Assembly (NCBI RefSeq): GCF_026151205.1 | Contig: NC_087079.1 | Location: forward strand, 4,173,230-4,237,229 | DNA: 64,000 nucleotides | Direction of reading: 5' to 3' | Source of the DNA: Bolinopsis microptera | Taxonomy: Eukaryota; Ctenophora; Tentaculata; Lobata; Bolinopsidae | Shown here: one piece after another, positions 1 through 64,000 of the stretch | Layout: each line of letters begins with the position of its first letter | How positions within the stretch are numbered: the first letter of the stretch is position 1 | The notes under the pieces: model-generated | The model's input: only the letters and a program-made list of their open reading frames with translations | The model's database searches: none | What the model was told of the DNA's origin: nothing | Translations under genes and position numbers: made by a program

Positions 1-93
1 CAAGGCCATCTTTACTGATTTCCCAGGGGTCGAAATCTGAGAGAGATAGCGAGTTAACGTCTCTCGGAGAATCCATTTTTAGTGATACGATAG
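1..93 (-). CDS. CNOT4: CNOT4 exon 14, cut by the window edge
   Basis: Acceptor GCTGCAG, phase 1 in, open to the edge. Encodes AIVSLKMDSPRDVNSLSLSD and then FDPWEISKDGL, comparable to the FDPFDVTRKALADL segment of vertebrate CNOT4. A further exon hidden in intron 13 cannot be excluded. Confidence 0.8.
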
Positions 94-3000
94 CTGCAGC
101 ATATCAATAATTATAGTCCGAGACGAAAGGGAAACTCGTTAGCTTTATGTGTTAAAAGCGATTTCTCGACGGTTATCACCTCTCTAGATGATGCTTAAAA
201 CATTTTGACTCTATTGCATTTTTGTACTAAATGCAATACGGGTGTTTTCGGCTGCACCCTTTTTCAGGGTTTCGAGGTCACTTTTGTATTTCAGCCCAGA
301 AACATCGTATAGAGACTATTCCCATACACCAAAATGTGCCCAATAGCCATATTTATGTACAACTTATGAAGCAATGTATACCTTAAAATACTTATTTTCG
401 GAAAAAATTCGGCACTGGATCCGGGCCAGATTGTTGCTTGACCACTGACCAGTACCCCACTTTATAATTATAATTGACTTCGCTGCCTCGACCAATATTG
501 GTCTGTAATCCCTGGATTGAGATGTGTTGGCCGCAGTTAAATTTAGCTAATTTCTTATAATACCGCAGTGGTTTGGTTCCCACTTCAGAATAACCCCATA
601 TTCTTTTTGCGGTATTACTATTATGGTAAATGAGCTAAATTAAACTGCGGCCAACAGATCTCAAATGTCAAAAAAAGTTGGCCGCAGTTAAATTTAGCTA
701 ATTTCCTATAATACCGCAGTGGTTTGGTTCCCACTTCAGAATGACCCCATATTCTTTTTGCAGTATTACTATTATGGTAAATGAGCTAAATTAAACTGCG
801 GCCAACAGATCTCAATCCAGGGATTACAGACCAATATTGGTCGAGGCAGCGAAGACAATTATAATTATAAAGTGGAGTACTGGTCAGTGGTCAAGCAACA
901 ATCTGGCCCGGATCCAGTGCCGAATTATTTAAGGTCTGGTATTCTTAGTACATGTCATAGTTTCATGGAATGAATAAATTAAAAGTTGAATTTTGGTCAT
1001 TACATTTTGGCTAAATTCGTGCCAATGAAAAATTGTTGGAGTTTTCACAAATCATGCAGTAGTTAAACTTATTTACTAATCACTCCTAAACTAAGCGTTT
1101 CTGAGTATATGTTGTGCATGAGTCGGCAATTGCGAACAATTTGCTGTTAGCAGCTGACCCTTTGACCTTTACTAATAAAGAAACCGTAATTTTGAAAAAT
1201 TGCCCTTTCGTAGGACAAAAATATGCTGGCCAGGCCCAATAAGAGAGATGCCCAATAAAGTAGATCATTCTCCGATTTTTTTAGGTGTTTCTGGACACAA
1301 AGCGAGTCATCTTACATCTTGTGACAAATGTTATGTTGCTCATGAGTCTTTAGGACCTTTCTAGTTGACAGTCCAATAGCCCATTTGTGAATATTGTCAT
1401 TGTTCGCTCGGCAAAAATCCGTTTTTCAGCCACATTTCCGAAAATAAGCCTTTTAGGGTATATTTTGCTTCATAAGTTGTATATAAATATGGCTATTAGG
1501 CACATTTTGGTGTATGGGAATAGTCTCTACGACGTTTCTGGGCCGAAATACAAAAATTCGAGTGACCGCGAAACCCTGAAAAAGGGTGCGGCCGAAAACA
1601 CCCGTATTGCATTTATTTGAAAAATGAGATCGTCAAAATGTCAAAATGTTTTAAGCATCATCTAGAGAAATGATAACCGTCGAGAAATCGCTTTTAACAC
1701 GAAAAGTTAACGAGACGGCCTGTTAGAATGGTTGGGATCCGACTATTAAATTGAGAACTGCAGAAATAATCTGCTTGATTCAGAAGAGTCCAAGAATCTA
1801 ATGCGCGCGCGGCGCGCCTAAACACACTAAATGCTTTGAACAACTGACTTTACTTACAAAGTGACAGAAAATTGTAATGCTCACACTTAGTATTCTAGTA
1901 GACCTCCGCGCCGCGCGCAGAGTTTCACTTTCATTATGGCAAATATTGCAATATTCCGTGAGAAATTTCTAGTCACCTAATTCGTCCTCTGACGGAGAAG
2001 ACAGAGAATTTCGTCGTTGACTATTAATTTCATTCCAGTCTGCTGTATTCGGCGGTTCTAAAGAACCCGATTCTCGACTTCCTGCAAAAATGAGTTCATG
2101 ACTATCAATACAACATGGTAATTAATATGACGCTAATTAATTTACACTGAACTGTCGGTGTAAGTCAAGATTTACTACCACATATTTTTCAAATACCTGA
2201 ACTAAGGTCTGGGTCGGATATGGACGTCTTGTTGTAGAAACTGTGTTCACTCTCGCTCATGGACCTGATATTACGGTTGTCCAGTAGCTCGGCGGGTTGA
2301 GCGCACCACGCGTCGCGCGTAGCTGCAGTTCCACACGTTAAGTCGTCTAGGTGATTAGATTATTAAATGAGATAATTATTACAAATCAGTCATAAATTAT
2401 CTACAACTCATTACGAGTAGTGGATTTTACGACCAAGTGGGAACAGGGTTAACTCTGCGCTGATAAAACTACTGTTCGTAATGAAACGTTAAGCAAATCG
2501 AGCATTTTAACCCGTCAAATTTCAAACCTTTAGCAGTTATTTTCTGTCTTGACATATTCTGTTTCATGGTCTCAGCCTTTTTACTGAAATACCTGAAATG
2601 TTTGGGGGTAAGAGTAAAATCCCGCGTATATTGGTGGAATGTGCTAGGAGGGAGATGAACACAGATCCCACACCGCATAATGACATTATGCTGTTTGGGA
2701 GTGGGCCAAGGGAATCTCGTTACACTGATAAATGTCTACAGTCCCATGATGTTATATCTTATCAGGTTACGAGATCAAGGCATGTTACGTGTAAACTGTA
2801 TTGCTATGTAGGTGTCATTTCCGCTTCAGTCAGAACAAAAATCGGACGATGGTTCACGTTGATGGATTTACTTTTTTCCAAAATGGAATTTCTTTCAATT
2901 TTCCAGGTTAATGTTAGATGATATAATACGATGACTTAATCCAAAATTGTGTTACAATCGGCAAACTTATTTAAAACTTTATTAATGCAATCAACAAAAT

Positions 3001-6000
3001 TTCTGTAAGCAGTTATGTTAAGTTAACTTACTCTCTGAAGATAATATTCTCGTACTGCTGGTGTTTGCCGGCTTGCATATCTGCTTTAGTGAAACTAGCT
3101 GAACTGTCTCCTAATCCGTGTAGATACATACAATCCTGGTAAAAGTGATAATTTTAATATCCCAATTGCAATCTGAGAAAAAATGTTATCTTAGAACAAA
3201 AGTATCAAAATAAAGAAATAAACTTTGATAAAATGCACATTTTGGTTTACTATGGTAACGTGTTGCTATGGTAACTATACCTGTTTTGGACAAGGGAGAT
3301 GTCGGAGGAAGTAACTACAGTATTTTGTCGTACCCAGAGAGGCTCTGTAAAGTTAACACATAGTCAAATGCTTCCTAGAACTCAGCCTGCGCGCCGCTGC
3401 CGTGGCGATAACCAATCTACTTATATACACGTGCAGCTACGCGTATGAGTAGAGACGTTTTGCGCCACTGTAGTTTTAAGGCAGCTTGCTCGCAAGCTGG
3501 ATGAGTTCTCAACATTACTATGAAACTGGAAGTAACAATGAAAACATTAATTAATGGTTAAGAGTAGATATAGTTTTAAAGAGTTTTTACCTTAAAATGT
3601 TGTTCTGAAGATACGTCCCGTTAATACCCAACACTGCTTTGAATGCGTCCTGCAATTGATCATATTAATATTACAGTTTCTCAGGATGATGTAGTATCGC
3701 AGTTTAGAAAACATGATCTGATATACACATCTTTTATGACAATCCAGTTTTTCTAGATCAAAATTAAATATCTTTTACCTTGATCATCCTTTAATTAAAA
3801 CCAGACTATAACATTAAAAATCAGGGTGACCCCCCCGCCCCCCTTTAATGGACACACACTAAACTTCAGTAACACACATTAAAAAAGTTATAACAATAAT
3901 TATGTTGACATAACGCGTATTATCATTATTCGTATAGAGGAACAATGTCACTATCAAGATAATAACTGAATGCATTCTACAGATGATTTCATCCACTACT
4001 TGTACACTGTGTGAGCCAGCAGTCTTGTGACTTGTGAGATAGTGGCAAAACTGGCTATTGTTATATTATGCTATATTTATTATTTAAATGAAATAAATCT
4101 TGACAATTTGCCAAGCGGCGCAAGTAAGGTAAAGGGGACAAAGGAGAGTATGATTAACAATGCATTGTTGACTGGTACACTTAATCTATAGTACTGAAAA
4201 AAAATACAGTAACAATTAAATATTCGTGTTGTGATCCTCACGATTAAATAGGCAGATTATTTACATCTTATCAAAAGAAAAGACATAGTTGTTCTAGATG
4301 CTGTCTCTGTGATGGGTTGAAAGTAAGTGAGAATCAGTGTAATGTAACAATTTCTTAATAACAAGGATTGTTTACAAAGACAATAATGTAAATAACACTC
4401 AGCTATTGTAGTCATTTACATACCCACAACAACATTGCACAGTTCAATACATAGATAAAAAGTCATTGACTTAATTCTTTCCCAACCTATCCTTAACATG
4501 TGAAAACTGATTTTATCATAAAAATCTACTTTTTCGGAAGATTCTCTCGACCTTAAATGAAGGACTAGACTTGCTTAAAGAGTTAAAATCTATAATATTT
4601 ATAAAATTGAGCTAGACTGCTCTCGTGAGGAATATCTTGGGTGGTAATTGATGGACAAACAATCCACTGCAATTATAAAACAGTGGTGGCATATGACTTA
4701 GAAGAATTTAGACGATTTGGACAATATCCTTAAAGTGAAAGTGTCGTACCTCATCGCGGACGTATGTTGCGTAGGCGGTGGCGACTGGTCCCTGTTGATT
4801 TAATACACACTTGTGTATTTTACCGTACCGCCCAAAATACTCCGGCTTTTTTAAAATCTGAAGACATTCATGATTAATGGGTATAAAATATAATATAGTT
4901 GATCATGCTTGCTTCTTTTTAAAGTGAGTCAAAATCAACTGATTAAAAGTATAAAGTATTATCGGAATGTAAGAGTATCTTACCTCTACGTCCGCTAACT
5001 TAGGAGGAATTCCAGTGACAAACACCAGGTTACGCTGCAACACTCTGAAATATTAATTAAGTTAATTAGTTTATAGTTAACTTCATTTGAGTAATAACAT
5101 ATTTTCCTTCATGAATACGTTACAATTTACGTGCGCGCTACAATTTTACACTTCAATCCCATGACTTTCATCACATTCTATATTTAAGTTATGAAATGTA
5201 ACAGAACAGATGGAATATAACATCTGATCTGGCCAAATAGACCAGAACAATCAACTGTTTTAATAAGGTGGCCAGATAACGCCATTATTTGCGGAGTAAA
5301 TTAGTAACTCGAGCTGATCCGGGGAGATCATACGTGAAAAACACTGGCGTAAAGTGACTTTTTAAAAAGGACGCTGACTGAATGAAGAGACTGTGCAGTT
5401 CTATCTTCACATAATTATATGTAAAAATGTGGAATATTCAGGAATATTATGCAGGTTTGTAGTATCGTTCTGTATTGTGGAGGTTTATAGTGTGCAGGAT
5501 CAAGATATGTGGAGAATGTAGTATAAAGGATGAGTGGGGTCTGAGCAACACTTGTGACGTCATAATGCTCGCCACATTCAATAAGAAACTAAGGGACTAA
5601 TAACGTAATAACAATGCCATTGTGTATGTAGGGTGTAACTTACTTGATTATGGTATGCTAAATATTTAACGTGATGCAACATATCTTGGTGTCTAACCAA
5701 AACACGCAGAGTAACATTATACCACAATGTAGTTCGCCGTTAAGATAGCAATTTAATTTATGATTAATTAGCAAATGTAAATGTAACTCTCAAAAGTGCG
5801 TGAATAGGTATAAAATTGAAAAGATAAAGAGCCGCGCGCCCGACAAACCTGATATCTGATAGATGCTTTCTGCTCTCTGCCATTTTCTGTTTCTTTTCCA
5901 ATGACCGCTGTTTCTTTTCATTTTTAATTCTCACGATACTGAAGATTCGAAATGCTAGTTCTTTCAACACTTTGATTATATAATAAAACTTTTCTGATAA

Positions 6001-9000
6001 AATTAACGAAAATGGATTGTTATATTTAACTCTTTAAAGCATGGTACGAAACATTAAGGGATAATTTAGATGATTAACAAAAACAAAATTTAACTAAGTT
6101 CATAAAATTGTGTAATATTACGCAATTTTATTTAATAACAATACTTCATAATATGCGTGCTGATAATAAAACGTCAAAACAATCACACAACAGAAACATA
6201 CGGACAAACAGACGAACGAACAGTACTCACTCTTCGCATGTCAGCGGTTTAAAATTAACAGGGTCTTCCTTGTACTCCTAGCAGAGAGAATAGCAATTAG
6301 TATGAGCAGAACACAATCACGTGACATGCCACGTGCCAGACAATACCATATTAGGAAGTCACGTGTGATGCTGTAACAGCGAATAGGAAGCAAGTATGCA
6401 ACCACGTGACTCAAATTAACCATTCAGAATTTAGATTGCCCCGTCATGTGAGTACAATTTGGAGAATGCGGGTCACAGCACTGAAATTGCACTCATTACG
6501 AGATGAAATTTGGTAAATTGTTTTCGGAGCTGATTAGTGGCCAAGAGAGAGAGAGAGAGAGAGAGAGAGAAGAAATAGGAACGGAGAGGAGAGGATAGCA
6601 AGTACGTTACAAATAATAAAATCATCAGCTAACATTTCCAAACCACATTAAATAATCCCAATACGAGCAACATAATTTCCCAACACATTATCGTGGATAT
6701 CAATAATATTTATCTTTATGAATTATTGCTTTCTTATATATACTACGATTAGAGGTTGGTTAGTTAACATTAGCTCTAGCAACGATGATGAAAAAGCCCT
6801 TAGCTTCATAAAACAAAGTCCCCTGACATTCTCCAGCAAAAAGCATAATTCACTGATTTCTCTTTTAACTTTGTACACACGTATAGTGTATACCCAGCTA
6901 ATAAATTTATACTATTATAAACCAAATTAGCTTATCAACATTATTACATGATTATTCAATAATGAGTTCAATTAAATCAGCCTATCTTGTATTACATAGC
7001 TATTAGCTATAGGTCGGGTTTACTGTGCAATATATGATAATGTAATTAGTGAGATTAGAGGACGACCCCAGTTATCAAGGGCCAGGGGTTGGGTACATAC
7101 TCATCATTTGTAGTATACGTAACGGAACTAATTAAAAGTACAGGTTATATCATAATGTCTCCTAATCACGTAATCGGTTGTTAATCACGTGATTATATCA
7201 GTTGGTTGTATAATATCTACTTTAAGGGAGGATTATTATACCTGTAATGACGTGTACTGTACATTCTGTGTGAGTAAAGTTGGAAACTGCATTTTTACGA
7301 CGGTTTATTTTATGTAGACCTCAAAGTAAAATATTAAAGTGTCCGATTTGTTCTTTTATTCCCTTGAATATAAAATGCAATCTTGTCATTAAATGAAGGA
7401 GATAGTGAGAGATGTTTCTTAACACTAAAACTCCGTCACCCCGATTTGCTGTGTAAGTGACATATGAATGATAGCTTACCCACCATTATACTGAAAAGGC
7501 ACTAAACACACCCGCTCTCTTCGACAAGAAACTGGGCACTATTTTAAACGGTACCCATTAAAATACCAACTATTTAGCCTGATTCCCGCTGCCTATTAGG
7601 CGGTGATGGCGAGAACCGTTCACTTGTTCATTGTTAGGGCTGCTGGAGCTAAAGAGATTGGCTTGAAGCCTGCAGGGTGGAGCCACGACTGACAGGGAAG
7701 CGAGCATAATGAATTTCTGGACAGAAGAGGCGAAAATATAAATTAATAAAAGTTATAAATAAAAATATAAGTTAAGGAAAGTAACCATAGCAAGGGCAGG
7801 AGAGAAAGGAAAATGATAAAAACGGAGACTCAGAAAAGCAATAAAATTCGGGATTCAAGTTTTGTCAGTGGACAGACCACGTACTACCTGATGCCCGCAC
7901 ACCACCGGTACCACCCCTAGTCGCGCCTAATTTTTCGTAAAATTGAGGCTAACAATAATTTAATCAGTTAACCTCGCATATAATAACCGTTTCTAAAATT
8001 AAAATTTTTCATGGAAAAATTGGACATCCATCGGTTGAAGTTTTCATTTACAATAAATAATTACAGATAATAAATTTAAAAATTTAACTCGCGATATCTC
8101 CAGATCGGAACTTTTTTCCGGTGAGGACAAAAACGATTGAGAATTTAAACCGAGCTCTGCATTCTACAACATATCAAAAGTTCTTATAACTGACATCGGA
8201 CTTAATATGGAAACGGTTGACCATGCTGCCCAATAAATATAATTAAATTTTAAAAGGTTTGCTGCAAGAGTTGGTGCACTTGCTTATTATAACTAGAATG
8301 GAGGCGGGGCACCAGTACTTAGTAGTTAGTATTTAAACTGTATAAGAGATATAATAAGATAACCTTTACAGCTCACATATAGCAATAAATTGTGAAATGT
8401 GTTGAAATGCCTGTGCTAAGTTAGTTTGATTAACTAAAGAAACTCAATTCTGAATAATATGTTAAGTAAGTTGAATATGTAAACCTCTAGATTTTAACAA
8501 AAGTCTAGAAGTAGAAATATGTCATAATGGTACCAAAGTTCGACCGAAGGCAAAGGAATTTATGCAACACAAAATGTGGTAAATATTTTAGCATGGGACC
8601 GGAACCAGTCGTGGGTGCGGGTGTAGACTTCGAGGGAGAGCCCGGGACAGGTGGATCTCTGCTGACGATGCAACAAGAAGCCAACTAGACAAGAAGGTAG
8701 TAAATAATGTACGAAGGGACGATGTATGTTTAATTCACAAAGAGGGTATGCTGGGTATAAACCACGTGACTTGATCGTTATACCATGTGACAAATGAGAC
8801 CACACTCAACATGGTAACCTAGGAGCAAAGCAAGCCGCACACACTCACACTCTCATAGCCTCCGTATTAGTGGTGTATAAGCGTTACTTTGTCACGTTAC
8901 ATTATTTTGATTAGTCACGTGGTGCTGGAAATCTCTCTTATTGCCCGCACAACAGCACGTGCTGTGCGCGCAGGTGCACGTGCAATACACTCACCAAACC

Positions 9001-12000
9001 ACTGGCCAGATCCCCGTGACACGTGCACTGGTTTAATAATTGTATTAATTAAAATGCAGGTACATAATATAATCTTATACCAAGCTTGTGTATTAATTGA
9101 GAGCTAGGATATGGAGACCGGGGTATGTTTATTCCTCCTTCATTAAGGTATTCACGGTATGCGGCCGCGGGGAATGTATAAACCGACCAATCCAATCATG
9201 TTACACTTACAAGTCTTACATACAACCTTGTTTGAATATTAAAGAGTGGTTAGTGGTATATGGAACAGATGTGACCTTACTTTTTCTAGTATAGGTTGTG
9301 GTTGCACGTTTTTAGAATATGAGGTGGATAAAGGTGTGTTTCCACCACCGCCTGGCAACCAGTAACCCGGCAACCAGTAACTTCGGGTTATGGTTTGAAA
9401 TTTCAACAGGTTTTTACAATGTGGTACAGTGTTGACAAGGACATCGAAATAAAAAGTTATAAAAAACTAATAAAAATTTTATATTTCGGCCCAGGTAGTT
9501 TGAATGGTGAGCTATGAAATATAAAAACACGAAATAATAAGATTTGCTGATTTTCTGTTTCCGTTTTCCAGAAATAACCTGTCTGAAGGGCACATAATGT
9601 TACAATTATTGCACAAGAAAATTTTTACAGGCGATCTTAACTTTCTTAAGCTTATTCTTTTATCGCTCAGTTCAAACCCTAGATAAATCTCGCACATTAG
9701 TATTACAGCACATTCTCAACTTAAATATAATTCAACTTCAGTTTCACATTTCACGACCTCATCTTACGAGAACAAGACTAGTTGTTCAAGTCTTGTTCTC
9801 TAGACTAGACTAGTACTACTAGACTAGTACTACAAGACTAGTCCTTCTAGTCTTGTTCTTACCACTACTGTACTAATTTAAAAATATTTCTTCTAGATCA
9901 TTACATGACTCTGTAAGCTCACACACGATAACTAAATTGGCAAGCAAATCTTGCACTGTTTTATATCATAACAGGAGCATTTTATCACGTTACACATCTC
10001 TCCAAACCACGTGATCTCACAGTCACATGACCGTATAAGGATACAACGTGACGTCACATGACCAAATATGGTAACCACGTGACACGTTGGTGGGGCCACC
10101 TGACTGGCAAACTACCAAGATATATGTACAATAATTCATGTAGAATGAGCAGATTGTGTGCAGGGCAGGTGTGTGTAATATTAAGACGCAATGAAACTAA
10201 GTTTGTAATTAGTGATGACATTTTTATGATAACCCCGGTGACATTTTCTATTTTAAAACGCTCTCCTGACAGCCATCAAACAGATATTTTATAATAATAT
10301 ATGTTGTTAAATATGTGAGCTCACAATTATTATTCAAACAGAAAAGCGATATTTATTGATTTCGATACATAACAGCGATGAAAAAAGAGAGGGTAAAGAA
10401 CTGATCAAATTATGGAATACAATTAAACAAACGAAAACCAAGAGTTCAACCCTTATTAAGATGTTTTATATAATATGTACACTACACACTATACAGCACG
10501 CAAATTGAACAACTGCGGCAATAAACCCAGTCTTAATCAGACATTTCATGAGGAACAGGTGTAGATTTAAAAGTTATTTAGGAGTGGTTTAAGAATATAT
10601 TGACTGACCAAGCAGGACTAAAACGTGATTTTCAATAATGCTAAATATTTGGTATATAATAATGGGGGGGGGGGGGGGGGGGGGGGGTGTCATGTCCGTC
10701 TATGTCCGCCTATGTCCTGTCCTTTTTGGATTCTATGAGACAACGGACGTGTTTTTTGGGACATTGGCGGACACGGACGGACATTGGCGGACTCGGACGG
10801 ACATTGGCGGACTCGGACGGACATTGGCGGACTCGGACGGACATTGGCGGACTCGGACGGACATTGGCGGACTCAGACGGACATTGGCGGACCCGGACGG
10901 ACATTGGCGGACTTAGATGGACATTAGTGGACATTAGCGGACATTGGTGGACATTAGCGGACAAACATTTTGAGGACTGAAGAGTACTGAAGAGTACTGA
11001 AGAGTACTGAGGAGGATGGCTGAGAAGGATGGCTATGGAGGATGGCTGAGGAGGATGACTGAGGAGGATGACTGAGGAGGATGACTGAGAGGGAGGAGAA
11101 GGATCAGGAAGACCCAGGAGGAGGAGGAGGAGGAGGACCCAGAAGGAGGACCTAGGAGGAGGAGGAGAACTGAGAAGGATGACTGAGGAGGAGGAGGACT
11201 CAAGAGGAGGACTGAGGAGGACTGAGAAGGAGGAGGACTGAGGAGGATGGCTGAGGAGGATGACTGAGAGGGAGGAGGAGGAGGAAGAGGAGGAAGAGGA
11301 CTGAGGAGGAGGAGGAGGAGAAGGACTGAGGAGGAGAAGGAAGACCCAGGAGGAGGAGGACCCAGGAGGAGGAGGACCCAGGAGGAGGACCCAGGAGGAG
11401 GACCCAGGAAAAGGCCCCAGGAGGAGGAGGAGGACCCAGGAGGACTGAGGAGGAGGACTGACGATGACTGAGAAGGAGGAGGACTGAGGAGTACTGAGGA
11501 GGATGGCTGAGGAGGATGGCTGGGGAGGATGGCTGAGGAGGATGACTGAGGAGGATGACTGAGAGGGAGGAGGGGGAGGTCTCAGGAGGAGGACTCAGAA
11601 GGAGGAGGATCAGGAGGAGGACTCAGGAGGAGGACTCAGGAGAAGGACTTAGGAGAAATGAGAAGGAGGACTGAGGAGAACTGAGGAGGAGGAGGACTGA
11701 ATAGGAGGAGGAGAAGGAGGGGGACTGGGAGAGGACTGGGGAGGAGGAGGACTGATGAGAAGGATGAGGAGGAGGACCCAGGAGGAGGAGGACTGAGGAC
11801 CGAGGAGGAAGAGAAGGAGGATGAAGAGGAGGAGGAGGACCCAGGAGGAGGAGGACTGAGGAGGAGGACTGAGGAGGACTGAGGAGGACTGAGGAGGATG
11901 GCTGAGGAGGATGACTGAGAGGGAAGAGGAGGAGGAGGAGGAGGAGGAGGACTGAGGAGGACTGAGGAGGACTGAGAAGGAGGAGGAGGAGGAGGAGGAG

Positions 12001-15000
12001 GACTGAATAGGAGGAGGAGGAGGGGGACTGAGGAGGACTGAGGACTGAGGAGGAAGAGGAGGAGGATGAAGAGGAGGAGGAGGACCCAGGAGGAGGACCC
12101 AGGAGGAGGACTCAGGAGGAGGAGGACTGGGGAGGAGGAGGACTGTTGAGGACTGATGAGGAGGACTGAGGACAAGGAGGAGGAGTAGGAGGACTGAGAA
12201 GGGGAGGAGGAAGAGGACTGAGGAAGATCAGGAAGACCCAGGGGGAGGAGGAGGAAGAGTAGGAGGAGGAAGCATCTAAATGTTATTTCCATTTTTGTCC
12301 GTTTTTGTCCATTTTTGTCCGTTTTTGTCCGCTCTATTTTTTGTCCGTTTTGAAAATATAGGGTACCGAACGGACAAAAAACATGATCCCCCTATAACAG
12401 AAAAATTGAACATTTTATTTAGCAACTTAGGTGTCCATTAATGTCCGCCTATGTCCGCCTATGTCCGTCTATGTCCGCCTATGTCCGCCTATGTCCTGTC
12501 CTTTTTGGATTCTATGAGACAAGCGGACATAGACGGACGTGACACCCCCCCCCCCCCCCCAATAATGGAACAGATGAAACACGCAGCAAAGGTAGTAAAC
12601 TTCACGTGTAAATAGCACTACACTTACACGTGTAAGAGAGGTTATATAATAAGACTAAACCACCAGCTGCAGATATCTGATAAAGTCTACATTACAGGTT
12701 AATATAGGTGTGTACAGCTTAATTTAATATATTATCCGTGATATAAACATTATAATGTATATATATATATATATATATATTATATAAACACAGGTGATGT
12801 ATAGTTTGGTTATTATTATTAGGCGTGTACTGAGTGTGAGTGTGAGTGAGTGTGTGTGGTATAGTGGTTTAATTAAACGTATTGTGTGGTCTGATTTCCA
12901 TGTGTGTACCTGTGTACACTGTACATATATCACGTGGGGTTATTTATAGGCCGATTATATGAGGTTAGTATGAAGTGTAATGGAACACATTTAATACGTT
13001 ATAACACTGATAAACGTATAAAATACACTCACAGTGCAGTGAAGTAAAACTGAAGTGACAAGAAATAGTTCTGCATTCATTCTACCATTTTACCTCAACA
13101 AGTAGTGGGATTATCAACACGAGACTTAAAGCCTGGGGTTAAGCCACGTGATTGCTATATTTGGTCATGTTACTGTCATTTTGGTAGACTGTTGAAATGC
13201 TCTGTACATAGGTTTATCACAGTTGCCAGCAGACCGACTTGATGGCCTTTTAAAAACTAACTACAAAACAGGGAAAACTTTACTGTACGGTCTCCGGGAG
13301 GATAGTCTCGGGTGACGTCACTAGGACCAGTCACGTGACACTCCCTTGAGTTAGAATTACGCAGCAACACTGCTCACTAAATCCTACTTTACTAAGTTCA
13401 GCTTTACCAAGTCATGGGTTTCCTACTGATCAATGCTAAAACTACTGTCAACAACTGTTAATAATTCTCATGAGGTCGTTAGTTTTTCACAGCTCTTGTT
13501 TACAGTCTGGAAGTACTTATACAATGGGGATTACTAGAGTCAGATTGAACTCTAACTTTAGGCTTCAACAGTGATCTCACTGGTTATATTGAGTTTTAAC
13601 TTTAGAGAATCAGATATCTTCAAAACAGGATAAACCCCCTTCATTTTATGTCATAACTTAATATTATGAGTATTGGAGAAGGTCTACATTCTATGACCTA
13701 TGTCCCCGGGAAGTTTAGCAACTAAACCTTCCCGGAAAATGTTACAAAGTTTGACTTCAAGTAACAATAACTACGGTCAGAGGCCTCCGTTTGAAAATGC
13801 TACAGTTTTAACATCGCTCAGAAATATCACTTTGCACTAGGACCACATACATTAAGATAAAGAAGTAATTTGCCCGCTGACTTGAAACAGATATTAATCA
13901 CATATTGAGGGGTCCGACCATCCGCTCTACTCCTAATATACAATAATTGCAGTTTCACCATATAAAAGCACATTTAATCAGTGAATATTCCTATAACACA
14001 GCACATTTAATCAGTGAATATTCCTATAAGTAGAACATTTAATCAGTGAAACTAGACTTTCTTTCACAGAAGCACTACAACTGTTGGTCAGATGGATCTT
14101 CAAAGCCTCGCAACTTTTGGGATATTGTAAATTCTACTCTAGTGGTAAAGATAGAGATCCTTTTGAATCCTCACAAATTTTCAGGATATTGTGAACTGAC
14201 GACTGTGGGCAACATTGTTACATGTCAACCAGTGGGTTACTGAATGGAGTGAAGCTGGACAAGGACCTGTTAAAATGTTAACTCTCACCTCCTATCACCG
14301 TGTCAGTGTTATGACAACTTGATGGTCACTCGTAACATGGTGACCACTCAGACCAGTCACTGGTTACTAGTAAGTGGTCATGGAAACTAGTGATCAGTAA
14401 TAACTTCTGACAGGGTTGGGATAACATTTTCCTCGCAGTGTTTGGGAAGTTGGCAAATCTGTGATCTAACAGGGCCCACTCATAACTTAATATATGGAGA
14501 ACGCGAACGGTCGACTGTCATCCCCCTGCAGGGGGATGACAGTCGACCGTTCGCGTTCTCCATATATTAAGTTATGAGTGACTATGCAGATTAGCAGCAA
14601 GGGGTAACATTAGTTACCAACTTGGTAACCAAATTGGTAACTTGGTAACCAAATTGGTAACTTGGTAACCACCTTGGCCTTGGTAACTTGGTAACCATAC
14701 GCAGACAGCGACGGAGGAAGCACGTGAGCAGCTGTGGAAGATATGGAGTGACACTGACACAGTGATAACAGATGATTTCATATTCTAAGTCACGTGTCCT
14801 GTACAATAACCAATGTGAGACAAGTCACGTGGTCCAAAGAAACACCACGGGACCATATACGGTGATCACATGGTCAGTCAACATGTCTCTGCTGTATTTG
14901 GCAGGAGTGTTCCAGAAAAGGAAGGTAGAAATCGGATAAGTGTACTGAATGTCAGAGAGAGGGAGAGAGAGAGAGAGATGAGGTTTCAGTTACAGTGTAA

Positions 15001-18000
15001 CTAAGTGTGCACATTGTGTAACGTTATTGGAACACAAAGAACTGGACCGGGTGCAGTTTATATGCTAATTTGACACATCAGTTTGAAATTAGTGCTTTAG
15101 GAGGCAGTGTTAAAGTGTAAGTAACAGTTTTAGAACGCAACTGAGATATTGATAGAGGAAGCGAGAACTCGTACATTGTTAGAGAAGACGGGTAAGGAAG
15201 ACGTACATATTAAATTGAAGTAGTTAGAAAGGATATTGGAGAGCATTCGGGAATTATGAAAGTCTCCCATCGTCAAAAATACCGCCTTCTATCCAACGTC
15301 ATTAACATGATTGCAGAAGGAACAATCCTTATGTAATTTTGTGTGAAAGTTAAGAAACGTCACAAGACTGTTTTCTTAGAATTGGAGCAAATAAAAGAAG
15401 AGCTATTAAATAAACAGGTTAGGCTTATTCCTTAGATAAAGCTCACATTGCTATAACAATATTATACCATTATATCATTACAGTCTAGGTGTTCTTATCA
15501 AGTTAGCTAAGTTCAGATAAGGCAATAGTTCACCAAGGATATCAAATAACAATGGGCTGGTAACCGCGGTGATGATATTAATAATAATGATAATGATAAT
15601 ATTATTACGATGATATAATTATTAATACCAATATAGTGGTATGATATCTACCTTGTCTCGTATGATGAATGATCACTGTGCAGTGTAACTCACTGCAGCT
15701 GCACATTGCACACACACAGATATAATGCCCGACTACGCCCTCACTACGCCCTCACAATTACTACTCCCATATACTGATCAGAGTATTGAACATGGACACA
15801 ATGGCTTGTAATTGTGGATATTATATGGTGCTGTGAGTGCTGTGGTAGTATTAGTGATCTGTTGTTGTTGGATCACACACAACTTTTGTGTGCGCTCGTG
15901 CGTTGAGACATGATGGTGTACGATATTATGCGTGTTTCTATGAGATGAAAGTGTTGTACAGAAAAATGTGTGTTAAAAGAAATGAAATAAAGTATGTACA
16001 TCCCGCTCAAATTGATAAAAATATCAAACAAAAACAAAAATTAATTGTTATGATAGATATCGACTAACGAGATTCAGATGTAATCGAAGTGCGGGAGGAA
16101 ACATTGAAAAAGTTATACATCAACTATATAAAAGCACGGTCTTGTTAGAATGACAAATCATATAAACTACAAACAAGATATAAAGCACTTTAATCAGATC
16201 TGATAACAAGCAAATAGTTGGGCAACATAATCACTGCCACATATATCCGGGAGAGCAGTGAATAGCTGCACTATGCAACAATGTAGGGGATGGAAGATTA
16301 AATTACACAAATATCTCAAATTCTTTACACCATACACTAACATTCTGATTTAGTCCCAGGATCAGTAATTACCGCACCTACTACTCCGATATAGGAAGGA
16401 GAAGTTTTGAAGGGAAACAGAAACAAGATATAGAAGAAAATTTTATCGGTTGAACTATCGGGCGGATTATTCGTGCGCAGGATCATATTTCAAATTTCAT
16501 AGTTCTTCTCGGTTTTATTTCTGAGCGAGTGGCAAAACGGTTCATAATGCAATGAAGATTTTGAAGATTCCTGACAATTTATATATATTTTATATTGAGG
16601 TGTGAGAATAAGACGTAAAATTGATTTTTCTCAGATTCTGAAAATTTAGAAATTGACGAAGGTATGTTGCGAAACGTCGGCAATTTCGAAGTGCTCAGCG
16701 GAGAAAAAAGCTATCTCATTTGCTCTTACTTTAATGTGACCGAGGCAAATCGTCACAACTGCGCAACAACCCCAAATTGATAAATTTCTTTCAACAGAAT
16801 TGAAATATTTTGTCTAATTGTAGCAATTCGGCGAATAGGAATATTTTGATTTGTTAGAATTTAGTCACGGAAAGAGAATAGAGTATTGCAAAATGCGAAT
16901 CGTTGCTAAAATATGATATATCAGGGAATAGGCGACACAACAAGAAAAAGAGATTTAAAAATACAATCATAGAATTTAAAACGGCCTGCAGGAGAGAACA
17001 AGAATAAGTATAGAGAGCAGGGAATGTAGCCACTCTCAGAAGATAAGGTTCCTCAGAAGATAAGGTTCCTCTGATAAGAGGCCAAATGAAGTGTAACATG
17101 GGAGGATTGCGACAATGTGAGAATGTTACAGGTACTAATAACGTGCCTATGATCGGGTACATGGTACCAACGACTTGTGTCAAAGTAGCAAATGTAGCAG
17201 AGGAGGACGAATCAAGAGGAGGGGACGAGAGGAGGGCTGGAGGGGACGAGAGGAGGGGACGAGAGGAGGGGACGAGAGGAGGAGACGAGAGGAGGGGACG
17301 AGAGGAGGGGACGAGAAGAGGGGACGTCGGTTTTAGCGGATCGAAAATCAAAGATTTCCAAAAAACCATGACGTCTAGATGTTGGAATCACCACTGAGTC
17401 AATTGAAGGATCTCCAATCAATTATTATACCAGTCATTCAACCAGTCAATTGATTGAAGCAAATCATAAAAGTGTGACGAGAATATACTTGGAAGTAAGT
17501 AAACCCAACGTGTCATGAATGAAACTAGGTATAGTTGATTTAAGAGAGAGGGGAGAACGGAAGCTAGATAAATCAAGTTCTATTATCAGTACAGCACCGC
17601 TAATTGAATTGATAATTTGTCTTTGTGTTAATTGACTCCTCCAGAGTAGTAACCATTGTGACTGGCTGGAAGGATCATATTTGATTATACGGTATAATTA
17701 ACCTTGCTCACTGAGTTGTTAGAGCCACCAATTAGTTGAGATAATTACCTATATTTAATCGAGTTTAAATATTATGGGAGGTTTATTATTCACTCTCCGT
17801 AATTATCTGTAATTGGTTGAATAACTCGAGCTATTTAGTTATTGGAGTGGTTTAAGTTTGAGTAATACACGGATATGGTATAGGTACTAGGTTATTATTA
17901 ACGATTGCGTGGTTTTAATTTTACGCTGATGACAGATTTTACTGGTGAGAAACTAATATATTGATAAATTATTCTTAATGTTATAATAAGTGATTTATTC

Positions 18001-21000
18001 TACCGTTACGAGAACTCGTCACTCGATCACTAAATTACCAAGATAGTTCGAGTGAAGACTGACGGGGAACGGGTCCTTTAACTTAAGGATTTTTAACATT
18101 AACGCTGTATAACCCACATGTAAATATCAAAAGAAGAAATGAGTCAGCAACGACCAGCAACAAAACGACATAGATCGTAACGAGTTAATCAGCATTTAAC
18201 ACAAAATATTAACTCTATTAAAGCAACGAGAAAACCAACCAATAAAAATATCTCACTCTATTAAATTACGTTCAGCATAAAAAAGATGATTTTCTGAATC
18301 CTCACTACATTGAACAATCTATCGGATTATTTACATGACCAGTGCATTTTCCAGTTAAAAGTGGTGGAATATGGTGTGATGGTACCGGCAATCCACACTC
18401 TACAGCCAACCCACAAGTGGTGACAAAGTTCAGGTCGTGTTTCAGGAGACTGTGAAGGTGATGACTGGTAGCAAATTAGAACATGATGTTAGCTATCACG
18501 TGATTTACAAGCGCTCCACACGATCCGAAGTACCATGTGCTCCTTTAACTCTCATCACGTAATAAACAAATGCCAACTACTCTAGACACAGTGCCCAGCC
18601 AACCACACGGATTAGTAGACTGTGGACTTAGAGGCCAATTACAAGTTTGGGCAGTTTCGAAGAACATCTCAGATTTCAGTCCAATTATACAGCAAGAACC
18701 CACAAAACATTAACTCACACCCAAAAAACTTGAGATTAAAATGTTACTGAACACACCTTAAGTTTGAGATATATAAGCAATATGAATATCTCAACATCTC
18801 GTATTGATAAACATTATCAACATGTTTAATAAGGCACCATAACATTATTAAATTCAGATATTTTATTGTTTTATTTGCAGTGACTTGTCACCGACTGACA
18901 TGGTCACCACAATAGAAAATATTAGAGCCAATATAAAGATTGCGCACTTGTCCCTGGATAAGTTTATTGTCACGTGCCACTCCAAGTAAGGTCATAACAC
19001 TCCTCAATGAATACATGTACCATATCTTAAAGCCGCTATGATATTAAATGAACTCTCCTTTAGATTGAAACACCGTACAAATGGTGGACATGAACGGTAG
19101 CATTTTAATTGAAAACGGTTGAGTACAGGAACAAATAGCTTACAAGCGACCGGGCTGCGCATAATGCGTCTAGCCATGATAACTGTCGGGGAAGCTGCTA
19201 TCTCAGCAGACATTGAACATGCATTAAAAACTGGGCTATGAACCAAATACACATGAACAGCTGGGATAGTGGGCCGGTGAACAATGCTGTGTTCATTCTG
19301 CGCTCACATCTCAGCTCTTTTTTAATACATGAAATTCAGTGCTGGCTGGTGTAATCCATGGAAACTAAACTCAGTGAATGATAAATGAAAGATGAATTAA
19401 TGGTAAATATGAACACAGATAGTGAGAGTTACGGAGGCAGGCCATGGTAACTATGGAAACAGATAGTGGTAACTATGAAAACAGATAGTGGCAACTATGA
19501 AAACAGACAGTGGCAACTATGAAAGTATGAAACCATATAGTGGTAACTATGAAAACGATTACGGGAAACTATGAAAACAGATAGTGGTAACTACTAAAAC
19601 AGATAATGATAATTATGAAACAGGTAGTGGTAAATACTTAATATGAAGATGTAGAGAGTGGGGATTATGGCCTGCAATTCATAGAGACAGAACGGCAATC
19701 GTGGAAACATAGTACAAGTGGAGTTAACTAGTGGTAACAAATAAAACAAATGGTGATAGCCTTGGAAACAGGCTGTGACACTATGGCAACAGGTAGTGGT
19801 ATTCATAGAAACAGAGCCGTAATCGACGAAACAAATCGCGAGTGGTACAACCATGGAAACAGGTAGTGGTAATCATGGAAACAGAGTGGTAACCATGAAA
19901 ACAGATAGGGTTTTTTCACTCACCGTGAGACAGAGTTGAGTGGGGACTGAGCCGGTGTATAGAGTTACGAGATACATTTTATCTGATATTATCTGATTGA
20001 GATGAGCTGATCCAGGAAACTGTGATGATACGATCTGATCCAGGTTACTGAGAAGATCTGATCTGGTCTGCTTTGTAAGAGGAGACTGGTCTGAATACTA
20101 CAAAATATAGGACGAGCTAAGCTATCTGAAGGCGGAAATTTTGAAAAGAGCAAGTACTACAACTGCTACTAAAATCTAAACGTGTAGTTACTGTTAGTTA
20201 AAGCGCACTACAACAACAAGACACAGCGCTCACTCGCGAAATATGCGCCAAATAAGGCCTGATCTCTCATTAGTTATGTTAATCAACGAAATTCGTCCTC
20301 ACGTGACGAAACTCAGCGCATGTTATTGGCCGGGGAAATGTCACGTGCAAAGTTTGCTTTGCTGTGATTGGTGGAGGAGCTTGTTGGGCATATTGGATTG
20401 GCTATCATGTGTGTGCTGAGGAGAGGGAGCTGATTGGATCAGTCAGCGTTGGTTAAACTACCCTTCTTTTAGGAATAATAGCTCTGATTGGTCACAGCGT
20501 GTCCCACGGACACTTCTCACTGGTCGGACTAAACACGTGACAATTGCTTGGCCGTCATTGGTCGGCTGGTATCACGTGATGACAACCTGTTGAAATGTGC
20601 GAAGTCGAAACCCTAATTTCTTACTGACAGGCGAGAGGACAATCCTAGCGTACTGGGTTTTACAACAAGACTAGTATTTACCCCACTATATAGTAGTCCA
20701 CTTGTTATAACAAGAATGTCAGGACACGAGAGAGAAACGACACTTGGATTCAGTGCGATAGAAAATTACAAGAACGCCCTGAAGCCAAAAACTCCCGAGA
20801 CCTCGAGAGCCAAATAAAGTTCGCTATCAAGGACCAGAAATTATGTGACACAATTAGTAGCAAACGTAATCTCCACTGCATAATATTGCTATTATTTGTA
20901 GCCACGTGAGTGGACACGTGACAGTTCATAACGAATGGAGGCACAGTACTTTGTATATGTCAGGTCTAATCTCGGTGAGACTTGTGGCACTCCATATAAG

Positions 21001-24000
21001 GTAATGCTCTCACCCCACGTGACACACCATATAAGGTAAAAACAGTCAGATGAGAGCTCCTCCTGATCACGTCTAGACTCACTATGTGTACAATTAAAAG
21101 ACCGGAGGCGCAACGAGGTTTCATCAGGGTAGCAGCGCAGCCGGCAGAAGGAAGGGGCCGGGTGATTGTTAGTGAGGCCCCGTGTTATATTGTATTGTTA
21201 TCATCAATATTATACCAAGTGTGTTATAATGTGGCCCCATAATCCTAGTCTATTATTATAGCTTGTAGTAGTATTAGTAGTATAATAATAATAATAGGAC
21301 TAGTAACCTAGTAATCAGGGAGCATTGTGAGATTCTATTGGGGAGGTGCCCGCTATAAATAGTAATACTGTAAACTTATTGTTCGTCATAGGTATAATTA
21401 TAGCTACTTTGCCAGAAACTCTTTAAAATATCAGATGTATGGCTCCTTAATCTAGGTTATAATAAAATCAATTTAGCTTACAAGAAACTCCAAAATTGCG
21501 CTGATTTATAATTACGTTATTTTTTACTATAAAATGTAACTGAGTTCTTAGATGTTGTATCATAAAGTGCACATGCAAATAAGACGAGATAAAATAATTC
21601 ATGCTCGAGCTGAAGTTTTAAAATTTAGAAGTGAGTTTCTGGTGCCAGCATGATAGTGCTCGGACCGGTCGTAGAATCGCATCACGCCACGTATAAAATC
21701 AAATTTAACGCTGGCCGACAAAAATCTGTAGCGTGGTACTAAGGGAATATTGGAGATTTGATATAAATCCCAAGTGGAGCCCGCGCACCGCACGCTGTGC
21801 CGGTGAAACTTAAAGATGGTCTGCTGAGCTGAGAGCAAGCCATAGAGTCCAAAATCCAGCTTGACATTGACCCAGTGAGTGCAGCTAACTTTGACCGTTG
21901 TGACTTGGTGAGTGTTGGCAACACACAGAGCTCGAATAGTGGCCTACAAGTCACGAAGTCCGTGGAGGATAAAACACTCGTTAACCGATGACAGGAATGC
22001 GAGGTGTTTACTCCAACTAGCGGACAGGCGTCCTCCACGCTAATTTCACCGAGGGAGTCACGTGACTCAGCTAATAAGTCACGTGACAAACCGTATATGG
22101 GCATGTCGTCATGAGTTGTGAGGAGACAGTGATATTGTAACAGGTCATTACAGAAAGTGGCACAGTTGGTAAAGGGGACATTCCAGCATCGGCCTATTAA
22201 CAGATAATCCTGTTTTCTGCTTTTATATGGAGAGACCGTATTGTGCCAATTTTTGCGCGGCTTTCATCATTGCAATTGATCAATGGAAATATCTCTTATT
22301 AAATGCAGCCTTCTAAAAATAAGTCTCATATTGATTACGAGTTTGTCAGCACTAGCTGAATCCTGCAGAAATGGAGAGTATGACGTCAGGAAAACAAAGC
22401 TGTGGTTTCATTAAGTCAGGTTCACCTCACCAAACACAGATACTATCGTAAAGAGAACAATACCTGTTCTAAATGTTGTGCTCTTAAAAATGTAATACAT
22501 TCGAAATATTCGCATATTTTCGATAAAAACGGACATATTTTGAACAAAAATGGGAATGTCTTCAAGCTTCATCCATCATCCTATATTAGTATTATATCAC
22601 TCACAATACCATTATTGAACAGTGCGACGTAACTTTTGTCCACCTTTCGACACAACCAAATTTAGAATATCACGCGTGAGTTTTAGGCCAAATTTAGAAT
22701 ATAACGCGTGACTTTTCCTACTTTGTACAAAAATACAAAAACCTTACAATTACTGTAGAGCATCATTCAACCTGTGCCTTATAACCTAATAATTTGATTT
22801 GCTATTATCAATGAAGCAAATACCAGAGCTTCCACCAGAACTATGCTTTGTGATCAAACACCTCTGTATATAACATAGCAGGAGAAAGAGTGTAAAGGAA
22901 GAATGTTGAGTTACGGAATACGAGTTCAACACTCAAAACTAATGATCTTTTTTATACGTAAACTGTATACAGTAAGGACTGGCTCTAGCTAAGGAGGGGG
23001 ACTGGGGAGGGGCTCAGAATGCAAAACTTATAGATTACACTGTAGAATGTAGATGGCATGGAAATACGTGGGCAGATTATCGTAACTATATTAGTGTCAA
23101 AATAGTTGATTGAATATTATTATAATTATGCGCAATGCAGTTCCTTTGTTTGGATTTTGAGGCATTCAAAAATAAGAAATGATCAGAATGTTACGGAAAG
23201 AAAGCCAAAACGTGTGATCACGATACGATATTTTAAGATGCGATTTAAATTGTTAGACGTATAGATCATGCCTTAAATGGGGGGGGGGGGGGGGGGGGGG
23301 GGAGTAATCATATACTGATCTGAAATGTATCTGTATTTGCTAATTAGAGGGTTGCCCCCCCCCCCTCCCCCTTTAATTACATTCGATTTGTATTTAAATG
23401 CTTTAAAATAGAAGAAAACATATTGCATAAATTATTTTACCTATGGTATTATTTTACATATACCATATTCGGAGCTTCCAATCAACATTTCATGTTAAAA
23501 GGGTACGTTAAAAGGGTACGTTAAAAGGGTACGTTAAAAGGGTACGTTAAAAGGGTACGTTAAAAGGGTACTTAAAATTCTTTAAATTTTTCAAACATTC
23601 TTCATTGCCATAGCATACTTTCATGGCAAAGATCACAGCAGAAAACGTTAAATACAATTGTAGTAAAATTCAGATATATAAATCTAGATAAAATGCTTAT
23701 AAAACCTGTTAAAAGAGTTGAGATTTAAAGTTGTTAGCTTTGTTTATTGACTTTATTCCTACATGCCAACATTTTCTTCTACAGAGCAAAGTCTTTTTGG
23801 AATTTGGAATCATCGACATATTTGTCGTGGTGTAAAATTCGCCGACGTTCAAGACATTTTAACTAAGCAGGCGAAAATACCGATACATTTATAATTATGG
23901 TAAGAAAAGATGCAGGAGAGATTTTCCAGTTCTTAAAAAGCAAATTCCTAGAATTATCGAATATCAATGATTAAGCGGCTACTTGATAAAATCTTATCAC

Positions 24001-27000
24001 TTCAAGGAATTGTACTTCTGCTCACTTATTTTTATCTGTTATCAAGTAACCAAGTTTTAAATGTGGCGCAATCTCTTCACTTAAAATACATTTCATGAAT
24101 TTTAACGTAGTGTCACAAGATCAAGAAAGTACATATGCATATATTATAATCTTCATCGAATTATCAAAAACGTTTAAATTTGCCTCATCATTCATACTTT
24201 AACTCATAAATCTGTTTAACCTTAAGATAAGGGAGGCCGAGGGTTCCACTTTGTTTAAACAATTGGGTAAAGAGATACGATGAGGTCTAATTCAACCATG
24301 TGCTGAGATAAGAAGCTTCAGTACAGAGCTACTATACTGCTATACTATCTGGTTTTCTTGAATGATGAGGTAGAGAAGCACTACAATCACAGTTTGCTCA
24401 GTAAGGCTTCTACTTCTAGTAACACATATCAGAAGTATATGGGGTACAATATCTTCCTTATCAGTACGTAATATAACACCTGTACATCAGACGTAGTGTA
24501 CAGCGCCGTGATAACTTAACCATATAAGGTCATATGCCGCGTCATGTATTGCCCAAATATGGTCATATCCGGAATATCAGACTTCAGATGACAATCTCCC
24601 CCTACACTCGCTAACACTAGTGTGCTTTGTACAGGTCAGATAGGACAAAGTATAGGCGCTAAAGATAGGCACACGTCAACGAGTCAACAAGTTGGCAGCA
24701 AGAGAGTGGTCAGTATGGTGTTTACAATGAGTGTTGTTGACAGGACCTACTGTGCGGGTCTGGAGTTGTGCAGAGCGCGGCGCGCCTGCCACATGATCAT
24801 GAAATGGAGTAAGCGCAGCGCTTTTGACAGATCATCATATGAAATGCAGCAAGCGCTGCAGCAAGTGCTGCATCAAGCGCTTTTGTCACCTAAAATGCAT
24901 AAGTGCAGTAGCAAGCACAGCGCTTCTACAACCTCAAACACACTGCAGCAAGCGCTGCAATTTTTTCACTTCACAGTCTACAATGCCAAACATTTTCAAG
25001 AAATATAATGCAAAGTAATTTCATATCAACTCTACTGTACCATCACACTAAACAGGGACTGTGGGATACTGATCACATCACCAACAGCTAATGTATCTAA
25101 ACAGTAAACAAACGGGTACCAGCAATAATGTTTAATTGATAAGTACTCAGAAACGAGTCATTTTAAAAGGGCTTGAAACTCAAGAAATTGAAGTTAGATA
25201 ATTTTTAGACTGTAAATTCCTTTTCATCAGCCAAGTTAGGAAGTACAGTGGCTCTGCTGAATGAAGATTATATTTACAACTTAGCGTGTTGGCGTTCAGA
25301 TGATCTGCTAATGGTGTGACTCTACTCTACTCTACTCTGCAACTCAATGATTTCTCTCCAAAATAATAGATAATCTAGTCGGGTGGTGTGCAGGTATAAT
25401 TACAAAACAAAAGAACACAGCTGCTCATGACAACAAAAGTTAGGTTATCACTACATGGTAAAATATCATAACTATATACGAAACAAAAGGAGAGAGAGAG
25501 AGAGAAGAGTACAACGTCCATGCTACTATCTACTCCTCCCTGCTTAACACGTGACAAGCCCAAATAAGGTCCCTCTCCACGTCACGTTATGCCCAAATAC
25601 GGTCATAACCACTCCTGGTTGCCATGTTAGCCGGGTAATTACAGACTGTACTCCATCTCGTACTACGAACAGTAAACAGTACCGTCTGACTTCATAGCTG
25701 ACTCTAATGCTGCTAACTACGCACTGTGACAGACCACCTTCTCTCCTCTCTACTCCTCCTCTGGTGTACTAGGTTTAACAAGGGTTATTAGCTAGTTTAT
25801 CTCGTTAATTCAGGATAATCCTTGATTACAGTTAATTTTCTTCTATTGTGGGTAGGTCTGTATTGTTGGTTACAGGATTGTTAATTGCCCGCTTTAAATA
25901 AACTCTTGTTTAGACATTTAAGTTAAATGGGGAGTTAAGATGGTTAATTAAAGGAAATGCAGGTAAGAGGGGATCGTTGTCTCGTGTAACACAGCGACGT
26001 TTTGGTTTGACCATATATGGAGATAAATGTCATGGGATATGCCCAAATAAGGAGATAGTTTAAGATGTTCGGCCCAAATGTGGATAAAAGAGTCGCGACA
26101 TCAGTAAGTCAGAACAAATCAACAGTGGACAGGGAATTTAAAACGAGCAGCTCAATCTGTCCTGTGAGTTCATTGGATGGTCCACTTAAGCTGTAATTGA
26201 AGCAAGTTCAGAAATCTGCCTGGATTTTCCAAAGGTCCGTATTCACTTTGATTCATGGCCCGCCGGCCGCGAACGCCAAGTGAAATCAACGGAAATATGC
26301 CGAAACTACAATCTGAACCAGCATGAGCACTGAGCAGTCTTAACAAAAAGGCAGACTAGAACCAAAATAATATTTACTGAGAGTCTTACTAAGCATGTTT
26401 CCTAATATCGTGCTTTCTATTATTATATAATGACTAATGAGCATGATGTGTATTTGTATCGTTAGTTACTGGCAGTGGACACAGCACTATCAGTATCAAT
26501 ATATATACTGACTAAACAGTACCAAGATAACAACAAACCGACTGTGCCAACTACTTTCTATGAATCCAGGACATGCTGTAGGAGTAAGAGCTGCAAATCG
26601 TTTCATTACTTGTCAAGATGACCAAGTACACGACCAAATATAGAAAAACTGGGTGCATAACATCGCGTAAACGCCCGATAACACAGACTAACTGTTTTAC
26701 GAGTAATGATAATCAGATGTCATGCGAGGGAAAGCAATCACTGAGACCTCGAACAACACAAAGCTATACTAGCCGTGGTCCCAACGACCACACTGCCCGG
26801 TCATTGGTGGAAACCTTGGTCACGTGTAGCTGGAGCCTGGATCCCGGCTCCCGATTGGAGGAGAGGTGAGAGTGAGGGGGAGAAAAGGATTATAAGGTGT
26901 GTTGAATATATGCAGCTAGGCGGGGAGATAAGATAGTACTAGCTTAGTGTATTGTTAGGAGGAAGATTCTACAAAACCGTGTGTAACCCTGACCTATCTG

Positions 27001-30000
27001 GTATTAGCATAGTTAGTGGATCTGGCCGAGCCGTAAAATGGCGCATTACAGATCCTATCTTACTATATATAAAGCGAGACGATATATATGGTTCCGTGCC
27101 ATTTTACTGACACCATGGCATCAACTTTAACGCGACTTTCCGCAAAAACCGTAAAAGATATACAACTGAAACTTTTTTGACTGGGTCAAATGCTTTAATG
27201 GCCTTCAAATCAGCATGAAAAAGTAAAAAATTGGCCAAGAAATAAGAATTTTAGTGCCCAAAATTTGGACTCCCAAGTGGTGTCAAAAACGCAAATTAAA
27301 TAGGTAATAATTATTTTAGTCTCTCTAGTCTTGACACCACTTTAGGGTAGACGGGTTCCTGCTAGTTAGTATAGTGGCGCAGTAATCAGTATAGTGGCGC
27401 AACTTTGCCAAAAAAGGAGAATTTAAGCTAAGTGGGTACTTCAGTTACACCAAATGATTAATGAGGCTTTATCGTTTATTTCTTTTCATGCTACGTAAAG
27501 AAAAGAAAATGATATGCAGACAGATTCTTTAGAAGCAGGCATAATTGGTACACTCATATTATACAAGACAAGCTTTTAAAGTGAAGCCTGAGGAAAGCTA
27601 AATATTATTAAGCGGTTTTATGCAATATAATGGCCTTTTATGTCATACTAAAATGCTTTATAGTTAGTAAGGTTAATTCAAATTTAGCCAGAAAGCACCT
27701 TAGAATAGCTGAATATATAACTTATATTGTATATCCAATTAATTTATTCAATAAATATTGAGTCAAGTTACCGTAATTCATCAATTATCAAATCGTCAAA
27801 GATACATATTTAAAGATTTAAGTATGAACACTAATTCGCCATAAAAAAATCAACTGAAGAGGGTCAAGAAAGAAGCTGGTCAATATGGTTATTGGTTACT
27901 ATGGTTACTATGGTAAATGGTTACTATATTATGCATATGGTTACTATGGTATGTGTCCCACAATGGGACACTATTGTAATTCAAAGCTATCTCTGGGAAA
28001 TCCGTAATTCACCTAATTTAAGAAGAGTGAGCAGGCACCAACTGCATTTAAAAGGTAATATCTAACATAAAAGTGAAACAAAAGGTCGATATTTCTGTGT
28101 AAGCTAAAAAAGCAGGTTGCTCTAAATTTAAGAGAGGCTAAAATGGGTGCTAAGAATTGGGGAGAGAAGTAGGGAGGTCGGAACAAGCAACACACAACTC
28201 TCACAGCTACACAACTCCCCTGCTCTATACAAAGTTAATGTCATTATAGCTAGCGACTCCTGACGGATGTTCATATCTGCTCTCCCCATTGGTTGTTTTT
28301 TAGTCACGCGACACGTGTTCAGCTCTCTGATTGGCTCGGAGACCCGGGTCCCGGTTTGACTGACCGAGTATACTAGGGTACCTGTTCAGTTTCACACTGC
28401 CCCTCGTCCAATGTGAAATGTCAAGTGAAGAGGAGATGGTCATCAACCAATACCAGCAGAGGTAGTTTGATGAAAACAAATGGAAAATTAAATTGAGTGT
28501 CACGTGAGTGTCACGTGATCAGCGGTTTGTGACGAGTTGTGTGTGCTGTGTGGCTTGTCCACAGTGTACAATGTGAATTTGGACAACTTTAAGAGAGAAT
28601 GAGACCGACGCTGTAATTCTCGTCATTACACGTATTGTTAGAAAATGTATTCTGGTTGTTTCCTCGGAATACTTATCATTGTTCCACAGTATTATCTACA
28701 TTTTTAATACAAGGCTACATCACCTGTGCTCCTGCGAAATCTTTTAAGACTTAATATTAAACACAGCAAACAAAATAGATCAAGATGTGTTATTTTAATC
28801 GTTTAAAAGCCGCGCCTGTTCACAATCATACTGACATGTCAACAGAAAATACAAGATAATAAACTAAATTTAGCGTGTAAGTGTTATCAAATATCATAAT
28901 CTTAGAAGTCAATTCCCTGAATTCTTCTTCGGTGGTCCAATAAATAATAATCACGTGTTTTTTAAACCAATCAATGACACTGATACAATTAGAGGATGTG
29001 AACCCTTCGCAGTGAAGGCATTGAGAAAAGTTGAGTCAGACAACATACAATTCTTTGCAAATATGATTCATATCAGTTTGTTCGCAAAATGAAAGTGGAT
29101 GTGCATTTAGAATTGCTCTTGTGCAAGCAACAAGGTTACCAGGTAAAGGATTTTTCGACCTATGACAACGAATCGAGTGCTTAAGACCTTAAGTGCTGAG
29201 GATATTCTCTTTGTTAAGTTTAGCCAAGTTACTCATTTCAAAGTTATCATACTCGTCTTTCTCCCGGTTATATCCGCCCAGTTATATATCATTAGAAGAC
29301 TGTTGCAGACCCAAGAGGACCGGAGTCTCAAAGGCTAGATGGCATTAAATATCTGCATACCAAGCAACTATTGCGCAGCAAACGTAGCCTATTAACTTTT
29401 CTTCCTCTTACATACTTCATTATCTACAAAGGTATGAAGAACACATCTTGTAGAACGGCTAGGGCTTCTCTACTAATAATATAATTATTACTAAATCAGA
29501 AGTAAAGCGGATCTTGTCTTGTGACCAGACTTTGGACTACAAATTTCAAACTGATTAAAAAGTGCACCCTGACCTAGAGCAAATTACAAGCAAGACACTG
29601 TGTCCCTGGTATGAGAGGCAGGCTGAATTATAACCTGACATTTAGTATCAGCTTACTCTGGAGGAGGAGGTACTGGGTAATTAGAGCAACAATAAAGTTC
29701 AGTAGAGCCCATTATCCACCCCACACTAGGAGGAGGAGGAGGAGGAGGAGGGGGGAGGAGGAGGGGGCTGCTTTGTAAACAGCTGTGCAGTCCCCTCTGT
29801 CATTACACACACACAAACAGTTGTAATAACCTCACTGCAATGAGTAATAACCCGGCTGCAACTGCTGCACAAAACTAATTTCACTCTTCAATAGACTACC
29901 TGGGCCTTCGAGCATTGTTCCAATATTCCTGTAAGAGAGCTGACAGCCACTCACAAGCCAGAACACGGGACGAGGACCAATCAGAGAGCGTTATTGTGGT

Positions 30001-30550
30001 CATGTGGGGCTAGTCAATGACCTGGACTCTTTACCAGGGAGCAGCAGGTGTGTATATGGTAAATAGCTAACATTCGACCTGGGCCCTACCAAGCAAAGCT
30101 TAGAATAACAATGGCAAACGACTAATTCATAATGCGCAGCAAAATGTGACGTATTTTACCCGAACTGGGTTTTACTGTATACTTGAAGGAAGAACACAGC
30201 TGGTTGAAGTGTTGTAGATAACAACGTGGGTGCAGCAAGAGAGAGGGGGAGATATTATACACACCGACCAGGTACAGCTCAGTGCCCTTACACTGATCAT
30301 ATTATATACAGCACTGTAATCTCCCTTCACAAGACACCGCCTCCATTGGCTCTCACCTTTCATGTGATACCAATACTGTGATTTGATTGGCTATCAGGGT
30401 TCATGTGACACGAATACTGTGATTTGATTGGCTCGAGTTTATCACATGGTGTGAATACTGTGATTTGATTGGATGGTAATTATCAGATCGCCCGCAATCG
30501 TATCTTACACGGGTTCATTTAATCAAGAGACTGTTCCTTATGAATAATAA

Positions 30551-30596
<46 letters not shown>

Positions 30597-33500
30597 CATT
30601 ATGCAGATTAGAAGCCGAGCAGTCGTAAACTTGGATCACGGGACAATAAATGCAAATGAAGATGAGGATGACGTGGAAATATTTGAGGAAATATCGTTGG
30701 AAGCATCAAGGGAAATATCACGCAAAAGACTACTTAATGAGATATTGTAGTATTGTAGTAATGATAAATGTATCTATGTTTTAACAAGTGAAAGGCTTAG
30801 TTGAGGTCCACAAACTTCAGATTGTGCATTGGTGACTTAAACTCGTTTTTTTTTGTCAGAAGATTGCAATGTCTAGACTTTATCACCATAATTAATTACT
30901 TACTGCAGACACAGTGTCCATTTGAAATAAGGGTAATGGAGATACAGATGAAGTATTATTTATGTTAAATACACTGTTATTGTTAAGCTCTTCAACATGA
31001 CATGAAGTAGCAACAGGTGTGTATACGGTAAATAACCCATAACTAAATATTAAATGCTTGGTTCGTACGATTAGTCTGCTGGTTAATTGCCCCGGTGCAT
31101 AAATTTGCCAATGGGGTAAAATTGTCTGTCAGCCAACAAAAGCACAATAAAAACAGCACAGAACACAGAACACAACAAGACCCTGGATCAGGTAAACAAT
31201 TCTACAAGAGCTCACATTCCACGTCTATATATAATAATACCAGCGGACCTGTGTAGTGTAGAGAACATAGAGCTTGTTGCAGATCTCACTAGACTCTAGC
31301 TGTAAAGCTCACGTTTCTATGTGCAAACACAGAGAGAGAGAGAGTATAGAGCACTTTAACAAGATTAGGGGGGTTATATATTGAGTTACACTATGTAATA
31401 TAGTTTGGAGATGCTCAGTCGCTGAACTGTAAAGCACAGTATGATAAGAAACAATAGCAAGATGAATTCCAACACAGGGACTTTGCTTGTGGGTGTGTGT
31501 CAGGACCGGGAGAAATGTAAACTACATTCCGGTTCAACAATGAGTATTATCATCAGAGTTAAGACTCTTGTGAAATGAAAGAGAGTTCAGATGTTTTCTA
31601 ATTTCAGATTTAAATAAACGAAAGAAAACGTTCTAATCAGAGTCACACATTTTAGGAAACGATTGTATGTGATAAAATAACGATTGTATGTGACAAAATT
31701 CGAACTGTGGATGATCATTATTATATAATCCATTCTTGCCACGCATTTAATGAAATAAACTTTTACTCTTGATTGTCTTTTAATGCTATTATTGATATGT
31801 TGCCCACAATGAATGAAAAACAATTATAGCTTCGTTTAGTGGTGTTCACTGTTCCTTAACAAAAAGTTTCTCCAAAACATTTCACATCTAATGCGCAGAG
31901 CACAAATAATCTAATATAAAATGATAAAAACACAACAAAGAAGACGTATGGTGAAGAATACAAAACACAAGTATCTACCGTCAGCAACAACACACACACA
32001 CACACACGCACACACACAGACAACTCGTGACAACAGATAAAACAGTAAACAGTACAGATCATTGTGAGGAGGAGAGGGGAATACTGAACAGGTCACACAG
32101 TGGCCTTCTCCCCGAGTGTGGACTGCTACAATATATCATCGTCATTATACCTAGTGGGTTTTAACCCACACACACCCTGAACATTGTTTGTGGCCGGGTT
32201 CACGTGCTATCTACTTTTTGTATTTCTGTTGATGAGAATTTCCCGTGTTTGGATGGGTTGGGATATGGATAAAGCGAGCTCAATTGGGCTAGAATTTGTT
32301 TTTCTGTGAAAGTTGGGCGTGGTTTGATATGTAACTGATGCTGCATTGTTTTTACCACGGATAAGATGAAATAAATTGTATTTCCCCATCTTAGAACAAT
32401 TTACTGGATGGGTGAAATCTTGAGTTTATTGAAACCATGATGTCGAAAGAATCAATACAGCTATATATTAACCATAGATTTCACAGAAAGCTTCTCCTAT
32501 CACTAGATTGGAGTAAGAAAATGTAACTTAGGTAGGCGGGGAGTCTCATGTCGGCACTTTCAGTTACAATATCTATCTAAAATGTCTCCACTTTCAGATA
32601 AATTAGAAGATCACGACTTCCGCGTGTGCAACCAGCAACCACCAGGATAACTAGTCATTATCCGTGCTTCTGAACACGGATCATGTACATTTTGCTGTGC
32701 TTAATCGATTGACAGGACAGTAAATACCTAATTAGGGTAATTATCAATAGGGCAATTAACCGTCACCATGTTTGAAGTGAACTCCAATTGACAAATGTAC
32801 TCTTATCAATACGGGTATTGGAACTGGTAGGTGGCAAATTATTGGACACCTTATGATTAACTCCACTTTTCTAGTCAATTCCCGCCAATATTCAGTTGAT
32901 CCACACAATCTCGTATTTTGAAAGGCACCGAAAAGCGTTGAAAAACAACAAAAGGTGACAAAATTTGCTTATATACCCTATATAGTGTTGACATCTAAGT
33001 AGACTATAAACACCAAATCAAGCCAATTCCACCATATTTATGTAAAAAATCGTTTCACATAATATAATATGCAATTTACATTTTACTTGCAATCTGTGAA
33101 AGATCATCGGTACGTTCAGTAACAAACTGATTTGTAACCAAAGATTTGAGCTCCAAATCTTTCATCTCACTGTTTTGGTTGATAGAAGAAGATTTAGTTA
33201 AAAGAAGGAAAAAGGAATACACAGCTACACTTCTCAAGAGTTTGCAGGATAATTATTTTAGGCACGTGATTTCACACGTGGAGCAAACAGTATATTTTCA
33301 CTTTAATAATTATAATATGCCTCTGCTCTCTTATATAGGAGTGGCACGAGTCTTTTACATCTTTGATTTTCGAGGCAAGAGTTAATTTGAGTCACATGAT
33401 TTCATCAACACAATCTGAGCAAAATGGAATTTGAAATAAGATTTAAGCAAATATCTAGCTGTGCAGTAGATTTTGCATTTTAAAATGAAAGTCAAAATGA

Positions 33501-34863
33501 ACGTCACATAATTGAGCAAAGCGAGATTAAAACTTACTCACCCTTCTACACGCTGGACAAAGACCGTTGTCGTTCGTTCTGATTCGATGCCAACAGAACC
33601 GACAAATCTGAGATGCTTTATGTGAGAGAGAGTCGAATGTAAATTACAATTGGAAGTTCATGAGGTTTTATCTTTTTATCTATTATGTAAGATGATGGAA
33701 CCCAAAGCCTACATCACCATGTTCATGTTAGGTGTGCGGTAGGCATGATTTAGTTTAGGCACATTTTCTAAGTTATGATTAGAAGAAGTTCAATGATTTT
33801 AAATTTTTTGTAATTACGTTTTCATCTTTCTCTGTAGTATTTAGATAATTTATATTTTTGTATGTTGTCAATTTTCGCCTACATTACTTCGAACCACATT
33901 TCATACCTGTCAATAACTACCTTAGCCGCGTTTCCCTTCAACCAATAGTTACACTCATAAACCTAGTCCACCAATAGTATCATTTACAAAGTCACGTATG
34001 TTATATCATGCTAACACCTTCATACTTAGGTACACTACTGCAGATATCATTTGCCATCCTCCCTAAAAACACACCTATCACATGACTTTCGCGTGAAGGT
34101 TTTTATTTATTTTAAATCCCAGATCTTTGATTGTAAGAAGAGAGTTCTGATTATTTTAAAACAGTGCCGTTCATTGTAAAATGGTTATGTGGATTACAAT
34201 TTTAATATCGTTTACTTCATTAACTTAATTTAATAACCTTTACGTGATTACCACAAAACCAATCTACGTTTATTACTTTATTATTTTGTATCCTACCATA
34301 AGACGAGCAGCTAGGCACTATGTCGAGTGTTACATAGGGAGCATGACGACCCTAAATTAGATGCACTTGCAGAATCTACATTTAATATTGGGACGACGGA
34401 TCTTTTAAATCTTTTGTAAACTGTTTAAAATACAAATATACACTAGATCTCTTGATCAGTTGTAACTTTCTACATTGTACAGTTAAATCTGAAAACCAAT
34501 TTAAAGAACAATCTTATTTCTTGTAGTCTATTGAATAGAAAAAAGGATTGATTGTCTCACCTGATAACCACAGCCGCAGGGGAAAAATGTCTGATCGTCA
34601 ATTTCTAACGCCTCCATGCACAAGGGGCACTGAAAATTGTCACTATGTAAATATTGGAATAATGATATAATGTTGAACAGTAGAAGTGGTGAAGAAATAA
34701 ATATCTTGATGTTTTCAATTAGCCATTATCATAATAACATGAAGTGTTTGGGATTGCCATTGAAAAGATAAATCATTTGATCATGCAAAATTTATCAAGT
34801 TGTACACACCTCTGGGCAGTCTTCTTCATCGCTAAAATTGACAACTTCCTCGGCTTTGCCCAT
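1..34863 (-). CDS. CNOT4: CNOT4 gene span (CCR4-NOT E3 ubiquitin ligase), 14 exons seen, 3' end outside window
   Basis: CNOT4 is the RING E3 ligase associated with CCR4-NOT, acting in ubiquitination, mRNA decay and translational quality control. I joined 14 exons by GT-AG sites with matching phases, about 378 codons. Order: short acidic N-terminus; C4C4 RING with cysteines at residues 19, 22, 36, 38, 43, 46, 58 and 61; a Lys/Arg-rich coiled segment (RIKNEKKQ); an RRM starting at NLVFVTGI; a CCCH zinc finger with spacing C-x8-C-x4-C-x3-H (in SYFLRHLPCPKQDCMYLH and the Cys before it); then a low-complexity Ser-rich tail ending near FDPWEISKDGL, which resembles the FDPF region of vertebrate CNOT4. 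RICRFCWHRIRT-type residues around the second half of the RING are a family hallmark. The start is the ATG at 34863-34861, first Met of the exon preceding the RING. The C-terminus lies left of position 1. The oddity is intron 3, about 27 kb, against sizes under 2 kb for the others. Confidence 0.95.
527..654. repeat. Inner 128-bp fold-back, copy 1
   Basis: Starts TTGGCCGCAGTTAAATTTAG and ends in its complement CTAAATTAAACTGCGGCCAA. It is a MITE-sized palindrome with a loop around ACCCCATATTC. Nearly identical to the copy at 678-805. Confidence 0.88.
678..805. repeat. Inner 128-bp fold-back, copy 2
   Basis: Same unit and orientation as 527-654 with very few base differences. A 23-bp spacer (655-677) separates the two. 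Confidence 0.88.
1802..1919. repeat. Small GC-ended inverted repeat
   Basis: An AT-rich 118-bp segment is bounded by TGCGCGCGCGGCGCGCC and an inverted near-match CCGCGCCGCGCGCA. It may be a tiny MITE or a GC-rich hairpin. Lies in CNOT4 intron 13. Confidence 0.5.
1977..2081 (-). CDS. CNOT4: CNOT4 exon 13
   Basis: Acceptor TTTTTGCAG, donor GTGACT, phase 1 in and out, 105 nt. Encodes GSRESGSLEPPNTADWNEIN, then SQRRNSLSSPSEDEL. The TADW stretch resembles the STDW segment in the vertebrate CNOT4 tail. Confidence 0.78.
2197..2346 (-). CDS. CNOT4: CNOT4 exon 12 (Ser-rich tail)
   Basis: Phase 1 in and out, 150 nt with acceptor CACCTAG. A second acceptor (CTGCAG) 24 nt downstream keeps the same phase and would remove eight residues. 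Encodes a polar tail including RSMSEHS-like serine clusters (NIRSMSESEHSFYNKTSISD). The other two frames have stops. Confidence 0.72.
2528..2592 (-). CDS. CNOT4: CNOT4 exon 11 (predicted)
   Basis: Chosen because it is the only open segment here with phase 2 in and phase 1 out, joining exons 10 and 12. Encodes YFSKKAETMKQNMSRQKITA plus K. Acceptor CATTTCAG follows a pyrimidine-rich stretch; donor GTTTGA is weak. No strong homology supports it, so the borders are uncertain. Confidence 0.6.
3032..3135 (-). CDS. CNOT4: CNOT4 exon 10 (CCCH finger, second part)
   Basis: Acceptor TTACCAG, donor GTAAGT, phase 0 in, phase 2 out, 104 nt. Encodes DCMYLHGLGDSSASFTKADM, then QAGKHQQYENIIFR. It ends the conserved N-terminal half of CNOT4. 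Confidence 0.94.
3281..3344 (-). CDS. CNOT4: CNOT4 exon 9 (CCCH finger, first part)
   Basis: Acceptor TTTACAG, donor GTATAG, phase 2 in, phase 0 out, 64 nt. Encodes ASLGTTKYCSYFLRH and LPCPKQ, nearly identical to the family sequence at the start of the CCCH finger. Confidence 0.94.
3591..3649 (-). CDS. CNOT4: CNOT4 exon 8 (RRM end)
   Basis: Acceptor TTGCAG, donor GTAAAA, phase 0 in, phase 2 out, 59 nt. Encodes DAFKAVLGINGTYLQNNIL, RRM helix 2 and the following loop. Confidence 0.92.
3827..3843. repeat. C-run (GTGAC followed by Cs) in CNOT4 intron 7
   Basis: A near-homopolymer C run follows AGGGTGAC and precedes TTTAAT. Similar C-run ends occur at 12545-12560, 23355-23371 and 37507-37530, so it may be the remnant of a G/C-run-ended element. 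Confidence 0.4.
3844..4749. other. CNOT4 intron 7, rest
   Basis: AT-rich intron sequence with no exon, RNA gene or strong repeat that I can see. Confidence 0.6.
4750..4857 (-). CDS. CNOT4: CNOT4 exon 7 (RRM middle)
   Basis: Acceptor CTTCAG, donor GTACGA, 36 codons, phase 0. Encodes ILKKPEYFGRYGKIHKCVL and then NQQGPVATAYATYVRDE, the RRM helix 1, strand 2 and RNP1-like strand 3. Confidence 0.95.
4984..5044 (-). CDS. CNOT4: CNOT4 exon 6 (RRM start)
   Basis: Acceptor TTTCAG, donor GTAAGA, phase 2 in, phase 0 out, 61 nt. Encodes VLQRNLVFVTGIPPKLADVE, with the first beta strand (RNP2-like NLVFVTGI) of the RRM. Confidence 0.94.
5045..5848. other. CNOT4 intron 5
   Basis: AT-rich; no gene seen. 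The open frame at its right side is read-through from exon 5. Confidence 0.6.
5849..5938 (-). CDS. CNOT4: CNOT4 exon 5 (basic coiled segment)
   Basis: Acceptor CTTCAG, phase 2 in and out, 90 nt. Encodes IVRIKNEKKQRSLEKKQKM and then AESRKHLSDIR, the helical linker between RING and RRM. The donor is GTTTGT, weaker than the consensus. A longer open frame runs past it into the intron, but the RRM similarity resumes only after splicing. Confidence 0.93.
6231..6277 (-). CDS. CNOT4: CNOT4 exon 4
   Basis: Acceptor CTGCTAG, donor GTGAGT, 47 nt, phase 0 in and phase 2 out. Encodes EYKEDPVNFKPLTCE plus two bases, matching the PYPEDPAVYKPLS segment that follows the RING in vertebrate CNOT4. The phases join exons 3 and 5 exactly. 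Confidence 0.9.
6318..6408. promoter_or_regulatory. Cluster of four CACGTG E-boxes with one CArG box
   Basis: CACGTG at 6318, 6330, 6360 and 6403, with a perfect CArG box CCATATTAGG at 6346-6355. CACGTG is the core site of USF/Myc-type bHLH factors, and CArG that of SRF/MADS factors. It sits 40 bp upstream of exon 4, inside the end of intron 3. Confidence 0.5.
6544..6571. repeat. (GA)n microsatellite
   Basis: About 14 GA units in intron 3. Confidence 0.9.
6572..8762. other. Intron 3 segment without gene
   Basis: AT-rich. Contains one CACGTG (7186-7191); no coding signal or strong repeat seen. Confidence 0.6.
8763..9025. promoter_or_regulatory. E-box cluster
   Basis: CACGTG at 8763, 8916, 8956, 8977 and 9020, several within the palindromic context GCACGTGC. 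No clear TATA box or coding exon follows. Confidence 0.45.
9766..9860. repeat. ACTAGT-rich palindromic repeat
   Basis: Repeated ACTAGT and CTAGACTAG words flanked by GAACAAGACTAG and its complement CTAGTCTTGTTC, which can fold into nested hairpins. Confidence 0.7.
10008..10081. promoter_or_regulatory. E-box and CArG composite cluster
   Basis: CACGTG at 10008-10013 and 10076-10081, perfect CArG CCAAATATGG at 10062-10071 and near-CArG CCGTATAAGG at 10031-10040. CACATGACC precedes both CArG-like sites. Confidence 0.5.
10756..10975. repeat. 20-bp tandem satellite
   Basis: Unit ACATTGGCGGACTCGGACGG, about eight well-matched copies, then degenerate copies with the period shortened to around 10 bp. 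Its GGACA core is the complement of the TGTCC repeats at the element ends. Confidence 0.92.
10976..12270. repeat. Homopurine minisatellite (GAGGAGGACTGA type)
   Basis: Nearly 1.3 kb with strong purine bias on the plus strand, built from variants of GAGGA, GGACCCAGGA and GGACTGAGGA. Long mirror-symmetric homopurine tracts can form triplex (H-DNA). The long Ser/Pro/Leu frame on the minus strand is a by-product of the repeat, not a gene. Confidence 0.9.
12294..12530. repeat. TGTCC-rich terminal repeats of the G-run element
   Basis: Repeats of TTTTTGTCCG and then TATGTCCGCC, ending in the direct repeat shared with 10700-10745. Confidence 0.8.
12757..12781. repeat. (AT)n microsatellite
   Basis: Uninterrupted AT run of about 12 units in intron 3. 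Confidence 0.9.
13145..13164. promoter_or_regulatory. E-box with near-CArG
   Basis: CACGTG at 13145-13150 and CTATATTTGG (one mismatch to CArG) at 13155-13164. Confidence 0.35.
13970..14050. repeat. Tandem repeat of about 33 bp
   Basis: Two and a half copies of a unit starting CACATTTAATCAGTGAATAT. Confidence 0.85.
14477..14580. repeat. Perfect 104-bp palindrome without loop
   Basis: Each 52-base arm is the exact reverse complement of the other, centred on CTGCAG at 14528/14529. The outer ends read CACTCATAACTTAATATATG and its complement. Base 14476 against 14581 breaks the symmetry. Confidence 0.95.
14604..14694. repeat. TTGGTAACC tandem repeat
   Basis: About eight TTGGTAACY units in alternation with AAATTGGTAA. 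GGTAACC is itself palindromic. Confidence 0.8.
14721..14862. promoter_or_regulatory. E-boxes with near-CArG
   Basis: CACGTG at about 14722, 14791 and 14826, and CCATATACGG (one mismatch to CArG) at 14853-14862. Confidence 0.35.
14949..17220. other. Intron 3 segment without gene
   Basis: Begins with a short GA run and contains an ATAATGATAAT-rich stretch near 15575-15635. No exon or RNA gene seen. Confidence 0.55.
17221..17326. repeat. 13-bp minisatellite
   Basis: About eight copies of GGGGACGAGAGGA with few changes. The Ser/Pro/Leu frame opposite is an artefact of the repeat. Confidence 0.92.
17327..19429. other. Intron 3 segment without gene
   Basis: AT-rich. Two CACGTG sites (near 18499 and 18972). 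Nothing else supported. Confidence 0.55.
19430..19910. repeat. Degenerate GGTAACTATGAAAACAGATA minisatellite
   Basis: More than 12 divergent copies of a 20-30 bp unit containing AGTGGTAACTATGRAAACAG, spread over about 480 bp. Confidence 0.85.
20300..20578. promoter_or_regulatory. Dense E-box and CCAAT-box cluster
   Basis: CACGTG at 20300, 20342, 20534 and 20573, interleaved with about seven ATTGG (inverse CCAAT) words, several as GATTGGT or GATTGGC. Adjacent USF-type and NF-Y-type sites are a common promoter arrangement in animals, but no exon or transcript start is visible. Confidence 0.5.
20903..21036. promoter_or_regulatory. E-box and CArG composite cluster
   Basis: CACGTG near 20903, 20915 and at 21016-21021, with perfect CArG boxes CCATATAAGG at 20992-21001 and 21027-21036. 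The last pair is CACGTG, five bases, then CArG. Confidence 0.55.
22059..22100. promoter_or_regulatory. Two E-boxes with near-CArG
   Basis: CACGTG at 22059 and 22080, and CCGTATATGG at 22091-22100, repeating the E-box then CArG order. Confidence 0.42.
22101..23278. other. Intron 3 segment without gene
   Basis: AT-rich. Contains two TTTAGAATATMACGCGTGA-like lines near 22663-22712. No gene seen. Confidence 0.55.
23279..23371. repeat. Short G-run/C-run bounded segment
   Basis: About 24 G, then 52 bp of AT-rich sequence, then a C run with one T. Same end design as the 10665-12560 element, but the flanks (TTAAAT and TTTAAT) are not a clean duplication. Confidence 0.5.
23494..23571. repeat. Six exact copies of a 13-bp repeat
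   Basis: GTTAAAAGGGTAC six times without a mismatch, which implies recent expansion. Confidence 0.97.
24520..24562. promoter_or_regulatory. Pair of CArG boxes
   Basis: CCATATAAGG at 24520-24529 and CCAAATATGG at 24553-24562, both followed by TCATA. Confidence 0.5.
24770..24965. repeat. AGCGCT/GCAGCAAGCGCTGCA repeat
   Basis: Irregular repeats of GCAGCAAGCGCTGCA within a locally GC-rich patch. The open frames here are produced by the repeat. Confidence 0.65.
25548..25602. promoter_or_regulatory. E-box and CArG composite
   Basis: CACGTG 25548-25553, CArG CCAAATAAGG 25560-25569, near-CArG CCAAATACGG 25593-25602. Confidence 0.5.
26011..26082. promoter_or_regulatory. CArG trio
   Basis: CCATATATGG 26011-26020, CCAAATAAGG 26043-26052 and the near match CCAAATGTGG 26073-26082, spaced about 30 bp apart. 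Confidence 0.5.
27056..27366. repeat. Possible Helitron-like fragment
   Basis: Begins near TCTTACTATATATAAAGCG and ends near CTAG, with an inverted pair (AGTGGTGTCA and TGACACCACT) close to the end. TC starts and CTRR ends are Helitron habits, but there is no clean terminal hairpin, so this is weak. Confidence 0.25.
27880..27955. repeat. GGTTACTAT repeat
   Basis: Five GGTTACTAT-like words in about 75 bp. Confidence 0.6.
28290..28520. promoter_or_regulatory. CCAAT and E-box cluster
   Basis: ATTGG words near 28288 and 28331, CACGTG at 28312, 28501 and 28512. Confidence 0.4.
28521..30360. other. Intron 3 segment without gene
   Basis: AT-rich. Includes a short (GGA)n run near 29730-29763 and one CACGTG near 28953 between two CCAAT words. 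No gene seen. Confidence 0.55.
30361..30472. repeat. 41-bp tandem repeat carrying CCAAT boxes
   Basis: Three copies of a unit with CATGTGA, AATACTGTG and ATTTGATTGG, so each copy carries an E-box-like CATGTG and an inverse CCAAT box. Confidence 0.85.
30554..30592. repeat. (GA)n microsatellite
   Basis: About 18 GA units. Confidence 0.9.
30593..33541. other. Intron 3, first part, without gene
   Basis: AT-rich; a (CA)n run near 31988-32015; CACGTG near 32211, 33263 and 33277. No gene seen. Confidence 0.55.
33542..33607 (-). CDS. CNOT4: CNOT4 exon 3 (RING, second half)
   Basis: Acceptor ATCTCAG, donor GTGAGT, 22 codons, phase 0. Encodes ICRFCWHRIRTNDNG then LCPACRR, the last four RING cysteines. 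It is followed by the 27 kb intron 3. Confidence 0.96.
34561..34629 (-). CDS. CNOT4: CNOT4 exon 2 (RING, first half)
   Basis: Acceptor TTTTCAG, donor GTGAGA, phase 0 to phase 0, 23 codons. Encodes CPLCMEALEIDD and FFPCGCGYQ, giving RING cysteines 1-4. Very close to vertebrate CNOT4 as I know it. Confidence 0.95.
34810..34863 (-). CDS. CNOT4: CNOT4 exon 1 (start codon)
   Basis: Encodes MGKAEEVVNFSDEEDCPE, 18 codons, ending in phase 0 at donor GTGTGT (34809-34804). It leads directly into the first RING cysteine pair of exon 2. No 5' UTR intron or core promoter could be identified upstream. Confidence 0.88.
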
Positions 34864-36224
34864 TTTCGTGTTGAGTGAGAACAGAAACTTAGCTATTTAA
34901 AATAATTGATGAGCGTTACTTAAAAAGTTTGAAAGATAATAAAAGATATTATATAATGGAATACGTTTCTTGTCTCTACTGCCCATGAAAATTGATGTAC
35001 AATTGCTCTTGATACATGATCAGGTCCTCTCTATCCCAGGATGCAGACAGGCATTCACCCATGTCTTTAGGTGCATGTCACTAAAGCAAGGAACCTTCAT
35101 TTCTGAATTGCCAACACAGCCAACCTACCTTTTGTCTGTTACTAATGTTTCAATAAATCTTTTGTTGCTGGATATACATACGTTTTACTTTGACGCACCG
35201 CCCATGTGCCAGTATTTTTTAAAGATTTGAATCTTAACTAAAAACTACAGTTTGGACTATCCCCATTGCCGTTGTATCAGCTGCTTTTGGTCCCATGGAA
35301 AAATATTGTTCCTAGCCGAAATTATAACCGGTCAAAGGTCAGCGCTTATGTGTAATTGTATTGCGCAAGCGATTTTCAATCGCGCGTTCTGAAAATCGAG
35401 TCTAAAAATCTATCTTCTCCTACATTTTTTTGAGCAATCACCCTCAAACTTTCAGGATATGTTCTCAGGATCAGTTAGATCCTCAATTAAAATTACCCTA
35501 GGCTACTGTTTTCCAAGTCTTGTCCTGTGAGTAAAGTATGTGTGAGAAAGTTTTAATAAAATTATTGTATATTTACTTTTGAATTTTTAAAATCTAATTT
35601 GAGAATGAAGTTTAAAGAAATTTTAATTAGCACTGTATAGTTTAAGATATTTATAGCTTATTATAACCATTGATACAAAGGCCATAATCTTTCGCCAGCT
35701 CTCCAATATCCACCTTGAAAGCTTGAAGCTGCATTTTATATCCTTGAACTACACAATATAAACTAAAGAATGTTTTAGTGTAGACTTTTTGTCACAACAA
35801 GACTGCAACCTATAATAACAACTATAAACAGAACCCCTAATGTCTGCTTACAATTTTTCTTCTAGTCCTAATCTGAGCCTTGTCTCTATAAACTTAACTG
35901 AACTAGCGTTTCGGTGTGTGCAAAAGCTTCCAGGCACGCGCATTCCTTGCCCCGTTAGTTACCTGTCCTTCCAAAACCAAACTAGCAGTCAAGGACAAAA
36001 AGTCATACATCAAATGGGCATTATATTTTATGAATTGTTTTACATCTTTTTATTCTGTAAAAATGTGCTAAAATTAAATTTCTTGTTTCATTGAAATTTC
36101 TTGTTTCATTGAGAAGAGAACTCTAGAGCCAGAATTTTGAGATAGGCCTTTAAAGATTTTTAATTTGATTTAAAAAAATCTTGGACCTTGATTTTTAGAG
36201 GTTACTGGTGCTATGTTGTTTTCT

Positions 36225-36385
36225 TGAAAACAGTATAGCACCAGTTTCCTTCTCCTGAGAACAGTAATAGTGCACCAGTTCTCCTTAAACAGTATAGCAC
36301 CGGTTTCCTTCTCCTGAGAACAGTAGTGCACTAGTTCTCTTCAAAACAGTATAGCAACAGATCCCTTCTCCTGAAGACAATGTAT
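36225..36385. repeat. AACAGTATAGCACCAG repeat
   Basis: About three imperfect copies of a unit with AACAGTATAGCACCRG and TTCCTTCTCCTGAGAACAGT. Confidence 0.8.
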
Positions 36386-36640
36386 CATCCCAGATCGCTT
36401 CCGGAATTCAATTGAGTGCTATGCCGGTATTCCTGACTTCTATTAACAGTAACATGCTCGTGCCCATCTCCAGTATGGTTGTAAGATAAAATGCTAGAAA
36501 ATCTTGGTTTAAAGTTAAAGAAAGTAGTATATTTTTGGCGCACGAGCGTCTGCGCTGAGACGCGCATGGATTTAACGATACATTTGAACGTGTATTTTGG
36601 ATTTTGCGTGCATTTTTAAAGACGTGGCGGAGTGTTGGGA

Positions 36641-36760
36641 AGAAAGAAAAGAAAAGAAAAGAAAAGAAAAGAAAAGAAAAGAAAAGAAAAGAAAAGAAAA
36701 GAAAAGAAAAGAAAAGAAAAGAAAAGAAAAGAAAAGAAAAGAAAAGAAAAGAAAGAAAAG
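36641..36760. repeat. (GAAAA)n microsatellite
   Basis: More than 20 GAAAA units. All six frames stay open across it, giving false Lys/Glu and Phe/Ser reading frames. Confidence 0.97.
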
Positions 36761-37506
36761 ACAAAGTGTGGAATGTCGATTATTAACCAATCTTTCTATA
36801 AGCATGTAAATACAGATGTAAATACGAAGACAACAACAACCGGCTTAGGACCTACGAACAACAACGAGAGTGTCCGACTTGAAGCCGGTAAGTGTTTGAG
36901 TGTAAGTTGTTGTTATTCCTGTTTTACATTGTGATTGTATACTTCCTGAGAGGATGTTCCTTACAGTGTTTAAAGTGCTTAATTACCCCAGGTTGTTTTG
37001 TGGATGCTAGCGTAGCAGTCCAGTGAAGTTAGATTGAGGATATAGTTCTGAGTGAACAGCTCTGAAAGAGCAGACAAGTATAGTTAAGAGTAGACCTGAG
37101 TGAGCTCTGAGAGAGCAGTAACCAGCACAGTAAGAGGGAATCTTCTGGAAAAATCGTTAAAAAATGAGGTCCAAGATTTTCAAAATTGAATTAAAAATTT
37201 TTTGAGGCCTATCTCAAAAATCGGCTCGATAATTCTCTTCTAAATGATCCCTAGAACATATCCTGAAAGTTTCAGGGTGATTGCTCAAAAAATGTAGGAG
37301 AAGATAGATTTTTAGACTCGATTTTCAGGACGCGCGATTGAAAATCGCTCGCGTATTAATACAATTACACATGAGCGCTGACCTTTGACCGGCAATAATT
37401 TTGTCCAGGAACAATATTTTTCCATGGGACCAAAAGTAGCAGATAAATATTACTCCCCTCTATTAGAAAACTATAAAATCAATTTCGAGAGAATTTTGAT
37501 GAAGAC

Positions 37507-37530
37507 CCCCCCCCCCCCCCCCCCGGCCCC
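37507..37530. repeat. C-run
   Basis: Eighteen or so C, then GG and five C. Just outside the fold-back element. Confidence 0.8.
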
Positions 37531-38011
37531 CTTAACAGTTTAATCTTCAAAGTGAGTTGTACAATCTAGGTTGTTTTAAGTAGCTGTTGATAGTGTAAAA
37601 CAGGAGTGACCTGATCGTTTTCATAACTTCGATTTACAATTTGTACCATAATAAAACTAGCACTGCCATGGGGTTCAAAAAGGGTGATTGTAAGCCTCCA
37701 GCGTAATGGTCATAAGTCTCTGCCCCATGCGGTGCCTGTCAGCATCAGCTAACAGAATAGCCCTAACATAATGATTAAGCCACAATTTAGGTCCCTATAA
37801 TGATTTAATATTGTTGAATAAAGAGATTTGAATACAATATTTGTTTTATTCTGAATATTTCTTTTATTCTGAATAGGTTTCCTGAAAGGTGAAATGTAAA
37901 ATATTTCTTACCAAGGAAGATAAATTTGTTGCTTAAGAAAATAAATCTCATTAACAGTGATGAATAAGGTCTACCAAATCAAACTAGTACATCAAACCAA
38001 GGCTCTAGTCA

Positions 38012-38305
38012 TCACCAGCAGGTTCCCACTCCAGTCAATGAGTCATGATATAACAGACCAATAGGAGGGAGTGATTTGTTTCCTTTAATGTGGAGGATGC
38101 CATTTAGGAAAACAAGTTGATGGATGGGCACTATAGCACTTATAGCAGTCACCCACAAGCCCTGGCCACTGGGGCATGTTTCTGAATTTGGTCTACCAAT
38201 TAGTTCAGTTATGAGACCATTCCCAACACCAGGGAAGACAGTGTAATCCTGTGTAGCTTTCTTACTTACGCTATGTGACGGCTCCACAAAGAAAATGCCA
38301 CACAA
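38012..38305 (-). CDS. Unrecognised open frame, 97 codons
   Basis: Starts MCGIFFVEPSHSVSKK and contains a Gly/Pro-rich centre (FPGVGNG, PSGQGLW). Composition looks more protein-like than its neighbours, and there is no simple repeat under it. I know no family that matches. It could be an exon or a decayed transposon piece; the surrounding 38300-38420 region does not extend it. Confidence 0.25.
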   Translation of the reverse strand: MCGIFFVEPSHSVSKKATQDYTVFPGVGNGLITELIGRPNSETCPSGQGLWVTAISAIVPIHQLVFLNGILHIKGNKSLPPIGLLYHDSLTGVGTCW

Positions 38306-38712
38306 AAGTTGTACGGAACCCCTAAAAAGATTTACTCCAATTTAGCTGGTGGCAACATACGGCAATGCTACTTTGGAGCATCCTCATAGCTGTTCGAGGG
38401 GCCAGGGGGAAAGCAGCTCATACTGGATTCATTCTGTTTAACCGCATTCCATCACGCAAATTATATGACTGTTGACAATTTTCTTGGTATTACACCTACA
38501 TTTCTTGGATGTTCCAGACAGCACTTGATATTTGCTTTGGGACATTAATTAAGACGATATTATGATTACAAATATTACAAATATTTCCAATTACTTGATT
38601 TACAACTTCATCCTTGCCCCGATGATGGAGTAGATATGTTTTGAAAATTTGTGTGTACATATTTGATTGTATAAAGTTCAATTGGTAGCAATAGACCATA
38701 TCCGTTCGTTAC

Positions 38713-38840
38713 CTATGTATAATATTGTGCTTTGCTAATTGCAACACTTGAATTGATTATGCTCTGCCAATTGTTAGGTGTAGAATTTTTGAAAAAAAAA
38801 TTATGCTCTGCCAATTGCGTCACTTGATTTAATTGTATGT
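38713..38840. repeat. TTATGCTCTGCCAATTG direct repeat
   Basis: Two copies of a 40-bp stretch around ATTATGCTCTGCCAATTG, with CACTTGAATT/CACTTGATTT around them. Confidence 0.6.
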
Positions 38841-39059
38841 GTATTTTGTTTGAATGACCTTTTTTCAGGACTTTTGCATGTATAGTAATTATTTCCATCT
38901 TTCACTGGAATATGACTTATCTAGCTTGCTATTTTATTGCTCGCTTCTCCCTCATAGATATAAAACAAATGTGAATGCACGCAGCTGGAGTGGTGCGTAA
39001 ATTAATTGCATAAATAATTGTTTAATTATTTGTTTGCAGCTATGATGTGTGGCATTTAA

Positions 39060-40381
39060 TTGACGATGTCAATTCATGGCAGCTCGGCGCGGCACAGTAG
39101 CGCATCTCGCCGATCTAGCCAGAGAAGCTGTGAGAAGCCTCATTGAGTGCGCGGCACGGCACAGTAACGCATCGCGCTACAATGTGGCATAAAATTTAAA
39201 ACCTTAACCCTTTACTAAATATGTTTTAATCCTAACCTAATCGTTATCTCAAACATATACTTCATGTATCATATATTAAAACTTAGTTGCGTGATTGGCG
39301 ATGCACTATATATATATACTGCATACTGGGCGGCGCCGCGCGCGCATCAAACATTATATTATGTTTTCACGCTTGATGGAATTATAGCTTGTTTATTGTT
39401 AATGGACTAGCCCGGCGTGCTCTACTTCGTAGCACTTGTGACTTGTCTTTTGAGAAGAAAGCGGCGGCGCGTGTTACTTCAAAGAAATTTGAACGAGTAA
39501 CATCCGTCAAAATCTTGTATCACGTCGTGAGCCCCACCACCCACTGTCGTTTTACTTAAGACCGGCAGACCTCCACTGTGCACTGTTGTATCACTGTTGT
39601 ATACACTGTAGAGTTTCAACGATACATGGCGCACTCGTGCGCGGCGGGTCATACAACGTTCCATACAACCTGGGTCCCTAGTTTTTACTGTTTATAATAC
39701 CTTTCGGGAATTATATCCACTAAAACTCGTGGAAACACTCGTGCGCGGCTCCCCTGTATCGTAGAAACTCTTCAGTGTAGTGAAACGACGATGGGGGTCA
39801 CGACGTGATACAAATAATATTTGTTTTTACTTTTATCAAGCAACTATTATTTTGATTGACCATTGTTAATGATCTGGCCCGGCGCGCGCTACTTCGTAGC
39901 TTGTGCCGTCGGGCCATTTCGAGAAGAAAGCGGCGCGCGCTACTTCGAGGAAATTTAGACGAGTAACATCCGTCAATTATTTTAACCATTGTTAATGATT
40001 TGGCCCGGCGCGTGCTACTTCGTAGCTTTCGAGAAGAAAGCGGCGCGCGCTACTTCGAAGAAATTTAGACGGGTAACATCCGTCAACTATTATCAAGCAA
40101 GTTAAAAGCAAAAACCCTGGACTGTAGTTCACACATTGAAACTTGTATCACGGTCGTTGTGACACCCACGGTCGTTTCACTTTATCGTCCTGACGATACA
40201 GGGGTTGATTCACGATGTCAATCCTTCGCAGCTCGGTGAGGCACAGTGGTGCATCTCGCCGATCTACCGAAGAGTAGATTGCGAGAAGCATTATTTGATG
40301 CGCGCGCGACCCAGTAGTGCATCGCGCTACAAATACAGGGGGAGCCGCGCACTTCGTGCGCGGCGGGTCATATACAACGTA
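39060..40381. repeat. GC-rich composite repeat module
   Basis: Two kinds of direct repeat alternate. One (39060-39182 and 40209-40331) contains CACAGTAGCGCATCTCGCCG and ends CATCGCGCTAC. The other occurs three times (about 39397-39510, 39862-39976, 39985-40086), with GCTACTTCGTAGC palindromes and GAGTAACATCCGTCAA at the end. CGCGCGGCGGGTCATA occurs twice. It stands out as GC-rich in AT-rich DNA; no protein is encoded. Confidence 0.75.
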
Positions 40382-40395
40382 TGACAAATTGGAAC

Positions 40396-40481
40396 ATGCT
40401 AGTCCATGCATAGTCAATATATTATTTTGACGATTTAACTACCCCCAATATCAGTCATAATTTGACCATGGACTAGCATCT
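40396..40481. repeat. Small inverted-repeat element
   Basis: Ends ATGCTAGTCCATG and CATGGACTAGCAT, next to TAGTCAA/TTGACC. About 85 bp, MITE-like. Confidence 0.65.
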
Positions 40482-40588
40482 TCAACTCTACCGGATAAAT
40501 ATCTTTGCAAATTATATCGACAGTCTTATGACTCATAAGACTGGCGTTATAATTTGCAAGGATATTTATCCGGTAGATTCGAAGATCG
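40479..40588. repeat. 110-bp imperfect palindrome
   Basis: Arms with CTACCGGATAAATATC and its complement, centred at TTATGACTCATAAG. Directly abuts the preceding inverted repeat. Confidence 0.85.
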
Positions 40589-42033
40589 TAGTTACAAACT
40601 CTAGCAGCTAGCTATAGCATTTTGTCTACGACATTTCTTGGAGGACTTCGCCGCAATTCGACGCGCCGCACAAACTATGAACTAACATTTTTGCTTCGCA
40701 TCGAAGATGGTTGCAGAACAACGATCTGGAGGGGTTGATATCGTCAATCAACGACATTTATTGATTTGGACATTTATATTTTGAACAATCGTTTCTACAC
40801 TAAATTCTATGACAAACGACGTGATTTCAGTTTTAAAGTTGTTTATACTGAGCATTTTTAGGCGAACTGTATAGGATATGCAAATCCTCCTCGCAGTCGC
40901 AGCTAGCAGTTACTGAATTTATTCATGATGTTAAATTATTGACTTTAAGTGATAAACTGATATGATTATCCAAAATTTTTAACGGAAGATCTTACATAAA
41001 TATCTTAAATTATTTATTAATAGCCAGCCAGCGTGTATCCTCAGACACTGGCATAATTTCACAGTCAATGACTTCATGTAATTATAGTGCATGTGTTAAG
41101 CCTCCTAGCTTGTAATTCCTTATGCATCGTTAACTTTTGCGAGAGTTTTCTCTTCGGTTGTATCGAAATAGTTTTATTTACGTTGACCACTCTTTCACAG
41201 TTTACTATTAAGCTTTCAAGCAGACAGCAGTAAATTATTTTGTTTTTATCAGACTTTTACTTAAGTCTAGTTTTACATTACTTTATCTGCATACTGTATT
41301 GATCTAAGGTGTAGTATTGCCAGATCCCAGTTCAATTTGTAACGGAGTTTTATATTAACAGGAAACGTTGTAACAGAGTCAATATTGAATATGGGGTGGC
41401 AAGTCCCCATACATTGTAGACCGATAGTTTCACTGTGTCATAATATGTAAACACGGCACACGAACAGCAAAAGGATGTATTTCAAATGATTACAGATTGC
41501 CAAATTTCAGATTGTATTAATATAAGTATTACGTCGCCTTATTGTCATTGATGTATGATGAACAAATAACCTGACTGCATGTGTAGTTTTAAAACAAAAT
41601 GTCACGGATGAAACAATAAAACGAACATCTCAACATCTAATTCTAAATGGAATATTTATATATATTTTTAATTACAGTTATACTTAAAGTCATATTCATA
41701 GTTGGTGACATTTACGAATATTAATAAAAAATAATAATACTAATACCGATCTGAGTCAGATTTCTAACTTTTAGCTACAAATTAGTGTTAAAAAAAACTT
41801 CTAAACGGAAAAAATCATGGATTTATTAAAACTAATATAACGGATACTGTGCAAGATCACTGTACAGCAAGAATCTATCAACTCAAAATCTTAACCACGA
41901 TATCTAATGGTTGATCTTGAAGCGTTTAAGATACTAACAAAATCTGGACATTCAATATATAATTGCAACTTCTGTCCAATATTTGCAAATTAGAATTGTC
42001 TTCAAATGTCAAAGGCCGACAAAAATTCCAATC
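40589..42033. other. Intergenic, with probable 3' UTR of the LPMO gene
   Basis: No gene seen. TTTATT at 41822-41827 reads AATAAA on the minus strand, about 210 bp past the LPMO stop, a plausible polyadenylation signal. Confidence 0.5.
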
Positions 42034-45000
42034 TTACTTTCCGCTGTAATCATTACCAAGTTCCCAATCGATGTATTCCTGTTCGTCCCCAGTATCATCT
42101 CTTTTTAGAAGTTTTACTCCGCTGTAATCATCGCCAAGTTCCCAATCAATGTATTCCTTTTCGTCCTCAGTATCGTCCCTTCTTAGAAGTTTCACTTTTG
42201 AATCTTGTTCTCGTATCTCCACTTCACTGATTAGAAGATCACCAAACTCACCTTCTGGGTACACACCAATCACTTTACCCTTGGCATTTTTGGGACATTC
42301 TAAGGTCACCGAAACGGCTGGAGCATTTTCGTTCATTTCGGAAATGTCAGGAATTTTATAATCTCCAACTGTTCCGCAAACGATCTTTTTAGTCTTTTCC
42401 TTCTTTTGTGTCCAAACTACAGCCGTGACACCCTTGAGCTTGTTCCATTTTTTAAGACAACTGTCTTTGTCCTGAGAACACTCCTCGTCATTGAAATACC
42501 ACAATTTCAGAGTTATGGATTTAATCTTATAGATCTTTTCCAACCATACCTTCAGTTCTGGATTCTTTTCTTCTTGCTCAACCGATGTAACAACCGATGT
42601 TTTAACGTAACCATCATAAGCATATTTCATATTAGCTCCCGCCATGGCACCATTCAGAGTTGCCTCCTTCGGCGTCAAAAGTTGTCCGTCAAGCTCTTCC
42701 TCTTCTCCGTCATCATCCTCAGCTTCCGCCTTTCCTTTTGCGTAACCTTCCTTAAAGCCGATTTCATACCCATCCTTGTATCCTTTTACGTAAGAAGCGT
42801 CGGATCCATCAGACCCGTCAGACCCGTCTGATCCGTCTTTTCCATCTGAATCTGATCCATCAGACCCGTCTTTTCCATCTGATCCGTCTTTTCCATCAGA
42901 TCCGTCTTCTCCGTCAGAATCATCAGAACCATCTGATCCGTCTTTTTCATCTGATCCGTCTTCTCCGTCAGAATCATCAGAGTTTTCACATTCTTTCTGG
43001 ATTCCTGAAATTACGCCGTCAGCTTCCACCGATTTTACAATTTTGTTCTTGAGCCAGCAACTCCTAGCGTACTCACCATGGAAGTTTTCGAGCACGTAGG
43101 AAAATGCAACACAGTCAGATCTTGCACTGCACTGTTTCTCACAGATATCAGCACTATCAACACGATTTTCTAGGCCGTTAACTAAATCCCCCTCATGAAA
43201 GGCTAAGTTCTGTTTACGCTCAAATGGACAGTTCCCATCTTCGTTTCCGTCAGAACCATCTTTTCCATCAGATCCGTCTTTTCCATTTGAATCTGATCCA
43301 TCAGACCCGTCTTTTCCATTTGATCCGTCTTTTCCATCTGATCCATCAGAACCATCAGACCCGTCTTTTCCATCTGATCCGTCTTTTCCATCTGATCCGT
43401 CTTTTCCATCTGATCCGTCTTCTCCGTCAGAATCATCAGAGTTTTCACATTCTTTTTGGATTCCTGAAATTACACCGTCAGCTTCCATTGATTTTACAAT
43501 TTTGTTCTTGAGCCAGCAACTCCTAGCGTACTCACCATGGAAGTTTTCGAGCACGTAGGAAAATGCAACACAGTCAGATCTTGCACTGCACTGTTGCTCA
43601 CAGATATCAGCACTATCAACACGATTTTCTAGGCCGTTAACTAAATCCCCCTCATGAAAGGCTAAGTTCTGTTTACGCTCAAATGGACAGTTCCCATCTT
43701 CGTTTCCGTCAGAACCATCTTTTCCATCAGATCCGTCTTTTCCGTCTTTTCCATCAGACTCATCGCATTCCGTTCGCATTCCGGAAATTACCCCAGCTGC
43801 ATCACGCTTATCATTTAGGTTGTTCTTCAACCAACAGCTTCGAGAATATTCACCCGCGTTTTGAAGGACATAAGAGAAACCGATACAGTCGGATCTTGAA
43901 TTACACTGCTCCTCACAAATTTCAGCACTATCAACAAGATTTTCCAGACCGTTGACAAGATCCCCGTTCCAATAACCGACATTATTTTGACGTTTGAAAG
44001 AACATTTCTCCGCTTCTTCATCCCCTCCATCAGATTCGTCACCTCCATCACCTCCATTATCTTCAGTGACCTTGATAGCGGAGCAGGTATTCCATATCTG
44101 AGGGGTCTGCTCGTTGTCCCACCTCCAAGACAGCACGTACTCTCCAAGCTCCAAATTTCCTGGTACTACCACCTTGTCAACTACTGCAAACTTGAAAGCT
44201 TTCTCAAAGTGTGTATCCCCTTGAGTAAAGCTGAACCCATGTAGACCCGGTGAAGGTGCGGGGAACTGAGTACCCTTAGGACAGCTGTTGTCGCTGAAGA
44301 ATCCTCCATCTCCTCCTTCACAAGGTGGGATAGGGTTTCTCCTCCAAGTAGAGCCAGTAGGTTTCGTTCCAATGTTAGTATCTGTAGCAGGGATAGACTT
44401 CCAAGTAGATTCTTCACCGTTGTGTGCAATGAAGTGGTTAGAGCCATAGAACTTGAGCGGAGATTTCTGAAAGCATTCCTCAGTAACACCAGCCCTTCCT
44501 CCGGCAGGAACCTTACAGATCCTATACTGGTACCCACCACCATGGTTAGCAGACAGAGAGAAGCCTACATTTTGAACGCTACCTCTGGGCCAGGTAGTCA
44601 TGGGAACATCTCTCTGCGCGTAGTACTCCTCCGCAGCCCGTCCGAAACTATGACCACCCCCCGGGCAGTTAATTTTCTCCTTGTTTACTCCCCTCGGGCA
44701 ACCCTCTGGATTCCCACCCGCTGATCCACAAGGACTGAAAACGCGGGCTGTGCCAGGGGCGTACCAAGGATTCAGTCCGTTTCTCCTGTCCACCTGCCAG
44801 TGCTTAAAGGTCCTCATACTTTCTGGAAGTGTCTGTCCCACTCCGTCCGGTACTCTGGTGAAGTTAGAATACCACTGTAAGGCACAGCTGTTGTCCACAC
44901 CATTTGCAGGATCGTTCCGTCCACATCCGATAAATCCTCCGTGGTTTTTGTAGGCTCTGTAGAGATTAAGTCCGACCTTTTGCCAATCTTGAAATACTGG

Positions 45001-45072
45001 AGGGTAGACCATGTTGCCATGTCCTGAAATCTGAGCCAGCAAGATTGCGAAGAAGGTGCAAACACGCAACAT
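42034..45072 (-). CDS. Secreted AA15-like lytic polysaccharide monooxygenase with three PAN domains and discoidin-like tail
   Basis: A 1012-residue intronless frame. Residues 1-17 form a signal peptide ending LLAQISG, so His18 (HGNMVYPP) becomes the mature N-terminus. With His177 in ANHGGGYQYR it forms the copper-binding histidine brace of AA15 LPMOs, which oxidatively cleave chitin or cellulose. The catalytic domain runs to about 335 (ending SWRWDNEQTPQIW, NTCSAIKV). Next come PAN/Apple domains at about 357-436, 464-546 and 655-737, separated by Gly-Ser-Asp-Gly-Lys linkers, then a discoidin-like domain (about 815-950). Two 25-residue repeats end the protein, each with a dibasic site and an acidic EYIDWELG motif. 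PAN 2 and 3 are almost identical in DNA. Start is the first ATG and fits the signal peptide. Activity and substrate are inferred from the family. Confidence 0.92.
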   Translation of the reverse strand: MLRVCTFFAILLAQISGHGNMVYPPVFQDWQKVGLNLYRAYKNHGGFIGCGRNDPANGVDNSCALQWYSNFTRVPDGVGQTLPESMRTFKHWQVDRRNGLNPWYAPGTARVFSPCGSAGGNPEGCPRGVNKEKINCPGGGHSFGRAAEEYYAQRDVPMTTWPRGSVQNVGFSLSANHGGGYQYRICKVPAGGRAGVTEECFQKSPLKFYGSNHFIAHNGEESTWKSIPATDTNIGTKPTGSTWRRNPIPPCEGGDGGFFSDNSCPKGTQFPAPSPGLHGFSFTQGDTHFEKAFKFAVVDKVVVPGNLELGEYVLSWRWDNEQTPQIWNTCSAIKVTEDNGGDGGDESDGGDEEAEKCSFKRQNNVGYWNGDLVNGLENLVDSAEICEEQCNSRSDCIGFSYVLQNAGEYSRSCWLKNNLNDKRDAAGVISGMRTECDESDGKDGKDGSDGKDGSDGNEDGNCPFERKQNLAFHEGDLVNGLENRVDSADICEQQCSARSDCVAFSYVLENFHGEYARSCWLKNKIVKSMEADGVISGIQKECENSDDSDGEDGSDGKDGSDGKDGSDGKDGSDGSDGSDGKDGSNGKDGSDGSDSNGKDGSDGKDGSDGNEDGNCPFERKQNLAFHEGDLVNGLENRVDSADICEKQCSARSDCVAFSYVLENFHGEYARSCWLKNKIVKSVEADGVISGIQKECENSDDSDGEDGSDEKDGSDGSDDSDGEDGSDGKDGSDGKDGSDGSDSDGKDGSDGSDGSDGSDASYVKGYKDGYEIGFKEGYAKGKAEAEDDDGEEEELDGQLLTPKEATLNGAMAGANMKYAYDGYVKTSVVTSVEQEEKNPELKVWLEKIYKIKSITLKLWYFNDEECSQDKDSCLKKWNKLKGVTAVVWTQKKEKTKKIVCGTVGDYKIPDISEMNENAPAVSVTLECPKNAKGKVIGVYPEGEFGDLLISEVEIREQDSKVKLLRRDDTEDEKEYIDWELGDDYSGVKLLKRDDTGDEQEYIDWELGNDYSGK
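43000..43716 (-). repeat. Recent internal duplication of a PAN domain plus linker in the LPMO gene
   Basis: The PAN coding segments at about 43016-43235 and 43487-43716 differ by only a few bases. Linkers of GAT/GGC/AAA/TCC-type codons encode repeated DGKDGS. Unequal crossing-over between the units would explain both. Confidence 0.88.
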
Positions 45073-46349
45073 TTTGATTCTTGAAGCTACAAATATCCAC
45101 GAATCGAATAATTGGGTAAACCGTAAAAGAAGAACAAGAAGTGGTCACTTGGTCAGGTTATCCACCTTTTGTAGTGGTCTGGTGACAGGATAAACAATAG
45201 CGAACAAGTGACGTCAGGCCGTCAGGGACAACAAAGTGTCATTGTTACTTTGTTAGTATAGTAGTACCACTGCCCCTACCTTCTATTGTAGCTATTGTAG
45301 TATCAGTAAAGCTTATTGTTGCTCCGAGTCTTTTTAGCTTTTTAGCATAGCTTATTTTTAGTCTTTTTAGTTTAAGTGCATCTGAATAGCCACATAACGG
45401 TTATGCGACAAAATTAACGTTTAGGAATATTATTCGCATTGATATACAGAATGTGAAATAATGATATTAGCGGAAATGAGTAGTCCAGAAGATAACCTAT
45501 TGTGGGTAGATGATGATATTATGAGAAAGTTAGGCGGGTATAGTTATCGATAAAAGCTCTATTACATCTGATCTCGCATACAGGGAGCTTGAATAGAGTT
45601 TACGGAACAATCGAGTAACTTTAACAACAAAGAACAATAAGATATGATGTCAACACCAATGAATAGAAGCAGCAGCTTGTATCGTAGTATCATCAAAACA
45701 AACAAGATAACAGAATCAGTAACCCGGGTAACATCAAAACAATCAAGATGACAGAATTAGTAACCCGGGTAACATCAAAACAAACAAGATACCGAATTAG
45801 TAAACAGGGTGATAGAATAACAAACAGACTTTTCATCTTGAGTTCTTCTTCTCGCATGGTTTAATTCCACGCGGTAACGAATTTCAATATGTAATAAATT
45901 TAAGTTTGCTATGTCATCTTTGTCATATTATGAAAATTAAAAAAGTCTCATCTCATCTTTATCTAATCTGGTACAACAACAGCTTCTGCTGCCAATAATT
46001 TTAGCATATAAAATTTCTCAGAATTCACTCGGAAGAGCAGATAAGATGGTGGACACGCTACATAATGTTTAAAGGTTTTATAACGAAGTTATCATTAATC
46101 AATTTTGGTAATGGGACTGCCTAAATAAGTCGAGACTCGAGATTTTATATCTTTAATTTATTCAACTTCACCATGTTTACAAACCCTCACCATAACTTCC
46201 TGTCCCGGTAACATGTTATCTTAACCGCCGAACACTGGGACCACTGTGAACATGACTCACTCATTGTTATATTATATGCAACAAACTCACTCAGTAACCA
46301 TCCCCCATTTTGTACGTTTTTACTTTGCAAATAGTTATTGGTTAAAACG
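45073..46349. promoter_or_regulatory. Shared upstream region of divergent LPMO and pentraxin genes
   Basis: About 1.3 kb between two outward-facing secreted-protein genes. A TATA-like TTATATTATATG lies at about 46266-46277, roughly 75 bp before the pentraxin ATG. No clear TATA box was found for the LPMO gene. Confidence 0.4.
45691..45812. repeat. 41-bp tandem repeat, three copies
   Basis: Unit starts CATCAAAACAAACAAGATAA and ends AACCCGGGTAA. Lies in the divergent upstream region, so copy number could affect regulation. Confidence 0.92.
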
Positions 46350-47249
46350 ATGAGAGGTCAGGTAAACCTAGCAGTAGGTCTACTGTTCCTGTTGGTCAGT
46401 CCTGCTGTTGGATACAACACTGCAGAAGGTTCCAGACTAGTAGACAGACGGCAGTTCGCTCTCAAGTTCGGGGATACATTAGATGATTTCATCGTGTTCA
46501 GGCCCGATATGTCACCTCTACAAAATGCGCTTACAGTATGTTCCTGGGTGAGGACGCTGCAGACTTCCAATTGCCATCCTACCTGGTTATCTTATGCTAC
46601 TAGCACTTACAATCACGAAATATACATCTCTGATAACGGTCTCCACAACTATTTCCTCAATACTGACTTAGACATGAGCAGCAAGATAAACTTGTCTATA
46701 GGTGCATGGAACCACTACTGTGCTTCTTGGAGTACATCATCCAACACAAGGAAGATCTACTTCAACGGGGAACTTATTGGGCAGGGTGCGACAACCTCCA
46801 GAACTCTCGCACTAGGCGGGTCTTTAAACTTTGGACATGAGCGACACTTTGACGGCAGTAACAGGGAGGTCAGTGAAATATTCGGAGGGGAGCTTTTTAA
46901 GGTTAACTTTTTCGCAAAGGAGCTGACAGGGGAGGAGGTACTGGGGATGAAAGAGGCGGGACTCTGCTCGGACGTGGAGGAGAGTTACGGGAGAGTCCGG
47001 TATCTCAGATGGGAGGACCTACTCCTGGAGCAGAGAAACGGGAACATCACCGAAGTGACCCAGGATGTCCTGCTCGGAGTTGTCACGCAGAGAATGAGGA
47101 GGAGACTACAAACGATACAGAGAAACCCATACCAGGATCACCGGACAGCAGGAGTGTTGAGAAGAACACGACGGAATGTGAGTGTGAGAAGAAGGATCTC
47201 ACTCGCTGGGATCTACTATATTCTAAAGAGTTCTTCAACCGGACCCTGA
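46350..47249 (+). CDS. Secreted pentraxin-domain protein, C-terminus probably frameshifted
   Basis: I start at the ATG of MRGQVNLAVGLLFLLV, which opens a signal peptide ending SPAVG; a frame starting 12 bases earlier would use TTG. Residues about 30-210 form a pentraxin (LamG-like) fold. HYCASWST at 122-129 matches the pentraxin signature H-x-C-x-[ST]-W-x-[ST], and Cys64 with Cys124 would form the family disulphide. Pentraxins are calcium-dependent, usually oligomeric lectin-like proteins of innate immunity or matrix. From about residue 246 the frame turns Arg-rich (RMRRRL, RRTRRN), while the -1 frame continues as plausible protein to 47311. The gene has no introns here. Exact endogenous ligand is unknown. 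Confidence 0.85.
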   Translation: MRGQVNLAVGLLFLLVSPAVGYNTAEGSRLVDRRQFALKFGDTLDDFIVFRPDMSPLQNALTVCSWVRTLQTSNCHPTWLSYATSTYNHEIYISDNGLHNYFLNTDLDMSSKINLSIGAWNHYCASWSTSSNTRKIYFNGELIGQGATTSRTLALGGSLNFGHERHFDGSNREVSEIFGGELFKVNFFAKELTGEEVLGMKEAGLCSDVEESYGRVRYLRWEDLLLEQRNGNITEVTQDVLLGVVTQRMRRRLQTIQRNPYQDHRTAGVLRRTRRNVSVRRRISLAGIYYILKSSSTGP

Positions 47250-47311
47250 CTAAGAGCCTTCTGGAACAAATTAGATCTTACTGGGACATCCTTGGCATGT
47301 ATGCTTTATAA
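47088..47311 (+). CDS. Alternative -1 frame continuing the pentraxin C-terminus
   Basis: Reads on from the pentraxin after a shift near 47080-47105. It has two N-glycosylation sequons (NTT in VEKNTTECECEKKD and NRT in FFNRTLTKS) and a C-terminal helix-like stretch LLEQIRSYWDILGMYAL, before TAA at 47309-47311. No GT-AG intron of useful size lies at the junction. Either an assembly error or a real frameshift. Confidence 0.5.
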
Positions 47312-48475
47312 CTGAGTTAAAGGTTTGACATCTACAACATCACTAGGCTAAAATGCAAAATCATTTTCCCTGTTATGAATTAAGATAAATAAGCTAACTA
47401 ATTAACTGATTAATTAACTAATTAGTTTCTCCAACAGGACATTTCGTGGGTACAACAATAACTGAAGAATTGATCACTCATTTCAAGATCTTCCACTCCT
47501 GCAGAGAGTCCTGCAGTATCCTTACTGGATAAAAATAAACATTTTCCAAAAAGGACCTTGGACACAGACCACAGTGGTTTAGAGTGATTTAGGATTTTAA
47601 CTCCGGATTATTTAATAGAAATATTTAAACATTCATTTCTTCTAACTTAAAAATATATCCACATCTTTTTGCTAAGAAAAGACCTTAATTTCTGCTAACC
47701 ATCTTCGAAGTATGAACACAAACTCATATTAAAAGATTATTTCGAGACGGTTAAATTATACTGTAACGAGATATCTATATATTTTGATCTTATCGTAATT
47801 AATTCTTATGGTTAACTTTTGTCGATTTTTGTTAGAAATATTATTCACGTGGATTAGTATTCTAGTAAAAATCTACTAGATCTTAATTTCAGATCTAGTC
47901 AGTCCCATTAGCAAAGAACTTAAGTTCGTGCCACTCCGCTAAGGTATAATTTTCCGATCTGAATACACGCGAATTGACGATGCAAAACAGCGTAATTAAA
48001 TATTGCTCCAAAATTGTTTTGGATCCTCATCTGTACGTTTGATGAGGCTCTATTTTCTCAAGATAACGTAATACCCTGGAAAAATTTAAACTGATTACTG
48101 ATTAAATTAATTATTGGTATGATTAGCATCATAGGTACTAGCATTATAAATATAAGTACAATGGCAAATAGGTACAATTCAGGCTGGCTATTAGCCATAA
48201 ACATAAGTAAGTGTCGGCTATTAGCCGGATGTTGAAGGGCTGTTAAGATTTTCCTTAAAACAAAGACTGACCGATGTGGGTGGAAAGGGCTGGTAGATGG
48301 CTGTTAGAAGTGCGATTAAAATGTCTATATTAGCCTGCTGTTACGGTTACATCCGGTTAATGTACATGAGTTAATACCTTAGATGTGTGCTGGACGGTAT
48401 ACCTAAGATCCACAGTAGTGTGTCAACCTACAACCATCACGTCAGAAAAGAACCGTCTTATAGGCCCTTCCAATG
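47312..48475. other. Intergenic, nothing recognised
   Basis: AT-rich. Includes GCTATTAGCC repeats near 48185-48220. No gene seen. Confidence 0.55.
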
Positions 48476-48513
48476 GGAATTAAACAGGAATTAAACAGGA
48501 ATTAAACAAAATT
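48476..48513 (-). repeat. LINE 3' simple-repeat tail
   Basis: Plus strand AATTAAACAGG three times. Read on the minus strand it follows the LINE 3' UTR. Confidence 0.5.
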
Positions 48514-48749
48514 GGGTCAAACGGCAGATGCCGTGTCTGACCAATATAGGAATAGAAGGTTTAAAATTCAAAACTACCCCAATGTATCAAATAACCAAAC
48601 AAGGTGGTAAAAGTAGATAACCATGTGAAAGAATATAGCACAGATAGCACAGTCGTATGCAGAAAAAACTCAGCCAAGAGCACTCAACAATGACAAAGAA
48701 AGTATCATACAATGTCCACACACTTATCAAAATATACAAAACACGACAT

Positions 48750-51700
48750 TCATTCAGTATTTTTCTTCGTGAACCTCCGTTCATCGACCTTATTTAAAAA
48801 CCGTCCAATGTCTCTGATAGTTGTTGAGTCGTCGAAGATTTCTCCCGGTTCTTCTCTCATTACTAACAGGTCCCTCGTTCGTTGATGTAGGTTTTTGCGT
48901 AGGTCTTCGTATAGGGGGCATTCGTAGAGGATGTGATGCTCATCTTCTATCACTGGATAGGCCCCTGGTAGCTCATAGAGAAGATCTAACAAGTCATCGT
49001 CACTTGAGCAGCAATGTCTGCAGGCCCGATGTTTTATGTTAAACCGCTTTTTGCCGTAGCGACCAGTTTCAACGTTAAAGCGGTGGGAGCTGCTTCTGAA
49101 TTGCGCGATCTTCTTTGAGCAGTTAGGTTTAAGATCAAGGGCTAGATACGTCTCTTGAGCAAACTTTCTCTTCACTAAGTTGTAGAATGATAGTTTTCTG
49201 TTAGATGTCCTTTCTGTTTCCCATGAGTTTATAAACCACTTTTGCAAACTCTTTCTAATCTGGCTTGGTCTTAATCCTTGGTTTCTCTCTGATGCCTCGA
49301 TGGTTTCTTGCATCTGCTCGAGAGTGGAGAACCAGCTCAGGTTTAGGGTCGCCTGCTCTTCGAAAGCGTGTCTAGCAAAGCAGTCACGACCGTCTACAAC
49401 CATTTGTTCAAGTCTTTCTTTGTAGTTAAACACTTGCTTTGATAGCGTGATGCCTAGTGGATGCCTGCCTGTGTCACCCCATATCGCAGCATTGGATGTT
49501 GACTTCCTCACCCCTAAGGTCCATTTCAAAAGAGACAGATGAAAGTTCTCTAGAGGGTCCCTGGCAATGAGTGTACACACGTTTCCTGTTTCTGGTGTGG
49601 TGCTCGTGTTTGCGGGGAAGTTGCGGAACAGAGCTGTGCTTGGCAGCCACACTTGGCAACCATACGACACCACAGGTACAATAAGTGTATCATATAGCTT
49701 GAACAGTATAGATTTCCTGATGTGGCGGGTATCAATGTAGCTTTTCAAAGAGAAATAACTTCTTAATGCTTTTTGCCTCAGCTTTTGTTGTGTTAGCTTA
49801 AGTGATCCGCTCAGAGTAAATGTAATGCCAAGGTAACAGTACTCTCTCCCGGAGGGGATCTGTTGTTCTCCCAGTTTGAACTCATGACTTTCCTTCAGAT
49901 GCCTTCCTGTTGGGTTAAACACAAGGACTGAAGTTTTTCCAATGTTTACTGTCAGGCCCCATTCTGAGCAGTAATTGTTTAGGACATCAAGCATTTGTTG
50001 AAGACTGTGTTTGTTGAGGGCTAGAAGGACAAGGTCGTCTGCCCATAGCAGATGAGTTATATCTGTATCATTTAGGACAGGGACTTTCACTCCTTCGATG
50101 TTGTTGAGATCATGTGAAAGCTGGTGGATAAAGCATTTAAACAGTTCAGGGGACATGGGGTGTCCTTGTTCAGTACCACATATTATGTCGATCTTCTGTG
50201 ACAGCTTGTCTAGTAGCTTCACTTTGGCTGAGGAGTTTGAGTACATGAACTTAATGCACTCAAAGAATCTCCCTTGAATACCCATTTTCCACAACTTGTA
50301 TAGGAGTGCCTCACGACAGATGGAATCAAACGCTTTGGCATAATCGACAAAGCATGTGTATAGCCTTTGGCGTTTCTTGGTGACATACTTTTCCACGCAG
50401 GTTGAAAGTGTGAAAATGTGGTCAGCTGTCTGTGCGTCTTTACAGAAACCTAGTTGGTTGGCTGTATCAGGATCACATTGATCACGGAATGATATCAATC
50501 TTTTCAGCAATATGCTTGCAAAGAGCTTTCCGAGATTGCTCGCTACAGCGATGGCTCTGTAGTTGTTTGGATCATAGATATCACCTTTTTTGTGTAGTGG
50601 TGTAACTACTGATGAAGTCCATGGGTAAATTGATAGGCTTAGGCAGTGGTTGAAGAGGTTGAGGACTGCTTTGAGCATGGATCGTGTTGAGGCTTTGAAG
50701 AATTCATTAGAAATTAGATCTTCGGAAACTGCCTTTCCTTTTTTAGTGGCCTTAATGCAAGCACACAGCTCTTCCATCTTTATATCTTGATCCAAAAGCT
50801 TGGTCAGGTCGTCACAAATGTTGTTTTTCTGCATCTTTGACTGTAGCTCTGCGATCTTAGAATCTTTGATGTTCTTTTTGCCGTAAAGTTCACTGAAGAA
50901 CTTGCAAAAGTTGATCATATCGAAGGCATATGTCTTGATATCAAGACTGGTTGCAGGCGATTTTGTATTTTTAAGAGCTTTGAAGGATTTCCAGCAGATG
51001 TTGTTCCCTGTTTCTATGTCCTTGCAAAGCTTCTCAAAGAATTCTGATCGCTTATGTCTGATCATCTTTCTATATTGTCGCCGAGTGTCGTAATAAGAGT
51101 CCCTGAGGAGCTTGTCCAATGGGGATCTTCCATACTTTTTTGCTAGAATGTTGAGTGTCCTCTTAAGACGGATACATTCACTGTCAAACCATGCCATTTT
51201 TGGCTTCATTCGACTCTTCTTTTTGGTGCTACCATATTTATTATGTCTCGGCCCTTTCTGACGACTTGAGGCGTTTTTTCGGGGCATCACTTGTTCAGCA
51301 ACTTGATGATACAGCTCAACAATTTGGTTGTTAAGGTTAAGAACGTCTTGAGGGGTTTTGCATGAACTTGTAGCCAGAGTTTCCGTCTTTTCCTTTATAC
51401 TAGGGTCACCCATAGCTAGCAAGAATTTGAGCTCAGCATTATCCTCACATGGCCATTTGTACTTCCTGGGCGCGTCCTCGAGGTCACGCAGTATTTCTTC
51501 TGAAAGGGTTATGTTGTGTCTTAGGCTAAGTGTTGTGACAGAGGGTTTGTGATCGGAGAATTTGTTCAAATCAAGGACTCTGAAACTCTTAACGATCGCT
51601 TTTATGTCAGCTCCTACAGCAACATAGTCTACAACGCTAGCTCCGCCATAATTCACCGATGTGAATTCCCCTAAGGAATCGCCAAGTACGCTGCCGTTTA

Positions 51701-51995
51701 GGATGGTTAGATTTGCACAGGCCAGAAAGTCAAGGAGTAACTTTCCTCTAGGATTAACCATGTGGTCCTTGCTAGAACGATCATTGAGACAGGGGTGGCT
51801 GCGTTGGCTAAATGGGTTTGCAGCAGATAATGCTTCAGTATCTTCCTCGATGGTGTTGTTCAAGGTTGCGGTCCTTGCATTGAAATCACCTGCTAGTATC
51901 ACCTTCCTGCCGTTTTGAATACTATTCATGGTGAAGTCAAGTAAGTTGTCTAGAGTTGAAGCATCGTCATCGTATGTACTTTTGCTTGATTTCAA
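48750..51995 (-). CDS. LINE EN-RT polyprotein (partial endonuclease, intact reverse transcriptase)
   Basis: About 1081 codons without a stop. The endonuclease part keeps GDFNAR (about residue 37) and the catalytic-type SDHKP, but lacks its first third. The reverse transcriptase has motif A FVDYAKAFD (about 547), motif B GTEQGHPMSPELF and motif C LLWADDLVLL (about 651), then the thumb region (YCYLGITFTLSGSLKLTQQK). The C-terminus holds a Cys/His cluster (CRHCC, then HHILYECPLYEDL). The usual F/YADD is WADD here. Clade not certain; it looks like the large jockey/I/CR1 assemblage. The uninterrupted frame suggests a young copy. The chosen start codon is arbitrary because the 5' end is missing. 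Confidence 0.9.
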   Translation of the reverse strand: MKSSKSTYDDDASTLDNLLDFTMNSIQNGRKVILAGDFNARTATLNNTIEEDTEALSAANPFSQRSHPCLNDRSSKDHMVNPRGKLLLDFLACANLTILNGSVLGDSLGEFTSVNYGGASVVDYVAVGADIKAIVKSFRVLDLNKFSDHKPSVTTLSLRHNITLSEEILRDLEDAPRKYKWPCEDNAELKFLLAMGDPSIKEKTETLATSSCKTPQDVLNLNNQIVELYHQVAEQVMPRKNASSRQKGPRHNKYGSTKKKSRMKPKMAWFDSECIRLKRTLNILAKKYGRSPLDKLLRDSYYDTRRQYRKMIRHKRSEFFEKLCKDIETGNNICWKSFKALKNTKSPATSLDIKTYAFDMINFCKFFSELYGKKNIKDSKIAELQSKMQKNNICDDLTKLLDQDIKMEELCACIKATKKGKAVSEDLISNEFFKASTRSMLKAVLNLFNHCLSLSIYPWTSSVVTPLHKKGDIYDPNNYRAIAVASNLGKLFASILLKRLISFRDQCDPDTANQLGFCKDAQTADHIFTLSTCVEKYVTKKRQRLYTCFVDYAKAFDSICREALLYKLWKMGIQGRFFECIKFMYSNSSAKVKLLDKLSQKIDIICGTEQGHPMSPELFKCFIHQLSHDLNNIEGVKVPVLNDTDITHLLWADDLVLLALNKHSLQQMLDVLNNYCSEWGLTVNIGKTSVLVFNPTGRHLKESHEFKLGEQQIPSGREYCYLGITFTLSGSLKLTQQKLRQKALRSYFSLKSYIDTRHIRKSILFKLYDTLIVPVVSYGCQVWLPSTALFRNFPANTSTTPETGNVCTLIARDPLENFHLSLLKWTLGVRKSTSNAAIWGDTGRHPLGITLSKQVFNYKERLEQMVVDGRDCFARHAFEEQATLNLSWFSTLEQMQETIEASERNQGLRPSQIRKSLQKWFINSWETERTSNRKLSFYNLVKRKFAQETYLALDLKPNCSKKIAQFRSSSHRFNVETGRYGKKRFNIKHRACRHCCSSDDDLLDLLYELPGAYPVIEDEHHILYECPLYEDLRKNLHQRTRDLLVMREEPGEIFDDSTTIRDIGRFLNKVDERRFTKKNTE

Positions 51996-52050
51996 TCTCT
52001 TCTTGTAGGAAGAGTGCTCATTTGTAAAACATGGTAATCTCAGTTCATTT

Positions 52051-53847
52051 TATACTTTTTATAAGCTGTTTTTACAAGGTTTGTTCCTTTTGTAATCAAT
52101 GTGAAGTACTCGTTATTACAGATTAGTGAAGATACATAATGAGTTTTGAGATGAGCTTAAAGTTAGCCAAACTCAACTTTTTGCAAGTAGAGTTTATAAC
52201 AAAAGCAAGTTTACTGTAAATATTTCAGGATCGGGGACAGAAAATCGCTGGAACAACATCTGAACAATCATTTCACGGAACACAATCTCCTGTACAACTC
52301 CTCCGCTTCTTTCCCAAGCAAAAACAGGGTTACAATTCGAGAAAACGGAGCTGATTCTCATTCGTACAATCTTATATCGTGATATGTGGAACCAAGATAT
52401 GCAGATGAATGATCCAATGATCAATTGTCAAACTGTCAAACAAATACGCTTGCCGAAAGATGTATTTGAAATTTTTTGTTGATTTTATGTATTTATGTTT
52501 GAAGAAACCTGCACTGTGCGGCTGCAAGATTGTTGAGCTTTTTTGGAGGATTTATCATTATGCATGACCTATGATTTAGTTTAATACTAAATTCCGATAT
52601 TGTAAAAGTGCACTTTTGTATGATTGTGTTACACTACGTTACTTACTTACTTAGTATTGCGAAATAGTTGAATGTAAAATGATATACCTTATCGGATTTT
52701 ATTTGAACGGACATCAATTGGATGCTGGAAGCCCTAGCGTTCATTTTAATGTACTCCGTTTAAATAAGGTCTGACAAGGTACCTAGTTAAATTAAATACA
52801 TTTGAAAAATGCCTTGGAGTGTTCATTTTAATATCCCTTCAAAATTATGTCCGTTCATGCAATGTCCGGTCGAATAACGTCCGATAATGTATATCTAATT
52901 GATCAGACAAAAAAATCACAACATTTTATAGGTATTTAACATCAGTCAATAATCCTGGTATCATTTCAATTTTCAATCATGATCATGACGTATGTAGTCA
53001 CAATTGCCTTCAATGAAACGAGTTGATTTCATGAAACAATTATATAATGATAATTAGGTAACCCTACAGTATATCCAATATTTCAAAAGCTAGTTAACCA
53101 AAGCAAAGCCATAATACGGACTTCAGCTCATCGAGTAATGGCCCATGAATTCCCCTCCTGGAATTGCCGACCCCTATAATTCCAATTGTAATTCTTAGTC
53201 AAGTCCACGTCAGTTTTTTTACAAGTTCAGCAAATAAGAAATAAAGTATTTTATTTCGAGGACGAAGCACTGCGAGACCGACTTGCGACTATTAAGTAAA
53301 GATGTAAATTGGATAAGTAAGACGAAGGAGGATAAGGAGTTTGAGCCAAACAAAAATCGCACTAAATCGCAAGATTTTCGAAGCCATTGTAGATCACCAG
53401 ACAGGATCAGGGTCGAAATTTTACATCTCAGCTTATAATTTTATAAAATACAGAATTTTGTTAATGATTAACGAACATAACACTTTTCACATCGAAATTA
53501 ATTGAATTTGTTGTATTTTCCTCCTAGAAGCTCCGGTTGCTAATAAAAACTGACAAGTCTGAATACTAATGTTCCACAATATTCGTCTGTAGCTCAACTT
53601 TTAACAGGACTGCAAAAATTAAGTAGATTGACATAACTTCTCGAGCGCTGATTATGTTTTTAGCACAAACGCTGAGCTTAATTTACTGTATAATAATATA
53701 ATAATAGTATAATAATGAATAATAAATTATAATAAATGATCGTGTTGGTGTGAAAATAGAGATTTCTACAAACCCGAGACAAATAGAATTACGGGTATGG
53801 GCTGAAGGAAACACGTGATCTGCACTGATGCTGAGACTGGAGAGGCT
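52051..53847. other. Intergenic, nothing recognised
   Basis: AT-rich. An (ATA)n-like run near 53690-53735. No gene seen. Confidence 0.55.
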
Positions 53848-53856
53848 GTATATATA
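53848..53856 (+). promoter_or_regulatory. Candidate TATA box of the Cys-rich secreted gene
   Basis: TATATATAA about 380 bp upstream of the ATG, with a CACGTG at about 53811 and CCAAT at 53876. A 5' UTR of roughly 350 bp is implied. Confidence 0.35.
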
Positions 53857-54235
53857 ACAGCTTGCAAATCAAACCAATCTCACTTCCAAGATTGCGTTTT
53901 ACTGTTATAGTAAGATAGTACTAGGTCGGAGCCAAGTCCGCTTTATGCTAGATAAATTATCCGTATTACATCGCTGTCCAGCATGGCTCATGCAAGGGCT
54001 CTCACGTCCTTTTTAGAGTTTGTTCAACTTACCTTGTGTAACATATAAAATAACCTTGATTCGGTTGGCTTGTTGTGCTCTATCCTACCACGTATAATAC
54101 TATTACTATAATAGCGTCACTTAAGGCAATATATCGCTGGTTATAGTTATCGTCTCCTATACTTCATATACTTCGTATCACCACCTCTAGTATCACTTGT
54201 TTGAATCGAATTTATTTTAATATAGTTTTACCAGG

Positions 54236-54308
54236 ATGAAATTTTCTCTGAATATCGTTGTGATTGCTACTTTGGCGCTTTTGGCAGCCAAAGCAGTTTC
54301 TGAAAAAG
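54236..54308 (+). CDS. Cys-rich gene exon 1 (signal peptide)
   Basis: ATG context ACCAGGATGAAA. Encodes 24 residues with a hydrophobic core. Donor GTAGGA, phase 1. Confidence 0.8.
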
Positions 54309-57300
54309 GTAGGAAAAGATTCAGATAATGCTTACATATTGAAACTTTGATAATAAATTATTGGGAATTAGAGTTTTCAGCGCATATCAAAAAGTTACTA
54401 ATCCAATCTTATCAAGCTAATTGCAATACGAATAAAAACAGTCGCTTGCTTTTGTCATTAATTATTTATGGCCTTCCATTTTTGGAAATTTCATAATATT
54501 CAAAAGCTTTCCATTCCAGCTTGGAGAAAAGATAGGAGATGTGGAGAAAACTTTCCCCTCGCTGACGGTACCCCTGCTCAGTGTAATCCTGACAGCGAAG
54601 AGCTATGCTGTACACCGTCTGGGTGGTGCCGCGGCTCAACCTGTGATTGTGAAGATTGCATTGACTACAGCAAGGAACTGAACAGTGAGTCTTACTTAAC
54701 TATAATTGATAAACAATTCATACAAAAATCCCCTGATCGGTTTCAAATCCCCTCAGTGTTGCTCGCTTATATGATGATATTGTTATACTTATAATATTGA
54801 TATGTGCCGCTGTCCTTATGCTCTTATGTAAAAGTACAAATTGTCATTAACTCATCCCTTGTCATTGACTCATCCCTTAATTACTTGTAATGGCCTTTAT
54901 AGCTTTAAGCACTTTTTACGGATCTGACTTCTGAGGTAAGCGTTTATCCAGAGATATGTTCTTTATAGCCACACAGTTAATTTTATTTTATTTTCACAGG
55001 TAATGGTATAAGTGAGTGGAAGCGTGTGCCCTATTATGGCCTGTTGGAAATTCCCACCGACAGCAACCTCAGAAAGGTGGAAAGGTACTTCGTCAGCCAA
55101 CATTGCATAGCCGGAGTATATAAGGGTTGGTTTAGGCTTATCCTCCGAAGTGAGAGTGCGTCAGTCGGTATCACGAAGGGTGCCAACTCGATAGTCAGTT
55201 TTTTTCCTAAGGTGCGTTTTCCAATTTTAATAACGTTAATGTGGCTCATGGCCATGCTGTGTGTTCGTTAAGCCGAATTAATTATTATATAATCAAGTTT
55301 ATTTTGTAATTTAGTTAGTTGTCATCCGGCTGCTTAGTATATGCAACTAGGTACGACTAGCCCGTACTTTTCATCTTAGGTGTTAAATCAACTTAATGTA
55401 GAGTTTATATTTATCATTATCCCTTAGTTAACGAAACTAACAAATACAACATATCCTCCAGGGCAATGGGCACATCTGGTGTGGTGCTCATGGTGCAAAT
55501 CCAAATCAGCTAGGAGTGTATACTTTCTTTAAATTGAACGAAGATGCTATAAAATGTGAACCTGATGGAAGATACATTATCTTTGTGTGAGTTTGGAATA
55601 GTGACCTTCAACACTGCTAGAGTCACAGAAATTAAGATGTTTTTTATGATGTCAGCTAAATCCATTTAATAATTTATATATTTATTGGAGACGTTTTAAA
55701 TTTTCGGAACGTTTGCATATTATAAATACTACAATTTATAAATTAAATATTCCTGTAATAAATCAATAATTATTATTAGAGTGGAGAAAACAGCAGACAG
55801 AGTCACCATCAAGAACGAAAGAAAAGTTTTGTACAGCCTGCACTTTGATACTGAAAAGTACGCAAAATGCAGCGAGAAGACAAACTTTGTCTTACCTCAA
55901 ATATTCGGGGAAAAAAAAGATAAATTGTTGTATATTGGTCTATACTCTCATTTAGGTAAGTTCGCGGAATTCCACTATAAGTAGAGGGGAGGGGTGTTCT
56001 GTAAAACATTTCAGTTCCTCTCTTATCATATTATAATCATTCATGTCAGAATCTTTTTAAATTTCAGGGATTACTAATATGGGCCAGATTCCCTGAGAGT
56101 TTTGTAAAGTTTCGTCGATTACAGTAATTGGTGTGGCGTGCCATTTCCTTTCTTCCACTATTTTCGTCACAAAATTAGAACACATTATTGTTGGACTTGT
56201 TATATGAGGGAAAGTACAAAATAGGTAAAGTTGGCGGGTTTCCATCGAGGCCCGATTACTGCATATGAGTTTTCGTACAGCGTTTGACTTTGATCACGCT
56301 GACTGCTGGCTAGACTCGGGACAACTCAGCTCCTTTTTGGGGATGTCTGAGTGTTTCTGAGAACTGAATGTTAACATCAATTGGGTATCCAGGCATCTGC
56401 CATGTAGGATTTTCCATACATGAATGATCATGTACCGTTCTCGTTTTCTGTGAATATGCGCTGAGACCCCCCCGGCCAGTTTCTGTATATCTGCATTTTT
56501 GCAACGGTTCAATAAGGGGCAGCTAGCGATGGCTCCTGACAAGAAATTTTAAATGGTCATCACCGTGACTTCATTTCCGCAATTTAAAAAAAGTGGAAAC
56601 AAATAATTCTTCGCACAAGTGAATGGTACTTACTATAGGTAAGAGTTATAAAGTAAAAGACCCCAGCGGAGTGATAGGAGGATGTACTTGATACTGTTGT
56701 CCTGAAGCGATCCCAGCCATAGTTGGTTGAAGTTTTTTTCGTGCGTTTAAGTGCGGTAAAGTGCGTTACGTGCGTCTGCCTTTACATTACGAGGTTTACG
56801 AATTAAAAAATGACAAAATTCTTCATTCCTGCATCTTACTAGGGTAGTGTAAAAGAAACTACCACGTGCAGCTGCACCAGTCGATTTTCAGATGCACTGA
56901 TATTGCGTACATTACGGTGGATATATACAAGTTCCTCCATTTTTTCCGTGCCCACGCACTGTTTTGTTAGAAACAGATATGAAATTGCGTTTTTAAAAAA
57001 TTTCGTGCGTAAAGTGCGTTTAGTTTTAAAAGTGCGTTTAGTGCGCACGAACCAACTATGATCCCAGCCAAACCTACTCAAAGTACTCGAAGTACTAAGT
57101 ACTTTATAACAATAATGTTTGTTACAGATCGCTCATGCTCGGCTGGAAGCGCCATGTCACCAAGACACGAATGTCAGCAATGTGGAGAGGACACTTTCAG
57201 TGCTGCTGGAGCTTCTTCATGTTCTGATTGTCCTGAGGACAAGGTCTCAGCTGCCGGTTCTACAAAGATTGACGACTGCGTTTATGGTAAGAAAGATACT

Positions 57301-60300
57301 CTCTTCCTTATAAACATTGAACGTAATATAATGATGCGATATGAACAATTACTAAACAATGATTCCTTGAATTCAATTAAACAGTGCAATTGTGATAATC
57401 ATTTTAGATTATCAAAAGACGAATATTTTAGTACCAAATAGGTGATTTTAGAAAACAAATTGTCTTAAACAATTTTCCACATTTTTTTACAAATTTTGTG
57501 TCTTAAAATATTATAAATTTGGTACTAAAAGATTCGTCTTTTCAAGTTGATTACGATTCTGTAAAAATTATTTCAAAAAAACTGATACTTTTTGAGTTAT
57601 AGGCATTTTAAGCCTTAAATCTGCCATGTTTGGCCCTTTTCTACGATGAATTTTACTAAGTCGTTTGGGGCCACATTTCATACCTTAAAACTCAAAATTG
57701 AGAGAAATTCTGTTCCGAAAAGTTGAATATGATCATCAGCTACACTCACAAGAATTTTTGAAGCGATATTTTATGACCTGGGTGAATGGTAAAATATACA
57801 ACTTTGATTTTTACAAAAATTTCAATTTTGCTTCTCTCGACCTTGTTTGGTTTGTAACTTCGTTATCTATATTTTAAGTATACAATCTTTTGAAGGGCTT
57901 CTTGTACGGATTGTAAATAATGTTCAGTTAAAAAAATCAGCCAAAAAACTTTTAAAATGGCCGAACTATCGGTATTACTATTACAGTGACAGACTTCTCC
58001 AAATTTTAAAAATTTTCGAAAAAAGAAAAACATTTTTTTCTCGATGAGGGACTATTTTCAGAAAATTTTGAAGGTGTGCAATCTTATTCTTTTTGTCTAA
58101 TTAACCATAATATAAAATAAAATCGATGTTCGGAGCAAAAACGTTTTTGGTGTATCTCCCCTTAATAATAGCGTTTGGTTTTTTTTGCACTGCTAATGGT
58201 ATTTGTTACAGCTCCCTGCTCGGCTGGAGGATACATGACGGATAGTGGATGTCAGCAATGTGGAGAGAACACTGCTGCTGGAGCTTCTTCATGTTCTGAT
58301 TGTCCTGAGGACAAAGTTTTAGCTGATGGTTCTACAAAAATTGACGACTGCGTTGGTAAGAAAAATACTATCTTCCTTACTTCCTAATTATAAACATAAT
58401 ATAGTGCTGCGATGTAAAAAACTAAACAATGATTCCTTGAATTCAATTTAAGCAGTGCAATTGTGCTAATCGTTTTAAATTATCATTTAAATAGCGTTTA
58501 GTTCTTTCGCCAATTAACAGCTTATAAAGGTCGTTTTAATTTTATCCAAACCTAGGATCACTCGCAAGATTTAAGGCAAACGCACTTTAACGCTCTTAAA
58601 TCACTTTAACCCTTATCATACTGTAGTGATTGGAGCTCATTCATTACTGGGGGTGGCTTGAAAGGACCCATCCCAAATAACTTTGGTTCTAGACGGTAAT
58701 CAGCCACCACCAAAAGTGGAATGATTTCGGTATACTTATATTAGTTCTACAAATTTTGCAGAACGTTGGTGGGCCTTGGTGAATTGCAAATATAAGTGAA
58801 TTTGTGTGTATTTGAAAGTTGTGAACTATATGATTCTATTCCAAATATGACAAACAAGGTAGAGACATTTTAGGAAAGATTAAAAGTTTTAGAAATCAAC
58901 TCAAGTTTTCAATCATAATCATCGTACAAAATGTATAAAATTTGGATACGAGTGTTCGTAATAAAGAATTAATGGCTCATTTACACGAGTCACATAATGA
59001 AATAAGATGAACCTTCGTGCACATCCTAAGGCCACAACTTTTACACTGACATTTGACCTTCGACAAACCGCTGACCTTCTTCTTATAGGCCTACCAACAC
59101 TCAACAGTTGCACCCATTTCCCACACCTTAACAGGCCATTAATAGGCTCCCAATCAGTGACGTGATCTGATTAGTCATTTCGGATTCTCAAAACGACAGT
59201 TGCGCCCTAGGATCGCCGGAGATGCTCAAAGAACCAGAGTCTGAAGTGCCTGAAGAGGGGAGGGAGAGGGAGAGGGAGATCAGAGGAACAAATTATAACG
59301 CACTTTACGCACTTTTCGACACACGAACCAACTATACTGTCGATCGCGCCCGCCCTATTACTAATAATAATAACCGTGCATCAGAATTGTGACAACTTTT
59401 TTGAATGGTACTCTGCAGGTTGTGTAAAGCTATAAAAATATTTATTTCAAGGAATTTGGAGGAAGAAATTTGGCAAATTTCTGAGCCGTTACAGTGCTGG
59501 AACCGCCAAGTACAGTACTCTTTTGGTGGCTCAGGGCGAATGTCTCAAACGATCTGGTGAGTTCATACTTGCAGATATATATTGAAATAATCATATCGAT
59601 TAGATAATGTGTTAGGCAGAATCTCTGGTAAGAGTCAACCTTGTCATAAATACAATATTGTCCCACTAGATTGTGGAGGTATAACATACGAATCCTTCTC
59701 CAAAAAGTACTCTCTACGAAAAGGAACCGAATTCAAGGATAGTCCCTCCGGCCTCGAAATATCCTGGATACATGAAGGTGAATATCAATTGTGATAATCA
59801 TTTATAATCATTTAAATAACGTTTAGTTCTTTTGCCAGTGAACAGCTTATCTTATCTTATCTTATGAGGATTCGTTGCGACGCAACAAGGCCATCGAATG
59901 AGTCGACCACCTTTGTTATTTTATTTCGGCATTACCTGCATTACAATGTAAACCAGCACTTTCAAGGAAGAGCTTTACAAGAAGCCGAAGGATCGTTCCT
60001 AAGGCCAGCAACGGTTAAGGCACTATGCCACACTTTCTTCGCCCGAGGCTTCGCTGTGTTGATCAAGCACAGCTCCTCATTTAACCCTCACACCCGATTT
60101 CTCGAGCATTCGGCTGAGTGAACCGTGGGGCTACATAGACCACTCGGGATCCTTAGCAGAGCGTCAACGACGCTCACCCCACGACTAGGCAGGCAGTGGG
60201 ATTCGAACTCGCAATCTTACGATTACAAATCCGATGATCAACCAACTACGCTACCTGGCCGTTGTAGTTTAGCTTATTAAGGTTGGATAATTTTTATCCA

Positions 60301-60865
60301 CACCTAGGATCACTCGCAAGATTTAACTATTTAAGGCAAACGCACTTTAACGCTCTTTAAATCACTTGAACGCACGAAAAAATCATAACGCACTTCACGC
60401 ACTTTTCGACTCACGAACCAACTATGCTGTCGATCGCGCCCGCCCTATTACTAATAATGATAGCCGTGCATCAGAATTGTGACAACTTTTTTGAATGGTA
60501 CTCTGGGTTGTGAGAAGTTATACATTTATTTATTTGAAGGAATTTGGAGAAAGAAATTTGGAAAATTTCTGAGCCGTTACAGTGCTGGAACCGCCAAGTA
60601 CAGTACTCTTTTGGTGGCTCAGGACGAATGTCTCAAACGATCTGGTGAGTTCATACTTGCGGTTATATATTACATTAATCATATCGATTAGATAATTTAT
60701 CAGGCAGAATCTCTGATAAGAGTCAACCTTGTCATAAATACAATATTGTCCCACTAGATTGTGGAGGTATAACATACGAATCCTTCTCCAAAAAGTACTC
60801 TCTACGAAAAGGAACCGAATTCAAGGATAGTCCCTCCGGCCTCGAAATCTCCTGGATACATGAAG
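54236..60865 (+). CDS. Secreted multi-exon Cys-rich protein (11 exons seen), 3' end not found
   Basis: Exons were joined by GT-AG sites with consistent phases, about 529 codons. Order: signal peptide (MKFSLNIVVIATLALL, AAKAVS); a Cys-rich domain with AWRKDRRCGE, CCTPSGWCRG and CDCEDCIDY (nine Cys), similar to a module I know from cnidarian and amphioxus secreted proteins; an unrecognised region in exons 3-5; two GCC2/GCC3 (ephrin-receptor-like) exons with SCSDCPEDKV; then a duplicated pair of exons (8/9 and 10/11). Most exons from 6 onward have phase 1 at both ends, which favours exon shuffling and duplication. The last exon seen ends in a donor, so the gene continues or has lost its end; the next 3 kb is a fold-back element. 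Function is unknown; an extracellular matrix or defence protein is possible. Confidence 0.8.
54520..54684 (+). CDS. Cys-rich gene exon 2 (WRKDRRCG domain)
   Basis: Acceptor CCATTCCAG, donor GTGAGT, phase 1 to 1. Holds the whole Cys-rich module, including PAQCNPDSEELCCTPSGWC. Confidence 0.9.
55000..55211 (+). CDS. Cys-rich gene exon 3
   Basis: Acceptor TTTTCACAG, donor GTGCGT, phase 1 to 0. Encodes SNGISEWKRVPYYGLLEIP and onward; family not recognised. Confidence 0.85.
55462..55586 (+). CDS. Cys-rich gene exon 4
   Basis: Acceptor CCTCCAG, donor GTGAGT, phase 0 to 2. Encodes GNGHIWCGAHGANPNQLGVY and onward. Confidence 0.85.
55780..55955 (+). CDS. Cys-rich gene exon 5
   Basis: Acceptor TATTATTAG, donor GTAAGT, phase 2 to 1. 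Contains VEKTADRVTIKNERKVLYSL. The reading beyond the donor is intron. Confidence 0.85.
56060..56545 (-). pseudogene. Decayed LINE fragment in intron 5
   Basis: On the minus strand RKRERYMIIHVWKILHG, after a Cys/Asn-rich lead, resembles the RRERYMIIYTWKIL motif found C-terminal to LINE reverse transcriptases. Downstream residues are spread over frames, so it is broken. Confidence 0.55.
56719..57059. mobile_element. MITE with 10-bp target duplication
   Basis: Begins ATAGTTGGTT and ends AACCAACTAT, with CGTGCG/CGCACG inside both ends. GATCCCAGCC occurs on both sides (56709-56718 and 57060-57069). A duplication of that size would fit a Mutator-like mover. GTGCGTTTAGTGCG-type words repeat inside. 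Lies in intron 5. Confidence 0.78.
57128..57286 (+). CDS. Cys-rich gene exon 6 (GCC2/GCC3-like)
   Basis: Acceptor TTGTTACAG, donor GTAAGA, phase 1 to 1. Encodes CQQCGEDTFSAAGASSCSDC and then PEDKVSAAGSTKIDDC. The spacing fits the ephrin-receptor-like Cys module. Confidence 0.9.
57287..58211. other. Intron 6 of the Cys-rich gene
   Basis: AT-rich, with an inverted pair (TTTTAGTACCAAATA near 57427 and ATTTGGTACTAAAA near 57516). No exon seen. Confidence 0.55.
58212..58355 (+). CDS. Cys-rich gene exon 7 (GCC2/GCC3-like)
   Basis: Acceptor TTGTTACAG, donor GTAAGA, phase 1 to 1. A paralogue of exon 6 with the same Cys pattern and a nearly identical second half, but one residue cluster (DTFSAAG) shortened to NTAAG. 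Confidence 0.9.
59452..59556 (+). CDS. Cys-rich gene exon 8
   Basis: Acceptor TATTTCAAG, donor GTGAGT, phase 1 to 1. Encodes GIWRKKFGKFLSRYSAGTAK, then YSTLLVAQGECLKRS. Confidence 0.82.
59616..59777 (+). CDS. Cys-rich gene exon 9
   Basis: Acceptor GTGTTAG, donor GTGAAT, phase 1 to 1. Encodes GRISGKSQPCHKYNIVPLDC, then GGITYESFSKKYSLRKGTEF and more. Family not recognised. Confidence 0.82.
59851..60270 (-). mobile_element. tRNA-derived SINE with target duplication
   Basis: On the minus strand the element starts near 60260 with GGCCAGGTAGCGTAGTTGG, a tRNA-like head with A box (TAGCGTAGTTGG) and B box (GAGTTCGAATCCC), anticodon-like TGT (Thr). About 340 bp of unrelated body follow, then a (ATAAG)n tail at 59851-59868. 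AGCTTAT flanks both ends (59844-59850 and 60271-60277). The acceptor stem cannot pair, so it is not a tRNA gene. The paralogous site near 58530 shows AGCTTAT once, without an insert. Confidence 0.9.
60188..60260 (-). promoter_or_regulatory. Internal RNA polymerase III promoter of the SINE
   Basis: A box TAGCGTAGTTGG and B box GAGTTCGAATCCC on the minus strand, within the tRNA-like head. Confidence 0.75.
60540..60644 (+). CDS. Cys-rich gene exon 10 (copy of exon 8)
   Basis: Acceptor TATTTGAAG, donor GTGAGT. Same protein as exon 8 but with Asp for Gly in VAQDECLKRS. Confidence 0.8.
60704..60865 (+). CDS. Cys-rich gene exon 11 (copy of exon 9)
   Basis: Acceptor TTATCAG, donor GTGAAT. Same as exon 9 but Asp for Gly in GRISDKSQP. 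Last coding exon seen before the fold-back element. Confidence 0.8.
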
Positions 60866-60999
60866 GTGAATATCATAGAGTTAGTTATATATTGATAAAC
60901 TAACTCAGCTAAGTTTTAAGACATTAAACTTAAAAGTTGTGCAAAAGTTTACAGTTATCTAACCGAAGTTCACTGCTTAAGTTCCAATTTTATATACTT

Positions 61000-63916
61000 A
61001 TAGTACAGACAAATCCGTCTGAAAAAATCGATCTGCTGACACACGAAGCTTTCAGAGGATTTTTGACGTTTTTGAGTTCCATTAGGTGCCCTTTATGGCT
61101 GACCAACTTTTCCAAACTTTTCCACTTGTCTTAAGGCCACTTTTTGCCACTTTACCACTTTTTACCACCTTTCTTGTTTGTCGAATATCTTTAGTTGTGA
61201 ACATCGTAAAAGGTTGCGGATCAATCGAGTGTGTTCATATTATCAGGAAGAAAAACTTTTGTTCAAACAATTTTTACGTCAGATAATAAGTTAATTGGAT
61301 AATTATCAATTAACTAATTAGCAAAATTCTAAAAATTTTTTATTGGCTTAAAATGATCGGAATAGCTTGAAACACGGAGAAAAGTATTTTTTAGAAAAAC
61401 TTTGAAAATTTTTCACTTACATTTTTTTTCGAGACTTAGAAAAAATTTCGAAAATTCAAAATATTTTTTCCGCCAAATGTGATCAAACCGCATGAAACAC
61501 GGAGAAAAATGCCTTTCAAAAAAACTTAGTGAATTTTTCGTTTCAAGAATACTTAAATCGCCAATATTTGTAGTTGGAGTTCAGTAAATCTCGGCAGATT
61601 TTAGTAATCAGGAATTACTAAGTGAAGAGGTCTGAAACTGAAAAACGTTAACCATACGATCGCGCGGCGATATAAGAGTTTCATAAACTAATTTTCACAG
61701 AAACTGCACCAATGGCACAGTCAAGATCGAAACGATAGCCTGCTGTACTGTCATTTTATTGATTTCAATGATGAATCAGTGGGGTTAAGATAATCACATT
61801 TGTAATAAATAAACATCTCTGTACCGTCAATTGTGCTAATCTAAACCAGCCTACCTGTATTACCAGACCTCTTCTTTTCCTCGACAATCAAACCAAGTTG
61901 TTCATATCGCATTTGGTGGGTGATGTAAGTAGTAATACATATCGAGCTGTATTCAATCACAATACGACACAATGCAATACGTGTATATTATATTATGGCC
62001 CTTAATGAGGTATATGAAACGTTCTATACCGTACACTTCTCGTTACTCCAGTGAGAGGCCCAGTATGGAGAGGTTTAACAGTTTAGCACGAAAACGTCTA
62101 CTTGGCCTCATGGCTCTTTGACAGCTCAAAGAAGGCGAGAAAAGACCAGAAAGCTTAAATTTTCAACTCCACATTAATCCTGAGCTGATCATCATGGCCC
62201 CGAATATCCTACGGGAAGAACCTGTATTTTTACCTCACGACGTCCGGATTTCAAATCAACACCCTCAATAACATTAACAATCCTTCCTGATCAGGATCTG
62301 TCTCTATTAGCAATTTCCAAAATATCCTGACTCTCGTGGAACATTTCACTGAATTAATTATTACTGGTTTTTTATTACCCCTTGCCCGTCATTCGTATCT
62401 ACATCTTACCCTTGCCAGTATGTTACCCTTGCTGATTTTACGTTTAGCCGACCCTGACATATGGGGGTGATTTGAGGTAACCACCGATCCAGCATAGTAA
62501 ATGAAGCGGTATGCAGAACAATACAAAACAAGTCACAGTTGATGTTGGAAGGTGTATTTACACTTGCTTCCTGGACCTGGCTGTTCCTTAGTTTCCCTGA
62601 TCTGTTCTTGCCTTCTTCGAACTGTAAATGAGCCATGAGGCCAAGTATACGTTTTCGTGATAAACTTTAAAACGTCTCTATACCGGGTTTCTCACGGTAT
62701 AAAGCGTTACATAAACCTCATTAGTCATTAAGAGCCATATAATATACACGTATTGTGTCGTAGTCTGATTGAATACAGCTCGATATGTATTAGTTTCAAT
62801 ACTTTCAACACTATACTATATAACAAATAATTTTAATGACAGGATGGATTACTGAGGGCACTGTGTTAAGGTGATTTAAGTGGGTACCAATTCCCACCGA
62901 CCATTCTTCTTTGTGTTATGAATACTTGCTTCATCATCTCCTTTTAATAAAAATCACGGTGTCTTTATTGACTAAGCGCATTACTACTTACTTCACCCAC
63001 CAAATGCGATATGAACAACTTGGTTTGATTGTCGAGGAAAAGAAGAGGTCTGGTAATACAGGTAGGCTGCTTTAGATTAGCACAATTGACGGTACAGAGA
63101 TGTTTATTTATTACAAATGTGATTATCTTAACCCCACTGATTCATCATTGAAATCAATAAAATGACAGTACAGCAGGCTATCGTTTCGATCTTGACTGTG
63201 CCATTGGTGCAGTTTCTGTGAAAATTAGTTTATGAAACTCTTATATCGCCGCGCGATCGTATGGTTAACGTTTTTCAGTTTCAGACCTCTTCACTTAGTA
63301 ATTCCTGATTACTAAAATCTGCCGAGATTTACTGAACTCCAACTACAAATATTGGCGATTTAAGTATTCTTGAAACGAAAAATTCACTAAGTTTTTTTGA
63401 AAGGCATTTTTCTCCGTGTTTCATGCGGTTTGATCACATTTGGCGGAAAAAATATTTTGAATTTTCGAAATTTTTTCTAAGTCTCGAAAAAAAATGTAAG
63501 TGAAAAATTTTCAAATTTTTTCTAAAAAATACTTTTCTCCGTGTTTCAAGCTATTCCGATCATTTTAAGCCAATAAAAAATTTTTAGAATTTTGCTAATT
63601 AGTTAATTGATAATTATCCAATTAACTTATTATCTGACGTAAAAATTGTTTGAACAAAAGTTTTTCTTCCTGATAATATGAACACACTCGATTGATCCGC
63701 AACCTTTTACGATGTTCACAACTAAAGATATTCGACAAACAAGAAAGGTGGTAAAAAGTGGTAAAGTGGCAAAAAGTGGCCTTAAGACAAGTGGAAAAGT
63801 TTGGAAAAGTTGGTCAGCCATAAAGGGCACCTAATGGAACTCAAAAACGTCAAAAATCCTCTGAAAGCTTCGTGTGTCAGCAGATCGATTTTTTCAGACG
63901 GATTTGTCTGTACTAT
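61000..63916. mobile_element. Large fold-back element, about 2.9 kb
   Basis: The left arm from ATAGTACAGACAAATCCGTC and the right arm ending in its complement are nearly identical inverted copies for about 950 bp. The inverted match then continues less perfectly towards a centre around 62300 (for example 62085-62130 against 62630-62650). The right arm has an insertion at about 62795-62980. Identical 66-codon frames at 61086-61286 and 63630-63830 on opposite strands are a product of the symmetry. No transposase seen. A clear target duplication was not identified. Confidence 0.9.
62795..62980. repeat. Insertion in the right arm of the fold-back
   Basis: About 185 bp present only in the right arm. 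Origin unknown. Confidence 0.6.
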
Positions 63917-64000
63917 TACTAGAAAGCCCGAAGTCAGAGGGAGGAAAGTATTAGTAATAGTATTCTTTGGTAGTGAGTTTTTATCGCATCAAAAATATAT
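63917..64000. other. Right flank
   Basis: AT-rich flank past the fold-back, nothing recognised. A short inverted pair (TACTATTACTAG and TAGTAATAGTA) spans the border. Confidence 0.4.

Follow-up and report, generated by a model that had tools for sequence, protein, structure and literature searches.

Clusters of binding sites, whether homotypic or heterotypic, gather many sites of the same kind into short modules within non-coding DNA. The locus described here does likewise, although its array spans 27 kb, mixes E-box and CArG motifs and is made up of putative sites. The palindrome CACGTG (the E-box in what follows) belongs to the class of sites that bHLH-zipper dimers bind, and the CArG box is the site of SRF. 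Composite control regions with SRF/CArG sites and E-boxes are familiar from muscle genes, where most E-boxes follow the myogenic CANNTG pattern; the two motifs are adjacent there as in our intron, whereas the intron has CACGTG, often in the form CACGTGAC, at a tight distance of 12–14 bp between centres. The nematode 21U-RNA (Ruby-motif) loci likewise repeat a short motif many times over in non-coding DNA, and the intron resembles them in this respect, but its motif differs and no common sequence stands beside the motifs. Within the same phylum, the intronic enhancers and promoter–enhancer loops of Mnemiopsis leidyi share the intronic location, although the anchor motif common to those loops is GC-rich and no E-box/CArG code is described in the accessible part of the source (PMC12221973). 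The same work, from 2025, put names to two looping proteins (PMC12221973). An array visible in the sequence, with a spacing rule, would open a direct way to study how factors cooperate in the ctenophore lineage. Intronic binding-site clusters are already known, and the literature searched (titles and abstract openings, with most subscription journals outside it) yielded no ctenophore E-box/CArG spacing code; we regard the array as a good lead, not as a demonstrated function.

The window, that is, the whole stretch of 64,000 nucleotides of Bolinopsis microptera analysed here (C8:4173230-4237229, GC 38.7%), contains on the minus strand an intron spanning 6279..33540, with GT-AG borders established from exon translations and splice signals; the 27-kb CNOT4 intron delimited in the earlier note was correct to within about one base. 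The donor GT lies at 33540, directly after the exon ending ...GLCPACRR, and reads GTGAGT; the acceptor AG precedes the downstream exon at ~6278, which begins EYKEDPVNFKPL / EYKEDPVNFKPLTCEE after TAG. The RING exon, also on the minus strand, is found at ~34.6 kb, its second part, ICRFCWHRIRTNDNGLCPACRR, ends at 33541, and it matches zf-RING_4 in Pfam (E 1.1e-7). We take the gene to be CNOT4 from this match and from its similarity to the human protein. A ctenophore origin of the genome is in keeping with two of its single-exon glutamate receptors, which match the Mnemiopsis iGluR ML032222a in the PDB (as the best hit in one of two tests); STING, tried as a phylum marker, gave no result, and the 14 control genomes showed no ring either.

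CACGTG occurs 40 times in the intron (1.47/kb) and four times in the remaining 36.7 kb of the window, the very figures that had been estimated by eye, although this contrast exaggerates because the rest of the window lies below the genome mean (4 against 16.2 expected). Over the whole genome (264.65 Mb, 232 contigs) there are 116,727 copies, or 0.441/kb, a count that takes in tandem arrays, compared with 46,866 of the reversed word; at this rate 12.0 would be expected in the intron (Poisson, 1.7e-10). After masking of tandem repeats 37 are left, against ~5.3–5.4 expected (2.8e-19) from a 200-kb control sample of 20 stretches of 10 kb, taken at regular places on eight contigs and amounting to 0.08% of the genome; the masked densities are 1.53/kb in the intron and 0.22/kb in the sample (0.24/kb unmasked). 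A first-order Markov simulation of the intron minus its GA-rich array gave a mean of 3.8 and a maximum of 9 in 200 runs, compared with the 40 observed. With no motif chosen beforehand, CACGTG is the most over-represented hexamer of the masked intron relative to the sample, and CACGTGAC the top octamer (21 vs 1.8 occurrences). As for the flanks, at least one side reads CACGTGA in 33 of the 40 E-boxes and CACGTGAC in 21; three E-boxes have the form GTCACGTGAC. Divided into three pieces of 10 kb, the last two overlapping by 2.7 kb, the masked intron has 19, 12, and 7 copies; the 20 sample pieces hold 0 to 6 masked and 0 to 11 unmasked, and since one of them has 11 before masking, other CACGTG-rich places exist in the genome.

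Perfect CArG boxes follow the same trend, with 14 in the intron (0.51/kb) against 3.1 expected at the genome rate of 0.11/kb (4.7e-6), 12 against 3.8 expected from the sample after tandem-repeat masking (5.5e-4), and 13 against a simulated mean of 1.9 and maximum of 7; two of the 14 (12559 and 23271) abut homopolymer C or G runs. The enrichment claimed earlier therefore stands, but the nine boxes then reported become 14. Counted genome-wide with simulated controls, both CACGTG and CArG are above the genome level. The packing with CCAAT that had also been described did not survive the recount, with 59 CCAAT/ATTGG in the masked intron vs 50.3 expected (p 0.12), and we rejected this motif as an intron-wide feature. 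Nine ATTGG fall in a single minisatellite (10759-10952), and there is one local knot of seven on the same strand within 237 bp (20325-20561). With the minisatellite copies omitted, coupling between E-boxes and CCAAT was not significant, as 7, 9, and 12 E-boxes lie within 20, 40, and 60 bp of one, vs 3.7, 6.4, and 8.8 expected.

Motif abundance alone proves no function, because E-boxes elsewhere in the genome often lie in repeats or tandem arrays. TCACGTGAC is ~11 times as frequent genome-wide as its control (14,719+15,258 vs 1,426+1,311), partly in tandem arrays and in one repeat family (L028, L032, L011), and tandem arrays whose periods are unrelated (10, 17, 18, 19, and 41 bp) have grown from CACGTG seeds, so that E-box minisatellites arise often here. 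The E-boxes of the intron might accordingly be what is left of a dispersed family, either of transposons or of minisatellites, in which TCACGTGAC is frequent. We judge this very unlikely, since in a whole-genome DNA search with four pieces of the intron, covering 35 of the 40 E-boxes (all except 18497, 18971, 32201, 33263, and 33275) and scoring in two of the searches 40 of 155 and 40 of 2332 candidates, none of the 35 fell in a genomic repeat match. The non-self matches in the tested pieces lie at 7860-7997, 8035-8201, 9769-9859 (which matches itself inverted), 12720-12787, 14477-14580 (a self-matching palindrome), 14607-14704, 21265-21313, and 27036-27376. When the 200-kb sample, the window and the C1 stretches were pooled into a small database, just two of the 40 intron sites, which match each other, had another copy there across the E-box, compared with 23 of 67 sites on C1 (Fisher, 3e-4), the latter figure being one that favours a repeat origin for E-boxes in general. 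The flanks (30 bp on each side, 54 positions per pair) are no more alike around E-boxes than at random places, with identities of 0.293 (762 pairs) and 0.294 (777 pairs), which is how the proposed alignment of the motif neighbourhoods to a common repeat ancestor came out. The option of a dispersed repeat carrying the sites is largely excluded for these 35.

A neutral local bias, with short motifs multiplied through slippage during the replication of an old intron free of selection, appears to us extremely improbable. The intron is rich in minisatellites, and at 10022-10083 a unit of 31 bp that includes E-box-like and CArG-like sites is present twice, as slippage would have it, but the excess of CACGTG survives tandem-repeat masking (37 vs 5.3), the spacers between sites are mostly unlike, and the products of CpG decay show no excess. 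The decay forms CACATG/CATGTG number 18 beside the 40 CACGTG of the intron and 145 beside 48 in the sample, which fits sites that are maintained, young or unmethylated.

The sites are far from evenly spread (Table 1). No fewer than 24 of the 40 E-boxes have a neighbouring E-box at 50 bp or less, where random placement gives a mean of 5.4 and none of 3000 placements reached as many, and a perfect CArG box lies within 60 bp of 10 of the 40 (2.1 by chance). The 17 distances between E-boxes of up to 64 bp (11, 12, 12, 12, 21, 21, 24, 30, 35, 39, 40, 42, 42, 43, 43, 61, and 64 bp) favour a period of 10–10.5 bp (p 0.003 against uniform distances), the circular statistic, computed for periods 8 to 15, peaking at 10.0 (0.62) and 10.5 (0.59), and seven E-boxes (6360, 10076, 13145, 18971, 21016, 22080, and 25548) have a CArG box with at most one mismatch whose centre is 12–14 bp from their own, for 0.54 expected, both this distance window and the helical test having been picked after inspection of the data. 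The spacer letters within these pairs are mostly unlike. Four of the pairs (13145, 22080, 21016, and 25548) had been noticed before and their places hold, although the "same order" then attributed to them merely means that the CArG box lies on one side of the E-box, because both motifs are palindromic or nearly so. On one side of nine of the 61 CArG-like boxes in the intron there is a [GT]CAT flank (binomial, 7e-7).

Table 1. Putative modules and single sites in the CNOT4 intron (window coordinates; spacings in bp).
Position	Composition	Remark
6318..6408	four CACGTG (6318, 6330, 6360, 6403) and CArG CCATATTAGG (6346)	~40 bp from splice acceptor
7186..7191	lone CACGTG	
8763..8768	lone CACGTG	
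8916..9025	four CACGTG (8916, 8956, 8977, 9020), spacings 40, 21, 43	
10008..10081	two CACGTG (10008, 10076), CArG 10062, near-CArG 10031	partly within the duplicated 31-bp unit (10022-10083); 10053-10081 matches 13145-13173 in inverted orientation (86%)
12603..12632	E-box pair, spacing 24	
12931..12936	lone CACGTG	
13145..13164	composite CACGTG-N4-CTATATTTGG	
13332..13337	CACGTG inside GTCACGTGAC	
14721..14831	three CACGTG (14721, 14791, 14826) and one CCAAT (14810)	
18497..18502	lone CACGTG	outside genome-wide repeat search
18971..18991	composite CACGTG-N5-CCAAGTAAGG, then TCAT	outside genome-wide repeat search
20248..20578	CArG 20248, CACGTG 20300, 20342, 20534, 20573, seven ATTGG (20325-20561)	densest module; single copy
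20903..21036	E-box pair (20903, 20915; spacing 12) and CArG-E-box-CArG (20992, 21016, 21027)	single copy
22059..22100	two GTCACGTGAC palindromes 21 bp apart and near-CArG CCGTATATGG	single copy
24520..24562	CArG pair, spacing 33	TCATAT after each
25548..25602	composite CACGTG-N6-CCAAATAAGG and near-CArG at 25593	
26011..26052	CArG pair, spacing 32	
26803..26858	CACGTG (26821) flanked by ATTGG at 26803 and 26854	
28288..28517	CACGTG 28312 flanked by ATTGG 28288, 28330; E-box pair 28501/28512 (spacing 11)	
28937..28971	CACGTG (28952) flanked by CCAAT at 28937 and 28967	
32201..32206	lone CACGTG	outside genome-wide repeat search
33263..33280	E-box pair, spacing 12	~260 bp inside donor end; outside genome-wide repeat search

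The pairing of E-box and CArG box is strong in the intron, and elsewhere in the genome a slight tendency is hinted at. In the 200-kb sample one of 48 E-boxes has a CArG box at 12–14 bp (0.16 expected per distance, ~0.5 for the three). On C1, where the set comprises 67 E-boxes in 45 stretches, all the listed sites from 13 to 208 kb, there are three, vs 0.68 expected; one of these is inside a repeat and the other two have 25 bp in common. Three stretches chosen for a CArG box beside an E-box (L034, L035, and L036) were excluded from all counts. Few E-box/CArG neighbours occur among the C1 positions listed in the genome-wide motif searches. Outside the window, CACGTGA[TG]GCCC[AG]TATAAGG is present at C1:174966, C1:179186, C1:524051 (reverse strand), and C2:1008760, and the C1 copies, with 20–25 bp in common, may be a short repeat. 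The CArG box followed by KCAT is in large excess genome-wide (2598+2699 vs 112+125 for the control); we rejected this as a regulatory signal, many of the 100 positions listed being palindromes of ATGCCC or ATGACC type. Several ATGCCC-W6-GGGCAT palindromes among those 100 are paired 640–750 bp apart (e.g., C1:2049992 and 2050737), and such pairs probably mark the two termini of mobile elements of one family, which carries a CArG box.

We lean towards the view that the intron is an array of putative intronic enhancer modules, perhaps a dozen or more cis-regulatory modules in number. Enhancers appear, from the sequence, the best supported of the three options raised in the earlier note (the others being many small transcription units and a dispersed repeat), though not demonstrated: the clustering, the spacing, the mostly single-copy DNA, the lack of excess CpG decay, and the intronic place all speak for them, and their function is what we infer. 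In such modules bHLH-zipper dimers would bind CACGTG, and MiT/TFE factors, which like a GT flank on the 5' side, are possible candidates. The USF type would be the most likely, because the same 5' GT flank favours USF over MYC-MAX, according to the part of the source available (PMC8431614). An SRF-type MADS factor would sit beside the bHLH-zipper dimer on the same face of the helix; the genome contains three matches to the MADS domain (SRF-TF) at two loci, on C5 and C12. The modules may act on CNOT4 or on a neighbouring gene. A tentative and rather doubtful extension of this proposal is a distinct enhancer code of ctenophores: CArG boxes and E-boxes of the USF/MiT type (often CACGTGAC) would be set at a fixed 12–14 bp between centres, and long introns such as this one would serve as hubs.

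The loop enhancers of Mnemiopsis leidyi are mainly intronic (69%), in the portion of the study at hand (PMC12221973). The same animal has 4,261 loops, mostly between promoters and enhancers, and one could suppose on these grounds that the array serves chromatin architecture, as loop anchors or a tether hub, and not transcription factor input; it seems most unlikely to us, as the Mnemiopsis anchor motif is GC-rich, has two CpGs and is bound by the C2H2 proteins CTEP1/2, and the available part of the source names no E-box or CArG box (PMC12221973).

The main rival to the enhancer array is an internal promoter at 20.25–20.58 kb. According to it, the motifs would be promoter elements, and one or more internal promoters, likeliest at 20.2–20.6 kb, would produce either a CNOT4 transcript that lacks the RING or a non-coding RNA nested in the intron. 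The module there does look like a promoter on the CNOT4 strand, with four E-boxes, one CArG box and seven ATTGG, all of them CCAAT on the minus strand, in 331 bp, a promoter-like CCAAT/E-box combination. Two intron ORFs, of 174 and 177 aa, also exceed most simulations (a length of 174 was reached in one of 40), being longer than chance usually gives, and may be coding, although the 177-aa one crosses the minisatellite 17215-17326. We nevertheless hold an internal promoter to be unlikely, as CCAAT is absent from most modules, no common sequence is found beside the E-boxes, and the intron contains no recognisable gene, as had been stated from the letters alone: it yields neither a tRNA nor an Rfam family at gathering score, and the 12 longest of its 72 ORFs of at least 60 aa (counted after exclusion of those overlapping the low-complexity array 10700-12560) match no Pfam family above the curated cut-off, the single match below it having an E of 0.017. 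A nested protein gene was rejected on the same Pfam result for these 12 ORFs. Small transcription units analogous to 21U-RNA loci find no support either, with no Rfam or tRNA match and a likeness of the flanks at chance level, pairwise identity revealing no common sequence beyond chance within 30 bp of the E-boxes.

Several other features of the window deserve mention. Inside the intron, 14477-14580 is a perfect 104-bp palindrome of two 52-bp arms with no spacer, for which the sole other match found is its own reverse strand; it may represent a foldback of recent origin or else an error of assembly. A 1.2-kb purine-rich minisatellite of GAGGACTGAGGAG-like units with a period of 13–16 occupies 11002-12270 and is bordered by inverted GGACAT/TGTCCG arrays and by G or C runs. 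The segment 27036-27376 belongs to a high-copy repeat of ~310 bp found on C1 to C11 (40 of 2332 candidates scored), probably active recently because most of the listed matches are 94–99% identical. Outside the intron there is an element at 402-930 with 161-bp inverted arms (94%), probably a foldback/MITE; among the seven CArG boxes of the window that lie outside the intron, those at 492 and 831 are mirror-image copies within it. A long open frame on the minus strand (42034-45144) has three PAN domains, collagen-like KDGSDG repeats and an N-terminal LPMO_10 match below cut-off (E 0.013), and possibly encodes a secreted LPMO-like protein. It is accompanied by a pentraxin/laminin-G-like open frame on the plus strand (46335-47249) and by a non-LTR retrotransposon-like open frame on the minus strand (48750-52049) with endonuclease and reverse transcriptase domains.
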